DNA from: Frigoribacterium sp. MEB024
GTDB lineage: Bacteria > Actinomycetota > Actinomycetes > Actinomycetales > Microbacteriaceae
DNA length: 64,000 nucleotides
Assembly: GCF_000878135.1 (NCBI RefSeq)
Contig: NZ_JXQZ01000028.1
Coordinates: 1 to 64,000 of the forward strand
Reading direction: 5' to 3'
The notes beneath the pieces were generated by a model. It had not been told where the DNA came from, did no database searches, and saw only the letters and a list, made by a program, of their open reading frames with translations. Every line of letters begins with the position of its first letter. The stretch's first letter is position 1. The position numbers and the translations under genes are program-made. Shown in pieces: positions 1 through 64,000 of the stretch.

Positions 1-103
1 CCGGGGCCGGCGCCGCCGTCGGTGCGGCCGCCCCGGGCGCCGCGCACCCGGTCAGGGCCAGCACGACGGCGACGACGACCGCCGGGGTCAGGGAGCGGAG
101 CAC
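1..103 (-). CDS. N-terminus of a lipoprotein, cut by the window edge
   Basis: Reading leftward from a GTG at 101-103 there are 34 codons to the edge, giving an N-terminal hydrophobic stretch followed by LALTGCAA, a lipobox with the Cys at about residue 20, then an Ala/Pro-rich tail. The GTG lies one base after the TGA of the CHRD gene, so the two are almost certainly co-transcribed and translationally coupled. The mature protein is not in the window. From what I know of actinobacteria, a CHRD-domain gene is often followed by a class F sortase with such a leader; that identity is inference only. Confidence 0.6.
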   Translation of the reverse strand, partial: MLRSLTPAVVVAVVLALTGCAAPGAAAPTAAPAP

Positions 104-104
104 G

Positions 105-848
105 TCAGGCCCGGGCCGCGCGCTGACGACGGGTCAGGACGTACGCACCCGCACCGAGCAGGGCCAGCGCCCCGGCACCACCGGCTGCGAGGCCGAGACC
201 GCCAGCCGACGCGCTCTCGGTGGCCGCGCCTCCGAGTCCGGTGTCGACGCCGCCGACGGGCACCTGCGTCAGCTGGCCGCGGACGACGCCGGCCGCGAAC
301 GAGGCCGTGTGCGAGTCGCCCGTGAAGCCGGCCGGGTTCGCCTCGAGCTGCTTCAGGCTGAAGCCGGTGCCCGTGTCGGCGCCGGCGGGGCTCATGACGC
401 CGGTGGTGAACGGTCCCTGCAGGCAGCCGCTGCTCGTGCGCGTGCCGTCACCGCGGTCGACCGGGTTCGGGAACGCGATGCGCGGCGGACCGGCCTGGCC
501 CTTCGCCGCCTCGTGGATGTGCGTCGCGGTCTTGGCCGGGCTCTGGTAGTCGCCGGTCACGCCGCGCAGGGTGATGTCGTAGCAGATCACCTCGGTGTCG
601 CTGTTGACGCGGAAGTCGAACGTCCCCGTCGCACCGGGCTCGCCCGGGGTGGCGACCCCGTCGTTGTTGATGACCTGGTCGGGCGTCGCCATCACCGTGT
701 AGGCGCTCGTGAAGGTCGACGGTTCGGGCACCTCGGTCTCGGCGAACGCGGGCGTCACGCCGAACAGGGTGACGGCGGTCGCGGCGGCACCACCGATCGT
801 CAGGGTGCGGATGGCGGTCTTCTTGGTCGTGCGCGTCATCTTCGGCAT
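105..848 (-). CDS. CHRD-domain secreted surface protein
   Basis: 247-residue exported protein. Residues 1 to about 36 form a signal peptide ending AFAE. The central part has the CHRD pattern (an ATHIHEA stretch, then PRIAFPNP, and near the end VRGQL), a beta-rich extracellular domain also found in chordin. The C-terminus is a Gly/Ala-rich linker, one hydrophobic helix and a positively charged tail, so it is wall- or membrane-anchored, although I see no clear LPXTG-type motif. The ATG at 846-848 is chosen because GAGAGGA lies eight bases upstream; a second ATG three codons later is possible. It is followed immediately by the partial lipoprotein and is divergent from the sigma factor gene. Confidence 0.8.
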   Translation of the reverse strand: MPKMTRTTKKTAIRTLTIGGAAATAVTLFGVTPAFAETEVPEPSTFTSAYTVMATPDQVINNDGVATPGEPGATGTFDFRVNSDTEVICYDITLRGVTGDYQSPAKTATHIHEAAKGQAGPPRIAFPNPVDRGDGTRTSSGCLQGPFTTGVMSPAGADTGTGFSLKQLEANPAGFTGDSHTASFAAGVVRGQLTQVPVGGVDTGLGGAATESASAGGLGLAAGGAGALALLGAGAYVLTRRQRAARA

Positions 849-1017
849 GCTCCGGGTCCTCTCGACGGGGCGGCGCCCGGGCGGGTGCCGCTCGACAGGG
901 CCTACGTCGGGCGGAGCCGATGCGTTCACGTCGGTCGCGAGAAAGTTCGTGCCCGGCCCGATGAACGCCGGAGGCGCGGCGGACGTACACCCCGTCGGCA
1001 TCCGCGAACGGCGTGGA

Positions 1018-1023
1018 TAGGCT
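1018..1023 (+). promoter_or_regulatory. -10 box (TAGGCT) of the sigma/anti-sigma operon
   Basis: TAGGCT fits the TANNNT -10 form seen before many genes here. It lies 74 bases before the chosen sigma-factor ATG at 1097; an in-frame ATG at 1037 would give a nearly leaderless start and a 20-residue N-terminal extension. Confidence 0.4.
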
Positions 1024-1096
1024 GGAGGGCAGGCGGATGATCGCCGTCATGGGTCGCGCGGGGCCCGTCCCGGGCCGCGTCGCAGATCGGAGCCCG

Positions 1097-1606
1097 ATGA
1101 GCGAGGGGTCGTCCGGTCTCGACGTCCGGGCCGCGTTCGTCGAACACGGATCGTCGTTGCTCGGTTTCGCCGTCAACGCCCTCCGCGACCGGGCGCTCGC
1201 CGAGGACTGCGTGCAAGAGACCTTCGTGCGGGCCTGGCGCGCCCGCGACTCGTTCGACGCCGACCGTGGCAGCGTCCGCACCTGGCTGTTCGCGATCGAG
1301 CGCCGCGTCGTGCTCGACGTGTACCGGGCACGCACGCGAACGCCGTCGGTCGTGCCGCTCGAGCACGCCCCCGACCCCGTGGCGACCGTGGCCGACCCGC
1401 TCGAGCGCCTGGGCATGGCCGAGGGGCTCGCCCGCCTGAGCGACGACCACCGGGCGGCCGTCGTGGCCGTCCACCTCGAGGGCCTGAGCTACCGCGAGGT
1501 CTCCGAGCGCACGGGCGTGCCCGTCGCGACCCTCCGCACCCGCGTGTTCCACGCGCTGCGCGCCCTCCGCACCCACCTCGACGACCAGGAGACGACCGAT
1601 GACTGA
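1097..1606 (+). CDS. ECF sigma factor (RNA polymerase sigma-70 family)
   Basis: 169-residue extracytoplasmic-function sigma factor. Region 2 is visible as the segment ending LAEDCVQETFVRAWRA, followed by RTWLFAIERRVVLD; region 4 is the C-terminal helix-turn-helix, LSYREVSERTGVPVATLRTR. The ATG at 1097 follows CGGAG by about six bases; two in-frame upstream ATGs (1013 and 1037) would only add an uncharged, unconserved leader. Its last eight bases overlap the next gene, so sigma and anti-sigma are translationally coupled. The nearest possible target is the divergent CHRD gene, but that is inference. Confidence 0.9.
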   Translation: MSEGSSGLDVRAAFVEHGSSLLGFAVNALRDRALAEDCVQETFVRAWRARDSFDADRGSVRTWLFAIERRVVLDVYRARTRTPSVVPLEHAPDPVATVADPLERLGMAEGLARLSDDHRAAVVAVHLEGLSYREVSERTGVPVATLRTRVFHALRALRTHLDDQETTDD

Positions 1607-2420
1607 CCGCACGCCAGGGGTGGGGGCCGGTGACCACGCCGGTACCGGGGGCATCGACGGCATCGGGGACGCCGACGGCATCGGGGGCGCCCCCGGTACC
1701 GGGGGCGCCGGCGCCCGTCGCGACGAATTGACGGCCGCGGCGCTCGCGGACGACCTCTCGCCGAGCGAGCGCGTCGAGTTCGACGCGCTGCGGGCTGCCG
1801 ATCCGTCGATCGACGCCGAGTTGGCGTCGCTGGGCGTCGTCGTCGGAGGGCTGTCGGACTTCGGCCGGTGGGACGATGTCGCCCCGAGCGACGGACTGCG
1901 CGAGCGCGTCGACGCCGTCGGACGGGTCGGAGACGACCCGGCGGTCTCGCACATCGGTCCGCACGTCGCCACGGCCCGGTCGGGCCGGGGTCGTCGTCCG
2001 CTGCTGATCGCCGTCGCCGCCGCGGCGTGCCTGGCGATCGGGGCCGGGGGTGGAGTCCTGCTCGCGACGCCTCGCGACACGGTGGTGGCCGGCCCGGCCG
2101 GCACCCTCGGCGCCGTCGAGCACGTGGACTTCGTCGGTCAGCCCGCCGGGGTCGACCTCGACGGAGATCTCGTCGCCCACACCTGGGGCACCGAGACCGT
2201 CCTCAGCATCGACGGCCTGCCGACGGGCTCGGCGTTCACGGTCGTGGTGGTCGGGGACGACGGACGTGAATACGAGTCCGGTGCATTCCTCGGGTCCGAC
2301 GTGCGCGTCGACTGCCGGCTGAACGCCGCCGTTCTGCGGTCCGACGTCGCGTCGGTCGAGATCCGAGCCGCGGACGGCCACGACATCGCCGTCGCGTCGG
2401 TGCCGCCGGTCACGAGCTGA
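1599..2420 (+). CDS. Membrane anti-sigma factor
   Basis: 273-residue protein partnered with the preceding ECF sigma factor. The first 40 residues are a Gly/Asp/Ile-rich repeat (GIDGIGDADGIGGAPGTGG) that looks disordered. Residues about 42-120 are the charged cytoplasmic, sigma-binding part, without a visible HxxxCxxC zinc motif. A transmembrane helix follows at about 134-155 (LLIAVAAAACLAIGAGGGVLLA), and the rest is an extracytoplasmic beta-rich domain resembling the RskA/anti-sigma-K type. The ATG overlaps the sigma stop codon region. The Gly-rich N-terminus is encoded by an imperfect DNA repeat at about 1635-1712. Confidence 0.8.
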   Translation: MTDRTPGVGAGDHAGTGGIDGIGDADGIGGAPGTGGAGARRDELTAAALADDLSPSERVEFDALRAADPSIDAELASLGVVVGGLSDFGRWDDVAPSDGLRERVDAVGRVGDDPAVSHIGPHVATARSGRGRRPLLIAVAAAACLAIGAGGGVLLATPRDTVVAGPAGTLGAVEHVDFVGQPAGVDLDGDLVAHTWGTETVLSIDGLPTGSAFTVVVVGDDGREYESGAFLGSDVRVDCRLNAAVLRSDVASVEIRAADGHDIAVASVPPVTS

Positions 2421-2441
2421 CCCGCGCCTCGCTGCCGGGCC

Positions 2442-2456
2442 GACCCGCGCCTCCTG
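2442..2456 (-). repeat. Dispersed 16-bp motif copy (reverse orientation)
   Basis: GACCCGCGCCTCCTG, a close copy of the reverse complement of CGAGGAGGCGCGGGTC. A shorter copy begins at 2421, directly after the anti-sigma stop codon, and a forward copy lies at 2546-2560 in the 3' end of the opposing gene. Confidence 0.7.
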
Positions 2457-2473
2457 CTCTCGTCCGTCGAGAT

Positions 2474-2519
2474 GTCACGACGTGCCGCTCCCGTCGCGCC
2501 GTGAGCCGCGACTCGTGAA
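2474..2519. repeat. Palindromic element, family B, copy 1
   Basis: Imperfect inverted repeat with arms GTCACGACgtgCCGCTC and GAGCCGCgACTCGTGA, located between convergent genes. Its flanks, including GTCTCGCCGGGC just to the right, match a second copy at 35953-35998. It may act as a bidirectional terminator. Confidence 0.55.
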
Positions 2520-2531
2520 GTCTCGCCGGGC

Positions 2532-3569
2532 TCAGACGACGGTCAAGGAGGCGCGGGTCGCCTCGATCGTCGCGAGCAGCGACCTCGAGTCGGCCAGGGA
2601 GTGCAGGGGTGAGTCGCGCAACCCGGCATCCACGAAGGACGCGAGGGCCGTCGCCTGGTACGCGAGCCCCTGGCGGCCGGTCGGGACGGTCGGGTCGTTC
2701 CAGACCGCTGACCCGGCATCGGTCGTCAGCTCGAACGTCGCGGGGAAGACGAGGTTCTGCAGGGTGCGGATCGACCCGGTCGTTCCCGAGATCGTGCCGA
2801 GCCCGGGCGACGTCGTGAGCAGGCTCGTCGCCGCGGTGGCGAGCACCCCGTCGGCCGTGCGGGTGACGACGGCCGCGTCGAGGTCGACGCCGTCGGCCCG
2901 GGTCGAGCCGGTGGCGTGCCATTCGACGGGGTGACCGGTCGCGAACTGGGTGAACCAGAACGCGTAGACGCCGATGTCGAGCAGCGCGCCGCCGCCGAGG
3001 GCCGGGTCGGTCATGCGTCCGCCGGCCGAGAGGTCGTTGGCCCAGGCGACGTCGGCGGTCGCGAGCCGCACGTCGCCGATCGCCCCGTCGTCGAGCAGCG
3101 CGGCGATGACGGTGGTGTGCGGCAGGTAGCGCGTCCAGAGTGCCTCCATCGCGAGGACGCCCGCGGCGCTCGCCGCGGCCACGATCTCGTCGGCCTCGGC
3201 CGTGCTGGTCGCCATCGGCTTCTCGATCAGGACGTGCTTGCCGGCACGGATCGCGGTCAAGGCGTCCGGCAGGTGCCGGCTGTGGGGCGTGGCCACGTAG
3301 ACGACGTCGACGTCGGGGGAGGTGACCAGCGCCTCCTGGTCGCCGTACGCGGTGTCGACGCCGTGGGTGCGGGCGAACGCCTCGGCCCGGTCGAGGCTGC
3401 GCGAGGCCACGGCGACCACGCGCTGGTCGGTGTGCGCATGAAGGGCGTCGGTGAAGTCGCCGGCGATCTCGCCCGGGCCGATCACGCCCCAGCGCAGGGT
3501 CGGCCCGCCGCGCAACGGGACGGCCGTCGAGGCGGGGAATGTCGGGGTGCTCGGGGTCTGCGTGGACAT
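2532..3569 (-). CDS. Gfo/Idh/MocA family oxidoreductase
   Basis: 345-residue NAD(P)-dependent sugar-type dehydrogenase. The Rossmann domain starts at residue 27 (WGVIGPGEIAGDF); the hallmark EKP motif is in HVLIEKPMATS, after YVATPHSRH. The C-terminal domain carries the GGGALLDIGVY segment typical of the trans-dihydrodiol dehydrogenase-like branch. The substrate cannot be told from sequence. The ATG follows GAGGAGA by five bases. The gene is convergent with the anti-sigma gene, and its last codons contain a copy of the dispersed 16-bp motif, translated as EATRASLTVV. Confidence 0.85.
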   Translation of the reverse strand: MSTQTPSTPTFPASTAVPLRGGPTLRWGVIGPGEIAGDFTDALHAHTDQRVVAVASRSLDRAEAFARTHGVDTAYGDQEALVTSPDVDVVYVATPHSRHLPDALTAIRAGKHVLIEKPMATSTAEADEIVAAASAAGVLAMEALWTRYLPHTTVIAALLDDGAIGDVRLATADVAWANDLSAGGRMTDPALGGGALLDIGVYAFWFTQFATGHPVEWHATGSTRADGVDLDAAVVTRTADGVLATAATSLLTTSPGLGTISGTTGSIRTLQNLVFPATFELTTDAGSAVWNDPTVPTGRQGLAYQATALASFVDAGLRDSPLHSLADSRSLLATIEATRASLTVV

Positions 3570-3646
3570 GCGGTCTCCTCGGTGTCACGTCGTCGTGCGT
3601 GCGTCCATCTTCGCGGGTGCGGAGCAGGCCGGGGCGTCGAGAGCTC

Positions 3647-4492
3647 TCAGCCCTGCTCGGCGAACCGACCCACGCCGATCACGTCGAGCAACCGCAGCTT
3701 GGCGTCGTCGTCGGACCCGGGCGTCGCCGTCAGCACGAGCAGCGTCTGCGACTGGTCCTCGGTGAAGAGCGCCTGGCAGTCGACCTCGATCCGGCCGAGC
3801 TCGGGGTGGAGCAGCGTCTTGCGGTCGTCGAAGCGTTGGTGCACGGCGTGCCGAGCCCAGATCGTCGCGAACTCCTCGCTCGACGCGAGCAGCGCCTCCA
3901 CGAGTTCTCGCGGTCGGCCTCCGCCGCCCGCCATGCTGAGCGCCGCCCGCAGCCCGGAGGCCTGCAGCTCGAGCTGGTGCGCGTGGTCCTCGACCGGGTA
4001 GGAGGCGCGCTCGGCCGGGTCGGTGAACCACCGGTGGAACGCGCTGCGGGCCAGCCCCTCGTGCCGCATCTGGTCGCCGAGCAGGGCGACCGCGAGGCGG
4101 TTCTGTGCGAGCGTCTCGGCCAGGTCGCTGAGGACGAGCGCGGGGGTGTCGACCAACCGGTCGAGCACCCGCCGCAACGCGGGACTGACGTGGTCGCCGC
4201 CGCGCGTCCGGCGAGGCGGGTGGTGGCCGGTCAGGCGGTAGAGGTGGTCGCGCTCGTCGAGGCTCAGTCGCAGCCCCCGGGTGAGGGCGACGAGCATCTG
4301 CTCGGACGGCTGCGGGCCACGCTGCTGCTCGAGCCGCGCGTAGTAGTCGGTCGACATGCCGACGAGCCCCGCCACCTCTTCACGACGCAACCCGGCGGTC
4401 CGTCGCCGCACGCCCTCGGGCAGCCCCACGTCGGACGGTCGCAGGGCCTCTCGGCGGTGGCGGAGGAAGTCGGCGAGGTCGGCGCGGTCCAT
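3647..4492 (-). CDS. HTH regulator with MmyB-like ligand-binding domain
   Basis: 281-residue XRE-type repressor or activator. Residues about 1-75 hold the helix-turn-helix (RRTAGLRREEVAGLVGMSTD, then YYARLEQQRGPQPS), which is the signature of this family in actinobacteria. Residues about 100-265 form the MmyB PAS-like ligand domain (contains LAQNRLAVALLGD and a conserved RWFTDP). It is divergent from an SDR gene with a 173-bp gap. Family members commonly control the adjacent short-chain dehydrogenase, so that is the likely target. Confidence 0.88.
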   Translation of the reverse strand: MDRADLADFLRHRREALRPSDVGLPEGVRRRTAGLRREEVAGLVGMSTDYYARLEQQRGPQPSEQMLVALTRGLRLSLDERDHLYRLTGHHPPRRTRGGDHVSPALRRVLDRLVDTPALVLSDLAETLAQNRLAVALLGDQMRHEGLARSAFHRWFTDPAERASYPVEDHAHQLELQASGLRAALSMAGGGGRPRELVEALLASSEEFATIWARHAVHQRFDDRKTLLHPELGRIEVDCQALFTEDQSQTLLVLTATPGSDDDAKLRLLDVIGVGRFAEQG

Positions 4493-4665
4493 GGCCCCAT
4501 GCTGTCAGCCGCGGCACCCGCCAACCAGGGAGCGCCGATCCCTGGACGAGCGCTCTCTGCCGCACCGCGCCTCCCCGGGTCAGAGTGGTGGTCGTCCCCC
4601 CGACCGACGTCGGTGCGACGACCACCACCGGCCGCGCCGAGCGCGGCACACCCGAAGGAGCAACC

Positions 4666-5409
4666 GTGAAGATCAGCGGCAACACCGTGTTCATCCCCGG
4701 CGCCACGTCCGGCATCGGCCTGGGCCTCGCCCTGCGCCTGCAGGCCGCCGGCAACACCGTCGTCGTGGCGGGCCGACGGCGGGCCCTGCTCGACGAGATC
4801 GTCCGCGACCACCCCGGCCTCGAGGCCGTCGAGCTCGACACCACCGACCCGCAGGCCGTCGTCGACGTCTCGGCCGAGGTGCAGCGTCGTTGGCCCGAGA
4901 CGAACGTCGTCATCGCGATGGCCGGCATCATGCAGACCGAGGACGTCACGACCGGCGACTTCCTCCCGACCGCCGAGGCGATCGTCACGACGAACCTGCT
5001 CGGGCCGATCCGCCTGATCGCCGCGTGGACGTCGTTCCTGCAGACGCAGCCCGCCGCCTCGATCGTCACCGTGTCGTCGGGGCTCGCGAGCGTGCCGCTG
5101 CCGATCACGCCGACCTACAACGCGACCAAGGCCGCGATCCACTCGTTCAGCGAGGGCATCCGCGTGCAGCTCGCCGACACGAGCGTGCAGGTCGTCGAGC
5201 TCGTGCCGCCGGCCGTGCAGACCACCCTTCTCGGCCAGCAGGACGACCCGTCGGCCATGCCGCTCGACGAGTACCTCGACGAGACCATGGCCCTGCTCGA
5301 GGCACAGCCCGACGCCCACGAGATCCTGGTCGAGCGCGTGAAGTTCCTGCGCAACGCCGAGGCCGAGGGGCGCTACGACGCGGTGCTGGCGCGGCTCAGC
5401 GGTCACTGA
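4666..5409 (+). CDS. Short-chain dehydrogenase (DltE-like SDR)
   Basis: 247-residue classical SDR: nucleotide-binding GATSGIG at residues 13-19, a catalytic Tyr-Lys pair in PTYNATKAAIHSF, and the PPAVQT segment after the active site. The start is GTG at 4666, five bases after GAAGGAG (4654-4660); the upstream ATG at 4585 would add a non-conserved leader. The regulator immediately upstream on the other strand probably controls it. The substrate is unknown; relatives are annotated as DltE or as general oxidoreductases. Confidence 0.85.
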   Translation: MKISGNTVFIPGATSGIGLGLALRLQAAGNTVVVAGRRRALLDEIVRDHPGLEAVELDTTDPQAVVDVSAEVQRRWPETNVVIAMAGIMQTEDVTTGDFLPTAEAIVTTNLLGPIRLIAAWTSFLQTQPAASIVTVSSGLASVPLPITPTYNATKAAIHSFSEGIRVQLADTSVQVVELVPPAVQTTLLGQQDDPSAMPLDEYLDETMALLEAQPDAHEILVERVKFLRNAEAEGRYDAVLARLSGH

Positions 5410-5430
5410 GGCAGGCTGAGGTCAGCACCC

Positions 5431-5436
5431 TAGGCT
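5431..5436 (+). promoter_or_regulatory. -10 box of a leaderless transcript
   Basis: TAGGCT six bases before the ATG at 5443, so transcription should begin at or next to the start codon. No Shine-Dalgarno is present. Confidence 0.5.
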
Positions 5437-5442
5437 GGGTGG

Positions 5443-5676
5443 ATGAGCACATGGGGTGACTGGGGTCCGGCGGTGGTGGCGATCGTCGTGGCCGTCGTGT
5501 ACCTCGTCATCGTCGTCAGCATCGTGCGTGCCGTCCGACGTCGCGCCGACACGACGCAACTCGAGCGCACGGTCTGGACGGTCGCCGCCGTCCTCTTCCC
5601 GCTCGGTGCCGGTGCGGTCTGGCTGCTGCTCGGGCCGCACCCGCTCGGGCTGCGCATCGACCACGAGCAGGACTGA
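5443..5676 (+). CDS. Small membrane protein with PLDc_N domain
   Basis: 77 residues with two predicted transmembrane helices (about 10-30 and 45-62). The second helix and following motif (AAVLFPLGAGAVWLLLG) match the N-terminal membrane domain found before phospholipase D/cardiolipin synthase modules, here standing alone as is common in actinobacteria. No catalytic HKD motif is present, so it is not an enzyme by itself. Its role is unknown. Confidence 0.75.
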   Translation: MSTWGDWGPAVVAIVVAVVYLVIVVSIVRAVRRRADTTQLERTVWTVAAVLFPLGAGAVWLLLGPHPLGLRIDHEQD

Positions 5677-5712
5677 GCCGGGCCCGGCCGGCCGGGTGTC
5701 GGTGGCCGCACC

Positions 5713-5718
5713 TAGCCT
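5713..5718 (+). promoter_or_regulatory. -10 box of a leaderless transcript
   Basis: TAGCCT six bases before the GTG at 5725. This spacing supports GTG as the true start of the GIY-YIG-like gene. Confidence 0.5.
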
Positions 5719-5724
5719 GCGGGG

Positions 5725-6327
5725 GTGACCAGCCCGACGCCCCGACCCGACGACACCTGCCGAGGAGGCGCGGGTCGGCTGATGGACCGCTCCTGCGGTC
5801 GTCCGGTCGACCCGTCGTCACCCGTGCCGCTCTGTGACCGGCACCTCGCACTCGCCGCCGACTGGGCCGCCTCGCTCGAGGGGTCGGGCGAGGGAGTGAC
5901 CGACCTGCTGCCGTCCCCCTGCCTCGCCTGCGGGTCGCGGCTCGGCGTGCACTGGCCGTCGGGGTGGCTCTGCGCTGTCTGCGAGTGGCGTCACGGCGAC
6001 GTGCCTGACGGCGAGATCGGGGTCGTGCGGATCGACGTCGTCTACTACATCCGCTTCGACGACCGCATCAAGATCGGCACCTCGTCGAACCCCCGACAGC
6101 GGCTGGGCACGCTCTGGCACGACGAGCTGCTGGCCTTCGAGCGTGGCGACCGCCTGGTCGAACGGCGGCGGCACGGGCAGTTCGCGGCGTCCCGGTTCGG
6201 CCGCACCGAGTGGTTCGCGCACAGCGCCGAGCTCGACGCCCACGTCGCGGGCCTGGCGCAGGGCGTCGACGACCCGTGGCAGCGCTACGCCCGCTGGCGC
6301 AGCGAGGCGCTGGCCCTGCGCGGCTGA
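5725..6327 (+). CDS. GIY-YIG/T5orf172-type nuclease-like protein
   Basis: 200 residues. The N-terminal half contains two cysteine-rich stretches (a C-x3-CDRH cluster and CLACGSRLGVHW with a later CAVCEW) that look like zinc-binding treble-clef elements. The C-terminal half has the T5orf172/GIY-YIG pattern: VVYYIRFDDRIKIGTSSNPRQRL, a conserved Glu-Arg-Arg helix (VERRRHGQF) and a GRTEWF strand. The family cuts DNA or binds nucleic acid in phage and repair contexts; here the role is unknown. The GTG start is supported by a -10 box six bases upstream. Residues 12-18 overlap a perfect dispersed 16-bp motif (5761-5777). Confidence 0.7.
   Translation: MTSPTPRPDDTCRGGAGRLMDRSCGRPVDPSSPVPLCDRHLALAADWAASLEGSGEGVTDLLPSPCLACGSRLGVHWPSGWLCAVCEWRHGDVPDGEIGVVRIDVVYYIRFDDRIKIGTSSNPRQRLGTLWHDELLAFERGDRLVERRRHGQFAASRFGRTEWFAHSAELDAHVAGLAQGVDDPWQRYARWRSEALALRG
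5761..5777 (+). repeat. Dispersed 16-bp motif copy (forward, perfect)
   Basis: CGAGGAGGCGCGGGTCG, a complete copy of the recurring sequence, located inside the first codons of the GIY-YIG-like gene. Confidence 0.75.
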
Positions 6328-6334
6328 GCCCGAC

Positions 6335-6466
6335 TGGCGACGGGCGGAACCCGGCCGGGGTGCCGGCTGGCGACGGGCCGAACCCGACCGGGGTGCCGGC
6401 TGGCGACGGGCCGAACCCGACCGGGGCGCCGGCTGGCGACGGGCCGAACCCGACCGGGGCGCCGGC
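6335..6466. repeat. 33-bp tandem repeat, four copies
   Basis: Units start at 6335, 6368, 6401 and 6434, each beginning TGGCGACGGGC and ending GCCGGC, with only a few substitutions (mainly in unit 1 and a T/C change). It begins eight bases after the stop codon of the GIY-YIG-like gene. The unit length is a multiple of three and one forward frame is open (DGPNPTGVPAG per unit), but no start codon or conserved product supports translation. Confidence 0.85.
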
Positions 6467-6622
6467 CGGTTGCGTACCAATCCCGACACTGCGGGTGCGA
6501 CACGCCGCTCAGCATTCCCTCTGGAGTGCTTGTCTGCCTTGGGTTGTCGCGATTTGCACACCAGGGGGCACGAGAGCGGTCGGGTCGGGAGACTCCGGGC
6601 AGGGGCGTCCCGGGGCGCGGGC

Positions 6623-7825
6623 TCAGCGGCGCAGGTAGGCGTCGACGAGCAGCGGGCCGCGGATGGCACGCAGCTCGTCGAGCAGCAAGGGCACCGTCTG
6701 CCGCGTCAGCCCCGACAGCTGCAGGTCGTGGGGGCCGAGCGCGGGCAGCTTTCCGGTCCGGAGCCGCACGACCTCCCAGCCGGCGGCCCGCAGTGCGGCG
6801 TCCTTGCGGCGGTCGGCGGTCTCGCGGTGCCCGACGTGTTCGAGCCCGTGCCGCCCCGTCGAGTCGTACTCGATCGCGACCCGCAGTTCGCTCAGCACGA
6901 TGTCCGGCCACACCTCGACGTGGTCGAAGAACGGACGCCCCACGCGCACCGCGTTCAGGCCGGGCTCGAACTCGAGCCGGGCCGTCAGTTCTGCCCGCAG
7001 TTCGGCCTCGACCGCCGACGCCGGCTTCGGGGCACACGCGCTGACGAAGGGTGTGCCGGTCGGCAGCGCCGGCGTCTTGTCACACACCGGCCGGGAGGCG
7101 CGGGACGGTCGGGAGGCGCGGGTCGGCCGCGAGGCACGGGTCGGCGGAGACGCGGGCTCGGTCCGGGCGGCCTCGGCGGGCGGGGAGGGACGCTCGGTGC
7201 GGGCGACCTCGGTGGGCGGGGAGGCGCCCTCCGCGGGGGACGCGCGGGAGGGCTCGGGACTGCGGCTCGCATCCGCGCGCGGAGTCGTCGAGGGCAGGCC
7301 CGTGCTCGAGCCGCGGCGACGCCGGGGCGGGGGTGACGGGGCCGTCGGCACCGCGCCTCCTGCGCTCTGGGCCGCCCAGGCCTGAGCCGGTGCCGCCCAG
7401 GACTGACCCGGTGCCGGCGAGTCCTGCGCCGGTGCGCTCGCGCCCTGCGCCGGCATGCCCTCGGCCTGCGCCCGGACGACCGCCGCCGGCGCCATCGGCG
7501 GCCGCATCGGCAGCGCGCGCGGCGCGGCGAGTTCGCTGCACTCGGGGCACCACGACGACCGGCGTCGCTCGCGCCCGGGGCGATGCCGCTGTTCGTCGGG
7601 GGTGGCGACGAACACGTGGCCCGCGTCGCAGAGCCAGCACAGCCACACGTCGGCCGCGGGCGGGATCTGGCTGAGCACGATGCCGCCGTTGTGTTCGGGC
7701 CGGTACTGCCGCACGAGCACCGGGTACGACGCCCAGGCCTCGCGATAGCTGCCCACCGGGTAGGGCACGGCGAGGCCGCGCGACGTCCGGCGTCGCGCCC
7801 ACCAGGCGGCGATCGGCTCGGGCAC
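6623..7825 (-). CDS. Zinc-ribbon protein with Vsr/DUF559-like endonuclease domain
   Basis: About 400 residues. The N-terminal zinc ribbon is formed by CWLC and CPEC separated by about 30 residues. A long Pro/Ala/Arg linker follows, then a C-terminal PD-(D/E)XK-like core: a PDIVL strand, VAIEYDSTGRH, and RRKDAALRAAGWEVVRLR, as in very-short-patch-repair and DUF559 proteins. The linker end reads TRASRPTRASRPSRASRP because three copies of the dispersed 16-bp motif lie in tandem (7093-7144). GTG at 7825 is preferred over GTG at 7831 because TAGCGT sits six bases upstream of it. Probably a DNA-processing or nuclease-like protein of unknown role. Confidence 0.65.
   Translation of the reverse strand: MPEPIAAWWARRRTSRGLAVPYPVGSYREAWASYPVLVRQYRPEHNGGIVLSQIPPAADVWLCWLCDAGHVFVATPDEQRHRPGRERRRSSWCPECSELAAPRALPMRPPMAPAAVVRAQAEGMPAQGASAPAQDSPAPGQSWAAPAQAWAAQSAGGAVPTAPSPPPRRRRGSSTGLPSTTPRADASRSPEPSRASPAEGASPPTEVARTERPSPPAEAARTEPASPPTRASRPTRASRPSRASRPVCDKTPALPTGTPFVSACAPKPASAVEAELRAELTARLEFEPGLNAVRVGRPFFDHVEVWPDIVLSELRVAIEYDSTGRHGLEHVGHRETADRRKDAALRAAGWEVVRLRTGKLPALGPHDLQLSGLTRQTVPLLLDELRAIRGPLLVDAYLRR
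7093..7144 (+). repeat. Three tandem copies of the dispersed motif
   Basis: GGGAGGCGCGGGACGG, GGGAGGCGCGGGTCGG and GAGGCACGGGTCGG follow each other at about 19-bp spacing within the linker-coding part of the endonuclease-like gene. Confidence 0.7.
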
Positions 7826-7831
7826 GCGCAC

Positions 7832-7837
7832 ACGCTA
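7832..7837 (-). promoter_or_regulatory. -10 box of a leaderless transcript
   Basis: On the minus strand TAGCGT ends six bases before GTG 7825, favouring that start codon. Confidence 0.4.
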
Positions 7838-7915
7838 CGACGGGCCACCGACACTCGCGCTCCGGCCGGCCCGAGCCGAGCCGGCCCGACCCGGCCCGAC
7901 CGCCGCCGACACCCG

Positions 7916-7921
7916 TAGCAT
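7916..7921 (+). promoter_or_regulatory. -10 box of a leaderless transcript
   Basis: TAGCAT seven bases before the ATG at 7929; no Shine-Dalgarno is seen. Confidence 0.45.
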
Positions 7922-7928
7922 CGACCGA

Positions 7929-10418
7929 ATGCCCGACACCGCACCTCCCGACGTGCCCACGCCCGCGATCGACGTGCCCACCCCGGCGACCGACACCCCC
8001 GCCGACACCCCCGCCGACGTCCACGCCCGCGGTTTCGTCCGCGTCCGCGGCGCCCGCGAGAACAACCTGCGCGCGGTCGACGTCGACGTCCCGCGCGACA
8101 GCATCGTCGCCTTCACCGGCGTCTCGGGGTCGGGCAAGTCGTCGTTGGCCTTCGGCACGATCTTCGCCGAGGCGCAGCGCCGCTTCTTCGAGTCGGTTGC
8201 CCCCTACGCGCGGCGGCTGATCGCCCAGGGCGGCGCCCCGCACGTCGACGAGATCACCGGCCTGCCCCCGGCCGTCGCCCTGCAGCAGCGCCGCGGCGCC
8301 CCGAGCTCGCGGTCGACCGTCGGCACCCTGACCACCCTGTCGAACTCGATGCGGATGCTCTACTCGCGGGCCGGCAGCTACCCCGCGGGGGCCGACCGGC
8401 TCGAGTCGGACTCGTTCTCACCGAACACCGTCGCCGGGGCCTGCCCGCGCTGCCACGGGCTCGGCATCGCGCACGAGGTGACCGAGGCGTCGGCCGTCCA
8501 CGACCCCGGCCTGAGCATCCGCGACGGCGCGATCACCGCCTGGCCGGGAGCCTGGCAGGGCAAGAACCTCCGCGACGTCACGAGCGTGCTCGGCTACGAC
8601 ATCGACCGCCCCTGGCGTGACCTGCCGCAGGCCGATCGCGACTGGCTGCTCTACACCGACGAGCAGCCCGTGGTCGAGGTGACCCCTCAACGCGACCGCG
8701 TCGCCAAGCCGTACAAGGGCCGCTTCTGGAGCGCCCGCGCCTTCGTCATGCACACCCTCGCCGACTCGCAGAGCGAGACCCAGCGCACCAAGGTGCTGCA
8801 GTACGTCGAGAGCGGGCCCTGCTCGCTCTGCGGCGGCAGTGGCCTCACCCGGGCGGCGCTCGCCGTGACCTTCGCCGGTCGCACGATCGCCGAGCTGAAC
8901 GCCCTGCCGATCGCCGAGCTGGGCGACGTCCTGCGGCCGACGGCGACCCTGACGAGCGCGTCGGCCGCTGTGTCGAACGCGTCCTCGGGCGAGGTCACCG
9001 AGGTCGCCGTCCGCATCGCCGCCGACCTGCTGGCGCGGACGACCGTGCTCGACGACCTCGGGCTCGGCTACCTCAGCCTCGGCCGCGCGACGCCGACCCT
9101 GTCGCCGGGCGAGATGCAGCGGCTCCGCATCGCGACGCAGCTGCGCTCGGGCCTGTTCGGCGTCGTCTACGTGCTCGACGAGCCGAGCGCCGGCCTGCAC
9201 CCCGCCGACGCCGAGTCCCTCGTCGAGGTGCTCGAACGGCTGCGGGCCAGCGGCAACTCGGTGTTCGTCGTCGAGCACGACATGAGCATCGTGCGTCGTG
9301 CCGACTGGGTCGTCGACGTCGGCCCGGGGGCCGGAAGCCAAGGAGGCGCGGTGCTCTACAGCGGGCCCGTCGCCGGGCTCGCCGGGGTCACCGACTCCGT
9401 CACGAGGCGGTTCCTCGACCCCTCCGCCGACGGTCGCGCCCGGGGCGGGGCGCCCGTCCGCCGCGAACCGACCGCCACCCTCGAACTGCGCGGCGTCATC
9501 CGGCACAACCTCGACGGCGTCGACGTCGACCTGCCGCTCGGCGTGCTGACCGCGGTCACGGGGGTGTCGGGCTCGGGCAAGTCGACCCTGGTCGGCGGCG
9601 TGCTGGCCGAGACGGCGACGAGCCACGCGCGGGTCGACCGCGTCGTGCAGGTCGACCAGAAGCCGATCGGCCGGACCCCGCGGTCGAACCTCGCGACGTA
9701 CACGGGACTGTTCGACGCCGTGCGCCAGGCCTTCGCCGCGACCGACGAGGCGCGTGCCCGGGGCTACGGCGCCGGACGCTTCTCGTTCAACGTCGCCGGG
9801 GGCCGCTGCGAGGTCTGCCAGGGCGAGGGGTTCGTCTCGGTCGAGCTGCTCTTCCTGCCCGGCAGCTACTCGCCCTGCCCCGAGTGCCACGGAGCCCGCT
9901 ACAACGCCGAGACGCTCGAGGTCACCTGGCACGACGCGACCGTGGCGGACGTGCTCGCGATGACGGTCGACGAGGCGGCGACGTTCCTCGCCGAGGTGAC
10001 CAGCGCCTCACGGGCCCTCGAGACGTTGCGGCAGGTCGGGCTCGGCTACCTGAGACTCGGTCAGCCGGCCACCGAACTCTCGGGCGGCGAGGCGCAGCGC
10101 ATCAAGCTCGCGACCGAACTGCAGCGGGCACGGTCGGGCCACACGCTCTACCTGCTCGACGAGCCCACCACGGGGCTGCACCCGGCCGACGTCGAGCTGC
10201 TCGTCACGCAGCTGCAACTGCTGGTCGACGCGGGCAACACCGTCGTCGTGGTCGAGCACCACATGGGTGTCGTGGCGGCGTCCGACCACGTGATCGACCT
10301 CGGTCCCGGGGGAGGGGATGCGGGGGGACGCGTGCTCGCCGTCGGCACGCCCGAGCAGGTGGCCGGGGCGACCGGCAGCCGCACCGCGCCGTACCTCGCG
10401 GCGGCGCTGCCCGCCTGA
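7929..10418 (+). CDS. Class II UvrA-like ABC ATPase (UvrA2/DrrC type)
   Basis: 829 residues, shorter than the roughly 950 of canonical UvrA and lacking the UvrB-binding region, as in the UvrA2/DrrC group linked to DNA repair or drug tolerance. Two ATP-binding modules: Walker A GVSGSGKSS at about residue 64 and GVSGSGKST at about 546; ABC signatures LSPGEMQRLRIA (first, with Pro in place of the usual Gly) and LSGGEAQRIKLA (second); Walker B strands VLDEPSAGLHP and LLDEPTTGLHP. Zinc-finger cysteines are present (CPRCHGLG, CSLCGGSG, CEVCQGEG/CPECHGAR). It binds DNA in the cytoplasm. The first 30 residues are Pro/Thr-rich and disordered. Confidence 0.9.
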   Translation: MPDTAPPDVPTPAIDVPTPATDTPADTPADVHARGFVRVRGARENNLRAVDVDVPRDSIVAFTGVSGSGKSSLAFGTIFAEAQRRFFESVAPYARRLIAQGGAPHVDEITGLPPAVALQQRRGAPSSRSTVGTLTTLSNSMRMLYSRAGSYPAGADRLESDSFSPNTVAGACPRCHGLGIAHEVTEASAVHDPGLSIRDGAITAWPGAWQGKNLRDVTSVLGYDIDRPWRDLPQADRDWLLYTDEQPVVEVTPQRDRVAKPYKGRFWSARAFVMHTLADSQSETQRTKVLQYVESGPCSLCGGSGLTRAALAVTFAGRTIAELNALPIAELGDVLRPTATLTSASAAVSNASSGEVTEVAVRIAADLLARTTVLDDLGLGYLSLGRATPTLSPGEMQRLRIATQLRSGLFGVVYVLDEPSAGLHPADAESLVEVLERLRASGNSVFVVEHDMSIVRRADWVVDVGPGAGSQGGAVLYSGPVAGLAGVTDSVTRRFLDPSADGRARGGAPVRREPTATLELRGVIRHNLDGVDVDLPLGVLTAVTGVSGSGKSTLVGGVLAETATSHARVDRVVQVDQKPIGRTPRSNLATYTGLFDAVRQAFAATDEARARGYGAGRFSFNVAGGRCEVCQGEGFVSVELLFLPGSYSPCPECHGARYNAETLEVTWHDATVADVLAMTVDEAATFLAEVTSASRALETLRQVGLGYLRLGQPATELSGGEAQRIKLATELQRARSGHTLYLLDEPTTGLHPADVELLVTQLQLLVDAGNTVVVVEHHMGVVAASDHVIDLGPGGGDAGGRVLAVGTPEQVAGATGSRTAPYLAAALPA

Positions 10419-10443
10419 CCCGGCGAGAGCCGGGACGCCGAGA

Positions 10444-10483
10444 ACCGAGGAGGCGCGGTGCAGCCGACCCGCGCCTCCTCGGT
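10444..10483. terminator. Terminator-like hairpin built from two inverted 16-bp motifs
   Basis: ACCGAGGAGGCGCGG at 10444-10458 pairs perfectly with CCGCGCCTCCTCGGT at 10469-10483 around a ten-base loop. It lies between the convergent uvrA-like and SDR genes and would serve both. No U-tract follows. Each arm is a copy of the dispersed motif. Confidence 0.7.
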
Positions 10484-10499
10484 GTCGTCGTCGGTCGGG

Positions 10500-11399
10500 C
10501 TACGGCGAGACCATGCCGCCGTTGACGTTGAGCGTCTCACCCGCGACGAAGCTCGACTCGGCCGACGCGAGGAACACGTAGGCCGGAGCCTGCTCGGCGG
10601 GCTGGCCGGCGCGGCCGAGCGGGGCCTCGCTCGAGCCGAACTCGGGCAGCGACTCGGGGTCGACGCCGTCGGTCACCTGCAGCACGGTCCAGGTCGGGCC
10701 GGGCGCGACGACGTTGACGCGGATGCCCTTCGTGATGAGCTGCTGCGCCATGCCCTTCGACAGGTTGTTGACCGCACCCTTGGTGGCGGCGTAGTCGAGG
10801 CGGTCGGGCGCGGGCGTGTGGGCCTCGGCCGAGGCGGTGTTGATGATCGTCGAGCCGGGGGCGAGGTGCGGCACGGCGGCCTTGACGATCCAGAACGGCG
10901 CGTAGACGTTGGTGCGGAAGGTCAGGTCGAACTGCTCGTCGGTGATGTCGGCGATGTCCTCGTGCCAGACCTGCTTGCCGGCGACGTTGACGACGGCGTC
11001 GAGGCCGCCGAGTCCGTCGACCGCCTTCTGGACGAGTTCACGACAGAAGGAGGCGCTGGTCAGGTCCCCGGGGATCGCCACGGCCTTCTGCCCCGCGGCC
11101 TCGATCAGCGCGATGACGTGGTCGGCGTCGGACTGTTCGCTCGGCAGGTAGTTCAGGGCGACGTCGGCACCCTCGCGGCCGTAGGCGATCGCGACGGCGG
11201 CGCCGATGCCCGAGTCGGCACCCGTGATGAGGGCCTTGCGACCCTGCAGGCGTCCCGTGCCGCGGTAGGTCTCCTCGCCGAGGTCGGGGACGGGAGTCAT
11301 CTGCGACTGCAGGCCGGGCTCGTCCTGGTGCTGCACCTCGGGGCTGATCGTGGGGTAGAGCGTGCGCGGGTCGGCGAAGGTGTACTGGTCGCGGGTCAT
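10500..11399 (-). CDS. SDR family oxidoreductase (YhdF/YdaD stress type)
   Basis: 299 residues. An N-terminal extension of about 50 residues (contains TLYPTISPEVQHQDEPGLQ) is typical of the general-stress SDR branch. The Rossmann core has TGADSGIG, followed by the NVAGKQ position, Ser in INTASAE and catalytic YAATK; the C-terminus GETLNVNGGM is the classical SDR ending. It is probably an NAD(P)-dependent stress-associated oxidoreductase; the substrate is unknown. GAGAGGACC upstream of the ATG supports the start. Confidence 0.87.
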   Translation of the reverse strand: MTRDQYTFADPRTLYPTISPEVQHQDEPGLQSQMTPVPDLGEETYRGTGRLQGRKALITGADSGIGAAVAIAYGREGADVALNYLPSEQSDADHVIALIEAAGQKAVAIPGDLTSASFCRELVQKAVDGLGGLDAVVNVAGKQVWHEDIADITDEQFDLTFRTNVYAPFWIVKAAVPHLAPGSTIINTASAEAHTPAPDRLDYAATKGAVNNLSKGMAQQLITKGIRVNVVAPGPTWTVLQVTDGVDPESLPEFGSSEAPLGRAGQPAEQAPAYVFLASAESSFVAGETLNVNGGMVSP

Positions 11400-11568
11400 G
11401 CGGGGTCCTCTCTGGTTCTGGGGTGCCCTGGACGCTACGCCGGACCGCCTCCGCCGAAGCGGCGGGTTCGGGGTACGGGCCCGGACGCAGCGGACGAGTG
11501 GCCGCGGATCGTGCTCGCCGTGGTGGCGGAGGACGATCGGCGACCACTCGTCCGGGTCGTCGTGCGGG

Positions 11569-11874
11569 TCAGAGGCCCTGGGTCATGATCAGCGCGCCGG
11601 CGATCATCGAGCCGATGTTGGCCAGGATGCCGACGAAGCCGAGCACGATGCCGACCGTCGCCATGGTGCGGGCGGCGGGCTCGCGCTTGCGCGACATGAA
11701 GCCGAGCACGACGGCCGCGATGGCCAGCAAGATCCACAGGACGGGCAGGAACAAGCAGAAGACGATGCTGACGATGCCGAAGACGAGCGACAGGACGCCC
11801 ATCGTCTTCTTCGTCGTCGTGGCGGGGCCGGTGGCGCCGGGGCCGGGGCCGGGGTAAGGGGTGGCGTCGGTCAT
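11569..11874 (-). CDS. DUF4190-type small membrane protein
   Basis: 101 residues with a Pro/Gly-rich N-terminus (PYPGPGPGATGP) and two to three hydrophobic helices (LSLVFGIVSIVFCLFLPVLW, LLAIAAVVLGFMS and a C-terminal glycine-rich helix), the layout of DUF4190 proteins. These are integral membrane proteins of unknown function common in actinobacteria. GAGGAG lies seven bases before the ATG. Confidence 0.8.
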   Translation of the reverse strand: MTDATPYPGPGPGATGPATTTKKTMGVLSLVFGIVSIVFCLFLPVLWILLAIAAVVLGFMSRKREPAARTMATVGIVLGFVGILANIGSMIAGALIMTQGL

Positions 11875-12023
11875 GTCGGGTCTCCTCGGAATCGGGGTGA
11901 GCTTTTCTCGTCGACGCTAGCGACTTTCGGGGTGTGAGGGCCGCGCGGTCGGCCGGCGCGACCCGACGCGGCGCAAGGAGCGGTGGCGGGCGCGGCGGGT
12001 CGTCGGCGGAGTGCGGGGGCCCG

Positions 12024-12410
12024 TCAGCGGGTGACCGCGAAAGCCGGAGGAGGCGCGTCCACCGTCGTCGCCGTGCCGCACGCGATGGCGTGGCTGATCC
12101 GTTCGACGAGTTGGTCGGGGACGGGGCGGCCCCAGCCGAAGGCGACGGTGTCCTTGGCGCGTCGGTGGGGTGAGACGTCGCCTTCGAGGGCTTCGTCGAA
12201 CCGGGGGACGGGGTAGATGCCGAGGTGGCGGGTCCAGGCCGCGAAGTAGAGCGTCTGCCCCTCGTCGAAACGGATGGCCGGCATGCCGTACCGGAGGCTC
12301 TCGACGCCTCCGGCGCACCCGGAGTGGATGGCCCGTCGCACCCGTTCGAGGGCTTCGCGCTTCTCGGGCGGGAACCCCGCGATGTACTGATCGACCACGC
12401 TGTCGCTCAT
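12024..12410 (-). CDS. DUF1801 domain protein
   Basis: 128 residues: SVVDQYIAGFPPEKREALER, then SLRYGMPAIRF, YFAAWTRHLGIYP and the C-terminal FGWGRPVPDQLVERI, matching the DUF1801/YdhG family, small cytoplasmic proteins of unknown biochemical function. ATG at 12410 follows AGAGGAC; the reading frame continues further upstream but without conserved sequence. A dispersed-motif copy (12046-12059) is in its 3' end. Confidence 0.8.
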   Translation of the reverse strand: MSDSVVDQYIAGFPPEKREALERVRRAIHSGCAGGVESLRYGMPAIRFDEGQTLYFAAWTRHLGIYPVPRFDEALEGDVSPHRRAKDTVAFGWGRPVPDQLVERISHAIACGTATTVDAPPPAFAVTR

Positions 12411-12745
12411 GACGAGTCCTCTCGTTCGCTGGGCACCAGTGTGCGACGGAACGAGCGCGGGCGCCAGCCCCCGGGTCGAGCGCTCGTCTGCGCTGGACCG
12501 CTCGCTCGGGGCGCATCCGGACCTGCTGCGTACGTCGCCGGCCAAAAGGCGGCGCTCCCCTCGCTTTCGACGGACGAGTTCGTGGGAGCCGGTTCTGCTG
12601 GTGGTCGATGGACGGTCGTTCATCGGGACACCTTCTCGAGCCCTTTTCGGCCATGCGAGGTCACGTGGCGCCTGGCCTGCGGATTCGCGTATGCCTGTCC
12701 CGCAAAAATGCCCGGTGACGGGGGTCTAAACGCTACAGTCGTCGG
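12411..12745. other. Intergenic region before the recombinase
   Basis: 335 bp between divergent genes. It carries the upstream signal of the DUF1801 gene on the left and, on the right, the recombinase -10 box. I see no gene, tRNA or clear repeat. GC drops toward the right end, where the accessory patch begins. Confidence 0.5.
12734..12739 (+). promoter_or_regulatory. -10 box of a leaderless transcript
   Basis: TACAGT six bases before the recombinase ATG at 12746. Confidence 0.45.
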
Positions 12746-13312
12746 ATGCTCATCGGATACGCCCGCGTGTCGACCTCGGGACAAGACCTCGCAGCACAAC
12801 GTGACGGTCTCGCAACACTGGGTGTTGATGATCAACACGTCCACGTTGACCACGGTCTCTCGGGGACCACTCGAGCCCGGCCCGGGCTCCGAGAAGCGCT
12901 GGCCGCGTGCCGCTCCGGCGACGTCCTGGTCGTCACCAAGCTCGACCGCCTCGCCCGCTCGCTGCGCGACGCGACCGACATCGCCGACGAGCTGACGAAG
13001 AAGGGCGTCTCGCTCAACCTCGGGGGAGCGGTCTACGACCCCACCGACCCCGTCGGCCGGCTCCTGTTCAACGTCCTCGGCATGGTCGCCGAGTTCGAGG
13101 CGGACCTAATCCGTGCCCGAACCCGCGAGGGGATGGCGATCGCCAAGGCCGCCGGCAAGCTCCGCGGCCGAAAGCCCAAGCTCACCCCGTCGCAGGAGAA
13201 GCACCTCGTGCAGCTGCACCGCACCGGCGCGCACACGACGAGCGAGATCGCGGAGCTGTTCGGCGTCGCCCGCTCGACCGTCTACCGAGCCATCCAGCGT
13301 GCGGCCCCGTGA
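12746..13312 (+). CDS. Serine recombinase (resolvase/invertase family)
   Basis: 188-residue site-specific recombinase. The catalytic Ser is residue 9 in YARVSTSGQD; the conserved LDRLARS and the GRLLFNVLGMVAEFEADLIRART helix E region are intact; the C-terminal DNA-binding HTH is TTSEIAELFGVARSTVYRAIQ. Length equals the Hin/Pin/Tn3-resolvase class, so it resolves or inverts DNA rather than acting as a large integrase. It starts an accessory patch with an abortive-infection gene. No obvious inverted recombination sites were found flanking it. Confidence 0.92.
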   Translation: MLIGYARVSTSGQDLAAQRDGLATLGVDDQHVHVDHGLSGTTRARPGLREALAACRSGDVLVVTKLDRLARSLRDATDIADELTKKGVSLNLGGAVYDPTDPVGRLLFNVLGMVAEFEADLIRARTREGMAIAKAAGKLRGRKPKLTPSQEKHLVQLHRTGAHTTSEIAELFGVARSTVYRAIQRAAP

Positions 13313-13347
13313 AGGCGGGCGACTAGTCAACAGCGCGCTGATGGTCG

Positions 13348-13364
13348 CGTGGGGACGCCCCACG
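13348..13364. terminator. Hairpin terminator after the recombinase
   Basis: CGTGGGG-ACG-CCCCACG, seven base pairs with a three-base loop, followed by TTGTTC. It lies between the convergent recombinase and AbiV genes. Confidence 0.6.
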
Positions 13365-13370
13365 TTGTTC

Positions 13371-14219
13371 CTAACTCGGGGGGTGCTCGTCTGACACGTT
13401 TTCCGCGTCGAGTTCTTTGCGTAGCAGGTGTAGTTCGCGTGTCTCCGCTTCGTAGCCCCGACGTCCAAGGTGATCGAATGAGTTACTGGGCAGGCGTATT
13501 CGGTATGGCGAGTTGTTTAGCGTGCGCCCAGGCGTGCCTTCTTGCATCGAGGTCAGCATTCGCTCGATCAAGTCGGACTCCACCCTGGATGATCGCGCGA
13601 GCAACGTTCGGAAGCTTTCTATCTCGTCACTTTCCGCTGGAGCCACACCGTGTTCTTCCTCGGCCTGGCGTTTGGCTTCGATGTGCTCTCCAAGTCGAAG
13701 CTGCCAACCGATTTGGTGCACCTGTGCGATGACGATGCGAAGGGCGTGTTCGTCAGTTGTTGCAGCTGGGTCAAGGACGTTGCCAACCTTGTCCAGATCT
13801 ACTTAGAAGCCGCGTTGTTTCGCGCGGTCTTGACGGCGCGACCAAGCGCGAATTGCTCCGAGAGCTTGGGTGTTCTCCTCGGGGTCTGGAGGTTCTTCGC
13901 CGAACCAGTACCGTTCCTCGGCCAGGAACTGGTGCACGAGAGAGAGCTTCTTGTCGTGTGAACTCCAGAGTTCCTGAAGGTCAGCCGTCACGAAAGGTTC
14001 GCCTTCCGTGGCGTACGCAATGGCGACGCGACGATCGTGTAGGGCAATCGCCTTCCCTGATTCCTCGAGCGCAAGGATCGCAAGGGACCGGGCAAGGGGA
14101 ACGTTGGACTCGAGAAGGTTCGTCGCAGCGGTCAAAAGCTGATTCGCGTTAGCCAACAGGGCGTCTTGGACGGCAACGACTTGCTCTGGGCTGAGGGGCG
14201 GCAGCTCGCGAGTTGGCAT
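13371..14219 (-). pseudogene. abiV: AbiV-type abortive infection gene with an in-frame stop
   Basis: The ATG at 14219 opens 138 codons with the HEPN/AbiV pattern: LLESNVPLARSLAILALEESGKAIALHD, then HDKKLSLVHQF, ending KQRGF. A TAA (13803-13805) follows, and the same frame continues without another stop for 143 codons: VDLDKVGNVL, later QLRLGEHIEAKRQAEEEHG, to a stop at 13371. From my knowledge of the family the motif is roughly KQRGFYVD, so TAA most likely replaces a Tyr codon (TAY) by a single base change. AbiV proteins block phage multiplication after infection; the complete product would have about 282 residues. Either a recent pseudogene or a truncated N-terminal HEPN protein; GTG 13721 could restart the second half. 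GC is visibly lower than in neighbouring genes, which suggests transfer. Confidence 0.75.
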
Positions 14220-14336
14220 GCCCCATTCTCTGTCGCAAGCGACGACGCGATGGAGATGGCTGTCGCTCGGGCTGACAATACAGCCAGGCATCGTCACGAA
14301 TTGTTCGGAAAGGGATCGCCTACTGGGTACCCTGAC

Positions 14337-14342
14337 TAACCT
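14337..14342 (+). promoter_or_regulatory. -10 box of a leaderless transcript
   Basis: TAACCT six bases before the ATG at 14349. Confidence 0.4.
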
Positions 14343-14348
14343 GCTCCT

Positions 14349-14573
14349 ATGGGGATCACCAGGCCGGAAAAGCGTCTTCGGAACGCGCAGAGCGTTGTCC
14401 TGATCGGCTCGCTGATCGCGGCGGTCGTCGTGGTCGTCCTGCTCGTCTTTGCTGGTGCCCCACAGTGGATTGCCATGCCTGCCGGGCTTCTCGTGTACCT
14501 CGTCTGCTGGCGCCTGACACTTCGAATCGTTCGTCGACGAAGCGACGCGGACCTCGATCGTGGTGCCCGATAG
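14349..14573 (+). CDS. Small two-helix membrane protein
   Basis: 74 residues: basic N-terminus, a helix at about 17-38 (SVVLIGSLIAAVVVVVLLVF), a second at about 42-56, then a basic C-terminal tail. I do not recognise the family. It is divergent from the AbiV gene with a 129-bp gap and sits at the edge of the lower-GC patch. The TAACCT box six bases before the ATG supports a leaderless start. Association with the defence gene is only positional. Confidence 0.55.
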   Translation: MGITRPEKRLRNAQSVVLIGSLIAAVVVVVLLVFAGAPQWIAMPAGLLVYLVCWRLTLRIVRRRSDADLDRGAR

Positions 14574-14601
14574 ACGATCGGCCTGTGGGACGAGATGTTT
14601 C

Positions 14602-15468
14602 TTAGTGGCCGGTCGTCGCGAGCTGCGCAGTAAGCAGGTCGCGGACGGACGCGGGCTCGCGACTGAGGACCTTGCCCAGCAAGGGGTCGGTGCCGGCAAA
14701 GAACCCGCCGGCGGCGGCGCGGTACATGTCGAGCATGAAGCGTGCCATGAACTCCGGCTGCCCCGAGGACACCTGGTGTGCGACCCAGTTGTCGTCCCCG
14801 AGCACCACGGTCTCGACTGGTCGCCCGGCGACGTCGGCAGCGATCGCTGCGACGTCCGCGAACGTGGGAGCCGCGGGGGCGGTCAGGGTCGTCGGCCCGT
14901 CGTAGTCGCCGTCCGACAGCAAGATGTGCGCGGCGGCTTCGGCCGCGTCTTCCCGGGCGGTCCACGACACGGGCCCGTCGGCAGGGACCGTGATGACGCC
15001 CGTCTCGCGCCAGTCGCCGAGGAACCAGGTCAGGCTGTGCGCGTAGAAGCCGTTGCGAAGCGACGTCCAGGCCAGTCCCGATTCGGCGAGCAGCCGTTCG
15101 GTGGCCGCGTGGTCGCGGCCCGGTCCGAAGGGGGTGTCGGGTGCCGCTCCCTGGTGGCTCGTGTAGAGGACCCGGCCGACACCGGCAACCACTGCTGCTT
15201 CGACGGCGTTGCGGTGCAGTGCGACGGCGTCGTCGTGCGGGTCGCTCGCCGAGACGAGGAGGAGCTGGTCTGCTCCGGCGAAGGCGGCGGGCAGGGACGC
15301 AGGGTCGGCGTAGTCGCCCATCCGCACCTCGACTCCGCGCTCCGCGAAGTGGACAGCCTTGGCCGCGTCGCGGGCGACGATGGCGATCTCGGATGCGGGA
15401 AGGGTTTTCAGGAGGTGCTCGACGGTGGAGCCGTTCAGGGCGCCCGTGGCGCCGGTGATGATGATCAT
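14602..15468 (-). CDS. NmrA-like NAD(P)-binding oxidoreductase (QOR2 type)
   Basis: 288 residues. The N-terminus MIIITGATGALNGSTVEHLL is an NmrA/QOR2-type dinucleotide-binding motif; VLYTSHQGA and the SGLAWTSLRNGFYAHSL stretch follow. Atypical SDRs of this kind act as quinone reductases or redox sensors. It is divergent from a TetR gene with 102 bp between them, a standard regulator-target layout. GAGAGG precedes the ATG. Confidence 0.85.
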   Translation of the reverse strand: MIIITGATGALNGSTVEHLLKTLPASEIAIVARDAAKAVHFAERGVEVRMGDYADPASLPAAFAGADQLLLVSASDPHDDAVALHRNAVEAAVVAGVGRVLYTSHQGAAPDTPFGPGRDHAATERLLAESGLAWTSLRNGFYAHSLTWFLGDWRETGVITVPADGPVSWTAREDAAEAAAHILLSDGDYDGPTTLTAPAAPTFADVAAIAADVAGRPVETVVLGDDNWVAHQVSSGQPEFMARFMLDMYRAAAGGFFAGTDPLLGKVLSREPASVRDLLTAQLATTGH

Positions 15469-15523
15469 GGAGGTGGGCCTCTCGTCGAACCGCGACCAGA
15501 TATCAGCGGAACGCTCGCAAGAG

Positions 15524-15563
15524 TATCGTCGGAATCACGCCGATAGCAAGAGGGCGGTATCGT
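15524..15563. promoter_or_regulatory. Candidate TetR operator and -10 box
   Basis: TATCG (15524-15528) and CGATA (15541-15545) form an inverted repeat, and TATCGT recurs at 15558-15563, seven bases before the TetR GTG, where it also serves as a -10 box. GCAAGAG precedes both downstream TATCG copies. Probable autoregulatory site between the NmrA and TetR genes. Confidence 0.35.
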
Positions 15564-15570
15564 TGATTCT

Positions 15571-16293
15571 GTGACTGACGAAACCGTTCCTGTCGACACA
15601 CGGATGCGCATCGTCGAGGTCGCTGCCCGGTTCCTCCGTGAGCAGGGCCCGGGCGCTGTTACGACGCGGGGCGTGGCGCAGGCCGCTGGCGTCCAGGCCC
15701 CCGCGATCTACCGGCTTTTCGGTGACAAGGACGGCTTGCTCGAGGCCGTTGCTGAGCACGTCATGGCGTCCTTTGTCGCGGACAAGGCCTCGACCGTGGC
15801 TGCCGCTGCCGCGGCGGATGTCGATCCAGTGGAGGAGCTCTGCGACGGGTGGCGTCGTCAGGTCGAGTTCGGTCTCGAGAACCCGGCTCTCTTCGCTTTG
15901 CTCAGCGACTCGCGTCGTGTCGCGGGCTCGCCTGCTGCTCGCCTGGGCAAGGACGTCCTTGTTGCTCGTGTCCGCCGGGTCGCCGCCGCCGGGCGCCTCG
16001 CGGTGCCGGAGGCGCGAGCGGTCGGACTCATCCAATCGGCGGGAGTGGGCGTCATCACGACGATCCTTGCCACGCCTCCTATCGAGCGTGATCCCGGGCT
16101 GGCGGATGCCGTGTTCGAGGGCGTCCTGGCGCAGATCCTGACGGATGCGCCTGTGGCGGCTCGGTCAGGTCATTTAGCTGCAGCCGTCGCGTTCCGCGCC
16201 GTCGCTCCCGAGCTCAACCAGCTAAGCGACCCCGAGCGACGCCTTCTCGGGGAATGGCTCGACCGGATCATCTCCGTGCCGACCGCCCGGTAA
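15571..16293 (+). CDS. TetR family regulator
   Basis: 240 residues. The DNA-binding HTH is at about 10-55 (RIVEVAARFLREQG, TTRGVAQAAGVQAPAIYRLFGDKDGLLEAV); the C-terminal all-helical domain is the ligand and dimer part. GTG start preceded by TATCGT, so probably leaderless. It is divergent from the NmrA-like reductase, its likely target, and convergent with another TetR gene. Confidence 0.88.
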   Translation: MTDETVPVDTRMRIVEVAARFLREQGPGAVTTRGVAQAAGVQAPAIYRLFGDKDGLLEAVAEHVMASFVADKASTVAAAAAADVDPVEELCDGWRRQVEFGLENPALFALLSDSRRVAGSPAARLGKDVLVARVRRVAAAGRLAVPEARAVGLIQSAGVGVITTILATPPIERDPGLADAVFEGVLAQILTDAPVAARSGHLAAAVAFRAVAPELNQLSDPERRLLGEWLDRIISVPTAR

Positions 16294-16315
16294 GGGGTGG
16301 TCTGCCGAGACGCGT

Positions 16316-16957
16316 TCAGGTGGCGTGCTCCCTGTGCCACCAGGTCGACAAGTGGTCGAGGGTCGCCGTGGCCGCGCCGTCCAGACGCTCGCGAGTGTCT
16401 CCCCGATGAGCATCCGACAGGACCGCATCGCCGATGCTCGCGGTGGTCTGCTGCACCACCGAGACGAGCGCGGCCGCGTACGCCCGCTCGGACATCGCGT
16501 TCGGTCCCGTACCTGCGAGTTCAGCTGCCACCACGGTCGTGACGTCGTCGTAGAACTCCAGGGCCCGACGTCGGAGCAGCGCACTGAGCCGACACTGCGC
16601 GGGGAACTCGCCCTTGGCCAATCCCTCGTCGTCCTCGACGTACCGATCGATGTCCTCGAGGATGAGGGAGCGCAGGGCATCGGCGGGTGACTGCTGGGGG
16701 TCTCGCCGGGAGATCGCACCCCGGATCTTCTCGAGCACGTCGTCTGCTCGGTCGAAGACGAGGTCGGGCTTGGTCGGGAAGTAGTTGTAGACCGTCGGCT
16801 CCGACACGCCCGCGGCGACCGCGATGTCCGCGACGGACACTTCGTCGTACCCGTGCTCCGCGAAGAGCCGAGCCGCCACATCGCCCAGACGCTCGCGGGT
16901 CTCTCGCTTCTTGCGTTCTCGGAGCCCTGATCCGGCACCCATGCTCGCTTGCTCCAT
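16316..16957 (-). CDS. TetR family regulator of the FAD monooxygenase
   Basis: 213 residues; HTH at about 15-65 (TRERLGDVAARLFAEHG, SVADIAVAAGVSEPTVYNYFPTKPDLVFDRA). Divergent from the FAD monooxygenase with a 113-bp gap that holds two matching 18-bp half-sites, each over a -10 box. This arrangement implies that it represses both genes and is released by a hydrophobic substrate, by analogy with TetR/TetX-like pairs. ATG at 16957; a second ATG five codons in is possible. Confidence 0.88.
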   Translation of the reverse strand: MEQASMGAGSGLRERKKRETRERLGDVAARLFAEHGYDEVSVADIAVAAGVSEPTVYNYFPTKPDLVFDRADDVLEKIRGAISRRDPQQSPADALRSLILEDIDRYVEDDEGLAKGEFPAQCRLSALLRRRALEFYDDVTTVVAAELAGTGPNAMSERAYAAALVSVVQQTTASIGDAVLSDAHRGDTRERLDGAATATLDHLSTWWHREHAT

Positions 16958-16975
16958 GGCACCAGTCTGCCACGA

Positions 16976-17041
16976 AACATAAAGTGACCCAAAGTTTCTG
17001 CTACTGTCGGCCTCACCAGAATGTTTGGGTAACTATAAGTT
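16976..17041. promoter_or_regulatory. Divergent promoters with paired inverted operator half-sites
   Basis: AACATAAAGTGACCCAAA (16976-16993) and the reverse complement of TTTGGGTAACTATAAGTT (17024-17041) match at 15 of 18 positions. The left copy contains TATGTT on the minus strand (-10 of the TetR gene), the right copy TATAAG at 17034-17039 (-10 of the monooxygenase). Binding of one regulator could thus shut both promoters. Confidence 0.55.
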
Positions 17042-17070
17042 GGGCAGGAGCCGGGAAACGAGGACGATCG

Positions 17071-18198
17071 ATGAACACGCGCACGCAGGAACAGGTGTTG
17101 ATCTCGGGAGCGAGCTTCGCGGGTCTCGCGACAGCGTTGTGGATGCGTCGGCTCGGTTACGAGGTCACGATCGTCGAGAGCGGATCCGGGTTGAAGCGCG
17201 GCGGCACCCCCGTCGACATCCGCGACGACACCATCGCGATCGTCGAACGGATGGGCCTGCTCGAGGAGATCCGAGCGAAGGCGCTCGTTCCTCGCGTGAC
17301 CAAGTTCACGACACCGGAGGGAGAACTCATCGCGCGGATGGACCCGGAACCGCCTACGGACGACTCGGCCGGCGACGGCTACGAGATCCACCGAGACGAT
17401 CTGCTCGACATCCTCGCCGCCGCGACGGAGGGGGAAGTCGAGATGCTGTGGGGCAACTCCATCAGGTCGCTGACCGAGCCCGACGAGGACAGTGTCCACG
17501 TGGTCTTCCGCAACGGCACAGAGCGGGACTTCACGATGGTGATCGGGTGCGACGGCAACCACTCGGCGGTGCGACGACTGCGCTTTGGCCAGGAAGCGCT
17601 CCACACCCACTTCCTGCAGACGTACTTCTCCGTCGCCACCCTCGACCACCTCGTCATCGACCGCCAGACGACCCAGATCACCAACGCGCCCGGCGTGACG
17701 ATGCTGGTGAACTCCTACGACACCACGACCGACCTCGTGCTCGGCTTCCGATCCGAGCACGAGATCCCCTACGACCACCACGACGTCGACCAGCAGAAGC
17801 GCATCCTCCGAGAGCACCTGCTGCAGGCTGGCGCACCGTTCTCAGACCACATCGACGAGGCAGTCAACGTCGACACCTTCTACTTCGACAAGCTCAGTCA
17901 GATCAAGATGCCGGCGTGGACGTCCGGACGCATCGCGCTCGTCGGCGACGCCGGCTACTGCGCATCACCTGCCGCGGGCATGGGTGGATCACTCGCCATC
18001 ATCGGCGCCACTGCCCACCACGACGCTTTCCGAGCTGCTGACGGCGACGTCGAGCAGGCGTTCGTCGAGTACGAACGCGCACTCCGGCCGATCGTCGAGA
18101 AGATCCAGCACGACGCCGAACACTTCGGCGTCAGCAGCTACTTCCCCGCTACCGACGAACAGATCCGGGCCCGCAACGACATGCTGCTCGGGCACTGA
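17071..18198 (+). CDS. FAD-dependent monooxygenase (PHBH fold)
   Basis: 375-residue class A flavoprotein monooxygenase. The FAD ADP-binding motif is VLISGASFAGLATALWMRR (first glycine position replaced by Ser), then IVESG. The middle DG motif reads VIGCDGNHSAVRR, and the second flavin-binding motif is ALVGDAGYCASPAAGMGGSLA. Related enzymes hydroxylate aromatic compounds or inactivate antibiotics (TetX group). ATG at 17071 is six bases after ACGAGGA; longer in-frame starts overlap the regulator and lack conservation. Controlled by the divergent TetR. Confidence 0.88.
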   Translation: MNTRTQEQVLISGASFAGLATALWMRRLGYEVTIVESGSGLKRGGTPVDIRDDTIAIVERMGLLEEIRAKALVPRVTKFTTPEGELIARMDPEPPTDDSAGDGYEIHRDDLLDILAAATEGEVEMLWGNSIRSLTEPDEDSVHVVFRNGTERDFTMVIGCDGNHSAVRRLRFGQEALHTHFLQTYFSVATLDHLVIDRQTTQITNAPGVTMLVNSYDTTTDLVLGFRSEHEIPYDHHDVDQQKRILREHLLQAGAPFSDHIDEAVNVDTFYFDKLSQIKMPAWTSGRIALVGDAGYCASPAAGMGGSLAIIGATAHHDAFRAADGDVEQAFVEYERALRPIVEKIQHDAEHFGVSSYFPATDEQIRARNDMLLGH

Positions 18199-18526
18199 GC
18201 AGCGATCACCCCACAGAGGAGAACTCGCTGTCCATCAGCGACGCGGCGTCCGGTGGTCGATCGCCTGCCGGGCTGTGTTCCGGTGAGTCGGAGGGGCGGT
18301 GGCGGCGATCGCTTGGCTCCCCGTCTCGATCCGATCGCCGACCAGGACGACACGCTGACCGGGGGAGAACAGGTCTTGCCGGGCCGACAGAGTGCGTCGG
18401 TTGCCCCGACATTCCGCTGATCGGAGCATCGACCACGTGTCGGCAGCGCCCTCGATCCACCGACAGTCGACAGCCGACAGCCGACAGGCAGTAAGTCGCT
18501 CGTCCCGCAGAACCGCGGGGAACCCG
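18199..18526. other. Intergenic region between convergent genes
   Basis: 328 bp. It contains a short 7-bp tandem array (CGACAGC-like, 18461-18488) near its right end. I see no convincing gene; open frames here have no start signals or recognizable domains. Confidence 0.4.
18461..18488. repeat. 7-bp tandem repeat
   Basis: CGACAGT, CGACAGC, CGACAGC, CGACAGG in succession. A short microsatellite-like run in a non-coding gap. Confidence 0.6.
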
Positions 18527-18793
18527 TCAGGCGTCCGTGGCGGGCGGTGCCGGACGGGGGTGCCGGATCGTCGCGACCGTGCCGATGATGCAGACCGCCG
18601 CCAGGACGGTCAGCCCGGCCAGGACCAGGGCCCCGACGACGGACGTGCCCCCGTTCTGCACCACCCCGACCAGAGCCTGGACCGCGCAGACGAGCCAGAA
18701 GAACGCACCGATTCCCCAGCCGACGGAGGACCCGCGAAAGGTCGGTCGTTGCAGTCGGAGTCGACCTCTCGGGTGTTCCGTGTCCTCGTCCAT
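18527..18793 (-). CDS. Small membrane protein
   Basis: 88 residues with a charged N-terminus (MDEDTEHPRGRLRLQRP), two predicted helices (GIGAFFWLVCAVQALVGVV and a longer VVGALVLAGLTVLAAVCIIG) and a short basic-Pro tail. Family not recognized. GGGAG lies five bases before the ATG at 18793. It stands downstream of the formate/nitrite-type channel gene on the same strand with a 144-bp gap. Confidence 0.6.
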   Translation of the reverse strand: MDEDTEHPRGRLRLQRPTFRGSSVGWGIGAFFWLVCAVQALVGVVQNGGTSVVGALVLAGLTVLAAVCIIGTVATIRHPRPAPPATDA

Positions 18794-18937
18794 GCTCACT
18801 CCCTCGACGTCATCGGCACTTTCACCGTACGTCGAGTGCCGAGATGGTTCAAGGAGGTGCGCGACGGTCGAGCGCGCCGTCACGGTCCGGTGCGACGGCG
18901 AGGTCCGGCCGAGGAGAATCCGCGCCCCGGCGCCTCC

Positions 18938-19747
18938 CTACTCGTTCTCGTCCCGCGCCTTCGAGAAGAGCTCCTTCGTGCGGAGCAGCCGCAGCGAGGT
19001 GACGAGCACGAGCCCCCCGAGGATGTTGAAGAGCAGCGTGTAGCCGAACCACCCTGCCCACTGGGCGTAGGTGACGTCACTGCCCGCCTGGATGGCCCCG
19101 AAGATGAGGAGCGAATCGAGGATCGAGTGGAACAGCTGCAGACCGGCCAAGAGGAAGGCCCCGGCGACGGCGGCCGCGATCTTCGCGGGCTCGGAGGTGG
19201 TTCCGTGCTGCATGCGGGTCATCAGCGTGATCGTGCTGCCGCCGAGGACGGCCAGGATCACGGTCTGCAATGAGAACGGAGCGTCCACGAAGTGGTGAGC
19301 CGACTCGTCGAGGGTCGTGTGCCATTCGGGGAAGGCCTGGACGACGAGCCACATGAAGATCCACCCGCCGGCGAGGTTGGCGACCAACGTGGCGCCCCAG
19401 AGCTTGAGGAGTTGCAGGAACGTGCCCTCCTTCGCCGCGAGTGCGGCGATCGGCAGGAGGAAGTTCTCGGTGAAGAGCTCCGAGTGCGCCAGGAGCAGGG
19501 CGAGGAACCCGATGCTGAACGCCAGGCCCGCCAGAAGGTGGCTGCCCGTCTCGGTCAGCACGGCGAGCATCGCCATGATGCCCAGACCGACCTCGAGGCC
19601 TCCGAAGAAGCCCGTGATGAGCGTGGTGCGGAGTGTGCGGTGCAGGCGTTCGGCACCCTCTTCCACGGTTGCGTCGAACGATTCGTCGAGTTCGTCCTCG
19701 AGGGGTTCGTCCGACTCGCCCAGTTCTCGCCGACGTCGTTCGCTCAT
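18938..19747 (-). CDS. Formate/nitrite transporter family protein
   Basis: 269 residues. About 40 acidic N-terminal residues precede six hydrophobic helices in the FocA/NirC fold; the YfdC-like branch is suggested by TTLITGFFGGLEVGLGIMA, LLAHSELFTENFLLPI and a GGWIFMW segment. It would form a pentameric channel for small monovalent anions in the cytoplasmic membrane. The exact anion is unknown. GGAAGGAACGAG precedes the ATG. Confidence 0.85.
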   Translation of the reverse strand: MSERRRRELGESDEPLEDELDESFDATVEEGAERLHRTLRTTLITGFFGGLEVGLGIMAMLAVLTETGSHLLAGLAFSIGFLALLLAHSELFTENFLLPIAALAAKEGTFLQLLKLWGATLVANLAGGWIFMWLVVQAFPEWHTTLDESAHHFVDAPFSLQTVILAVLGGSTITLMTRMQHGTTSEPAKIAAAVAGAFLLAGLQLFHSILDSLLIFGAIQAGSDVTYAQWAGWFGYTLLFNILGGLVLVTSLRLLRTKELFSKARDENE

Positions 19748-20193
19748 CGCTCGTTCCTTCCCTGGAGACGAGTCTCGTCCTCGGGGTGAACAGTAGAGGC
19801 GAAGTGGATCGCGTGTGACGCTGCTCCCTCGAGCACCGCTGGTACCAAAAGGTTCGGCTTAAGTCCATATCTGTCGTGGATCACGGGCCGAGGAGCAGGC
19901 TCGACGTGCCTTGAGGGTGGTTCAGGTCCTCAAGTGAGCGGCTGCACCCGTCGGGTTCGGTGTGAGCTGCCGGCGACAGGGTCCCGTTCGGGTCGGGACC
20001 CTGTCGCCCTTCCCCCGGCAGCGGTCTAGTGTCAGGTCTCGAGGAGAGCCGAGCGGACGCATCACCGATGTGGTCTCGTCACCACGTGTGGCGCCGCGAA
20101 GACGGCCGGCGCAGTGCGCAGTGAGATCCGCACATCACCACAGCCCAGACCCTGCTGTCAGCACCGTCGGGCGTTCTCCGTCTCGGAGCAGCC
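19748..20193. other. 446-bp intergenic region between divergent genes
   Basis: No protein gene is apparent. It contains the upstream signals of the channel gene (left) and of the DUF7882 gene (right) and, in between, a strong stem-loop at 19966-20022 that belongs to neither as a terminator. Confidence 0.5.
19966..20022. terminator. Strong two-part stem-loop
   Basis: Inner stem GCGACAGGGTCCC (19973-19985) pairs perfectly with GGGACCCTGTCGC (19995-20007) over a nine-base loop; outer GCTGCCGG pairs with CCGGCAGC (20015-20022). It looks like a rho-independent terminator but neither flanking gene ends here, so it may end a short unannotated transcript. Confidence 0.5.
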
Positions 20194-20601
20194 ATGGGAT
20201 ACATCGTCTACGACGGCGACGTCCTCGAGTTCAAGGTCGAGGACCGCCTCCTCGCCCACCTCCAGATCGTCATCGTCAACAAGTTCCGTCAGAACGAGTC
20301 GTTCATGTTCTCGTGGAAGGAACCGATCGAGACCGGCGACGGCCGGTCGACCGTCTGGCTCTCTCCGCAGATCAGCCTCCGGTTCAAGTTCGCCGGCAGT
20401 CGAACGGTCGACATCAACCCCACCTGGCTCGCGGCGCTCTACGCCAGTGCGTCGTCAGGCCGCGGCCTCTATCCCGAAGCAGAGCCCGATCACGACCCTG
20501 CGACCCACCTCCCCGGAGGTTCCGGCACGCACGTCGACTGGGCCACCGACCGTCCCGAGCCGTCGAAGACGAGGGCGGCGCGACCGCCGCATCGCGCCTA
20601 G
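20194..20601 (+). CDS. DUF7882 family protein
   Basis: 135 residues beginning MGYIVYDGDVLEFKVEDRLLAHLQ, then RQNESFMFSW, TVWLSPQISLRFKF and the WLAALYASASSGRGL segment with a PEAEP tail. This pattern is a small cytoplasmic family that I know mainly from Microbacteriaceae, sometimes labelled ATP-dependent DNA ligase-like without evidence. Function unknown; useful as a lineage marker. ATG follows CGGAG. Confidence 0.8.
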   Translation: MGYIVYDGDVLEFKVEDRLLAHLQIVIVNKFRQNESFMFSWKEPIETGDGRSTVWLSPQISLRFKFAGSRTVDINPTWLAALYASASSGRGLYPEAEPDHDPATHLPGGSGTHVDWATDRPEPSKTRAARPPHRA

Positions 20602-20777
20602 CTCGCAGGGCTCCCACGTCACGTGCGTGCTCGACGTCACCGACGCCGTGTCCGTCATCCGGCCCCCTCGTTCCGTCCCGGCCGGTGATCCTGAGAGCGG
20701 CCCTCGGGGACACCGAGCCGTACCGAGGTTCCACCGCGGCTCCGTCCCGCCCCGCGCTCAGCTGATCCGACGTGTCC

Positions 20778-20783
20778 TAGTCT
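20778..20783 (+). promoter_or_regulatory. -10 box of a leaderless transcript
   Basis: TAGTCT six bases before the VanZ-like GTG at 20790. Confidence 0.45.
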
Positions 20784-20789
20784 CGGTCC

Positions 20790-21314
20790 GTGCTCTCGAC
20801 CGTGCTGGCCCTGGTGCCGTGGCTCGCCTTCTCGGTCCTGATCGGCGTCGTGGTCGCCGGTCCGTTCGTCGGAGTGTGGCTCGCGGGACGCCCACGGACG
20901 ACCGGCGCTCTCCTCGGCCTGGCGGTACTCACCGTCATGGGGCTCACGCTGTACCCGGACGGCGCGCCTTACCCGAGCATCACGTGCAACCCGGGCCTGC
21001 CGTACCTCGCACCCACTGCGGGGGAGTCGACTGCGAACATCCTCCTGTTCGTTCCGGTCTCGTTCCTCGCGGGGGTGCTCTGGCGACGACCGGTGGCGGC
21101 GGTGCTCGGTGCCGTCGCGCTGTCGGGTGCCGTCGAGGCGATCCAGGCGCTGGTGGTGGTGATCGGTCGGGCCTGTGACACGAGTGACTGGATCACCAAC
21201 ACCATCGGGGCCGTCGTGGGGGGCGTGCTCGCGGCGAGTGCCCTCACCTGGCATCGGAGCCGCACCCGACGCGAGGCCGCACGCCCGGTGCGCGACGCTC
21301 CCTCGGGCGACTAG
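20790..21314 (+). CDS. VanZ-like membrane protein
   Basis: 174 residues with about four hydrophobic helices. The VanZ core is NILLFVPVSFLAG followed by SGAVEAIQALV and the strongly conserved GRACDTSDWITNTIGAVVG. Family members are membrane proteins, some associated with glycopeptide tolerance; no van cluster is present here, so a resistance role is not implied. The start is GTG with a -10 box six bases upstream. Its last bases overlap the end of the convergent SnoaL gene. Confidence 0.85.
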   Translation: MLSTVLALVPWLAFSVLIGVVVAGPFVGVWLAGRPRTTGALLGLAVLTVMGLTLYPDGAPYPSITCNPGLPYLAPTAGESTANILLFVPVSFLAGVLWRRPVAAVLGAVALSGAVEAIQALVVVIGRACDTSDWITNTIGAVVGGVLAASALTWHRSRTRREAARPVRDAPSGD

Positions 21315-22264
21315 TCGGTGGGGACCACGTCCCAGTGCTCGCGGATGAGGCCGTCGTCGACGCGGAACAGGTCGGCGGCGAGCAGCGGGTCCCCGGGCTT
21401 CGCGCCGACCGCCTGGGAGAAGGTCCACACGATGTCGCCGTCGGAGAGCGAGATGACGGACTGCTGCGCCGGGAACTGCGGGCCGCTGCCGAACAGCCGC
21501 TTCAGCGCCGCGGTCCCGTTCGGAGCGACCGGGTTGTGCTGCAGGTACGCGGGGTCGAAGGCGCGGTCGAGGATCGACGGGTCGTGGTCCCGGAACAGCG
21601 TGTCGTACGCCGACACGGCCAGGACGCGATTGCGTTCTTCCTGGCGTTCCGACGGCGCGGCGGTCGGACGTGCCGGCCGGTAGAGGTCGCTGAACATGGT
21701 GTTCGTGTTCCCGCTGGCCGGTGTGCCGGTCGGAACGGGCTGCTCGAGCGACCAGCGCTCGACGATCCGGCCGTGCTCGAGGCGGAACAGGTCGACGGCG
21801 GCGTCGCCGCGTCGTTCGTCGCGCGGGTCCGGTGTGATCTGCCAGTGCACCGCGACGAGGTCGCCGTCGGCTGCGACGCGCTTGATCACGGCGTGGGCCC
21901 CCGGGACGCGCGTGCGGTCCGCCGAGAACTGGGCGAGGAGTCCCTCCGGCCCGGCGGTGGTCCCTGCTCCGTGCGCGACGGCGCTCGGTGAGACGGATCT
22001 CGCCGCGAGCTGCTGGGAGGACGTGCTGTCGGGATCGGCGAAGGTCGTGGTGATGAGCGTCCGCACGGCGCAGGCGTTGCGGTGTTCGGTGGTGGTGTCC
22101 CGTCGGTCCGGGGCGGCTGTCACGGTCGGCTTCGGTGTCGTCCCGGGAGCAGCGGATGCCGGCGTGGCGACGCCGAGTCCGGTGAGGAGGGCTACTCCGG
22201 CGAGGACGGCCGTGCCGCGGGCGAGGCGACGGGAGGGGTTTCGCGTGGTCGGGTCGTTCGTCAT
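21311..22264 (-). CDS. Secreted protein with two SnoaL-like domains
   Basis: 317 residues. A signal peptide (about 1-38, ending TPASAAPG) directs export. Two NTF2/SnoaL-like halves follow: one ending GDAAVDLFRLEHGRIVERWSLEQPVP (about residues 60-185) and one with the DPAYLQHNPVAPNGTAALK motif and DLFRVDDGLIREHWDVVP (about 200-317). SnoaL-like proteins include polyketide cyclases and small-molecule isomerases; an exported tandem form of unknown substrate is seen here. GGAGA precedes the ATG. Confidence 0.82.
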   Translation of the reverse strand: MTNDPTTRNPSRRLARGTAVLAGVALLTGLGVATPASAAPGTTPKPTVTAAPDRRDTTTEHRNACAVRTLITTTFADPDSTSSQQLAARSVSPSAVAHGAGTTAGPEGLLAQFSADRTRVPGAHAVIKRVAADGDLVAVHWQITPDPRDERRGDAAVDLFRLEHGRIVERWSLEQPVPTGTPASGNTNTMFSDLYRPARPTAAPSERQEERNRVLAVSAYDTLFRDHDPSILDRAFDPAYLQHNPVAPNGTAALKRLFGSGPQFPAQQSVISLSDGDIVWTFSQAVGAKPGDPLLAADLFRVDDGLIREHWDVVPTD

Positions 22265-22567
22265 GGTGTTCTCCTGCTCGTGTGGTCGGCGGGTGATCGC
22301 AGCATCGCAGGAAGCCCCGTCGCCGGCAGGTACGCACTTTCTCGTAAGCCACTCACGTGGAGGTCGGAATCGTGGAACCGCCTGGGCCGACCGCGCAGGA
22401 TCGTGGCGCCGTCGTTCGCGTCCCTGCGGCGTGTCCGACGTGAGTCGTGCTCACACACGTCGCCGTCCGGGGGGACCGGCACCGCGCCTCCTTCACGACC
22501 GACGTCCCCGCCTGCCCGTCCCCTCGGCAGGAGGGGCGGGCGGACGGGGACGTCGGCACGTCGGGGG
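22265..22567. other. 303-bp gap between the SnoaL start and the surface-protein end
   Basis: Holds the SnoaL promoter region, a dispersed-motif copy (22481-22494) and the large hairpin at 22500-22555. No gene seen. Confidence 0.5.
22500..22555 (-). terminator. Terminator-like hairpin after the surface protein gene
   Basis: CGACGTCCCCGCCTGCCCG at the left and CGGGCGGACGGGGACGTCG at the right form a long GC-rich stem with few mismatches around CGGCAG. It starts 12 bases after the stop codon of the surface protein gene. A U-tract is not obvious. Confidence 0.6.
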
Positions 22568-25500
22568 CTACTCGGCCCGGCGACGGCCTCGGATCGGGCC
22601 GACCACGCGACGGCCGCGACGCGAGAGCGCCAGGCCGAGCGCGACCCCGAGCAGGGCCATGGCGGCGATGCCGAGCACCGACGCGCTGCCGGTGAAGGCC
22701 AGCTGCGTCGCCGACAGGATCATCGGGAACGACACCGTGACGACCGCCTGGACCGTCTCGCCGGCCGTGTCGGTCACGCGGTACTGCACCGACGCCTTCG
22801 AGTCGAAGCCCTTCGCGGGGGTGAAGACCACGGAGCCGTCGACGACCGTCCAGGTGCCCTGCCCGGGCACGGTCAGCGCGCTGACCCCGTCACCGGTGGC
22901 CGGGTCGACGATCACGACGGTGCCGCGGTCGAAGGTCGCTCCCTCGGTGGGGGCGTCGTTCGTCGTGACGTCGACGGTGACCGCGTGGTCGGTGGTGCCG
23001 CGCTGCTGGTCGTCGACCGCGACGGCCGCGCCCAGCACCGTGATGGTGACGGTCGCCCGGGCGGTCTGTCCGGCCTCGTCGGTCGCCGTGTAGTCGAAGG
23101 TGTCGACCCCGACGAAGCCGGCACGGGGCATGTAGTCGTACGATCCGTCGAGGTCGAGTGCCACGGTGCCGTGCGACGGCTCGGACGCCAGGGCGACCCA
23201 GAGGGCCGAACCGTCGTCGTTGCGCATCACGCCGCCGACCCTGCCCGAGACGAGTCGTTTGCCGGCGATCGTCCTGCCCGAGTCGGCCACGGCCTTGACG
23301 CGCACGGTGATGCTGACCGTGGCGGTCGCGGTGCCGCCGTCGCGGTCGGTCACCGTGTAGGTCACGGCGTCCTTCCCGGAGAACCCGGCGTCCGGCGTGT
23401 AGACCAAGCGTCCGCTGGGGTCGATGGTCGCCGTGCCGTGAGCCGCGAGGCCCGTCGAGGTGACGCGCAGGCCGGTGCCGAGGTCGTTGCCCGACACCCC
23501 TGGGGCGGCGACGGTCAGCGTCGTGTCGGCCGGCGTCGAGGCTGAGTCGTCGATCGCGGTCGGCAGCACCGTGAGAGTGACGGTGCCCGTGCGGGTCTGC
23601 CCTTCACCGTCGGTCGCCGTGTAGGTGAACGCGTCGGTGCCCGAGAAGCCGGTCTTCGGCGTGTAGACGTACGAGCCGTCGCGAGCGAGGTCGACCGTGC
23701 CGTGCGTGGGCGCGGCGTCGAGTGCCGCCGTCAGCGAGCTGCCCGAGTCGTTCGAGAGCACGCCGTGTGCGGCGTCGACGGTGAGCGGGGTGCCGGCGCG
23801 GGTGCTGCCGGCGTCGTCGACGGCCAGGGCGCCGACGACGATGGTCGCGGTGGCCTTCGTCGACCGGCCGGCCGAATCGGTCACGGTGTACTCGACCCGG
23901 TCGGTGCCCGAGAAACCGGCGACCGGCGTGTAGACGAACGACCCGTTCGACCGGGTGTCGATCGTGCCGTGCGCCGGGGTGCCGGCGCCCGTCACGGTCA
24001 GGCCGGTGCCGAGGTCGTTCACCAGGAGGCCCGGGGCGGGTACCGAGAGCGCGGTGCCGGCAGGCGTCGAGTAGCGGTCGTCGAGGGCGCGGGGCGTCAC
24101 CGTGACGGTGACCGTCGCCGTGGCGCTGCCGCCGTCACGGTCGGCGACCGTGTAGACGACGATGTCGTCTCCCGAGAAGCCGGGGGCCGGCGTGTAGTCG
24201 ACGGTTCCTTCCGGCGCGATCGTGGCCGTGCCGTGCGCGGCCGGGGTCACCGCGGTGACCGTCAGGCCGGTCCCGACGTCGTTGCCGAGCACACCCGGTG
24301 CGGCGACCGTGACGCGGTCACCGGCGGCGACCGTGGCGACGTCGGGGGTGGCCTTGGGGCTGACCACGATCGTGACGGTGCCCGTGCCGGTCTGACCGTT
24401 GCCGTCCGTGACCTCGTAGCCGAAGGAGTCCTTGCCCGAGGTGCCGGGCTTCGGCGTGTAGGTGTACGAGCCGTCGGGTGCCATCGTGACCGTGCCCGCC
24501 TTCGGCTGGTCGGTGACGGCGGCGGTCAGCCCGGTGCCTTTGTCGTTCGCGAGCACGCCGTGGTCGGCGTCCACCACGAGGGGCTGGTCGGCGGTCGTGC
24601 CTCCGGCGGGGGTGTCGTCGACGACGATCGGTCCGACGTGGATCGTCACCGTGGCGACATCCGATCCGCCGGACGCGTCGGTGGCGCGGTAGGTCAGCTG
24701 GTCGGTGCCCGAGAAGCCGTCGACGGGCGTGTAGCTGATCGTGCCGCCGGCGGCGATCGTGGCGGTGCCGTGGGCCGGGGCGTCGACGATCTCGGCTCGC
24801 AGGTCGGTGCCGAGGTCGTTGCCGAGCACGCCGGGCGCCGCGACGGTGACCGTCGTGCCGGCCTTCGTCGAGGTCGTGTCGTCGACGGCGTCGGGCAGGA
24901 CGACGATCGTCACGATGCCCGTGCTCGTCTGCTTCTCGGCGTCGGTCGCGGTGTACGTGAAGTCGTCGGTGCCCGAGAAGCCCTTCGCCGGGGTGTAGAC
25001 GTACGAGCCGTCCTTCGCGACGGTCACGTCGCCGTGACGCGGGGCTCCGTCCAGCACGGCCGTCAGGCCGGTGCCGCGGTCGTTCGAGAGCAGGCCGGCC
25101 TTCGCCGGCACGGTCAGGTCGCGGCCGGCGGTCGCGGTGCCCTGGTCGGCCATGGCCAGGTCGCCGACGATGACCCAGGCGCGAGCCGTCGCGGTCTGCC
25201 CCGCGGCGTCCGTCACCTGGTACTCGAACGAGTCGGTGCCCGAGGTGCCGGCGTCCGGCGTGTAGCTCCAGGTGCCGTCGGCGTCGACGGTCACGGTGCC
25301 GTGCGCGGGGGTGCCGTGGTCGGTCACGCGCAGTCCGGTGCCGAGGTCGTTGGCGAGTAGTCCGGCCGAGGCGGTCGTGGTCACCGTGGTGCCGTTCGGC
25401 GTGGTCGCCTGGTCGTCGACGGCCACGGGCTTGACGGTGATCGTCACCGTCGCCGTCGCGGTGCGGCCGGCGGCGTCGGTGACTTCGTAGGTCACCGTGT

Positions 25501-28003
25501 CGGTGCCCGAGAAGCCCGGTGTCGGCGTGTAGTCGAACTCGCCGTTCGGGGCGAGGGTCGCGGTGCCGTGCTGCGGGCCGGTCACGATCGCGGCGCTGAG
25601 GCCGGTGCCGAGGTCGTTGCCGAGGACGCCGGGACCGTCGACGTGCGCGTTGCCACCCGCGACGACGGTGACGGTGTCGTCGACGGCCTTCGGGGCGACG
25701 GCGACGGTGGCGGTGCCGGTGCTCGTCACGCCGTTCGCGTCGGTCAGCGTGTAGGTGAAGGTGTCGGTGCCCGAGAAGCCCTTCGCCGGCGTGTAGACGT
25801 ACGAGCCGTCGGGGTTGACGACGACGGTGCCGTTCGTCGGGCCCGTGGCGAGCGCGGCCTCGAGGGGACCGCTGCCCCCGTCGTTGCTGAGCAGTCCACG
25901 CCCGGCGGGCACGTCGAGGGGCGAGCCCGCGACGGCGTCGGCGGTGTCGGCCGAGGCGCGCGGCGCGACGGTCACGGTCACCGTGCCGGTGTCGGTGCCG
26001 CCCTTGCCGTCGGTGACGGTGTAGTCGAAGGTGTCGGTGCCCGAGAAGTCGTTCGCCGGCGTGTAGATCACGTCGCCCGCGGGGGTGACCGACGCGGTGC
26101 CGTGGCCCGGCGTCGAGACGGCGGTGACCTCCAGGTCGATGCCGTCGTCGTTCGCGGTCAGGGCGCTGCCGGTGATGGTCGTCGGGGTGCCCGCGACCGC
26201 GGTGGCCGTGTCGTCGACGGCGGTGGGCAGCACGGTGAGCGTCACGGTGCTCGTGGTGCTCCGGCCTTCGGCGTCGGTCGCCGTGTAGGTGAACGTGTCG
26301 GTGCCCGAGAAGCCGTCCGCGGGGACGTACCGGAACGAGCCGTCACGGCCGAGCACGAGGGAGCCGTGCGAGGGTCCGGTCGCGACGGCGGCGTTCAGCC
26401 CGGTGCCGGAGTCGTTCGTCAGCACGCCCGAGGAGGCGTCGACCACGAGGGCCTGGCCGGCGCGAGCCGTCGCGACGTCGTCGCTGCTGGCCGGGGTGAC
26501 GGTGATCGTGACCGTCGAGGTCGACGTGCCACCGCCTCCGTCGGTCGTCGTGTACTGGAAGGTGTCGGTGCCCGAGAAGCCCTTCGCGGGCGTGTAGGTG
26601 TACGAGCCGTCGGCCGCGACGGTGGCCTGGCCGTTCGCCGGCTGCGTGTTCGACGTGACGGTCAGGTCGGTCCCCGCGTCGTTGGCGAGGACGCCGGGTG
26701 CGCCGACCGTCAGGGTGGTGCCGGAGGCGGTGGTCCCGGTGTCGTCGGAGGCTGCGGCCGACGCGGCGGCCACGGTGTTCGTGAACGTGCAGACGACGTC
26801 GGTGCCGTCGGCGCTGGTCGCGGCCGGGAACGTGAACTGAGCGGTGTTGCCCGAACCCGAGGCGACGGTCGCGTCGTCGTTGACGTTCGCACAGCGGTAC
26901 GTCGTCGAGTAGTCGGCCAGGCGCGTCGTGCTGTTGCCCGCCGACTGCGAGACGGTGTACGTGCGCGCGGGGATGGCGAGTGCGGCGCCGGCCTTCTGGG
27001 CCTGCACGCCCTTCGCGGTGCCCGAGGTCGTCGCGGTGGAGGGCGACGACAGGTTTCCGCCGTCGACCTTGAGGGCGAACTGGTCGCTCGACTTCCACCG
27101 GCCGACGACGTCCGCCTTGCCGGCCAGGGTGTTGGCGTAGTTGCAGCTCGCGAGGTCGGTGTACGAGGCGATGTTGCTGATCGCCGGCGTGGTCATGCGG
27201 CTGACCTCGGCACCCGAGCTCGAGTCGAGCTTGATGATCTGCATGCCGGACGAGACGTAGAGGTAGCCGTCGGACGAGAACGCGATGCCCGGGCTGTTGG
27301 TGCCGGTGGGCAGGTCGGTCAGCTTGGTGGCGGCGAGCGAGGTGGTGCCGGCCGTGGTCGGGATCGTCTCGTCGTTGAGGCGGTAGACCGCGTTGCTCGC
27401 CACGACGAAAAGCAGCCCCTGCGTGCTGAAGGCGAAGTCGCCGTTGCCGGCTTGCAGGCCGGGGATGCGACCGACGACGCCGATCTTGTCACCGGTCTTG
27501 GGGTCGTAGGCCGAGATCGTGGCCGGGTCGCCACCGGTCGCGTAGTAGTAGATGCCGGTGACCGGGTTGACCGCACCGCGCAGCGTCGAGGCGGGGGCGC
27601 CCGACGGGTTGGCGTTGGCGACGGTCGTGACCGCACCGGCCGCCGAGTCGTAGCGCGCGAGCGTGTTGCCGTTCGAGTTGTTCGCCTGGCCGTTGGTGAA
27701 GGCGTAGGCGTCGAGGCCGTTGCGTCCGACGCCGAGACCGTTGTTCGCGGGCGAGAACGGCGTGGCCGACCCGGCGATCACGTCGGACACCGTGTTCGCG
27801 GCGACGTTGATCGCGACGAACTGGCCCTGGCCGGCCGTCGCGTAGATCGTGTTCTGGTCGCACGAGAGCGCTGCGGCGGCGTGCGCCGGTGCCGGCGCGA
27901 CGGCCTGCGTCACGGCGACGGCCGCGAGCACGGAGGCGGTGGCGAAGGCCGCGAACGAGAGGGCACGACGGCGGGGGCGCACGGAGGCGCGGAGAAGCGA
28001 CAT
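22568..28003 (-). CDS. Giant repetitive surface protein with LAFTG sorting signal
   Basis: 1,811 residues. Signal peptide 1 to about 43 (ending AHAAAAL). Residues about 45-295 look like a beta-propeller (repeated IYATAGQGQFVAIN-like strands, DUF6923-type). About 300-415 is a beta-sandwich ending DVVCTFTNTV. From about 418, 14 tandem 85-90-residue cadherin/Big-type repeats follow (core: GVLxNDxGTGL, then DGSYxYTPAxGFSGTDTFxYTxTD), then a divergent CshA-type repeat (about 1650-1760). The C-terminus has LAFTG (1768-1772), a hydrophobic helix and an Arg-rich tail, a class E/LAXTG-like sortase signal. It is probably a cell-wall adhesin or matrix protein. The ATG is placed by the signal peptide; GAGGAC lies about 11 bases upstream. 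Confidence 0.88.
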   Translation of the reverse strand: MSLLRASVRPRRRALSFAAFATASVLAAVAVTQAVAPAPAHAAAALSCDQNTIYATAGQGQFVAINVAANTVSDVIAGSATPFSPANNGLGVGRNGLDAYAFTNGQANNSNGNTLARYDSAAGAVTTVANANPSGAPASTLRGAVNPVTGIYYYATGGDPATISAYDPKTGDKIGVVGRIPGLQAGNGDFAFSTQGLLFVVASNAVYRLNDETIPTTAGTTSLAATKLTDLPTGTNSPGIAFSSDGYLYVSSGMQIIKLDSSSGAEVSRMTTPAISNIASYTDLASCNYANTLAGKADVVGRWKSSDQFALKVDGGNLSSPSTATTSGTAKGVQAQKAGAALAIPARTYTVSQSAGNSTTRLADYSTTYRCANVNDDATVASGSGNTAQFTFPAATSADGTDVVCTFTNTVAAASAAASDDTGTTASGTTLTVGAPGVLANDAGTDLTVTSNTQPANGQATVAADGSYTYTPAKGFSGTDTFQYTTTDGGGGTSTSTVTITVTPASSDDVATARAGQALVVDASSGVLTNDSGTGLNAAVATGPSHGSLVLGRDGSFRYVPADGFSGTDTFTYTATDAEGRSTTSTVTLTVLPTAVDDTATAVAGTPTTITGSALTANDDGIDLEVTAVSTPGHGTASVTPAGDVIYTPANDFSGTDTFDYTVTDGKGGTDTGTVTVTVAPRASADTADAVAGSPLDVPAGRGLLSNDGGSGPLEAALATGPTNGTVVVNPDGSYVYTPAKGFSGTDTFTYTLTDANGVTSTGTATVAVAPKAVDDTVTVVAGGNAHVDGPGVLGNDLGTGLSAAIVTGPQHGTATLAPNGEFDYTPTPGFSGTDTVTYEVTDAAGRTATATVTITVKPVAVDDQATTPNGTTVTTTASAGLLANDLGTGLRVTDHGTPAHGTVTVDADGTWSYTPDAGTSGTDSFEYQVTDAAGQTATARAWVIVGDLAMADQGTATAGRDLTVPAKAGLLSNDRGTGLTAVLDGAPRHGDVTVAKDGSYVYTPAKGFSGTDDFTYTATDAEKQTSTGIVTIVVLPDAVDDTTSTKAGTTVTVAAPGVLGNDLGTDLRAEIVDAPAHGTATIAAGGTISYTPVDGFSGTDQLTYRATDASGGSDVATVTIHVGPIVVDDTPAGGTTADQPLVVDADHGVLANDKGTGLTAAVTDQPKAGTVTMAPDGSYTYTPKPGTSGKDSFGYEVTDGNGQTGTGTVTIVVSPKATPDVATVAAGDRVTVAAPGVLGNDVGTGLTVTAVTPAAHGTATIAPEGTVDYTPAPGFSGDDIVVYTVADRDGGSATATVTVTVTPRALDDRYSTPAGTALSVPAPGLLVNDLGTGLTVTGAGTPAHGTIDTRSNGSFVYTPVAGFSGTDRVEYTVTDSAGRSTKATATIVVGALAVDDAGSTRAGTPLTVDAAHGVLSNDSGSSLTAALDAAPTHGTVDLARDGSYVYTPKTGFSGTDAFTYTATDGEGQTRTGTVTLTVLPTAIDDSASTPADTTLTVAAPGVSGNDLGTGLRVTSTGLAAHGTATIDPSGRLVYTPDAGFSGKDAVTYTVTDRDGGTATATVSITVRVKAVADSGRTIAGKRLVSGRVGGVMRNDDGSALWVALASEPSHGTVALDLDGSYDYMPRAGFVGVDTFDYTATDEAGQTARATVTITVLGAAVAVDDQQRGTTDHAVTVDVTTNDAPTEGATFDRGTVVIVDPATGDGVSALTVPGQGTWTVVDGSVVFTPAKGFDSKASVQYRVTDTAGETVQAVVTVSFPMILSATQLAFTGSASVLGIAAMALLGVALGLALSRRGRRVVGPIRGRRRAE
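23040..26750 (-). repeat. Tandem protein-coding repeats, 14 units of about 265 bp
   Basis: The coding DNA for 14 cadherin/Ig-like modules. Units 2, 7 and 12 resemble each other most (end LTVLPT or VVLPD), as do 6 and 11 (end VxVGxL), 5 and 10, and 3, 8 and 13, so a five-module block appears to have been duplicated. The boundaries are approximate. Confidence 0.75.
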
Positions 28004-28069
28004 GGGCTGGTGATGTCCTCGGGTGGGGGCGTCCGGCCGGGTCGGATCCGGTCGGACGTCGGTCCTGCT

Positions 28070-28135
28070 CGACACGCGGGGGTTCAGGCGCCCGCGTGTC
28101 GCCCCCGACGGGAACGGGGGCTCCACGGAAGTGGA
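28070..28135 (-). promoter_or_regulatory. Structured 5' leader of the surface protein gene
   Basis: Read on the minus strand, three stem-loops follow one another: TCCAC/GTGGA, GCCCCCG/CGGGGGC and CGACACGCGGG/CCCGCGTGTCG (11 perfect pairs, ten-base loop). They lie 67-132 bases before the ATG, downstream of a TATTGT-like -10 around 28145. They could control translation or early termination. Confidence 0.45.
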
Positions 28136-28272
28136 TGTTTCGACAATAAAGCTTCTTGCCTGTCGAGTGGAGTCCCCAGAGCAGGGGTGATTTCGTCCGC
28201 CTTGTGGGGGACATCGGGGTACAAAGGGGCGGGTCAGGGGCGGGTCGAGGGCGGGTCGCGGTGCCGAGGACG

Positions 28273-28289
28273 CGACCCGCGCCTCCTGG
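28273..28289 (-). repeat. Dispersed 16-bp motif copy (reverse)
   Basis: CGACCCGCGCCTCCTGG, just before the 3' end of the MFS gene. Confidence 0.7.
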
Positions 28290-28293
28290 TGTC

Positions 28294-29709
28294 CTAGCGG
28301 CGGGGGCGACGCCCGCGACGGCCCTGGCCGACGGTCGGGATCGACGTCGTGACGACCGCGACCGACGAGGTGATCACCGCGAGCGACGAGGTCGACAGGT
28401 TCGCCTGGGCGTGACCGGTCAGCGGGAACCCGCGTCGGCCCGCGACGATCACGACGAGGCTGATCGCGACGATCGCCGCGGCCGCGAACGGCACCGTGGC
28501 GAGGCCCGACATCCCGTAGACCTGCCCGCCGATCGCGGCACCCGCGGCGATGCCGACGTTCGAGCCGGCGTTGATCAGCGCGCCGGCGATGTCGGGGCTG
28601 ACACCGCCCGTGCGGATCGCGGCGGCCATGAAGAGGGTGCCGGTCGTGCCGTTCGCGGCCATCCACAGGCCGGCGACGACGAAGGTGCCGACGAGCGAGC
28701 CGTGCACCAACGGCAGGGCCGCGAGGGCGCCGATCATCACCGCGACCGCGACGATCAGGGTCTGCCGAGGCGCCCGGTCGACGAACGCGCCGGCCGCGAG
28801 CAGGCCGACCACGCCCGTGCCGCCGAGCACGAGCAGGGCGCCGCCGACGAGGTCCTCGCCGAGGCCGGCCCCGGTCAGGTACGGGCCGATGAAGGTGTAG
28901 ACGACGTAGTGGCCGGCGAAGAGCATGAGGTCGGCCACGACCACGGCGAGCAGCCCCGAGCGCGCCCACGACCGTACCGAGCCGACGTGCGGCGACGATT
29001 CGCCCTGGACGTGCGGCAGGAACAGCGCGGCCACGACGGCCAGCACCGCGGTGGCGACGGCGACCGCGCCCACGGCGGGACGCCAGCCGAGCTGGTCGCC
29101 GACCGTCGTCGCGAGCGGCACGCCCACGACGAAGCCCAGCGAGCTGCCCGAGTAGACGAACGCGATCGCCCGGCCGGCCAGGCGCGGTGGCACGATGCGC
29201 GTCGCGTAGGCCGACGCCACCGAGAAGAAGAGGGCGTGCGCGATGCCGCCGACCACGCGGCCGGTCAGCAACACGCCGAAGCTCGGGGCGAGCGCGACCA
29301 TCAGGTTCGAGGCCGTGTAGCCGACCAGGGTCGTGACGAGCACGGCCTTGCGGGGGAAGCGGGCGGTGGCCCAGGTGAGCGGCAGGGCGAGCGCGGCGAC
29401 GGCCACGGCGTAGACCGTGACGACGACGCCCATGCGCGCCTCGCTCACGCCGAGGTCGGTGCTCATCGTCGAGAGCAGGCCGACCGGGCTCAACTCGGTC
29501 GTGATGGCGAAGAACGTCGCGAGGCCGAGCACGGCGATGCCGACGACGCCCGAGGGGGTCAGGCGGTGCGGCTGGGGCGTGGGGCGGGTGTCGCGCGCAG
29601 GCGTCGACGACGAGCGCGGGGGAGACGCGGCGGCGGGCGTGCGCACGGCGGGCGTGCGCACGGCGGGCGTGCTCGAGGTCTCGGGCGGACGCTGAAGGGT
29701 GTCGGTCAC
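28294..29709 (-). CDS. MFS transporter (sugar efflux/AraJ-like)
   Basis: 471 residues from a GTG at 29709, seven bases after GGAGG. The first 50 residues are Pro/Thr/Ala/Arg-rich with a 5-residue repeat (TPAVRTPAVRTPA). Twelve predicted helices follow, starting GVVGIAVLGLATFFAITTELSPVGLLSTM, typical of the drug-proton antiporter 1 / sugar-efflux group, with the conserved GRVVGGIAHALFFSVASAYA helix. Probably an exporter of sugars, arabinose-like compounds or drugs. A few codons upstream an ATG (29742) is possible but lacks a ribosome binding site. Confidence 0.85.
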   Translation of the reverse strand: MTDTLQRPPETSSTPAVRTPAVRTPAAASPPRSSSTPARDTRPTPQPHRLTPSGVVGIAVLGLATFFAITTELSPVGLLSTMSTDLGVSEARMGVVVTVYAVAVAALALPLTWATARFPRKAVLVTTLVGYTASNLMVALAPSFGVLLTGRVVGGIAHALFFSVASAYATRIVPPRLAGRAIAFVYSGSSLGFVVGVPLATTVGDQLGWRPAVGAVAVATAVLAVVAALFLPHVQGESSPHVGSVRSWARSGLLAVVVADLMLFAGHYVVYTFIGPYLTGAGLGEDLVGGALLVLGGTGVVGLLAAGAFVDRAPRQTLIVAVAVMIGALAALPLVHGSLVGTFVVAGLWMAANGTTGTLFMAAAIRTGGVSPDIAGALINAGSNVGIAAGAAIGGQVYGMSGLATVPFAAAAIVAISLVVIVAGRRGFPLTGHAQANLSTSSLAVITSSVAVVTTSIPTVGQGRRGRRPRR

Positions 29710-29988
29710 GGGATTGCCTCCGGGCCCGTGGCGCGTGCGCATGACGATGATCTCGTCGGGGGCACCGTGGACGTCGGCGGCCGACTCGTGGTCGACCCCG
29801 GTCTGCACGATGCAGCACACTCGTCGCGGGCCATGCTGCTGGCGGGTGGATTGGGGGGATTGCCACTCCACGACGAGGGCGCTCATCCAGTGTGACATGC
29901 CACCCCCGGGGGCTCGCAAGGCCCCCGAACGAGAAACCGAACGACGTTCGCTCGCGGCGAGCGGGCGCTCTTCGCGGCCCGTCGAGGA

Positions 29989-30006
29989 CGAGGAGGCGCG
30001 GGTCGC
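29989..30006 (+). repeat. Dispersed 16-bp motif copy (forward, perfect)
   Basis: CGAGGAGGCGCGGGTCGC in the gap upstream of the glutaredoxin gene, about 25 bases before its -10 box. Confidence 0.75.
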
Positions 30007-30030
30007 GTGTCCGCGCCCCGTCACCGCGCG

Positions 30031-30036
30031 TACCCT
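30031..30036 (+). promoter_or_regulatory. -10 box of a leaderless transcript
   Basis: TACCCT seven bases before the glutaredoxin ATG at 30044. Confidence 0.45.
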
Positions 30037-30043
30037 GGTCGCC

Positions 30044-30292
30044 ATGAGCACCGACACCGCCCCCGACCGCATCCTGATGTTCGGCGCCGAGTGGTGCCGT
30101 GACTGCCGCCGCTCGAAGGCGCTGCTCGACCGCGAGGGTGTGGCCTACGACTACGTCGACCTCGAGGCCGTCGCCGACGGTGCCGATCGTGCCTACGCCG
30201 TCAGCGGTCGTACGCAGATCCCGGTCGTGGTCTTCCCCGACGGCAGCCACCTGGTCGAGCCGACCGACGCCGAGCTCGCCGCCAAGCTCTAG
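30044..30292 (+). CDS. Glutaredoxin-like protein (mycoredoxin type)
   Basis: 82 residues. Thioredoxin fold with the redox motif CRDC in GAEWCRDCRRSK, cis-Pro in TQIPVVVFPDG and the DLEAV strand before it. In actinobacteria such proteins reduce mycothiol mixed disulfides in the cytoplasm. ATG at 30044 has a -10 box seven bases upstream. It is convergent with the DUF6314 gene. Confidence 0.88.
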   Translation: MSTDTAPDRILMFGAEWCRDCRRSKALLDREGVAYDYVDLEAVADGADRAYAVSGRTQIPVVVFPDGSHLVEPTDAELAAKL

Positions 30293-30348
30293 CCCGGCAT
30301 CGCGTCGCCCCGCCACGCGCCTCCGCGCCGCGCCACGCGCCGACCCTC

Positions 30349-30416
30349 CATCCCGCCACGAAGTGAACAACACGCCACGCGAACGTGTGGCGGGTTGTTC
30401 ACTTCGTGGCGGGATG
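30349..30416. terminator. Long perfect palindrome between convergent genes
   Basis: A 23-bp arm at 30349-30371 (contains CCGCCACGAAGTGAACAAC) pairs perfectly with 30394-30416; the 22-base loop contains a nested CGCCAC/GTGGCG stem. It sits after the glutaredoxin gene and its right arm encodes the last six codons and stop of the DUF6314 gene. Probably a bidirectional terminator. Confidence 0.75.
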
Positions 30417-30851
30417 CCCGGCGACGCGCTCGTACGTGGTGAGGGCGTCGTACGACTTCGCCGGGCCGCGCACCGTCCACCGCTCCTCGAACGACGTCGG
30501 CGAGAGCACCCGGGTCTCGACCAGGTAGCTGTCCGGGGCGCACGGGTGGTGCGCCTCCCAGGCCCCCGACCGCAGGTCGAGGTCGACGAAGTGCCGGCCG
30601 TCGGCGAAGCGCAGGTCGAGCGACCCGTCACCCCGGGACGCATAGTCGAGCCGCCGGGTGGCGGGTGTCCGCCGGTCGGCCACGACGAGCTCGCCGGCCT
30701 CGTCGTAGGTCGCCACGAGGTCGGAACCCGCCCGCGCCTCCTCGATGGTCGCCGTCCCGTCGAACCGGGCGTGCTCGCCGGTGCGGTGGTCGTCGATGTC
30801 GCGCGTGACGGCCCATCGGCCGAGCAGCAGCGCCAGCGTCTCAGCCGGCAT
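30399..30851 (-). CDS. DUF6314 family protein
   Basis: 150 residues. LLGRWAVTRDIDDHRTGEHARFDGTATI near the N-terminus, then LVATYDEAGEL, YASRGDGSLDLRFADGRHFVDL and PDSYLVETRVLSPTSFEERWTVRGPAKSY, matching DUF6314, a small cytoplasmic beta-barrel-like family of unknown function. Its start overlaps the end of the RamB-type regulator by 11 bp, so both are one operon. A dispersed-motif copy at 30730-30744 encodes part of TIEEARAGSD. Confidence 0.8.
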   Translation of the reverse strand: MPAETLALLLGRWAVTRDIDDHRTGEHARFDGTATIEEARAGSDLVATYDEAGELVVADRRTPATRRLDYASRGDGSLDLRFADGRHFVDLDLRSGAWEAHHPCAPDSYLVETRVLSPTSFEERWTVRGPAKSYDALTTYERVAGHPATK

Positions 30852-32274
30852 GCCGGTCGAGGAACTCGTAGACCTCGGTGTCCTCGACGCCGGGGAAGGT
30901 GCCGGACGGCAACGGTGCCAGCACGTGCGCGTGCAGGCGGGCGCTGGGCCAGGCCGCGTCGCGCCACCTCGCCGTGAGCCCTGCCGGGGGACGACGGCAG
31001 CACGACTCGTCCGGGCAGGTCGAGGTCTCGCGACGCTCGGTGTCGCGTCCGCGGAACCACTTCGCGTCGGCGAACGGCACGCCCACCGTGATCGAGAACT
31101 CGTCGTGCTCGGTCGTGCCGGTCTGCGACGCCGACCAGAAGGTGCCGGCCGGGGTGTCGTCGTACTGGTAGTGCTCGGTGGTGCGGTTCGTCCGGGCGAA
31201 CGCCGTGCGGGCGGCCCAGTGCCGGCAGACCAGCTGGCCCTCGACGGCCCCGGTGACGTCGGTCGGCAGGGGCAGCCCGTCGTTCTCGGCCGCCTTGGCG
31301 ATCGCTCCGTCGCCCGTCACCCGCAGGAAGTGCATGCGGATGCCGAGGTGCGAGGTCAGCAGGTTGCTCATGCGCATCGCCGCCGCCTCGTGGGTGACGC
31401 CGAAGCCGTCGCGGAAGTCCTCGACCGAGAGGTCGCGTTGTGCCTTGGCCTTCTGCAGTGACTCGACCGCTGCCCTGAGCGGCATGAGGCAGGCCGACGA
31501 GAAGTAGTTGATCTCGAGCCGCTGCTTGAGGAACTCGGCGTAGGTCGAGGGTCGTTCGTGGCCGAGCAGACGGTGCGCCATCGCCTGCAGGGCCAGCGCC
31601 CGCAGGCCGTGACCGCCCGGGATCGAGGCCGGTGGCAGATAGATGCGCCCGTTGGCCAGGTCGATCACCGAGCGGGCCGAGTGCGGCAGGTCCGAGACGT
31701 GCATGATCTCGAGCCCGAGGCTCCGGGCCATGCGGCTCACGCTGCTGTGCGACAGGGCGCCCGAGGTGTGGCCCACGGTGCCGAGCAGGTCGGCCGCCGC
31801 CTCCTCGACGTACGGCAGGTGGGAGTCGCGCCCGCGCATCCAGAGCCGCAGCTCGGTGTTCGCCCGCCGCGCCTCCTCGGGGGTGGCGCTGGCCTCGCTG
31901 TGCCGACGGGCGAGCTCGCGGTGCAGCCCGAGGATCGTCTGCAGCACCGGCGTGCTCATGCCCTTGTTCGCCTTCACGTCGGGCAGGCCGAGAGAGCGGT
32001 ACAGCGACCCGCGCTGCGCCTGCGCCAGCTCGATCTCGAGGGCCGCCCGCTCGCTCGGCGGCTCGGCGGCCAGCAACGTCGCGAGGGGCACGTCGAGGGC
32101 GTCCGACAGCGCTCGGACCAGACCGATCTTGGGTTCGCGACGACCCGTCTCGACGAGCGAGAGCTGACTGGCGCTGACCTCGACCCGAGCCGCGAGCTGA
32201 TCGAGGGTCAGGCCCCGGGTCGTGCGGGCGTGCCGCACCGCCTGGCCGAGCAGCAGGGGGTCGGCGTCGACCAC
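30841..32274 (-). CDS. ramB: RamB-type XRE regulator with short-chain fatty-acyl domain
   Basis: 477 residues. HTH at about 10-65 ([26 protein letters not shown]), a central ImmA/IrrE-like region (contains [32 protein letters not shown]) and a C-terminal DUF2083 domain with conserved Cys (LVCRHWAAR, later a cluster of three Cys). In corynebacteria RamB controls acetate and gluconeogenic carbon genes. Here it is divergent from gapB-pckG, an attractive target. GTG start at 32274 after GAGAGGGG. A dispersed-motif copy (31867-31880) codes TPEEARRAN. Confidence 0.87.
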
Positions 32275-32409
32275 GGGGCACCCCTCTCGGGAGGTCGTCT
32301 TTGACGAGGGCGAAAGAACACCCGATCTTTACGCATTGGGCATCTGCAGATCAAGGGTGTGGGCGCTCATCGTGGAGAAACACCCCTTTCGACGACGAGA
32401 GAAGAGAAC
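32275..32409. promoter_or_regulatory. Divergent regulatory region ramB / gapB
   Basis: 135 bp. Contains ACACCCGATC and GATCAAGGGTGT as an inverted repeat around a central TTTACGCATTGGGC, and another ACACCCCTTT near the gapB start. A RamB-type operator is possible, but the known corynebacterial consensus is not evident. Confidence 0.35.
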
Positions 32410-33998
32410 ATGGCACCGGCCCCCACCGCCGCGACGGAACCGCTCGACGACACCACCGCCCGGTACGACGACCGCCAGGACGAGTGGGCCGGGCGAGTGG
32501 CGCTCGCCGAGGCGATGATCCCGGTGATCGGTCGGCTGTGGCGTCGAGACGGCGTGGTCGTGTCGATCCACGGACGCAGCCTCCTCGACCGGTCGCCGGT
32601 CGGCGTGCTCAAGCTGCACCGTTTCGCCCGCCAGCTCGACGACCACGTGCTCGATCCCGTCGAGACCCTGAAGGTGCTGCAGCTGCTCGACGGCCTCGAG
32701 CTCGGCCCGGCGTCGATCGACCTCGCCCGGCTGAGCGCCCGGCACCGGGCCGCCCTCGTCGAGCTGCCCGAGAGGTCGCTCGTCGACGTCGTGAACGCCG
32801 AACTCGCCGAGGTGGTCGGACGCCGCGGCGACGGTGGGCCCCCGCCCCGCGACGTCGTGCTCTACGGCTTCGGCCGCATCGGTCGACTCGTCGCACGGCT
32901 GCTGATCGAGCACGCCGGCGAGCGCGGCGGTGCGCGGCTCCGGGCGGTCGTCGTGCGTCGGGGGTCGGCCGACGACCTCGTCAAGCGGGCCAGCTTGCTG
33001 CGGCGCGACTCGATCCACGGCCCGTTCGCGGGCACGATCGTCGTCGACGAGGTGGCCGACACGATCGTGGCGAACGGCACGACGATCCAGGTGATCTACT
33101 CGGACGACCCCGCGACGGTCGACTACGAGCGGTTCGGAATCCGCGACGCGATCGTCGTCGACAACACGGGCCGGTGGCGCGACGAGCCGTCGCTGCGACG
33201 ACACCTGGAGGCGCGGGGCACGTCACGCGTGCTGCTCACGGCCCCCGGGAAGGGCGCGATCCCGAACGTCGTGTTCGGCGTGAACCACGAGACGGCGGGC
33301 GACGACGTCGTGGTCGCCGCGGCGTCCTGCACGACGAACGCGATCACGCCGGTGCTGGCCGTGCTCGACGACCGCTGGGGCGTCGAGTCGGGACACGTCG
33401 AGACCGTGCACGCGGTGACGAACGACCAGAACCTGACGGACAACTTCCACCCCGGCGACCGGCGGGGTCGGTCGGCGTCGCTCAACATGGTGCTGACCGA
33501 GACGGGTGCGGCGAAGGCCGTCGCCAAGGCGTTGCCGCAGCTCGCCGGGCGCCTGACCGGAAGCGCGATCCGCGTGCCCACGGCGGACGTCTCGGTCGCG
33601 GTGCTCAACCTGCGGCTGAGGACGCCCGTCGACCGTGCCGAGCTCAACGCGCACCTGCGTCGGGCCTCGCTCGACTCGCCCCTGCGCCGCCAGATCGACT
33701 ACGTCGAGTCGCCCGAGGTCGCGTCGACGGACTTCGTCGGCTCGCGCCACGCGGGCGTCGTGGACGGGCTCGCGACGGTCGTGTCCGGGGACGGGGACGG
33801 CGACGGGGCGGGCGACCACGGCTCGGGCCGCCGGGTCGTGCTCTACGTCTGGTACGACAACGAGTTCGGCTACAGCTGCCAGGTCGTCCGCCTGCTCGAG
33901 CACCTCGCCGGAGGAACGCCCCCGTCCCTGCCCCGTCCAGCCCGAGCCACCTCAGCACCGACCGACGACCTGCTCGACCTGACCCTGGAGGCCACGCG

Positions 33999-34002
<4 letters not shown>
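32410..34002 (+). CDS. gapB: Glyceraldehyde-3-phosphate dehydrogenase, long GapB type
   Basis: 530 residues, the extended class (about 480 in relatives) with a 160-residue N-terminal domain before the NAD(P)-binding GFGRIGR (about residue 160). The catalytic Cys is in [24 protein letters not shown] marks the C-terminus. A Gly/Asp-rich insert ([14 protein letters not shown]) interrupts the C-terminal part. Enzymes of this class work in the gluconeogenic direction in corynebacteria. Its stop overlaps the pckG start (ATGA). It is divergent from the RamB-type regulator. A dispersed-motif variant lies at 33206-33217. Confidence 0.87.
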
Positions 34003-35930
<1,928 letters not shown>

Positions 35931-35952
35931 CCGCCCGCACGCCTGCCGAGGA

Positions 35953-35998
35953 GTCACGACAGGCCGCTCACGTCCACACCTGAGCGGCGCGTCGTGAC
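35953..35998. repeat. Palindromic element, family B, copy 2
   Basis: GTCACGAC-AGG-CCGCTCA and TGAGCGG-CGC-GTCGTGAC are perfectly complementary arms apart from the three-base bulges, with a ten-base loop. GTCTCGCCGGGC follows, as in copy 1 at 2474-2519. Between convergent pckG and lacI-type genes. Confidence 0.65.
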
Positions 35999-36089
35999 GT
36001 CTCGCCGGGCCCGACGACTCCCGTCGCCCGTGATCAGCGGGTGACGGGGCCGGGGCTCCGCGTCGTGGGGACGCGGGGCCCCCTCGCAC

Positions 36090-36150
36090 CACACCGCGTC
36101 TCGTGCACCGCACCCCGACGAGTCGCGGTGCAGTGCACGAGACGCGGTGC
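36090..36150. repeat. Palindromic element, family A, copy 1
   Basis: 61 bp with 17-bp perfect arms (36092-36108 CACCGCGTCTCGTGCAC; 36133-36149 its complement). 58 of 61 bases match the copy at 57416-57476. It lies between convergent genes, to the right of the family B element. Confidence 0.8.
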
Positions 36151-36194
36151 CGTGCATGACGAGGGTCTCGAGGGCATCTCCGCCGCAGTCGTGC

Positions 36195-37229
36195 TCAGCC
36201 GTGGTGGGAGCTCTCGCGGGGTATCAGTCGGGGCGGCAGGATGCGTGACACGTGCTGGTGGGTCTGCGGGTTCTCGAGCTCGTCGCGAAGCAGGCGCATC
36301 GCCTGGACGCCCATCTCGACCCCTGGCTGTCCGACGGTCGTCAAGGGCATCGCCGTGCTCTGCGCGAAGTGGTTGTCGTCGTAGCCCGTGATCGAGACGT
36401 CGGCGGGTACTCGCACGCCACCGAGCAGAAGTGACTGCACGATCCCGGACGCCAGGGCGTCGGACGCGGCGACGATGCCGTCAGGCCTGGGTGGGGCACC
36501 CTGCGCGAGCAGGTCGTCACCGACGGCGAGGCCTGCGCGGACGGTGAGCGCCGTCGTCGGCAGGAGTCGAAGGGGGACCCGGGCCTCACGGGCGGCCGCG
36601 GAGGCGCCCTCGAACCGGTGTCTGACTGCCGTCAAGTCGAGCGGCCCCCCGACGAAGACGAGGTCTCGACGTCCTTGCTCGATGAGGTGTCGCGCCGCGA
36701 GTCGACCGCCGAGCACTTCGTCCACGACCACGCCACAACTCTCGTCGGCCTCGCCGGGCCAGTTGACGTAGACGACGCGCAGGCCCCGGCGACGCAGCCT
36801 GCGCGCCTCGTCCAACGGGCCGTCGAAGGGCGCGAGCACGATGCCTGCCGCCTGGGCGCGTTCGAAGAGGTGGAGGTAGCCCGTCTGTTTGTCGATGTCG
36901 ACGTCGGAGTTGCCCAGCAGGACGGCCTGGCCGCTGAGATCCGCCTCGCGTTCGACACCGCGGGCGATGTCGAGGAAGTACGAGTTGCCCAGGTCGACGG
37001 CGACGAAGCCGACCAGGGTGCCCCGTCCGGCCGCGAGGGTGCGAGCCGAGCTGTTCGGGACGAACCCGAGCGAGTCGATGGCGTCCTCGACGCGCCGCCG
37101 GGTGATCGGCTTGACCCTCGACGGGGAGTTGATCACGTTCGACACGGTGCCGAGAGACACACCCGCCAGCCGCGCGACGTCCGCCATGACCGGGGGGCGT
37201 CGCGACGACGGAGGGGACGAGGTGCTCAT
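36195..37229 (-). CDS. LacI family regulator of the rhamnoside importer
   Basis: 344 residues. The HTH is VMADVARLAGVSLGTVSNVINSPSRVKP with the hinge helix SSARTLAAGRGTLVG; the rest is a periplasmic-binding-protein-like sensor ending GMRAMRLL-type dimer helices. The ATG at 37229 is preferred to an upstream TTG. It is divergent from the ABC importer/GH78 operon, whose promoter holds a perfect LacI-type palindrome, so it is its probable repressor and may also autoregulate. Confidence 0.9.
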   Translation of the reverse strand: MSTSSPPSSRRPPVMADVARLAGVSLGTVSNVINSPSRVKPITRRRVEDAIDSLGFVPNSSARTLAAGRGTLVGFVAVDLGNSYFLDIARGVEREADLSGQAVLLGNSDVDIDKQTGYLHLFERAQAAGIVLAPFDGPLDEARRLRRRGLRVVYVNWPGEADESCGVVVDEVLGGRLAARHLIEQGRRDLVFVGGPLDLTAVRHRFEGASAAAREARVPLRLLPTTALTVRAGLAVGDDLLAQGAPPRPDGIVAASDALASGIVQSLLLGGVRVPADVSITGYDDNHFAQSTAMPLTTVGQPGVEMGVQAMRLLRDELENPQTHQHVSRILPPRLIPRESSHHG

Positions 37230-37270
37230 GGTGTCGTCGAGCTTAGCTCTCGGCTCGACGGAACTCGCGG

Positions 37271-37329
37271 TTGACAAGCGCGAACCTCTCGGTTGATTAT
37301 GAAGCGCTTCAACTATTTGAAGCGCTCAC
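37271..37329 (+). promoter_or_regulatory. Promoter and LacI operators of the rhamnoside importer
   Basis: TTGACA (37271-37276) and GATTAT (37295-37300) with 18-bp spacing. A perfect palindrome TGAAGCGCTTCA follows at 37300-37311, overlapping the -10 and the transcription start, and a related TGAAGCGCTCA lies at 37318-37328. This is a classical LacI-type repression layout. Confidence 0.75.
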
Positions 37330-37345
37330 CATTCAAGGAGGAATG

Positions 37346-38626
37346 ATGTCCCGCACCTCACGCCGTGCTGCCGCCTTCGCCGTCGCCAGCCTCACCATCG
37401 CTGGTCTCGCCGCATGTTCCGGTGGAGGATCGGGTCAGGCCGCCACCGAGTTCACCGTCCTCGGCAATGTCGAGAACGAGGTCGTCCCTGCAACGCTTCA
37501 GACTCTCGCCGAAGGCGCCTGCGCGGCGGAGAACGAGGCCATGCCGCTCAAGGTCGAGACCGTTCCGCAGACCAACCTGAACCAGCAGGTCCAGCTCCTC
37601 GCCGGACAGGGCGGACTGCCCGTCATGTACGCCGTCGACACGAACGAGCTCGTCCAGCAGCTCGACGACGCCGGCTTCGTCGCCCACTTCGACGAGCTCT
37701 TCGACGAGCTGGGCGTGGCCGACTCGATCGAGCCCGCCGCGCGGTCGACCGTCGAGTCGCTCTACGACGGTGAGTTCCTGGTACTGCCGACCGAGTACAA
37801 CATCGAGGGCATCTGGTACAACAAGGACCTGTTCACAGAGAACGGTGTGGGCGTCCCCGAGAGCTGGGACGACGTCGTCGCCGCGGCCGGCACCTTCCAG
37901 GACGCCGGTCTGACCCCCTTCGCCGCGAGTGGCGAGCAGGGCTGGCCGCTGACCCGCCTGGTCGGCAACCTCATCGAGCGCGAGCTCGGACCCGACGCCC
38001 TGCAGGCCGTCGCCGACGGCGACGCCGACCTCACCGACCCCGAATACGTCGCCGCTGCCCAACAGGTCGCCGACCTCGGTGCCTCCGGTTACTTCGGCGA
38101 GGGCGTCGGCTCGATCGACTACGACACGTCGATCAACCAGTTCCTCAACGGCAGCTCGCCCATGCTCTACATGGGTAGCTGGGTCCTGAGCAACTTCGCC
38201 GACGACACGGCGAACCAGATCGGCGAGGACTCCATCGGCTACCTCCCGTTCCCCGACGTCGACGGCGGCGACGGGGACAGCAGCCAGCTCGTGGCCAACG
38301 TCGGTCTGCCGTTCACCGTCAACCCGAGCGTGCTGAACGACGACAGCAAGGCGTGGATCGCCTGCATCGCCGAGAACTACGGTCAGGTGGCACTCGAGGA
38401 CAGCAGCCGGATCTCGGGTTTCACCGTCTCGGGCGACGCTGCGAGCAACGCGCTGACGACCGAGGTCCGTGACCGGATCGCGGCGACCGACACCACCATC
38501 CCGTGGTTCGAGGCGTACTTCAGCACGCAGGCGACGACCACCTCCCAGCAGAACGCGGCGCAGCTCGTCACCGGCGCCATCACGGCCGAGGAGTTCATGA
38601 CGCTCGTCCAGGGCGACCTGGGCTGA
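37346..38626 (+). CDS. Sugar ABC transporter substrate-binding lipoprotein
   Basis: 426 residues, family 1 solute-binding protein. Lipoprotein signal with the lipobox LAAC at about residue 24. Typical motifs are FTVLGNVENEVVP at the start of the mature domain, YALPTEYN-like VLPTEYNIEGIWYNKDLF and SSPMLYMGSWVL. It should capture an oligosaccharide, probably a rhamnoside given the GH78 enzyme in the operon. The second of two ATGs (37346) has the better spacing to AAGGAGG. Confidence 0.9.
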   Translation: MSRTSRRAAAFAVASLTIAGLAACSGGGSGQAATEFTVLGNVENEVVPATLQTLAEGACAAENEAMPLKVETVPQTNLNQQVQLLAGQGGLPVMYAVDTNELVQQLDDAGFVAHFDELFDELGVADSIEPAARSTVESLYDGEFLVLPTEYNIEGIWYNKDLFTENGVGVPESWDDVVAAAGTFQDAGLTPFAASGEQGWPLTRLVGNLIERELGPDALQAVADGDADLTDPEYVAAAQQVADLGASGYFGEGVGSIDYDTSINQFLNGSSPMLYMGSWVLSNFADDTANQIGEDSIGYLPFPDVDGGDGDSSQLVANVGLPFTVNPSVLNDDSKAWIACIAENYGQVALEDSSRISGFTVSGDAASNALTTEVRDRIAATDTTIPWFEAYFSTQATTTSQQNAAQLVTGAITAEEFMTLVQGDLG

Positions 38627-38710
38627 CGTCCCGACGGGACGGGGGCGCGTCGGCCGCGTCCCCGTCCCGTCGCGCCCGACCCGATCCGCCCCTCGTCCCG
38701 AAGGCCACTC

Positions 38711-39595
38711 ATGAATCCCCTGCTCGGCGACCGGCGCGCGACCCTGATCCTCATCGGTCCCGCCCTGCTCATCTATTCCGTCGTCATGCTCGTCCCGATC
38801 GTCGCCTCGTTCGGTTACACCTTCACCACCGGCAACGCCATCACGGGGTTCACGTTCTCCGGGTTCGACAACTACGTCCGGCTCGTCTCCGACGCGCGCG
38901 TCCGAGACGCCCTGCTCGTGACGATCCGGTACGCCGTGCTGATGACCGTGTTGCAGGTCGGCTTCGGCTACCTGCTGTCGCTGCTCTACGTCTTCGTGCT
39001 GCGGAGATGGTCGAGCGCCGTCCGCACGCTGGTCTTCTTCCCCGTCGTCCTGCCAACCGTCGCCGTCGCGCTGCTCTTCCAGCAGATGTTCGCGATCGCC
39101 CCTCAGAACGGTCTCGTCAACACCGCCCTCGAAGCGGTCGGGCTGTCATCGGTCGACTGGTTCGGGGACGGAGGGACGGCCTTCCTCGTCATCATCGTCA
39201 TGGACGTCTGGCGGTCGATGGGGTTCTACGGCGTCCTCCTCTACGCCGGTCTGCTCGACATCCCGGAAGAGGTCTTCGAGTCGGCCCGCATCGACGGCGC
39301 GTCCGGCTTCGGCCTGGTCCGTCGGATCGTCCTGCCCCTCTCGCTGCCCGTGCTCGTCTCGTCGTTGATCTTCTCCGCCAACGGCACCTTGAAGGTCTTC
39401 GACAGCATCCTCGCCCTCACCAACGGCGGCCCGGGCACGTCGACCAGCCCCCTGACGATCTACATGTTCGACACGTCGTTCCGTTTCGGCCAGTACGGCT
39501 ACGGCAGCACCGTCGCGTTCCTGCTCACGATCGTGTCGCTGCTGGTGACCGTCTTCATCTTCCGCGCCAATCGACGCGACCTCACGAAGGACTGA
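38711..39595 (+). CDS. Sugar ABC transporter permease (MalF type)
   Basis: 294 residues, six predicted transmembrane helices. The EAA loop that contacts the ATPase is EVFESARIDGASGFGLVRRIVLPLSLPVL. It pairs with the next permease; no ATPase is encoded in this operon, so a shared MsiK-type ATPase elsewhere is likely. Three bases separate it from the next gene. Confidence 0.92.
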   Translation: MNPLLGDRRATLILIGPALLIYSVVMLVPIVASFGYTFTTGNAITGFTFSGFDNYVRLVSDARVRDALLVTIRYAVLMTVLQVGFGYLLSLLYVFVLRRWSSAVRTLVFFPVVLPTVAVALLFQQMFAIAPQNGLVNTALEAVGLSSVDWFGDGGTAFLVIIVMDVWRSMGFYGVLLYAGLLDIPEEVFESARIDGASGFGLVRRIVLPLSLPVLVSSLIFSANGTLKVFDSILALTNGGPGTSTSPLTIYMFDTSFRFGQYGYGSTVAFLLTIVSLLVTVFIFRANRRDLTKD

Positions 39596-39598
39596 CCG

Positions 39599-40504
39599 AT
39601 GACCTCAGTCGACACCTCCCTCCCTCCCGCGGCCACGCCCCTCCGTCGTCCCGCACCGCGTCGGCGTCGGGCCCCGCGACGACGCCTCGGGCAGGTCGTC
39701 AGCGGCGTGCTCGTGGCGTTCCTCCTCGTCATCGTCCTGGGGCCGCTCGTCTGGATGCTGCTCGGCTCGTTCAAGACGCAGACCGAGTTCCTCGAACAGC
39801 CCGTCTGGGCCCTGCCCCGGCAATGGAATCTCGACAACTACGTTTTCGCCTGGACTCAGGGCAACTTCGCGCAGTACGCGCTCAACTCCGTCCTGACGGT
39901 CTTCCCGTCGTTGCTGCTCGTGCTGCTCTTCGGCTCGATGGCCGGCTTCGCCCTCGAGGTCCTCGTGTGGAAGGGACGCGGGGCGATCCTCATCACGTTC
40001 CTCGCCGGCATCATGGTGCCGACCCAGATGATCCTGTTGCCGCTGTTCGCGGCGTACTTTCGTCTCGGCCTCACCGGCACACTGTGGCCGCTGCTCATCA
40101 CGTACACCGCGACGAGCCTGCCTCTGGCGGTCTTCCTCATGGCGACGTTCTTCCGCGCCGTCCCCCGCGAGATCTTCGAGGCAGCGACCCTCGACGGCGC
40201 CGGACTCATCCGGTCGTTCTTCCTCGTCGGGCTGCCCATGGTGCGGAATGCGCTCTTCACCGTCGGGCTGGTGCAGTTCTTCATGCTCTGGAACGACCTT
40301 CTGATCGCGCTGACCTTCACCAATTCGGGTTCGCTCCGCACGCTGCAGGTCGGCCTGCTGAACTTCACGGGCCAGTTCGGATCGGTGCAGTACGGACCGC
40401 TCTTCGCAGCCATCTGCCTCAACGTCGGGGCGATCCTCGTGATCTACCTGTTCCTCAACAAGCAAGTGCAGACGGGTCTGACCGCAGGGGCGGTCAAGGG
40501 ATGA
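39599..40504 (+). CDS. Sugar ABC transporter permease (MalG type)
   Basis: 301 residues. An Arg/Pro-rich cytoplasmic N-terminus (about 1-35) precedes six helices; the EAA loop is EIFEAATLDGAGLIRSFFLVGLPMV. Partner of the preceding permease in importing a carbohydrate. Its stop codon overlaps the rhamnosidase ATG (ATGA), showing coupled translation. Confidence 0.92.
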   Translation: MTSVDTSLPPAATPLRRPAPRRRRAPRRRLGQVVSGVLVAFLLVIVLGPLVWMLLGSFKTQTEFLEQPVWALPRQWNLDNYVFAWTQGNFAQYALNSVLTVFPSLLLVLLFGSMAGFALEVLVWKGRGAILITFLAGIMVPTQMILLPLFAAYFRLGLTGTLWPLLITYTATSLPLAVFLMATFFRAVPREIFEAATLDGAGLIRSFFLVGLPMVRNALFTVGLVQFFMLWNDLLIALTFTNSGSLRTLQVGLLNFTGQFGSVQYGPLFAAICLNVGAILVIYLFLNKQVQTGLTAGAVKG

Positions 40505-43098
40505 CGATGAGCACGACGGTCATCGACCTCCGCGTCGAGCACACTCGTGAGGCCCTGGGTCTCGGCACTCCGCGTCCCCGTCTGAGCTGGCAGCTCGACG
40601 GGCCGACCGGCTGGCGACAGGAGTCCGTCGAGATCGCCCTCGAGTCCGGTGCGCGACGAGTGGCCACGGCCGTCATCTCGACGCGCGATCAGGTGCTCGT
40701 GCCCTGGCCCTTCGCCGACCTCGCATCGAGGCAGCGTGTCCAGGTGCGCGTCCGGGTCTCGGGCGCCGATGGCTCGGTGTCGCCGTGGAGCGCCTCGACG
40801 GCCCTCGAGGCCGGCCTCCTGGCACCGTCCGACTGGCAGGCCCGGCCGGTGGGCGGCTCGTGGGACGAGGAGGCGGGTACCGACCGGCGGCCCGCCCGGG
40901 TCCGGCGCTCGTTCGAGCTCGACGGCGATGTCGTCTCGGCCCGGCTCTACGCCACGGCCCACGGTGTGTTCGAGGCCGAACTGAACGGCACACGGGTCGG
41001 CTCGGACGAACTCTCGCCGGGATGGACCTCCTACGGCAGCCGCCTGCGGTACCGCACCCACGACGTCACCGACCTCCTGGTCGCCGGCGAGAACGTCCTC
41101 GGGGCGTGGCTCGGCGACGGCTGGTACCGGGGACGACTCGGCTTCAACGGCGGGTACCACGACCTCTACGGGACCGATCTCGCGTTCCTGGCCCAGCTCG
41201 AGGTCGAACTCGCCGACGGAAGGCGCGTGGTCGTCGCGACGGACGACCGGTGGGAGGCGCAAGCGAGTCCGATCTCGTTCAGTGGGCTCTACGACGGTGA
41301 GCGCCACGACCTCCGCCTCGACGATGACGCATGGTCCTCCGTCGGGGGCGACGGCCGGGGATGGACCCCTGTGACCGTGGGGGAGCGCGACCCCCGGACT
41401 CTCGTCGCGCCCGAGCAGCCCCCGGTGCGCTGCACCGACGAGCTGACCCCCGTGGCGCACCGGATCACCCCCCGGGGCACCGTCGTGCTCGACTTCGGGC
41501 AGAACCTCGTCGGTCGACTCCGCATCACGGTCGACGGCGAGGCGGGTCGGGTCGTGACCCTGCGTCACGCCGAGGTGCTGCAGGACGGGGAGCTCTACCG
41601 ACGCACCCTGCGGCTGGCCGCCGCCGAGGACGTCGTCACGCTGCGCGGTGACGGGCCGGTCACCTGGGAGCCCCGCTTCACCGTCCACGGCTTCCGATAC
41701 GCCGAGATCGAGGGCTGGCCGGGTGAGTTCGATCCGACCGCGGTGGTCGCCCGCGTGCTGCACACCGACATGGAGCGCACGGGCTGGTTCTCGTGTTCCG
41801 ACCCCGGTCTCGAACGTCTCCACGAGAACGTGCTCTGGAGCACCCGGGGCAACTTCGTCGACATCCCGACGGACTGTCCCCAGCGGGACGAACGACTCGG
41901 CTGGACGGGTGACATCCAGGTCTTCGCGCCCACCGCCTCCTTCCTGTACGACTGCTCGGGCATGCTCGGCTCCTGGCTGCAGGACCTCGCCGTCGACCAG
42001 CTTCCCGACGGCACGGTGCCCTGGTTCGTGCCGCGCATCCCCGGCGGCCCCTCGTGGGAGCCGATCGAGCCGGGGGCCGTCTGGGGTGACGCCGCGGTGC
42101 TGACGCCCTGGACCCTCTACGAGCGCTTCGGCGACGCGGGGGTACTGGCTCGCCAGTGGGACTCCGCCAAGGCCTGGGTCGACCTGATCGTCTCGAGGGC
42201 CGGTGAGGACCGGATCTGGGACGAGGGCTTCCAACTCGGCGACTGGCTCGACCCCGCTGCGCCTCCGGACGACCCGGCCGACGCGCTGACCGACCGCCAC
42301 CTGGTCGCGACGGCCTATCTCTACTGGTCGACCCGGCACCTCGCGATGACCGCACGGGTCCTCGGGAGGACCGCCGACGCGACCCACTACGACACCGTCG
42401 CCGACGAGGTGCGGGTCGCGTTCGTCGGTCGCTACACCGACGGCCGGGGTCGCACGACGAGCGATGCGCAGACCGCCCTCGGCCTCGCCCTCGAGTTCGG
42501 GCTCGTCCGAGGAGACGATGCCCGGACGGCCGGCGACCGTCTCGCCGAGCTCGTCACCGCCGCCGGCAACCGCATCGCCACGGGTTTCGCGGGGACACCC
42601 GTCGTGGCTCCGGCCTTGACCGGGGCGGGGCACGTGGACCGGGCCTACGACCTGGTGCTCGAGCGCTCGTGCCCCTCGTGGCTGTACACGGTGGACATGG
42701 GTGGCACGACGATCTGGGAGCGCTGGGACAGCATGCTGCCCGACGGAACGGTCAATCCCGGAGAGATGACGAGCTTCAACCATTACGCGCTCGGTGCCGT
42801 GGCCGACTGGATGCACGCGACCGTCGCAGGCCTCGCGCCCGCGGCGCCCGGGTGGCGACGCGTGAGGTTCGCTCCACGCCCGGGCGGGGGGCTCACGCAC
42901 GCGTCCGGCCGACACCTCTCGCCGTACGGCGAGGTCTCGGCGGCCTGGCGACTGGCGGGCGAGGCGTTCCACCTGACGGTGACGCTGCCCGTGGGGACCA
43001 CCGGGGAGGTCTCGTTGCCGGACGGGACCGTTCTCGAGGTCGGGCACGGGCGTCACGAGCTGACCTGCCCGGTCGCCGAGGAGGTCGGCACGGCCTGA
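40501..43098 (+). CDS. GH78 alpha-L-rhamnosidase
   Basis: 865 residues. N-terminal carbohydrate-binding and Bac_rhamnosid_N domains (contains GRLSW-like PRLSWQLDGPTG and AELNGTRVGSDELSPGWTSY); central (alpha/alpha)6 catalytic domain with FVDIPTDCPQRDERLGWTGD, carrying the acidic residues that define GH78, and YTVDMGGTTIWERWDSM. No signal peptide, so it acts in the cytoplasm on imported rhamnosides, releasing L-rhamnose for the neighbouring pathway. ATG 40501 overlaps the permease stop. Confidence 0.95.
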   Translation: MTMSTTVIDLRVEHTREALGLGTPRPRLSWQLDGPTGWRQESVEIALESGARRVATAVISTRDQVLVPWPFADLASRQRVQVRVRVSGADGSVSPWSASTALEAGLLAPSDWQARPVGGSWDEEAGTDRRPARVRRSFELDGDVVSARLYATAHGVFEAELNGTRVGSDELSPGWTSYGSRLRYRTHDVTDLLVAGENVLGAWLGDGWYRGRLGFNGGYHDLYGTDLAFLAQLEVELADGRRVVVATDDRWEAQASPISFSGLYDGERHDLRLDDDAWSSVGGDGRGWTPVTVGERDPRTLVAPEQPPVRCTDELTPVAHRITPRGTVVLDFGQNLVGRLRITVDGEAGRVVTLRHAEVLQDGELYRRTLRLAAAEDVVTLRGDGPVTWEPRFTVHGFRYAEIEGWPGEFDPTAVVARVLHTDMERTGWFSCSDPGLERLHENVLWSTRGNFVDIPTDCPQRDERLGWTGDIQVFAPTASFLYDCSGMLGSWLQDLAVDQLPDGTVPWFVPRIPGGPSWEPIEPGAVWGDAAVLTPWTLYERFGDAGVLARQWDSAKAWVDLIVSRAGEDRIWDEGFQLGDWLDPAAPPDDPADALTDRHLVATAYLYWSTRHLAMTARVLGRTADATHYDTVADEVRVAFVGRYTDGRGRTTSDAQTALGLALEFGLVRGDDARTAGDRLAELVTAAGNRIATGFAGTPVVAPALTGAGHVDRAYDLVLERSCPSWLYTVDMGGTTIWERWDSMLPDGTVNPGEMTSFNHYALGAVADWMHATVAGLAPAAPGWRRVRFAPRPGGGLTHASGRHLSPYGEVSAAWRLAGEAFHLTVTLPVGTTGEVSLPDGTVLEVGHGRHELTCPVAEEVGTA

Positions 43099-43127
43099 CC
43101 CGTCGAGGTCGAGGTCGGGCCCCGCCG

Positions 43128-44156
43128 TCAGGACGTCGGCGGGGACCCGGGCACGGTGCTCGCCCGGACCACCAGCTCGGGCGCGAAGACGACGCGGCGT
43201 GGTTCGCGGGTCGGGTCGTCGATCTCGTCCTGGAGGATGTCCATGGCGGTCCGACCGATGAGGGTGCTGGGTTGGCGGATGGAGCTCAGGGGCACGACGG
43301 CGGCCCGGGCGAAGTCGATGTCGTCGTAACCGATCAGTGCCACGTCGCCGGGCACCCGGAGGTCGCCGAGCATCACGAGTGACTGCAGGACGCCCATCGC
43401 CACGAGGTCGTTCGCGGCGAAGATGCCGTCCGGGCGTTCCGTCCTGGGCCTCGCCATCAGCTCGGCGGCTGCGGCCCGCCCGTGTTCGACGGTGAGGCCG
43501 GGCACCTCGACGACCTCGAGGGTGACCTCGGCATCCGCCGACCGCGCGGCCGCCCGGGCGCCGTCGAGGCGGTCCGCGACCTGTTGCAGGCCGAGGGGCC
43601 CACCCACGAACGCGAGACGCCGTCTTCCGATCTCGACGAGGTGCTCGACGGCGAGGTGTCCCCCTCGCACGTCGTCCACCGAGACGGAGGAGAACGGGGT
43701 CAGCCCTGCCTGCCGGTCGACGAGGACGGCGGGCGTGCCGCGCCGACGCAACCTCGCGAGGCGTTCGGTCACGTCGCCCACGGGAGAGATGAGGATGCCG
43801 AGCACGCGGTTCTGCTCGAACAGGTCGAGGTAATGCGCCTCGCGCTGTCCTTGCTGGTCGCTGTTGCCGAGCAGTACGACCCGACCGGCCTGTTCGGCAG
43901 CGGTCTCGGCGCCCCGTGCCAGGTCGCTGAAGAACGGGTTGCTGCCGTCGAGGATGATCAGCCCGACGGCGCGGCTGGCGCCGGCTCTCAGCTGGCGGGC
44001 GGCGTCGTTGCGGACGAAACCGAGCTGGTCGATGGCCGCGTGCACCCGGTCGACGGTGGCCGGGCTCACCTTGGCCGGGTGGTTCAGCACGTTCGACACG
44101 GTCCCGACCGAGACCCCCGCCGTCGTCGCGACGTCGCGGATGCTGACCGACTCCAC
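43128..44156 (-). CDS. LacI family regulator of the rhamnose operon
   Basis: 342 residues: HTH VSIRDVATTAGVSVGTVSNVLNHPAKVSP, then a sugar-sensing domain (VGLIILDGSNPFFSDLARG). The GTG at 44156 is chosen because AGGAGG lies five bases upstream; both bits of sequence belong to one copy of the dispersed 16-bp motif (44154-44168). Divergent from the ten-gene rhamnose operon, with an operator over that promoter. Convergent with the rhamnosidase gene. Confidence 0.9.
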   Translation of the reverse strand: MESVSIRDVATTAGVSVGTVSNVLNHPAKVSPATVDRVHAAIDQLGFVRNDAARQLRAGASRAVGLIILDGSNPFFSDLARGAETAAEQAGRVVLLGNSDQQGQREAHYLDLFEQNRVLGILISPVGDVTERLARLRRRGTPAVLVDRQAGLTPFSSVSVDDVRGGHLAVEHLVEIGRRRLAFVGGPLGLQQVADRLDGARAAARSADAEVTLEVVEVPGLTVEHGRAAAAELMARPRTERPDGIFAANDLVAMGVLQSLVMLGDLRVPGDVALIGYDDIDFARAAVVPLSSIRQPSTLIGRTAMDILQDEIDDPTREPRRVVFAPELVVRASTVPGSPPTS

Positions 44157-44316
44157 CCGCGCCTCCTGATCGTGGCCGTTCGCGCCGGCCGACGGCCGGG
44201 GGGTCGACACCGGGCCGACCGGGCCGAGTCTAGGCGGCGGCGCCGTCGGGGCGGGCGGTGCCGCCGCGTCGGGGCAGCGCCGTCGGGGTGCGACGCGCCC
44301 GTGACGGAACTGGTGC

Positions 44317-44373
44317 TTGACGCCGTCCGGCCCTGCCCTTAGTGTCGTCCCCGACCCACTTTGAAACGATTCA
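44317..44373 (+). promoter_or_regulatory. Promoter and LacI operator of the rhamnose operon
   Basis: TTGACG (44317-44322), 17-bp spacing, TAGTGT (44340-44345). TGAAACGATTCA at 44362-44373 is a LacI-type near-palindrome (pairs as TGAAWCGWTTCA) about ten bases after the expected transcription start. Confidence 0.7.
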
Positions 44374-44396
44374 TTTCTCGATGAGGAGAACGATCG

Positions 44397-46025
44397 ATGA
44401 CGATCGACCCGACGCCCCCCGGCTTCTCGCCGACGGCTCCCGTCCTCGAACTGCGCGGGGCACGGAAGACCTTCGGTGCCGTGGTCGCCCTGGCCAGCGG
44501 TAGCGTGCAGCTCCGGGCCGGCGAGATCAACGCGCTGGTCGGCGAGAACGGCGCGGGCAAGTCGACGATGGTCAAGATCCTCGCCGGCGTGCACCAGCCC
44601 GACAGTGGTGACTTCCTCTTCGACGGGCACCCGATCGTGTTCCGCAGCCCGGCCGAGAGCAAGGCTGCGGGCGTCAGCGTCATCTACCAGGAGCCCACGC
44701 TCTTCCCCGACCTGACCGTGGCCGAGAACATCTTCGTCGGGCGCCAGCCCACCTCGCGCTTCGGGTTCATCGACCGGGCCGCCATGCGTGCCGACGCCCG
44801 CGCCCTGTTCGAGCGTCTCGGCGTGCCGATCGACCCCGACCGCGTCGCCGAGGGCCTCTCGATCGCCGACCAGCAGATCATCGAGATCGCCAAGGCCATC
44901 TCGCTCGACGCCAAGGTGCTGATCATGGACGAGCCGACGGCCGCTCTGAGCGGGGTCGAGGTCGAGCGGTTGTTCGGCGTCGCCCGGGCACTGCGCGACC
45001 GCGGCAGCGCGATCCTGTTCATCTCCCACCGCTTCGACGAGGTCTTCGGCCTGAGCGACCGCATCACGGTCATGCGCGACGGCGCCTTCATCTCGGAGCA
45101 CGCCACCGGCGATGTCACGACCGCCGAGATCGTCCGCGCGATGGTCGGGCGCGACGTCGACCAGCTCTTCCCCAAGCAGGATGCGCGGGTCGGCGACACC
45201 GTCGTCAGCGTCGACGGTCTGACGCGGCAGGGCGTCTTCCACGACGTCTCGTTCGAGGTGCGGGCAGGCGAGATCGTCGGCCTGGCCGGGCTCGTCGGCG
45301 CGGGCCGGACCGAGGTCGCCCGGGCCGTGTTCGGCATCGACCGCTACGACGCGGGCAGCGTGACGATCGCAGGGCGTCCGCTGCCGAAGCGCGACCCGAT
45401 GGCGTCGATCACGGCCGGGATCGGTTTCGTGCCCGAGGACCGCCGCAAGCAGGGGCTCGTGATGGACATGTCGGTCAGCCGCAACACGACCCTCACCCTG
45501 CGCAAGACCCTCAGCCGGTTCGGCCTCGTCAGTGCCCGCCGCGAGCGCGAGGCGGCGGCCGACTGGTCGTCACGCCTCCAGGTGAAGACCGGCAGCCGAG
45601 AGTTGCCCGTGTCGACCCTGTCGGGCGGCAACCAGCAGAAGGTCGTGCTGGCCAAATGGCTGGCGACCGATCCCACCTTCCTGATCGTCGACGAGCCGAC
45701 CCGCGGCATCGACGTCGGCACGAAGAGCGAGGTGCACCGGCTCATCAGCGACCTCGCCGGGCGTGGCATCGCCGTGTTGATGATCTCGTCCGAGCTGCCC
45801 GAGGTGCTCGGCATGGCCGATCGCGTGCTCGTCATGCACGAGGGCCGCCTCACCGCGACGCTCGACCGGGCGGAGGCCACCGCCGAGCGCGTGATGCACG
45901 CGGCCACCGGTTCGGGTGCGACCGACCTGACCGAGCACGCCCCGACCGGCACCGCCGACCCGACCGGCACCGCCATCCCGACCGGCACCGCCACCCCGAC
46001 CCCGACCACGGAGGCTGCCCGATGA
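44397..46025 (+). CDS. rhaT: Rhamnose ABC transporter ATP-binding protein (RbsA type)
   Basis: 542 residues with two ABC modules. First: Walker A GENGAGKST at about residue 47 and MDEPTAALSG; second, degenerate Walker A GLVGAGRTEVAR and signature LSGGNQQKVVLAKWL with VDEPTRGIDVG. It energizes import by the two following permeases. The C-terminal 30 residues are a Pro/Thr repeat (PTGTADPTGTAIPTGTA), encoded by an 18-bp DNA repeat. GAGGAG lies eight bases before the ATG. Confidence 0.93.
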   Translation: MTIDPTPPGFSPTAPVLELRGARKTFGAVVALASGSVQLRAGEINALVGENGAGKSTMVKILAGVHQPDSGDFLFDGHPIVFRSPAESKAAGVSVIYQEPTLFPDLTVAENIFVGRQPTSRFGFIDRAAMRADARALFERLGVPIDPDRVAEGLSIADQQIIEIAKAISLDAKVLIMDEPTAALSGVEVERLFGVARALRDRGSAILFISHRFDEVFGLSDRITVMRDGAFISEHATGDVTTAEIVRAMVGRDVDQLFPKQDARVGDTVVSVDGLTRQGVFHDVSFEVRAGEIVGLAGLVGAGRTEVARAVFGIDRYDAGSVTIAGRPLPKRDPMASITAGIGFVPEDRRKQGLVMDMSVSRNTTLTLRKTLSRFGLVSARREREAAADWSSRLQVKTGSRELPVSTLSGGNQQKVVLAKWLATDPTFLIVDEPTRGIDVGTKSEVHRLISDLAGRGIAVLMISSELPEVLGMADRVLVMHEGRLTATLDRAEATAERVMHAATGSGATDLTEHAPTGTADPTGTAIPTGTATPTPTTEAAR

Positions 46026-47047
46026 CCACGTCCCACGCCCTCGCCCCCACGACGGGCCGCAGCCCGTTCGCGTCGTTGGTCAAGCAGCGCGAGGTGCCCG
46101 TCGCCTCGGCCCTGATCGTGCTGGTGATCGTCACGACGATCGCCAACCCGCTGTTCGTGTCGCCGCAGGGCGTGAAAGACCTCATGCTCAACGCGACGAT
46201 CACGGTGATCATGGCCGTCGGTCTCGGCACCGTCATCATCACGAACAACATCGACCTCTCGGTCGGCTCGATCCTCGGTCTCGTGGCCTTCGCCACGGGC
46301 ACGGTGTTCAACGCCGCGCCGGGCATCCCCCTCGTGTTCGTGTTCCTCATCGGGCTCGCGATCGGTGCCCTGCTCGGGGCCGTCAACGGGTTCCTGGTGA
46401 CGGTGGCGCGGGTGCCCTCGCTGGTGATCACCCTCGGCATGCTCTACATCTACCGCGGCCTCAACAACGCCTGGGCCGGCGGGCAGCAGTACTTCGCCGG
46501 CGACCGCCCCGCGGCCTTCGGTCGTCTGTCGGTCGACACGGTGCTGGGCATCCCGATCATCACGATCATCGCCGTGGTCGTCGTCGTGCTCGTCGCGATC
46601 TTCCTGGCTCGCACCCGCCCCGGCCGCGACCTCTACGCGATCGGCTCCGACGACCAGGCTGCCCGCCTGTTCGGCATCAAGGTGAGCAAGCGCGTGCTGA
46701 CGGCCTTCGTGCTGAACGGCACGCTGACCGGACTGGCGGGCGTGCTCTACGCCTCGCGCTTCAACTCGGTGGGGGCGACGACCGGTACGGGCCTCGAACT
46801 CGACATCGTCGCGGCGGCCGTCGTCGGCGGCATCGCGATCTTCGGCGGCTCGGGCAGCGTCGTCGGTGCGGCGATCGGCGCCGTGCTGCTGACGACCATC
46901 ACGAGCAGCCTCACCGCCCTGGGCGTCGACAAGTTCTGGCAGCAGGCCATCGTCGGCATCCTCATCCTGACCGCCATCCTCGTCGAACGGATCGCCTCGA
47001 TCCGCACCGCCCGACGACTGCGCACGAGCGAGGCCACCAATGCCTGA
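46022..47047 (+). CDS. rhaP: Rhamnose ABC transporter permease 1
   Basis: 341 residues; RbsC-type permease with eight or more predicted helices, including GTVIITNNIDLSVGSILGL and the late GGIAIFGGSGSVVGAAIGAV loop typical of the CUT2 class. It overlaps the ATPase stop by ATGA and the next permease by eight bases, indicating coupled synthesis. Confidence 0.9.
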   Translation: MTTSHALAPTTGRSPFASLVKQREVPVASALIVLVIVTTIANPLFVSPQGVKDLMLNATITVIMAVGLGTVIITNNIDLSVGSILGLVAFATGTVFNAAPGIPLVFVFLIGLAIGALLGAVNGFLVTVARVPSLVITLGMLYIYRGLNNAWAGGQQYFAGDRPAAFGRLSVDTVLGIPIITIIAVVVVVLVAIFLARTRPGRDLYAIGSDDQAARLFGIKVSKRVLTAFVLNGTLTGLAGVLYASRFNSVGATTGTGLELDIVAAAVVGGIAIFGGSGSVVGAAIGAVLLTTITSSLTALGVDKFWQQAIVGILILTAILVERIASIRTARRLRTSEATNA

Positions 47048-48170
47048 CCGGACCACCACCACGACCGCCTCGGTGACGGGGGCTCCCGCCGTCGACGCCA
47101 CCCGCGCCTCCTCGTCGCGTCCGCCCTCGGGTGCGCGAGACACCGAGTCGGCGGCCGAGAAGGTGCTGCGCCGGCGTCGGCTGCTGACCGGTCGCGGCGC
47201 GATCATGGTCTACGCGCTGCTCGCGACGCTGCTGGTCTGCGCCCTGACGGTGCCGCGGTTCGCCAGCGTGCAGACCACGGGGTTCCTGCTGCTCGACGCG
47301 ATCCCGATCCTGATGATCGCGATGCCGATGGCCCTCGTGATCATCACCGGCGAGATCGACCTCTCGGTGGCCAGCACGGCGGGCTTGACCAGTGCCGTGA
47401 TGGGCGTGCTCTGGGCCGCGGGCTGGGGCATCCCCGAGATCTTCGTCGTCTGCGTGCTGATCGGCGTGGTGTGCGGTGCCGTCAACGGTGCCCTCGTCAC
47501 CACGGTGGGGCTGCCGAGCCTGGCGGTGACGATCGGCACCCTGGCGCTCTACCGCGGTCTCGCCCTCGTGGTGATCGGCGACAACGCGGTCGCGAACTTC
47601 CCGCCCGCCCTCACGTCGTTCTTCACGTCGAAGCTCGGCGGCACGGGCATCCCCACGGTCATGGTCGGCGTGCTCGCGATCATCGTGTTCTTCGGGGTGC
47701 TGCTGCACAAGAGCTCGTTCGGCCGGGCCCTGCCCGCGATCGGTTTCAGCACCGAGGCCGCGAGCTTCGTCGGAGTCCACGTCGGTCGGGCCAAGTTCTG
47801 GATGTTCGTCGCCACCGGCGTCGTCTCGGCCCTGGTCGGCATCTACTGGACGCTGCGCTACTCGAGCGCCCGCAGCGACAACGCCACCGGCATCGAGCTG
47901 GCCGTCATCGCCGCGGTGCTGCTCGGCGGCGTCTCGATCTTCGGCGGGCGCGGGTCGATCCCGGGCGTCGTCGCCGGCGTGCTGATCATCTCGAGCATCA
48001 GCTACGCGCTGCGGCTCGGCGGCATCAGCGACGTCGTCCTCAACGTGGTGACCGGTCTGCTGCTCGTCGGCAGCGTCGTCACCCCGAGCCTGATCGCCGT
48101 CGCCCGGGAGAGATCCCGGGCGCGACGAGCAGCCAGGGACGTGCTGGCGGCCTCGGCCGCGCACTCCTGA
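47040..48170 (+). CDS. rhaQ: Rhamnose ABC transporter permease 2
   Basis: 376 residues; CUT2 permease with PMALVIITGEIDLSVASTAGL and LGGVSIFGGRGSIPGVVAG. The first 55 residues are a Thr/Ala/Arg-rich cytoplasmic extension; a dispersed-motif copy (47098-47117) encodes DATRASSSR there. Forms the channel with the preceding permease. Confidence 0.9.
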   Translation: MPDRTTTTTASVTGAPAVDATRASSSRPPSGARDTESAAEKVLRRRRLLTGRGAIMVYALLATLLVCALTVPRFASVQTTGFLLLDAIPILMIAMPMALVIITGEIDLSVASTAGLTSAVMGVLWAAGWGIPEIFVVCVLIGVVCGAVNGALVTTVGLPSLAVTIGTLALYRGLALVVIGDNAVANFPPALTSFFTSKLGGTGIPTVMVGVLAIIVFFGVLLHKSSFGRALPAIGFSTEAASFVGVHVGRAKFWMFVATGVVSALVGIYWTLRYSSARSDNATGIELAVIAAVLLGGVSIFGGRGSIPGVVAGVLIISSISYALRLGGISDVVLNVVTGLLLVGSVVTPSLIAVARERSRARRAARDVLAASAAHS

Positions 48171-48225
48171 CCGTTCCCTCCCGCCCACCGCCACCCGATT
48201 CCCACCCACAGCAAAGGACAGAACG

Positions 48226-49290
48226 ATGGAGTTCCCCACCTTCCCCCGCGGCCGCACCCTGAGGCGCGCCGCCGCCACCGTCGCCGCCCTCGCCACCGTC
48301 ACGCTCGTCGCCTCGGGCTGCGCCCTGACGGCCGGCAGCGACGACGCGAGCTCGGGCTCCGGCTCGGGCGGCACCGAGTCGATCGCGTTCGTGCCGAAGC
48401 AGCTCAACAACCCGTACACCGACGTCGTGCTCGGCGGCGGCGAGGAGGCCTCGAAGGCGATCGGCTACGACTACAGCGTCGTCGGTCCGCTCGAGGCCAG
48501 TGCTTCGTCGCAGGTGACCTTCCTCAACACGCTGACGCAGCAGGGCACGAACGTGATCGTCATCGCGGCGAACGACCCCGACGCGGTCGGGCCGGCCCTG
48601 AAGGAGGCGCGTGACGGTGGGGCGAAGATCGTCGCGTTCGACTCCGACACCAACCCCGACTACCGCGACGTGTTCGTCAGCCAGGTCGAGGCCAAGGACG
48701 TCGCCCTCATCCAGATCCGTCAGATGAGCGAACAGATCGGCGGACAGGGCGACATCGCGATCCTCTCCGCGACGGCGAACGCCACGAACCAGAACGAGTG
48801 GATCAAGTACATCCAGGAAGAGGTCGACACCAACCCCGACTACGCGGGCATCACCATCGTGAGCACCGTGTACGGCGACGACGACGACGCCAAGTCCTTC
48901 CAGGAGGCGCAGGGCCTGCTGCAGGCCAACCCCGACCTGAAGGGCATCATCTCGCCCACCACGGTCGGCATCGCCGCCACGGCCCGCTACCTGTCGACGT
49001 CCGAGTACAAGGGCAAGGTCGCCCTGACCGGCCTCGGCCTGCCCAACGAGATGCGCGAGTTCGTCAAGGACGGCACCGTCACGGCGTTCGCCCTGTGGGA
49101 CCCTGCCCAGCTCGGCGAGGTCGCGGCCTACGCCGGACAGGCACTCGTCGACGGCACCATCACCGGCGAAGAGGGTGACACGTTCACCGCGGGCGACCTC
49201 GGCGAGCGCACCGTCGGCGCCGACGGCATCGTGATCGTCGGACCGCCGACCGAGTTCACCGCCGACAACATCGACGACTACGACTTCTAG
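48226..49290 (+). CDS. rhaS: Rhamnose ABC transporter substrate-binding lipoprotein
   Basis: 354 residues. Lipoprotein signal with VASGCAL (Cys at about 28). The mature domain begins SIAFVPKQLNNPYTDVVLGGGEEA, the RbsB/RhaS pattern, and continues with VIVIAANDPDAVGPALKEARDGG and AFDSDTNPDYRDVFVSQ. It binds the sugar outside the membrane for the RhaPQT importer. The signal peptide is well defined and GGACAGAACG precedes the ATG. Confidence 0.92.
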   Translation: MEFPTFPRGRTLRRAAATVAALATVTLVASGCALTAGSDDASSGSGSGGTESIAFVPKQLNNPYTDVVLGGGEEASKAIGYDYSVVGPLEASASSQVTFLNTLTQQGTNVIVIAANDPDAVGPALKEARDGGAKIVAFDSDTNPDYRDVFVSQVEAKDVALIQIRQMSEQIGGQGDIAILSATANATNQNEWIKYIQEEVDTNPDYAGITIVSTVYGDDDDAKSFQEAQGLLQANPDLKGIISPTTVGIAATARYLSTSEYKGKVALTGLGLPNEMREFVKDGTVTAFALWDPAQLGEVAAYAGQALVDGTITGEEGDTFTAGDLGERTVGADGIVIVGPPTEFTADNIDDYDF

Positions 49291-49361
49291 TCGTCATCGG
49301 TGACCGGGGCGGCGGGGTCACCACCCGACCCGCCGCCTCCGGGCACCCTCCCTCGACACCG

Positions 49362-49378
49362 GACCCGCGCCTCCTCGG
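49362..49378 (-). repeat. Dispersed 16-bp motif copy (reverse, perfect)
   Basis: GACCCGCGCCTCCTCGG in the 113-bp gap between the binding protein and isomerase genes; the gap otherwise contains no terminator. Confidence 0.75.
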
Positions 49379-49403
49379 CGCCGTCGCATCGGAGCGATCA
49401 CCC

Positions 49404-50909
49404 ATGAGCACCACCGCCTCGCCGGTCGGCGACCTGCTGCCCCCCTTCCGCCGCCGTCGCACGCGCGTGGGTCTGGTGGCCGGCGGGCTCGGCACCTACT
49501 GGCCGCAGTTCCCCGGGCTGCTGCCCCAGTTGCAGGAATCCACCCGCTACGTCGTCGACCGCTTCGGCGGCCTCGACGCCGAGGTGGTCGACACCGGATT
49601 CATCTCGGACGCCCAGGAGGCGCGGGTCGCGGCCGACACGCTGCGCACGGCCGACTGCGACCTGATCGTCGTCTTCCTCACCACCTACCTGACCTCGTCC
49701 ATGGTGTTGCCGATCGCGCAGCGGACCGGTGTGCCCGTGCTCGCGATCGACCTGCAGCCGAGCGAGAAGATGGACCACGACCGCTTCGACACGGGCCTCT
49801 GGCTGGCCTACTGCGGTCAGTGCCCGGTGCCCGAGGTCGCCAACGTGTTCCGCCGGGCCGGCATCGAGTTCCGCTCGGTGACCGGACACCTGCGCAGCGA
49901 ACGAGCCTGGGCCCGGATCGAGCGCTGGGTGCACGCCGCCGGCGTCCGCGCCCGGCTGCGGGAGGCGCGACACGGCCTGATGGGCCACCTGTACCCGGGC
50001 ATGCTCGACGTCTCGACCGACCTGACCCTGCTCTCCACGCATTTCGGCTCGCACGTCGAGGTCCTCGAGTTCGACGACCTGCGGGTACGGGTCGACGCGG
50101 TCACCGACGCCGAGGTGCGCGAGCGGGTCGGCCTGGCGCGCGAGGTGTTCGAGGTCGACGCGTCGGTCGACCAGGAGGACTTCGACTGGGGCGCCCGCGT
50201 CTCGGTCGGGCTCGACCGGCTGGTGGCCGACTTCGACCTCGACTCGCTCGCCTACTACCACCGGGGGCTCGAGGGCGAGCAGCACGAGCGGCTCGGGGCC
50301 GGGATGATCCTCGGGGCCTCCCTGCTCAACGCCCGCGGGCTGCCCGCGGTGGGGGAGTACGAACTCCGCACGTCGGTCGCCATGCTCGCGGCGCAGGCCC
50401 TCGGGGTCGGCGGCTCGTTCACCGAGATCCAGGCGATCAACTTCGACGACGACGTGGTCGAGATGGGGCACGACGGTCCGGCGCACCTCGCGATCTCGTC
50501 GTCGCGGCCGATCCTCCGCGGTCTCGGCGTCTTCCACGGCAAGCGCGGCTACGGGGTCAGCGTCGAGTTCGACGTGCAACCGGGGCCCGTCACGACGTTC
50601 GGCCTCGGGCAGGACCGCGACGGGGCGCTGTCCTTCGTCACGAGCGAGGGCGAGGTCGTCCCCGGACCCTTGCTCGCGATCGGCAACACGACCTCGCGCG
50701 TCGACTTCGGCGGCGACCCCGGTGAGTGGGTCGACCAGTGGTCGCGCACCGGCATCGGGCACCACTGGGGGCTCTGCGTCGGGCACGTCGCCCGCGAGGT
50801 CGCCGCGGCCGCCTCTCTGCTCGGCATCGATCACCGGCACGTCTCGGCTCCGTTCGACGACGCCGACGGGTTCGCCCGCAGCCTCGGACCGACGGAGAAG
50901 CCGGCATGA
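49404..50909 (+). CDS. L-arabinose/L-fucose isomerase-family protein
   Basis: 501 residues, AraA/FucI fold. Putative metal-binding residues correspond to AraA in order and spacing: Glu in GEYELRT (about 318-320), Glu341 in FTEIQA, His356 in EMGHDGPAHLA, and His453-454 in GHHWGLC. Its position between transport and rhamnose catabolic genes, and ATGA overlap with the mutarotase, show it belongs to the operon, but a dedicated rhamnose isomerase follows. It may isomerize another 6-deoxysugar such as L-fucose, or have a redundant role. Substrate unresolved. Confidence 0.8.
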   Translation: MSTTASPVGDLLPPFRRRRTRVGLVAGGLGTYWPQFPGLLPQLQESTRYVVDRFGGLDAEVVDTGFISDAQEARVAADTLRTADCDLIVVFLTTYLTSSMVLPIAQRTGVPVLAIDLQPSEKMDHDRFDTGLWLAYCGQCPVPEVANVFRRAGIEFRSVTGHLRSERAWARIERWVHAAGVRARLREARHGLMGHLYPGMLDVSTDLTLLSTHFGSHVEVLEFDDLRVRVDAVTDAEVRERVGLAREVFEVDASVDQEDFDWGARVSVGLDRLVADFDLDSLAYYHRGLEGEQHERLGAGMILGASLLNARGLPAVGEYELRTSVAMLAAQALGVGGSFTEIQAINFDDDVVEMGHDGPAHLAISSSRPILRGLGVFHGKRGYGVSVEFDVQPGPVTTFGLGQDRDGALSFVTSEGEVVPGPLLAIGNTTSRVDFGGDPGEWVDQWSRTGIGHHWGLCVGHVAREVAAAASLLGIDHRHVSAPFDDADGFARSLGPTEKPA

Positions 50910-51316
50910 CCGCCGACGGCCACGAGCGCTACGCCTTCCGCCTGCAGGTGTCTCCGGACCGCCTGACCGAGTACGCGCGACGTCACGCCGAGGTCTGGCC
51001 CGAGATGCTGCAGGCGTTGCACGACAGTGGGTGGCACTCGTACTCGCTCTTCGCCTCACCCGACGGGCTGCTGGTCGGCTACGTCGAGGCGCTCTCGCTC
51101 GACTCCGCCCAGGCCGCCATGGCCCGCACCGACGTCAACGCCCGCTGGCAGGCCTCGATGGCCGAGTTCTTCTCCTCGCTCGACGGCACCCCGCCCGACG
51201 AGGGCTTCGAGCTGCTGACGCAGGTCTTCAACCTCGAGGCCCAACTCGGCCTCGCCGGCGGTGGCCGCTACCGCACCCCGCACACGCACACCACCACGAC
51301 GGAAGAAGCATCATGA
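50906..51316 (+). CDS. rhaM: L-rhamnose mutarotase
   Basis: 136 residues. Ferredoxin-like fold with the active-site His in YARRHAEVWPEMLQALHDSGWHSYSLF and a C-terminal FNLE motif. It interconverts alpha and beta anomers of L-rhamnose. Stop and start codons overlap those of both neighbours (ATGA on each side). The His-Thr tail (TPHTHTTTT) is unusual but not in the active site. Confidence 0.93.
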   Translation: MTADGHERYAFRLQVSPDRLTEYARRHAEVWPEMLQALHDSGWHSYSLFASPDGLLVGYVEALSLDSAQAAMARTDVNARWQASMAEFFSSLDGTPPDEGFELLTQVFNLEAQLGLAGGGRYRTPHTHTTTTEEAS

Positions 51317-52476
51317 CCACCTTCGAGTCCATCGCCCCGACGCTCGAGCGCCAGGCCATCGAGCTGCCCAGCTGGGCCTTCGGCAACTCGGGCACGCGGT
51401 TCAAGGTGTTCGGCACGCCGGGCACCCCGCGCACGCCCGAGGAGAAGATCGCCGACGCCGCCCGCGTGCACGAGTACACCGGCCTGGCACCGAGCGTGGC
51501 GCTGCACATCCCGTGGGACGAGGTCGACGACTTCGGCGCCCTGCGCTCGTACGCGGCCGGGCTCGGCGTCTCGCTCGGCACGGTGAACTCCAACACGTTC
51601 CAGGACGACGCCTACAAGTTCGGCAGCCTGGCGCACAGCGACGCGGCCGTCCGCCGCAAGGCGGTCGACCACCACCTGCGCTGCCTCGAGATCATGCACG
51701 AGACGGGCTCGCGCGACCTCAAGATCTGGCTCGCCGACGGCACGAACTACCCCGGGCAGGACAGCCTGCGCCAGCGGCAGGACCACCTGGCCGAGTCGCT
51801 CGCCGAGATCTACGCCGGCCTCGGCGACGAGCAGCGGCTCGTGCTCGAGTACAAGTTCTTCGAGCCGGCGTTCTACCACACCGACGTGCCCGACTGGGGC
51901 ACGAGCTACGCCCAGGTGAGCGCCCTCGGCGACCGGGCGCTGACCTGCCTCGACACCGGCCACCACGCCCCGGGCACCAACATCGAGTTCATCGTCATGC
52001 AGCTGCTGCGCCTCGGCAAGCTCGGCTCGTTCGACTTCAACTCTCGCTTCTACGCCGACGACGACCTGATCGTCGGGGCGGCCGACCCGTTCCAGCTGTT
52101 CCGCATCCTGTTCGAGGTCGTCGACGGCGGCGGACTCGACGTCGGCTCGCCGGTGCAGTTCATGCTCGACCAGTGCCACAACGTCGAGGACAAGATCCCC
52201 GGCCAGATCCGCAGCGTCCTGAACGTGCAAGAGATGACGGCGCGCGCCCTGCTCGTCGACCGTCCGGCGCTCGACTCCGCCCGCGCCTCCCACGACGTGC
52301 TCGGCGCGAACGCCGTGCTGATGGACGCGTTCTACACCGACGTCCGCCCGGCCCTCGCCGACTGGCGCGAGTCGCGCGGCCTGCCCCGCGACCCGATGGC
52401 CGCCTACCTCGCGAGCGGCACGCCCGAACGCCTCGCCGCCGAGCGCGTCGGCGGCAAGCAGCTCAGCTGGACCTGA
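51313..52476 (+). CDS. rhaI: L-rhamnose isomerase
   Basis: 387 residues, Pseudomonas stutzeri-like xylose-isomerase-fold type rather than E. coli RhaA. Metal and catalytic residues lie in VLEYKFFEPAFYHT (Glu), CLDTGHHAPGTN (Asp, His) and SFDFNSRFYADDDL (Asp). It converts L-rhamnose to L-rhamnulose. ATG overlaps the mutarotase stop. A dispersed-motif variant is at 52279-52290. Confidence 0.93.
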   Translation: MTTFESIAPTLERQAIELPSWAFGNSGTRFKVFGTPGTPRTPEEKIADAARVHEYTGLAPSVALHIPWDEVDDFGALRSYAAGLGVSLGTVNSNTFQDDAYKFGSLAHSDAAVRRKAVDHHLRCLEIMHETGSRDLKIWLADGTNYPGQDSLRQRQDHLAESLAEIYAGLGDEQRLVLEYKFFEPAFYHTDVPDWGTSYAQVSALGDRALTCLDTGHHAPGTNIEFIVMQLLRLGKLGSFDFNSRFYADDDLIVGAADPFQLFRILFEVVDGGGLDVGSPVQFMLDQCHNVEDKIPGQIRSVLNVQEMTARALLVDRPALDSARASHDVLGANAVLMDAFYTDVRPALADWRESRGLPRDPMAAYLASGTPERLAAERVGGKQLSWT

Positions 52477-52523
52477 GCCGCCGCACCCCGCACCGACCAC
52501 CGACGTCCCAGAGAGAACGAGTG

Positions 52524-54569
52524 ATGACCACCACGAGCACCACCACCCCCGCCGACCTGATCGCACGCAGCAACCGCCTCGGCGCCGACCCGGTCAACAC
52601 CAACTACGCGGGCGGCAACACCTCGGCCAAGGGCACCGCGACCGACCCGGCGACGGGCGAGCCGGTCGAGCTGCTCTGGGTCAAGGGCAGCGGCGGCGAC
52701 CTCGGCACGTTGACCGAGCCGGGTCTCGCGGTGCTGCGCCTCGACCGGCTGCGCGGCCTCGCGACCGTGTACCGCGGGGTCGAGCACGAGGACGAGATGG
52801 TGGCCGCCTTCGACTACGCCCTGCACGGCAAGGGCGGCGCGGCACCCTCGATCGACACGGCCATGCACGGGCTGGTCGACGCGGCCCACGTCGACCACCT
52901 GCACCCCGACGCCGGCATCGCGATCGCGACCGCCGCCGACGGCGAGCGCCTGACCGCCGAGATCTTCGGCGGTGCCGTCGTCTGGGTGCCGTGGCGTCGG
53001 CCGGGCTGGCAGCTCGGCGCCGACATCGCCGCCGTCAAGGCAGCCCACCCGGAGGCGCGGGGCACCATCCTGGGCGGTCACGGCATCACCGCGTGGGGCG
53101 ACACGAGCGACGAAGCCGAGCGCAACTCGCTGTGGATCATCGAGACCGCGCAGGCCCATCTCGACCGGCACTCGCGGCCCGAACCGTTCGGCCCCGAGCT
53201 CGACGGCTACACCGCGTTGCCGCAGGCCGAACGCCGGGCGAAGGCGGCGGCACTGGCCCCCGTGCTGCGCGGGCTCGTCTCGACCGACAAGCCCCAGGTC
53301 GGCTCGTTCACCGACAGTGCCGAGGTGCTCGACTTCCTGTCCAGCGCCGAGCACCCTCGCCTGGCCGCCCTCGGCACCAGCTGCCCCGACCACTTCCTGC
53401 GCACGAAGGTTACGCCGCTGCTGCTCGACCTGCCCGCCGATGCCGGCATCGACGAGTCGATCGTCCGACTGCGCGAACTGCACGAGCGGTACCGCCTCGA
53501 CTACCAGGCCTACTACGACCGCCACGCGACAGCCGACAGCCCGGCCATCCGCGGGGCCGATCCGCTCATCGTGCTGGTGCCCGGCGTCGGCATGTTCTCG
53601 TACGGCAAGGACGCCCAGACCGCCCGCGTGGCCGGCGAGTTCTACGTCAACGCGATCAACGTGATGCGCGGCGCCGAGGGCGTCTCGAGCTATGCGCCGA
53701 TCGACGAGGCCGAGAAGTTCCGCATCGAGTACTGGGCCCTCGAAGAGGCGAAGCTGCAGCGGATGCCCGCGCCGAAGCCCCTCGCGACGCGTGTCGCGCT
53801 GGTCACGGGCGCGGCGTCGGGCATCGGCAAGGCCATCGCCACCCGCCTCGCCGCCGAAGGGGCGTGCGTCGTCGTCGCCGACCTCGACCTCGCTGCGGCG
53901 CAGGCCGCCGCCGCCGAGATCGGCGGCCCCGACGTGGCCCGCGGCGTCGCGGCCGACGTCAGCGACGAGGCCGCGGTCAAAGCGTCGATCGACGAGGTGC
54001 TGCTCGCGTTCGGCGGGCTCGACCTGGTGGTCAACAACGCCGGGCTCAGCCTGTCGAAGTCGCTGTTCGAGACGACCGAGGCCGACTGGGACCTGCAGCA
54101 CGACGTCATGGCGAAGGGCTCGTTCCTCGTCGCGAAGAACGCCGCGCGGGTGCTCGTCGACCAGGGCCTCGGCGGCGACATCGTCTACATCTCGTCGAAG
54201 AACTCGGTCTTCGCCGGGCCGAACAACATCGCCTACAGCGCCACGAAGGCCGACCAGGCCCACCAGGTCAGGTTGCTCGCAGCCGAGCTCGGCGAGCACG
54301 GCATCCGCGTGAACGGCATCAACCCCGACGGGGTCGTGCGCGGCTCGGGCATCTTCGCCAGCGGGTGGGGCGCCAACCGTGCGGCGACCTACGGCGTCGA
54401 CGAGAAGGATCTGGGTGCGTTCTACGCCCAGCGCACCATCCTCAAGCGCGAGGTCGTGCCCGAGAACGTCGCCGCCGCCGTCTACGCGATCTGCACGAGC
54501 GACTTCTCGCACACGACCGGGCTGCACGTGCCGGTCGACGCGGGGGTCGCCGCGGCCTTCCTGCGATGA
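52524..54569 (+). CDS. rhaD: Fused rhamnulose-1-phosphate aldolase / L-lactaldehyde dehydrogenase
   Basis: 681 residues, RhaD-RhaE fusion. Residues 1 to about 430 are a class II aldolase with zinc ligands in HVDHLHPD and GGHGITAWG; residues about 435-681 are an SDR with VTGAASGIGKA, NNAG and catalytic YSATK. The first half cleaves rhamnulose-1-phosphate to DHAP and L-lactaldehyde; the second oxidizes L-lactaldehyde to L-lactate. AGAGAACGAG precedes the ATG. Its stop overlaps the kinase start. Confidence 0.95.
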   Translation: MTTTSTTTPADLIARSNRLGADPVNTNYAGGNTSAKGTATDPATGEPVELLWVKGSGGDLGTLTEPGLAVLRLDRLRGLATVYRGVEHEDEMVAAFDYALHGKGGAAPSIDTAMHGLVDAAHVDHLHPDAGIAIATAADGERLTAEIFGGAVVWVPWRRPGWQLGADIAAVKAAHPEARGTILGGHGITAWGDTSDEAERNSLWIIETAQAHLDRHSRPEPFGPELDGYTALPQAERRAKAAALAPVLRGLVSTDKPQVGSFTDSAEVLDFLSSAEHPRLAALGTSCPDHFLRTKVTPLLLDLPADAGIDESIVRLRELHERYRLDYQAYYDRHATADSPAIRGADPLIVLVPGVGMFSYGKDAQTARVAGEFYVNAINVMRGAEGVSSYAPIDEAEKFRIEYWALEEAKLQRMPAPKPLATRVALVTGAASGIGKAIATRLAAEGACVVVADLDLAAAQAAAAEIGGPDVARGVAADVSDEAAVKASIDEVLLAFGGLDLVVNNAGLSLSKSLFETTEADWDLQHDVMAKGSFLVAKNAARVLVDQGLGGDIVYISSKNSVFAGPNNIAYSATKADQAHQVRLLAAELGEHGIRVNGINPDGVVRGSGIFASGWGANRAATYGVDEKDLGAFYAQRTILKREVVPENVAAAVYAICTSDFSHTTGLHVPVDAGVAAAFLR

Positions 54570-54600
54570 ACCCGTCTGCGATGAACTCGTCTGCGATGAG
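54561..54600 (+). repeat. 15-bp tandem repeat creating three start codons
   Basis: CTGCGATGAACCCGT, CTGCGATGAACTCGT and CTGCGATGAG in succession place in-frame ATGs at 54566, 54581 and 54596 at the start of the rhamnulokinase gene. Confidence 0.8.
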
Positions 54601-56134
54601 GCCCGCCAGGCCGGTCGCGGGTGGCGTCGTCGCCGCGGTCGACCTCGGCGCGACGAGCGGGCGCGTCGTGCTCGGCCACGTCGACCGCGACAGCGTGCGG
54701 CTGCAGCACGTCGCCCGTTTCGCGAACGAGCCGGTCACGCTGCCCGAGGGACGGCCCGTCGGTCAGGGCACGAGTGCCGGAGGCGCGGGCCGGGTCGGTC
54801 TGCACTGGGACGTCACGGGGCTCTGGCGGTCGGTCACCGCGGGGCTCGCGCAGGCACTCCGCGACGAACCCGGTACGGCCTCGGTCGGCGTCGACTCGTG
54901 GGCGGTCGACTACGGCCTGCTCCGCGACGGACGCCTGCTCGGCGCCCCCTACCACTACCGGGACGAGCGGTCGGCGGCCGGCGTGGAGGCCGTGCACGCC
55001 GTCGTGGCGCCCGCCGCGCTCTTCGCCCGCACGGGTCTGCAGCACCTGCCGTTCAACACGGTCTTCCAGCTCGCGGCCGACCGCGCCGCCGGGGTGCTCG
55101 AGCCCGCCGATCGGGCCCTGCTCGTGCCCGACCTCGTTTCGTGGTGGCTCACCGGCACCGCCGTCACCGAGCGCACGAACGCGTCGACGACGGGGCTGCT
55201 CTCGCCCGTGACGGGGGAGTGGGACGTCGAGCTGCTCGGTCGTCTCGGCCTCGCGACCGACCTGTTCGCACCCCTCGTCGACCCGGGTGCCTCACTCGGG
55301 GCGCTGTTGCCCTCGGTCGCCGCGGCGATCGGGGCGCCGGCCTCCCTCGGGGTCACGGCCGTCGGCTCGCACGACACCGCCTCGGCCGTGGTCGCCGTGC
55401 CGCTCGCGGGCGACGACGCCGCCTACGTCTCGAGCGGCACGTGGTCGCTCGTCGGTCTCGAGCTGCCGTCGCCCCTCCTCGGCGACGAGGTGCGGGCTGC
55501 CGGCTTCACGAACGAGGGCGGCGTCGACGGCCGCGTGCGCTTCCTCAAGAACGTCTCGGGCCTCTGGCTGCTCAGCGAGTCGATGCGTGCCTGGAGCCGC
55601 TCGGGGACCTCGGCCGCCGAGCGTAGCAGCGACCTCGCCGCCCTCCTCGCCGAGGCGGCCGCCGTCACCCGGCCCGTCCCGGTCTTCGACGCCACCGACA
55701 CCCGCTTCACGCCGCCCGGCGACATGCCCGCACGCATCGAGACGTGGTGCGTCGAGCACGACGTCGCGCCCCCGCGGGGCCGGGCCGAGACGGTGCGGAG
55801 CATCCTCGAGTCTCTCGCGGCGGCCTACGCGGCGACCCTCCGGGACGCCGAGCGGCTCTCGGGCCGCACGGTCCGCACCGTGCACGTCGTCGGGGGCGGG
55901 TCGCAGAACGAGCTGCTCTGCCAGCTGACCGCCGACCGCACCGGCCGCACCGTGCTCGCCGGTCCCGTCGAGGCGACCGCCCTCGGCAACGTACTCGTCC
56001 AGGCGCGGGCCGCCGGTCTCGTCGACCGCTCGTCCTCCCTCGAGTCGCTCCGCGCGCTCGTGGCCGCTTCGTCCGCCCCCGTGACGTACCGCCCGCGGTC
56101 GGGAGCGTCCTCGGCCGCCGCCCGCGCCTCCTGA
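54566..56134 (+). CDS. rhaB: Rhamnulokinase (FGGY family)
   Basis: 522 residues from the first ATG. N-terminal FGGY ATPase motif [31 protein letters not shown], a middle domain with [12 protein letters not shown], and C-terminal [25 protein letters not shown]. It phosphorylates L-rhamnulose at C1 using ATP. The gene begins with three in-frame ATGs in a 15-bp repeat and ends in a dispersed-motif copy (56121-56133) that supplies the codons for Ala-Arg-Ala-Ser and the stop. Confidence 0.94.
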
Positions 56135-56171
56135 TCTCCTCCCTCCCCACCGACCCGGAAGGACCGTCCCC

Positions 56172-57410
56172 ATGGTCGACCGCCGCCTGCCGAAGTTCCA
56201 CGACCTCGCGCCGCTCATGCAGTTCAAGAAGCCCACCTTCGACCTCAAGGCGAAGCGCCTCCGCGAGGCGCTGACGATCGAGGACCTCCGGCGCATCGCG
56301 AAGCGGCGGACGCCCACGGCGGCGTTCGACTACACCGACGGCAGCGCCGAGGCCGAGATCTCGCTGCGACGCGCACGACAGGCGTTCCGCGACGTGCAGT
56401 TCAACCCGGCGATCCTGCACGACGTCGCGACGGTGGACACCGGGTGGGACGTGCTCGGGAGGCGGGTCGAGCAGCCGTTCGGGATCGCACCGACCGGCTT
56501 CACCCGCATGATGCAGACCGAGGGCGAGAAGGCGGGTGCCGCCGCGGCCGCCGCCGCGGGCATCCCGTTCAGCCTGTCGACGATGGGCACGGCGAGCGTC
56601 GAGGACGTCGCGGCCGCCGCACCCGGGGGCCGGAACTGGTTCCAGCTGTACATGTGGAAGGACCGCGACCGATCGATGGCGCTGGTCGACCGGGCGGCGA
56701 AGGCCGGGTTCGACACGCTGCTGGTGACGGTGGACGTCCCGGTCGCGGGGGCGCGCCTCCGGGATTCGCGCAACGGCATGACGATCCCGCCCTCGCTGAC
56801 GCCGAAGACGATCATCGACGCGTTGCCCCGGCCGTGGTGGTGGGTGGACTTCCTCACGACCGAGCCGCTCGCGTTCGCGTCGCTCGACCGCTGGTCGGGC
56901 ACGGTCGCCGAGCTGCTGAACACCATGTTCGACCCGACGGTCACCTACGACGACCTGGCCTGGATCAAATCACAGTGGCCGGGCAAGCTCGTCGTCAAGG
57001 GCGTGCAGACCGTCGACGACGCCCGCCGCGTGACCGATCTCGGCGTCGACGCGCTCATCCTGTCGAACCACGGCGGGCGTCAACTCGACCGGGCGCCGAT
57101 CCCGTTCCACCTGCTGCCCGACGTCGTGAAGGAGGTCGGCGCCGACACCGAGGTCCATCTCGACACGGGCATCATGTCGGGTGCCGACATCGTCGCCGCG
57201 GTCGCGCTCGGGGCCCGGTTCACCCTGATCGGCCGGGCCTACCTGTACGGGCTGATGGCCGGCGGACGCGAGGGCGTCGACCGGGCGATCGAGATCCTGT
57301 CGGTCGAGATCGCCCGCACGATGCGTCTGCTCGGGGTCAACTCCCTCGACGAACTCGAGCCCCGGCACGTCACCCAGCTCGAGCGCCTGGTGCCGCGCGC
57401 TCGCGGGTGA
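56172..57410 (+). CDS. lldD: FMN-dependent L-lactate dehydrogenase
   Basis: 412 residues, alpha-hydroxy-acid oxidase family: [35 protein letters not shown], and active-site His-Gly-Gly-Arg-Gln in [15 protein letters not shown]. It oxidizes the L-lactate produced by the fused RhaD enzyme to pyruvate, thus completing rhamnose breakdown. It follows the kinase by 37 bases and is the last gene of the operon, ending before a family A palindrome. Confidence 0.92.
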
Positions 57411-57415
57411 CACCC

Positions 57416-57476
57416 CACACCGCGTCTCGTGCAGCGCACCCCGACCAGTCGCGGTGCGGTGCACGAGACGCGGTGC
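57416..57476. repeat. Palindromic element, family A, copy 2
   Basis: Same 61-bp element as at 36090-36150 with three substitutions; 16-bp arms at 57418-57433 and 57460-57475. Located between the convergent lldD and terC genes, a position suited to a two-way terminator. Confidence 0.8.
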
Positions 57477-57491
57477 TGTTCGAGCCGCCGC

Positions 57492-58532
57492 CTAGTGGCG
57501 GGTCGGGTCGTCCGAGTCCTTGGCGACCGTGACCTTCTCGCCGTCGATCTCGTCGCGCTTGGCCTTCTGGGCGTCGCCGCGGGTCTTGGCGAGGCTGGCG
57601 ATCGTGGCGACCGTGATGGTGGCGCCGATGAACAGCAGCGAGAACCAGATCGGGATCTCGGGCACCCAGAGCAGCGGTTCGCCGCCGTTGATGAACGGCA
57701 CCTCGTTGACGTGCAGGGCGTGGAAGACGAGCTTCACGCCGATGAACGCGAGGATGATCGCGAGACCCTGCGACAGGTAGACGAGACGCTCGAGCAGTCC
57801 ACCGATCAGGAAGTACAGCTGGCGCAGCCCCATCAGGGCGAAGGCGTTGGCGGTGAAGACGATGTAGGCCTCGTTGGTGAGCCCGTAGATCGCGGGGATC
57901 GAGTCGAGGGCGAACACCAGGTCGACGAAGCCGATCGCGATGACGCAGAGCAGCAGCGGCGTGACGAAGCGCTTGCCGCCCTTCTTGACCGTGAACTTGT
58001 CCTCGTGGAACTCGTCGTCGACGGGCAGCACGCGGCGGGCGATCTTGACGAAGGCGTTGTCGGCCGCGTTGCCGCCGTGGTCGCCCTTGATCTGCTGGTA
58101 GGCCAGCACGAAGAGCAGGGCGCCGAAGAGGTAGAAGACCCACGAGAAGTTCTCGATCAGGGCGGCGCCGGCGGCGATGAAGCCCGCACGCATGATCAGC
58201 GCGATGACGATGCCGATCATCAGCACCTTCTGCTGGTACATGCGCGGCACGGCGAACCCGGTCATGATCAGCAGGAAGACGAACAGGTTGTCGATCGACA
58301 ACGCCTTCTCGGTGAGGTAGCCGGCGAAGTACTCGCCGCCGAAGCCCCAGCCGCTGACGAAGCCGATGCCGACGCCGAACAGCAGCGCGAGACCGATGTA
58401 GAACGCCGACCAGCGGGCGGACTCGCCGATCGTCGGCTCGTGCGGCTTGCGCACGTGGGTGAAGAACTCGAACACGAAGAACGCGATGGTGACGGCGATC
58501 GTGATGAGCCAGGTGGTCAGTGAGACGTCCAC
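57492..58532 (-). CDS. TerC family integral membrane protein
   Basis: 346 residues, about nine predicted helices. Conserved Asp-containing TerC motifs: EKALSIDNLFVFLLIM, VDLVFALDSIPAIYGLT and TANAFALMGLRQLYFLIGG. TerC proteins export metals such as manganese or confer tellurite tolerance; which applies here is unknown. The GTG start follows GGAG by about nine bases. The ~160 bases upstream were inspected for a manganese riboswitch (yybP-ykoY) and none was recognized. Confidence 0.9.
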   Translation of the reverse strand: MDVSLTTWLITIAVTIAFFVFEFFTHVRKPHEPTIGESARWSAFYIGLALLFGVGIGFVSGWGFGGEYFAGYLTEKALSIDNLFVFLLIMTGFAVPRMYQQKVLMIGIVIALIMRAGFIAAGAALIENFSWVFYLFGALLFVLAYQQIKGDHGGNAADNAFVKIARRVLPVDDEFHEDKFTVKKGGKRFVTPLLLCVIAIGFVDLVFALDSIPAIYGLTNEAYIVFTANAFALMGLRQLYFLIGGLLERLVYLSQGLAIILAFIGVKLVFHALHVNEVPFINGGEPLLWVPEIPIWFSLLFIGATITVATIASLAKTRGDAQKAKRDEIDGEKVTVAKDSDDPTRH

Positions 58533-58694
58533 GGGGATGCTCCGGGTGGGTCGGGCTGATGAGGCGGGTCGGGCTGAGCGGCACGAGCGGCCGGACAGCG
58601 GAGAAGGCTCCTGAGAAGACGGTACGTGGGGGTCCGCTGGGGGCGTGCCCTCAAGCGACCGTGACAGTGCTGAGAAGCTGCAGTGCGTGCAAGG

Positions 58695-59798
58695 CTAGGG
58701 CCCTCGTCGGCGAGGCGTCCGCAGGGTCGGTTGCGTTGCAGGATGTGGACGCGACAGCGGCGGCAGGTGCACCCCGGCCAGCATGCAGCGCACCGACCCG
58801 CCGGCCAGCTCGATGGTGGGCACGTCCAGGGGCAGGGGCCGGGCGTGCCTCGAGATCGTCCGGCGCTGCGCCGTCGTGAGGGACGCCCAGCCGCGTGCCG
58901 AGATCGCCAGCACGGGTCCGTCGGCCCCCGCCAGTTCGAGCGCGTTGCCGGCGAACTCGCCGAGCTGGGCGCGGGTGAGGGCGACCACCTCGCGTCCGGA
59001 GGCCGCCAGGCGCTCGACCACGCGCCTCCGTTCGCTCGTCGACTCGATCGATTCGAGGCCGACCAGGGCGAACCGCGACGCCACGCTCATCATGACGTTC
59101 GTGTGGTAGATCGGCACGCCGGTCGCGTCGGTGGCGGTGAAGGTCACGGGCTCGTGTCCGAGGTCGGAGCAGACCAGGGCGACGGCCGCCCGGTCGGCCC
59201 GGTGCGAGAGCGCGACGTAGGCGACGCGCCCGACGTGGTCGAGGACGAGCGCCCCGGTGCCCTCGACGACGATCCCGCGCCGTTCGAGCGGCGAACGGTC
59301 GAGCACCTCGGTCACGAGGTACCGCTCGCGCAGCAGGTCCACCACGTCCGTCCGTCGCTCGCCCCGGCGGTTCGGCGAGTGCATGGGGTAGAGCACCACC
59401 CGGCCGTCGTCGTGGGTCGAGAACCAGTTGTTCGGGAACACCCCGTCGGGCCGGTCGGTCCGCTCGTCGTCGACGAGGTGCACCGTGACGCCCGCCGCGC
59501 GCAGTGCCTCGGCCGCCCGGGTCACCTCGTCGAACGCACGTGCCGCGAGCTGGGCCCGGGTCGCGTCCACCTCGGCCGGGTCGGTCTGGAACGCGTTGTC
59601 GGCCGCGGTCTGCGGGTTCGGCGTGAAGTGGTGCGGCCGCACCATCACGACCGCGGCGGGCGACTGGACGGCCGTCCGCGCCTCCTCGTCGGCGCTTCGG
59701 GTGCGCGAGGAGGCGCGGAGTGCGGGGGACGCCGCCGACGTCACCGCGGCGGTGGCCGGGGACGAGGAGGCGCGGGGCGGGGGAGCGACGGTCGTCAC
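58695..59798 (-). CDS. ctlX: CtlX-like amidinohydrolase (citrulline/arginine-type)
   Basis: About 367 residues from a GTG at 59798; the enzyme core begins VVMVRPHHFTPNPQTAADNAFQ and includes GVFPNNWFSTHDDGRV, RGIVVEGTGALVLD, HTNVMMSV and the catalytic-Cys region GSVRCMLAG, all typical of CtlX/arginine-deiminase-fold hydrolases. An ATG at 59645 would start inside the conserved strand, so the longer form is more likely. Its first 50 residues contain three dispersed-motif copies. Downstream of ornithine cyclodeaminase by 53 bases, forming an arginine/ornithine catabolic unit. Confidence 0.8.
   Translation of the reverse strand: MTTVAPPPRASSSPATAAVTSAASPALRASSRTRSADEEARTAVQSPAAVVMVRPHHFTPNPQTAADNAFQTDPAEVDATRAQLAARAFDEVTRAAEALRAAGVTVHLVDDERTDRPDGVFPNNWFSTHDDGRVVLYPMHSPNRRGERRTDVVDLLRERYLVTEVLDRSPLERRGIVVEGTGALVLDHVGRVAYVALSHRADRAAVALVCSDLGHEPVTFTATDATGVPIYHTNVMMSVASRFALVGLESIESTSERRRVVERLAASGREVVALTRAQLGEFAGNALELAGADGPVLAISARGWASLTTAQRRTISRHARPLPLDVPTIELAGGSVRCMLAGVHLPPLSRPHPATQPTLRTPRRRGP
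59674..59778. repeat. Cluster of three dispersed 16-bp motif copies
   Basis: Reverse copy GTCCGCGCCTCCTCGTCG (59674-59691), forward copies CGAGGAGGCGCGGAG (59706-59720) and GACGAGGAGGCGCGGGGC (59761-59778), all in the N-terminal extension of the CtlX gene. Confidence 0.7.
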
Positions 59799-59851
59799 GA
59801 CGGTCTCGGCGCTGTTCGTGCGGCGGGTGCCGGTCCGGGTCGGCCGACGAC

Positions 59852-60883
59852 TCAGACGCCGACGGGCCGACGGGCGGCGACGAGGCCGAAGAGGTCCTTC
59901 GGGTCGTCGGGATCGGCGACGAGGTCGATCTCGACGGCGTAGTCCGTGCCCACGACGTCCTCGCGCAGGTACTTGAGGGCGCAGACGTCCTCGATGGCGA
60001 AGCCGACCGAGTCGAAGATCGTGATCTGCTCGTCGCTCGTCCGCCCGGGGCGCTGCCCGGCGACGACCTGCCACAGTTCGGTGACGGCGAAGTCGGCCGG
60101 CTGGTGCTGGATCTCGCCCTCGACGCGGGTCTGCTCGGGGTACTCGACGAAGACGTCGGCCCGGCGGAGCGTCGCGGGGTCGAGCTCGGTCTTGCCCGGG
60201 CAGTCGCCGCCGATCGCGTTGACGTGGACGCCGGGGCGGACGGCCTCGTCGGGCAGCACGATCGCGTTCTGCTTGTCGGCCGTGCAGGTCGTGATGACGT
60301 CGGCGCCGTCGGCCGCCTCGCCGGGGCTCGCGCACACCGTGATGTCGAAGCCGAGCGGCTCGAGGTTGCGGACGAACTTCGCGGTGGCGCGGGGGTCGAC
60401 GTCGAAGACGCGGACCGTCTCGAGTCCGAGGGAGGCGCGCATCGCCAGGGCCTGGAACTCGGCTTGTGAACCGGCGCCGATCAGGGCGAGCACGCGCGAG
60501 TCGGCCCGGGCGAGGCGCTTGGCGGCCATGGCGCTCGTGGCGGCGGTGCGGAGCGCCGTCAGGATCGTCATCTCGGCGAGGAAGGTCGGGTAGCCCGTGT
60601 CGACGTCGGCGAGCACGCCGAAGGCGGTGACGGTCTGGTAACCGCGTCCCGGGTTCGACGGGTGGCCGTTGACGTACTTGAAGCCGTAGGTCTCGCTGTC
60701 GCTGGCCGGCATCAGCTCGATGACGCCGATGGGGCTGTGGGAGGCGACGCGGGGCGACTTGTCGAAGGCGGGCCACCGGGCGAAGTCGCGCTCGAGGGCG
60801 GTCACCATGCCGCTGGTGATCGGGCCGACCCCGCGGTCGGTGACCCATCGGATCATGTTCTGCACGTCCACGAAGCGCACCAC
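59852..60883 (-). CDS. ocd: Ornithine cyclodeaminase
   Basis: 343 residues. NAD-binding GAGSQAEFQALAM (about residue 135), GYQTVTAFG and NAIGGDCPGKTELD match the ornithine cyclodeaminase/mu-crystallin family, which converts L-ornithine to L-proline and ammonia. AGGAGGAGG lies five bases before the GTG at 60883. The gene pairs with ctlX downstream and is divergent from an Lrp/AsnC regulator, the usual partner of amino-acid catabolic genes. Confidence 0.9.
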   Translation of the reverse strand: MVRFVDVQNMIRWVTDRGVGPITSGMVTALERDFARWPAFDKSPRVASHSPIGVIELMPASDSETYGFKYVNGHPSNPGRGYQTVTAFGVLADVDTGYPTFLAEMTILTALRTAATSAMAAKRLARADSRVLALIGAGSQAEFQALAMRASLGLETVRVFDVDPRATAKFVRNLEPLGFDITVCASPGEAADGADVITTCTADKQNAIVLPDEAVRPGVHVNAIGGDCPGKTELDPATLRRADVFVEYPEQTRVEGEIQHQPADFAVTELWQVVAGQRPGRTSDEQITIFDSVGFAIEDVCALKYLREDVVGTDYAVEIDLVADPDDPKDLFGLVAARRPVGV

Positions 60884-61019
60884 GGCGACCTCCTCCTGCT
60901 CGGCCCGGCTCGGTCGTCGCGTCCGGGTGGCACCACGTTAGGACTGGGCGATGTGCAGCCACAATCACCATCGAGCGCCATTCCGCTCGCCTGATCACGC
61001 GTTCTGCGCGGTCGTGCTG

Positions 61020-61025
61020 TACGTT
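61020..61025 (+). promoter_or_regulatory. -10 box of a leaderless transcript
   Basis: TACGTT seven bases before the Lrp-type ATG at 61033. Confidence 0.45.
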
Positions 61026-61032
61026 TCGGGTC

Positions 61033-61464
61033 ATGGCGGATCTCGACGAACTCGACCGGCGCCTCCTGGCGGCCCTGCGGGTCGACGCGCGCGAGTCGGC
61101 GGCGAGCCTCGCGCGGCGGTTGGGCGTGACGCGGGCGACGATCACTTCGCGGCTCGACCGGCTCGAGGCGACGGGCACGGTGCTCGGCTACACCGTGAGG
61201 GTGCGCGAGGCCGACGACCCCGACCTGATCCGTGCCGTCGGCTTCATCGAGATCGAGGGGCGGTCGACCGACCACGTCATCCGGCAGCTGCGGGGCTTCC
61301 CCGAGGTGGCGTCGCTCCACACGACGAACGGCGGCTGGGACCTCGTCGCCGAGCTGCGCACGTCGTCGCTCGGCGAGTTCGATCGCGTGCTGGCCCGCAT
61401 CCGCAGCGTCGAGGGCGTCGTCAACAGCGAGACGAGCCTGCTGCTCAGCTCCGTCCTCCGCTGA
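61033..61464 (+). CDS. Lrp/AsnC family regulator
   Basis: 143 residues. HTH LDRRLLAALRVDARESAASLARRLGVTRATITSRLDRLE, then a RAM ligand-binding domain. It senses an amino acid, probably arginine or ornithine, and should control the divergent ocd-ctlX operon; the 149-bp gap would contain its operator, which I did not identify. A -10 box seven bases upstream suggests leaderless expression. Confidence 0.9.
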   Translation: MADLDELDRRLLAALRVDARESAASLARRLGVTRATITSRLDRLEATGTVLGYTVRVREADDPDLIRAVGFIEIEGRSTDHVIRQLRGFPEVASLHTTNGGWDLVAELRTSSLGEFDRVLARIRSVEGVVNSETSLLLSSVLR

Positions 61465-61494
61465 CCCGGTGCCCGCGGACCGCGACCTCCGCGC

Positions 61495-62463
61495 TCAGGC
61501 CGCGCCGCGCCTCCCGGCGACGATGCTCTTGAGGGCCTCGTCGAGGTGAGGGTGCTCGAATTCGTACCCGGCGTCGACGAGGTGTTCGGGCAGCACCCAC
61601 CGGCTCTTGAGCACGAGCTCGGTCTCGGTGCGGAGCACGGCCGTGCCGAGCTCGAGCATCCACCGCCAGGCGGGCAGGCCGAACGGCACGCCGAGCACGC
61701 GGCGCAGGGTGCGCATCACGGTGCGGTTGTCGCTCGGGTTCGGCGACGACAGGTTGAGCGGGCCCTCGACGGACGAGTCCGCACGGGCGAACCGGATCGC
61801 CCCGAGCACGTCGTCGACGTGTATCCAGCTGAACTTCTGCCGCCCACCGCCTCGGCCCTCGTGGTGGTACGTCCCGGCCGCGAGCCGTGCCCGGGTGGCC
61901 GGCCACGGGCCGTCGAACTGCGGCCCGCCGAGACCCGCCCGCACGAGGTTCATCAGCGGGACGAGTGCGCTGCCGTCGCCCAGCACGATCGCCATGCGCA
62001 AGGCGACGCGACGGGTGGCGGGCAGCTCGCCCGCGAAGAACTCGGCCTCCCACGCGGTGGCGACGTCGACCGAGAACCCCGAGCCGATCTCGCCGCCCGA
62101 CTCGGTCATCGGGCGGTCCTCGGCGTGGCGGTAGATCGTCGCCGTCGACGAGTTCATCCAGACCCGAGGAGGCGCGGCGCACGCGAGCACCGCCTCCTTC
62201 AGTTCGCGTGTGGTCTCGACGCGTGACCGCACGATCTCGGCGCGGTTCTCGGGGCCGTAGCGGCAGTTCACGCTCTTGCCCGCGAGGTTGACGAGCAGGT
62301 CGGCCCCGTCGAGCAGGGCGGTGATGCCGGCGGTGTCGCCCCACGACGCGTCCGGTCCGTGGCGGCCGATCAGGCTGACGCGGGCACCCTCGGCGCGGAA
62401 CGCGGCCGCGAGGTGCTGCCCGATGAAGCCGCTGGCTCCGGCGAGGACGATGTGGTCGGTCAT
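61495..62463 (-). CDS. TIGR01777-type epimerase
   Basis: 322 residues. Extended SDR with GASGFIGQHLA at the N-terminus, LLVNLAGKSVNCRY, WMNSSTATIYRHAED (the catalytic-Tyr region) and a DUF1731-like C-terminus (LGVPFGLPAWRWMLELGT, then LVDAGYEFEHPHLDEALKSI). Function in the cell is unknown; relatives include YfcH/SulA-type proteins. TAGCGT lies seven bases before the ATG at 62463. Confidence 0.88.
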   Translation of the reverse strand: MTDHIVLAGASGFIGQHLAAAFRAEGARVSLIGRHGPDASWGDTAGITALLDGADLLVNLAGKSVNCRYGPENRAEIVRSRVETTRELKEAVLACAAPPRVWMNSSTATIYRHAEDRPMTESGGEIGSGFSVDVATAWEAEFFAGELPATRRVALRMAIVLGDGSALVPLMNLVRAGLGGPQFDGPWPATRARLAAGTYHHEGRGGGRQKFSWIHVDDVLGAIRFARADSSVEGPLNLSSPNPSDNRTVMRTLRRVLGVPFGLPAWRWMLELGTAVLRTETELVLKSRWVLPEHLVDAGYEFEHPHLDEALKSIVAGRRGAA

Positions 62464-62470
62464 GGGGCTC

Positions 62471-62476
62471 ACGCTA
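62471..62476 (-). promoter_or_regulatory. -10 box of a leaderless transcript
   Basis: TAGCGT on the minus strand, seven bases upstream of ATG 62463. Confidence 0.45.
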
Positions 62477-62544
62477 GGGGACCGGTCGGTCCCCGTCCGC
62501 GCGATCCCTCGACATCGAGCAGACCTCACGTGTGGGGTGCCCGT

Positions 62545-62550
62545 TAGCCT
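62545..62550 (+). promoter_or_regulatory. -10 box of a leaderless transcript
   Basis: TAGCCT, seven bases upstream of the sulfurtransferase ATG at 62558. Confidence 0.45.
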
Positions 62551-62557
62551 CGTCGGC

Positions 62558-63400
62558 ATGAGCCATCCCCTGGTGACCGCTGCCGGGCTCGACGCGACCC
62601 TCACGGGTGGGGGAGCGGTGCGCCTTCTCGACGTCCGCTGGCGGCTCGACCGCCCGGACGGCCTCCCCGCCTTCCGCGAGGGGCACCTGCCCGGCGCGGT
62701 CTACGTGGACCTCGACACCGAGCTCGCCCGGCACGGCGCGCCCGTCGAGGGGCGGCATCCGCTGCCCGACCGGGCCGACCTGCAGGCCGCCGCGCGCCGG
62801 TGGGGGCTGCGCGACGGGGATGCCGTCGTCGTCTACGACGACCTCGGCGGGCAGTCGGCGGCTCGCGCGTGGTGGCTCCTGCGGGCCTCGGGCGTCGCCG
62901 ACGTGCGCTTGCTCGACGGCGGGCTCACGGCCTGGACGGACGCGGGCCTACCCCTCGAGCAGGGCGACGCGGACGTCGAGCCCGGCGACGTCACCCTCGG
63001 CGACGATCCGTGGCCCGTGATGGACGCCGACGCGGCCGCCTCGTGGTCGCGCACCGGTGTGCTGATCGACAGTCGGGCCGCCGAGCGCTACCGCGGCGAC
63101 GTGGAGCCCGTCGACCCGCGGGCCGGTCACGTCCCGGGTGCCGTCAACCTGCCGACGGCGGGCAACCTCGACTCCACGGGTCGGTTCGTCGATGCCGCCG
63201 CGCTGCGCGCCCGGTTCGAGGAGGCGGGGGTCACGCCCGCGACACCGGTGGCCGTCTACTGCGGCTCGGGCATCACCGCGGGCCACAACGCCTTGGCCGC
63301 GACGATCGCCGGGTTCGACCCGGTGCTCTTCGCCGGATCGTGGAGCGCCTGGTCGAACGACCCCACGCGCCCCGTCGCCACCGGCGGCCGCCCCGGGTGA
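62558..63400 (+). CDS. sseA: Two-domain rhodanese sulfurtransferase (SseA type)
   Basis: 280 residues. The first rhodanese domain (about 1-140; LLDVRWRL, HLPGAVYVDLDTEL) lacks the active Cys, with Asp in VVYDDLGGQSA. The second (about 150-280) has the catalytic Cys in VYCGSGITAGHNALA. It transfers sulfur from thiosulfate or 3-mercaptopyruvate to thiol acceptors. Start codon ATG with a -10 box seven bases upstream. Confidence 0.9.
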   Translation: MSHPLVTAAGLDATLTGGGAVRLLDVRWRLDRPDGLPAFREGHLPGAVYVDLDTELARHGAPVEGRHPLPDRADLQAAARRWGLRDGDAVVVYDDLGGQSAARAWWLLRASGVADVRLLDGGLTAWTDAGLPLEQGDADVEPGDVTLGDDPWPVMDADAAASWSRTGVLIDSRAAERYRGDVEPVDPRAGHVPGAVNLPTAGNLDSTGRFVDAAALRARFEEAGVTPATPVAVYCGSGITAGHNALAATIAGFDPVLFAGSWSAWSNDPTRPVATGGRPG

Positions 63401-63419
63401 CCGAGGGACGGGGCCGCGG

Positions 63420-63626
63420 TCAGTCGGCGTGACCGGGGACGGGGACGTCCGTCCGGTCGTCGACCACGGCGTCGACGGCCGTGAGGCGCAGGGCGTCGAT
63501 GCCGTTCATCGCCGCGCCCTTCTGCTTGTAGCCGCCGGACGAGGCGAGGACCTCGCCGTTGCCTGCCGTCAGGACGAAGCGGTACTCGCCCGAGGTGTCC
63601 TGTGTGACGACGAAGGTGCCTGCCAT
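63420..63626 (-). CDS. YegP family protein (DUF1508)
   Basis: 68 residues, one DUF1508 repeat: AGTFVVTQDTSGEYRFVLTA, NGEVLASSGGYKQKGAAMNGIDA. E. coli YegP has two such repeats; a single copy is common in actinobacteria. Small cytoplasmic protein of unknown function. GGGGA lies about four bases before the ATG at 63626. Confidence 0.85.
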   Translation of the reverse strand: MAGTFVVTQDTSGEYRFVLTAGNGEVLASSGGYKQKGAAMNGIDALRLTAVDAVVDDRTDVPVPGHAD

Positions 63627-63754
63627 GGGAGTCCCCTTGCACGAAGTGGTGCACGCGCTCTGCGTGGCGACAGCATAGGGCCGCGCCCCGACCGAGGGGC
63701 GACCCGCGTCGCCGAGCCGACCGGCGCCTCCTCGTGTGCGGTCACACCGACCGT

Positions 63755-63925
63755 TTGACATGTGAAATGCCACGTGACATACTGGATGAGTCGGTGCGGC
63801 CGCCCGCGAGTCTCGTCCCCCCTCCGAGACCGGGCGGCCGCACCGGTCCGTCTCGGTCTCGCACCGAGCACACGAGAGCGCCCGGCCCCGGATGGCAGTC
63901 GCGGTGTCGGGCGCTCTCGTCGTTC
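63755..63925 (+). ncRNA. Candidate structured non-coding transcript
   Basis: A good promoter (TTGACA 63755-63760, 17 bases, CATACT 63778-63783) faces right, into a region with no open gene on that strand. The expected RNA would start near 63790 and contain two strong stems: 63792-63806 with 63831-63845 (15 perfect pairs, plus inner GTCTCG/CGAGAC) and 63872-63884 with 63908-63920 (13 perfect pairs). The second stem followed by TCGTCGTT resembles a terminator. Length about 130-140 nt. Confidence 0.4.
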
Positions 63926-63956
63926 CCGGGCGACGGCCCGGGGGTCAGGTGCCGCG

Positions 63957-64000
63957 TCAGTCGGCCAGCAAGACCGCCATCGCGCCCTTCAGGGCCTCGC
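63957..64000 (-). CDS. C-terminal end of a gene cut by the window edge
   Basis: The last 13 codons of a minus-strand frame, ending EALKGAMAVLLAD and TGA (63957-63959). Too short to identify. The hairpin at 63872-63920 lies just downstream and could be its terminator. Confidence 0.4.
   Translation of the reverse strand, partial: EALKGAMAVLLAD

What the first reader, a model, noticed from the sequence alone, without database searches (positions are those of the whole stretch)
2421..63735. A 16-bp sequence dispersed through the whole window in both orientations
CGAGGAGGCGCGGGTC or its reverse complement recurs with at most one or two changes at about 2442, 2546, 5761, 7111, 10444, 10469, 28273, 29989, 30730, 34041, 35231, 44154, 47098, 49362, 49614, 59674, 59706, 59761 and 62164, with many 10-12-bp variants besides. 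It lies in intergenic gaps, inside linkers of unrelated proteins, at gene ends and once as an inverted pair. Both orientations are about equally common. Chance alone or codon use would not give this many 16-mers in 64 kb. The pattern (short, dispersed, in and out of genes, inverted pairs as terminators) recalls DNA uptake sequences of naturally competent bacteria, or a chromosome-organizing protein site; either would be new for an actinobacterium as far as I know.
Basis: partly seen in the sequence, partly recalled or inferred. Interest (0 to 1): 0.75.

Follow-up and report, generated by a model that had tools for sequence, protein, structure and literature searches.

The report
Genome-wide DNA tag in leaf bacteria
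A short DNA word is scattered more than a thousand times through this harmless leaf and air bacterium in the way known DNA-uptake tags are, which would be the first such tag seen in a Gram-positive bacterium if an uptake experiment confirms it.

Summary
The genome is a Frigoribacterium (Microbacteriaceae). The core AGGAGGCGCGG occurs 1,107 times in it (566 +, 541 -) and 383-1,239 times in each of 16 Frigoribacterium genomes, but 0-37 times in 83 other genomes searched, much like the reversed control word. Markov chains, synonymous-codon shuffles and intergenic counts exclude chance, codon use and protein repeats. Among 7 close species at one locus, sites diverge 0.29 times as fast as their flanks, and lost copies mostly differ by one base. 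No strand polarity was seen. In sampled gaps, inverted pairs sit at gene 3' ends and three of them fold as hairpins. Another strand-balanced word, CGGATGC[CG], exceeds 400 per Mb in 24 of 44 sister genera but in no Frigoribacterium. ComEA, ComEC and a Tad pilus locus are present. Best reading: a DNA uptake sequence with family dialects, the first in Actinobacteria as far as my searches show. No uptake assay or receptor backs it; a chromosome-binding protein is the main rival.

The parts
2442..2457 (-). motif copy, 2 changes, gap between convergent genes
   Evidence: genes
2544..2559 (+). motif copy, 1 change, 3' end of GFO/IDH/MocA oxidoreductase gene
3324..3339 (-). partial copy, 2 changes, core interrupted, in the same oxidoreductase gene
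5761..5776 (+). motif copy, exact, intergenic
10446..10461 (+). motif copy, 2 changes; left arm of the inverted pair between convergent genes
   Evidence: hairpin -35.7 kcal/mol
10466..10481 (-). motif copy, exact; right arm of the same hairpin
15255..15270 (+). 2-change match without the core, probably chance
28274..28289 (-). motif copy, 1 change, gap just behind gene 28294-29808 (-)
29989..30004 (+). motif copy, exact, intergenic
30729..30744 (-). motif copy, 2 changes, in gene 30399-30851
34043..34058 (-). motif copy, exact, in the length-variable N-terminal extension of PEP carboxykinase
35231..35246 (-). motif copy, exact, in PEP carboxykinase; Arg where 20 of 20 homologues from other genera have Pro
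35774..35789 (+). partial copy, 2 changes, core interrupted, in PEP carboxykinase
42402..42417 (+). match with 2 changes, core interrupted, in gene 40501-43098; may be chance
47099..47114 (-). motif copy, 1 change, in ABC permease gene
49362..49377 (-). motif copy, exact, intergenic
49613..49628 (+). motif copy, 1 change, in gene 49404-50909
59763..59778 (+). motif copy, 1 change, in gene 58695-59798
61054..61069 (-). partial copy, 2 changes, core interrupted, in gene 61033-61464
62165..62180 (+). motif copy, 2 changes, in gene 61495-62472
225..233 (-). core copy GGAGGCGCG
970..978 (+). core copy GGAGGCGCG
4001..4009 (+). core copy GGAGGCGCG
4566..4574 (-). core copy GGAGGCGCG
7094..7102 (+). 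core copy GGAGGCGCG, direct pair with the next
7112..7120 (+). core copy GGAGGCGCG
7352..7360 (-). core copy GGAGGCGCG
9342..9350 (+). core copy GGAGGCGCG
12049..12057 (+). core copy GGAGGCGCG
16008..16016 (+). core copy GGAGGCGCG
22483..22491 (-). core copy GGAGGCGCG
27983..27991 (+). core copy GGAGGCGCG
30316..30324 (-). core copy GGAGGCGCG
31868..31876 (-). core copy GGAGGCGCG
33207..33215 (+). core copy GGAGGCGCG
44158..44166 (-). core copy GGAGGCGCG
48603..48611 (+). core copy GGAGGCGCG
49961..49969 (+). core copy GGAGGCGCG
52282..52290 (-). core copy GGAGGCGCG
53051..53059 (+). core copy GGAGGCGCG
54779..54787 (+). core copy GGAGGCGCG
56123..56131 (-). core copy GGAGGCGCG
56752..56760 (-). 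core copy GGAGGCGCG
59021..59029 (-). core copy GGAGGCGCG
59677..59685 (-). core copy GGAGGCGCG, inverted pair with the next, inside a gene
59709..59717 (+). core copy GGAGGCGCG
60431..60439 (+). core copy GGAGGCGCG
61506..61514 (-). core copy GGAGGCGCG

Best explanation
The word is a DNA uptake sequence (a self-DNA tag) of the genus Frigoribacterium. SHOWN: an 11-bp core AGGAGGCGCGG with weaker flanks (C/G-rich 5', then G/T-T/G-C-G-n-G-T 3') is spread over the genome in both orientations, in genes and gaps. Among close species it is kept far better than its flanks and its lost copies differ by point substitutions. It is abundant only in this genus among the relatives searched. INFERRED: competent cells bind extracellular DNA at this word, probably through a minor pilin of the Tad/Flp pilus or through ComEA, pull it in via ComEC and recombine it. 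Fragments that carry the word enter more often, so word-bearing alleles spread and are restored (uptake-driven enrichment). Inverted pairs behind genes were co-opted as hairpin terminators. Many other genera of the family appear to use another word, CGGATGC[CG]; Frigoribacterium seems to have its own dialect in its place.
For: Counts and nulls. Much the same logo in coding and non-coding sites, flanks included. Intergenic 1.54/kb against coding 0.39/kb, highest between convergent genes, 2.64/kb. No strand polarity in own contigs (63+/59- in 240 kb) or along the listed part of the single-contig G015 chromosome. Maintenance and substitution among close species; in a conserved enzyme. 16 of 16 intergenic inverted pairs in the 458-kb sample lie within 74 bp of the 3' end of a predicted gene, one of them overlapping it; three were folded. 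Low-GC stretches, perhaps imports, hold few sites: 2 in 8 windows of 4 kb below 66% GC. comEC in 16 of 16 Frigoribacterium; comEA and a tad locus in the window's genome; a T2SSE match of the same kind as that tad ATPase in 16 of 16. Family-wide second word. Natural transformation is shown by others in two Microbacteriaceae, Rhodoluna lacicola and Aurantimicrobium photophilum (PMC11577799, passages).
Against: I found no transformation or uptake data for Frigoribacterium (one search listing). No receptor was identified. Spacing is not more even than random; it is clumpier in one contig (CV 1.20 against 0.79-1.12). Three species without the type IVa pilus match (G002, G003, G006) keep 879-1,152 core copies, so that pilus is not needed to keep the word. 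Depletion in low-GC DNA is partly expected from composition, although permuted control words drop far less. At larger distance the substitution story cannot be shown for many sites: an indel lies inside 587 of 1,741 aligned sites between distant Frigoribacterium and 63 of 151 against other genera, more than in permuted words (5,041 of 28,427 and 732 of 4,753) and somewhat more than in 9-mers beside the sites (0.29 and 0.31); divergence there is about that of the flanks or higher (ratios 0.95 and 1.40). Site-by-site conversion of GGATGC into the new word is not supported: 14 of 199 aligned places, mostly one or two positions counted repeatedly. The window's genome keeps a weak GGATGC excess in genes (256 against 197, 1.30-fold). 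No family genome of 1.8 Mb or less exceeds 300 per Mb for CGGATGC[CG], so the small-genome genera, where transformation was shown, do not seem to use that word.
Confidence: 0.6

Rival explanations
1. Binding site of a chromosome-organizing or nucleoid protein. A genus-specific DNA-binding protein recognises the word at over a thousand places and shapes the nucleoid; selection keeps the sites.
For: High density, conservation across close species, intergenic enrichment, no polarity. In G015 about 200 of 344 14-mer copies lie in the first 1.69 Mb of 3.71 Mb (58% in 45%), a mild regional excess that could suit an organizer.
Against: A site is kept even where it changes a conserved enzyme residue. 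Inverted pairs sit at gene ends. An 11-bp core with over a thousand exact copies is more specific than nucleoid proteins I recall. Sister genera have a different word, which would need a rewired organizer. No candidate protein was looked for.
Confidence: 0.2
2. Chi-like site for a repair or recombination enzyme.
For: Short, GC-rich, dispersed.
Against: Chi-type sites act in one orientation and are strand-skewed along replichores (recalled). Here 40-kb blocks range only from 5:8 to 11:7, and in G015 the first 100 + and first 100 - copies both end near 1.67 Mb of 3.71 Mb. The core is longer than the Chi sites I recall and enriched in gaps.
Confidence: 0.07
3. A mobile or selfish short repeat (REP/BIME/MITE type).
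For: Dispersed, some inverted pairs; indels overlap sites more often than control words in distant comparisons.
Against: 159 of 244 sample copies lie in coding sequence, in all frames and both strands. In close species 506 of 527 aligned comparisons are gapless (4% with an indel, less than the 8% in 9-mers beside the sites) and lost copies differ mostly by one base. Single copies are not palindromic.
Confidence: 0.03
4. Codon use, protein repeats or terminators alone.
For: The window is 71% GC, E-E-A-R and T-R-A-S-S are plausible linkers, and hairpin pairs do occur.
Against: Synonymous shuffles give 32.2 (largest 46) against 159 observed in CDS; intergenic density is four times higher; most copies are single.
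Confidence: 0.02
5. Recognition word of a self/non-self DNA modification or defence system.
For: Genus-specific word, another word in relatives; few copies in low-GC stretches.
Against: Known restriction words are avoided rather than enriched (recalled). The core is longer than usual sites. Not tested: no methylation data.
Confidence: 0.05

Closest known systems
DNA uptake sequence (DUS) of Neisseriaceae
   Same: Short non-palindromic word, over a thousand copies, both strands, genes and gaps, inverted pairs as terminators, dialects (features recalled; the ComP receptor is described in passages of PMC12616744).
   Different: Different word, GC-rich, Gram-positive host without outer membrane; no ComP-like receptor known; kept in 3 species without the type IVa pilus match; uptake untested.
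Uptake signal sequence (USS) of Pasteurellaceae
   Same: Core plus weak flanking preferences, dialects within a family (two USS dialects in passages of PMC12616744); density of the same order (recalled).
   Different: Flanks are not AT-rich tracts (recalled for USS); host, machinery and word differ; uptake untested.
Flp pilus-dependent transformation of Micrococcus luteus (PMC4322843, title and abstract start in listing)
   Same: Actinobacterial Tad-type locus plus comEA/comEC, as found here.
   Different: To my recollection no uptake word is described there; Frigoribacterium competence is untested.
Chi, KOPS and matS-type chromosome sites
   Same: Short dispersed protein-recognised words.
   Different: Polar or confined in distribution (recalled); here unpolar and spread widely.

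Membership tests
DUS/USS uptake sequences | Short word massively over-represented over the genome on both strands | tested here: met
DUS/USS uptake sequences | Over-representation not due to coding or composition | tested here: met
   synonymous shuffle; coding and intergenic logos alike; intergenic density
DUS/USS uptake sequences | Orientation-neutral along replichores | tested here: met
   (three own contigs; first 1.7 Mb of the G015 chromosome listed)
DUS/USS uptake sequences | Inverted pairs behind genes acting as terminators | tested here: met
   position met: 16 of 16 intergenic inverted pairs within 74 bp of a gene 3' end, three fold; termination itself not measured, no U-run seen at 10446-10481
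DUS/USS uptake sequences | Sites evolve by point substitution and are maintained | tested here: met
   met among close species at one locus and at one site in an enzyme; not shown for many sites at larger distance because of indels
DUS/USS uptake sequences | Dialects among related genera | tested here: inconclusive
   Different enriched words per genus are shown; that they are dialects of one system is inference
DUS/USS uptake sequences | Competence machinery in the host | tested here: met
   comEC in 16 of 16 Frigoribacterium, comEA and tad locus in the window's genome
DUS/USS uptake sequences | The word raises DNA uptake or transformation | not testable with these tools
   needs an uptake assay
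DUS/USS uptake sequences | A sequence-specific receptor (ComP-like) | not tested
   no candidate examined beyond Pfam naming of the tad and type IV pilus loci
Chi sites | Strand polarity relative to replication | tested here: not met
REP/BIME mobile repeats | Copies inserted as units, mostly extragenic, palindromic | tested here: not met
   distant comparisons undecided
Nucleoid-protein binding sites | A protein that binds the word in the cell | not testable with these tools
   needs pull-down or ChIP

The most novel reading that the evidence does not exclude
A family of Gram-positive bacteria (Microbacteriaceae) tags its own DNA with uptake words, CGGATGC[CG] in at least 24 of the 44 other genera searched and other words elsewhere. 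Frigoribacterium has switched to a longer private dialect, AGGAGGCGCGG, probably read by a Tad-type pilus or ComEA. This would be the first uptake-sequence system outside the Gram-negative Neisseriaceae and Pasteurellaceae and the first not read by a type IVa pilus.
Probability: 0.45. Interest if true: 0.92.

Novelty: new variant of a known kind. Interest (0 to 1): 0.8.

Why it matters
Uptake sequences are known to me only from two Gram-negative families (one abstract start in the listing, PMC7811141, names just these two). A case in Actinobacteria would be a further independent origin, in cells without an outer membrane, and would say that self-specific DNA uptake does not need an outer-membrane type IVa pilus. 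The two-word pattern, with one word in about half of a family's sampled genera and a different one in a single genus, gives a natural experiment for how such tags and their receptors change together. In practice, putting the word on donor DNA might make hard-to-transform leaf bacteria tractable.

Tried and rejected
Rejected: chance, codon use and protein repeats, mobile repeat, Chi-like polarity, terminators alone (159 of 244 copies are in genes).

Led nowhere or weak: an EM motif fit with a low threshold drifted to codon-like periodic patterns in several sets and was discarded; only its k-mer tables are used. The PEP carboxykinase tree leaves deep forks open, so it does not say whether Frigoribacterium nests inside the CGGATGC genera. 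The search for direct conversion of GGATGC sites into GGAGGC sites gave no convincing signal. The scan of viral contigs for the 16-mer gave 75 stretches with one copy each, which I read as chance matches. The Curtobacterium rows raised the question of a shared word: four Curtobacterium genomes hold 15, 36, 21 and 79 core copies against 28, 15, 16 and 43 for the reversed control, so at most about a twofold excess, apart from some hairpins. The idea that the word depends on the type IVa pilus failed because three species without that match keep it.

Rows dropped before counts: of 624 close-pair comparisons, 97 were unaligned and 21 had an indel inside; of 2,301 distant ones 560 and 587; of 975 against other genera 824 and 63. 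G019's 1.2-kb stretch was left out; three stretches of G001 do not exist. The comparisons are pairs of related genomes at one locus of 15-22 kb and are not independent; one search shows them per site for the window's genome. Genome sizes behind the per-Mb values are the rounded ones of the table.

Full report
WHAT WAS CHECKED. The window is G000:C58:1-64000 of a 3.41-Mb draft genome. The genus is therefore Frigoribacterium, family Microbacteriaceae (the family name is recalled).

IS IT MORE THAN CHANCE. Window: 44 matches with up to 3 changes against 8.2 in shuffles. In a 458-kb sample of the genome (window, 240 kb of contig 63, 154 kb of contig 1), GGAGGCGCG occurs 244 times against 15.8 by an order-3 chain (38.5 by order 5, which already contains the word's own 6-mers), AGGAGGCGCGG 124 against 1.2 (3.9), and AGGAGGCGCGGGTC 37 against 0.03 (0.10). 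Whole genome: AGGAGGCGCGG 566 + and 541 -, reversed control 2 and 4. If the sample is typical, GGAGGCGCG has about 1,800 copies in the genome (extrapolation).

NOT A CODING EFFECT. A simple gene finder covered 87-90% of the sample. Of 244 copies, 159 lie in predicted genes (0.39/kb) and 85 in gaps (1.54/kb), the most between convergent genes (2.64/kb). In genes they occur in every frame and on both strands, 66 on the gene's strand and 93 opposite. Shuffling synonymous codons within each gene gives 32.2 copies (largest of 60 shuffles: 46) against 159, and 4.7 against 71 for the 11-mer. Logos built separately from coding (200) and intergenic (85) hits of one weight matrix are much alike, weak flanks included.

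HOW SITES CHANGE. In PEP carboxykinase the exact copy at 35231 spells W-T-R-A-S-S in 5 of 6 Frigoribacterium. All 20 homologues from other genera shown have Pro where those five have Arg, with no gap at the copy in 19 of 20; the sixth Frigoribacterium keeps Pro. So substitutions built this copy, against a conserved residue. The copy at 34043 in the same gene lies in an N-terminal extension of variable length, so its origin is open. At the comEC locus of 7 close species, 506 of 527 aligned comparisons are gapless and 407 are identical. Divergence is 0.033 in the word against 0.115 in flanks (ratio 0.29), while permuted control words (141) give a ratio of 1.14, with 2,053 of 5,340 identical. Identity exceeded control in 41 of 42 ordered pairs; pairs are not independent. 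Seen from the window's genome, 9 of the gapless comparisons lost the word, 7 by one base and 2 by two. Between distant Frigoribacterium (about 76% identity) the ratio is 0.95 and 587 of 1,741 aligned sites hold an indel; against five other genera the ratio is 1.40 (88 gapless) and 63 of 151 hold an indel. Those indel shares exceed permuted words and, less so, 9-mers beside the sites. At that distance the word turns over and part of the sites lie in stretches that do not align well; their origin by substitution is not shown.

NO POLARITY. GGAGGCGCG is 63+/59-, 37+/42- and 22+/21- in the three sampled contigs; 40-kb blocks range from 5:8 to 11:7. On the single-contig G015 chromosome (3.71 Mb) the 14-mer is 174+/170-; the first 100 of each strand end at 1.69 and 1.66 Mb. 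This speaks against Chi- and KOPS-type use. That part of G015 is somewhat richer than the rest (about 58% of copies in 45% of the length).

HAIRPINS. In the sample, neighbours closer than 100 bp are 19 inverted and 7 direct pairs. 16 inverted pairs are intergenic by their midpoint, and all 16 lie within 74 bp of the 3' end of a predicted gene, one overlapping it. Three were folded: -35.7, -50.5 and -37.7 kcal/mol, z-scores -4.8, -6.5 and -2.8. The window pair is 10446-10481; no U-run follows it.

WHERE IT IS RARE. Eight 4-kb windows below 66% GC hold 2 copies together. The ratio of site to permuted-word counts falls from about 15-18 above 70% GC to 4.6 at 64-68% and 0 in the two windows below 64%, which fits imports lacking the tag but is partly composition. 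In the window, the 66%-GC stretch 12-20 kb holds 2 core copies (12049, 16008) against 43 in 64 kb.

TAXONOMIC RANGE AND A SECOND WORD. AGGAGGCGCGG: 383-1,239 copies in 16 of 16 Frigoribacterium, 0-37 in 83 other genomes (44 from other genera of the family, 39 from other families of the order), mostly close to their reversed controls. Four Curtobacterium genomes: 15, 36, 21 and 79 against controls 28, 15, 16 and 43. Species of the genus differ in variant use: F. endophyticum (G007) also enriches GGAGTCGCG (22 against 4.4 in genes). In other genera a different word stands out: GGATGC is first, second or third among 6-mers in 9 of the 25 genera sampled, and in genes exceeds synonymous shuffles with z of 4 or more in 12 of 25 (20-160 kb per genus). 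In the same test Frigoribacterium sets reach at most z 3.2 (8 sets), and 1.30-fold, z 6.2, in the large own sample, against about 2.1-fold in four other genera. Genome-wide, CGGATGC[CG] exceeds 400 per Mb in 24 of 44 other genera of the family (largest 1,509), in 0 of 39 genomes of other families (largest 248) and in 0 of 16 Frigoribacterium (largest 202). Two small-genome genera enrich other words (AGCGGAT in G020, ATCGGTG in G025). That these words are dialects of one system is inference. Direct site-by-site conversion is not supported.

MACHINERY. comEC is found in 58 of 60 relatives and in 16 of 16 Frigoribacterium. In the window's genome, comEA (SLBB and helix-hairpin-helix domains) precedes comEC behind leuS, and a Tad-type locus has a T2SSE (TadA-like) ATPase, a T2SSF protein, a DUF4244 protein and TadE. 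A T2SSE match of that kind is listed for each of the 16 Frigoribacterium; that all are TadA is inference. A separate type IVa pilus locus (PilB-like ATPase with MshEN domain, a second T2SSE ATPase, PilC-type T2SSF, PilM, prepilin peptidase, two proteins with N-methylation motif) exists in the window's genome. The full-length PilB-type match is found in 13 of 16 Frigoribacterium and not in G002, G003 and G006, which have 945, 1,152 and 879 core copies. So if a pilus reads the word, the Tad pilus is the better candidate (inference). Natural transformation is reported for two Microbacteriaceae, Rhodoluna lacicola and Aurantimicrobium photophilum, with comEC named as the likely system (PMC11577799, passages only), and Flp-pilus-dependent transformation for Micrococcus luteus (PMC4322843, title and abstract start).

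LITERATURE. Searches for uptake sequences with Actinobacteria, Actinomycetota, 'Actinomyc', Gram-positive and Clavibacter, for DNA uptake with Micrococcus, for natural transformation and for over-represented motifs with Microbacteriaceae, and for competence with Frigoribacterium (one search listed 20 of 43 papers) show in titles and abstract starts no paper that describes an uptake sequence in an actinobacterium. The library holds open-licence papers only, so absence is weak evidence.

VERDICT. An uptake sequence is the best reading (0.6), with a chromosomal protein site as the main rival (0.2). The uptake step, the receptor and the link between the two family words are not shown.

Noticed in passing
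window 22568-28003 (-): Predicted 1,811-aa surface protein with many Big_9/cadherin-like repeats and a CshA repeat; its repeats hold 9 of the 10 window copies of the second over-represented word (TGCCCGAGAA, copies mostly about 265 bp or a multiple apart).
   Followed up: partly
window 12001-20000: Low-GC (66%) stretch with only 2 core copies, perhaps a recent import.
   Followed up: partly
L252-L256 (G003:C1:1-100000): AGGAGTTGCCGA(C) occurs 15 times in 100 kb, at several places in facing pairs about 72 bp apart; looks like a separate mobile or structured repeat in that species.
   Followed up: no
L242-L246, L380, L355 (G007): A one-base variant, GGAGTCGCG(G), is enriched beside the main word in F. 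endophyticum: a possible sub-dialect.
   Followed up: partly
L389, L390 (G025) and L387, L388 (G020): Small-genome relatives with their own enriched words, ATCGGTG (39 against 11.4) and AGCGGAT (39 against 9.5) in genes.
   Followed up: partly
L349:9586-13071 (+): The comEC open frame also carries the C-terminal domain of DNA polymerase III delta (HolA), so comEC and holA seem to share one frame.
   Followed up: no
G002, G003, G006: The full-length type IVa pilus assembly ATPase match present in 13 Frigoribacterium genomes is not found in these three.
   Followed up: no
L063, L083, L087, L092, L095, L102, L119, L133: Curtobacterium terminator-like hairpins share a nearly fixed stem, CAGGAGGCGCGGTGC, in different surroundings, without strong genome-wide enrichment.
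   Followed up: partly
L265 (G023:C1:1-20000): A longer repeat, GCGGGTTGAGGA(GG), recurs about 10 times in 20 kb; probably a REP-like element.
   Followed up: no
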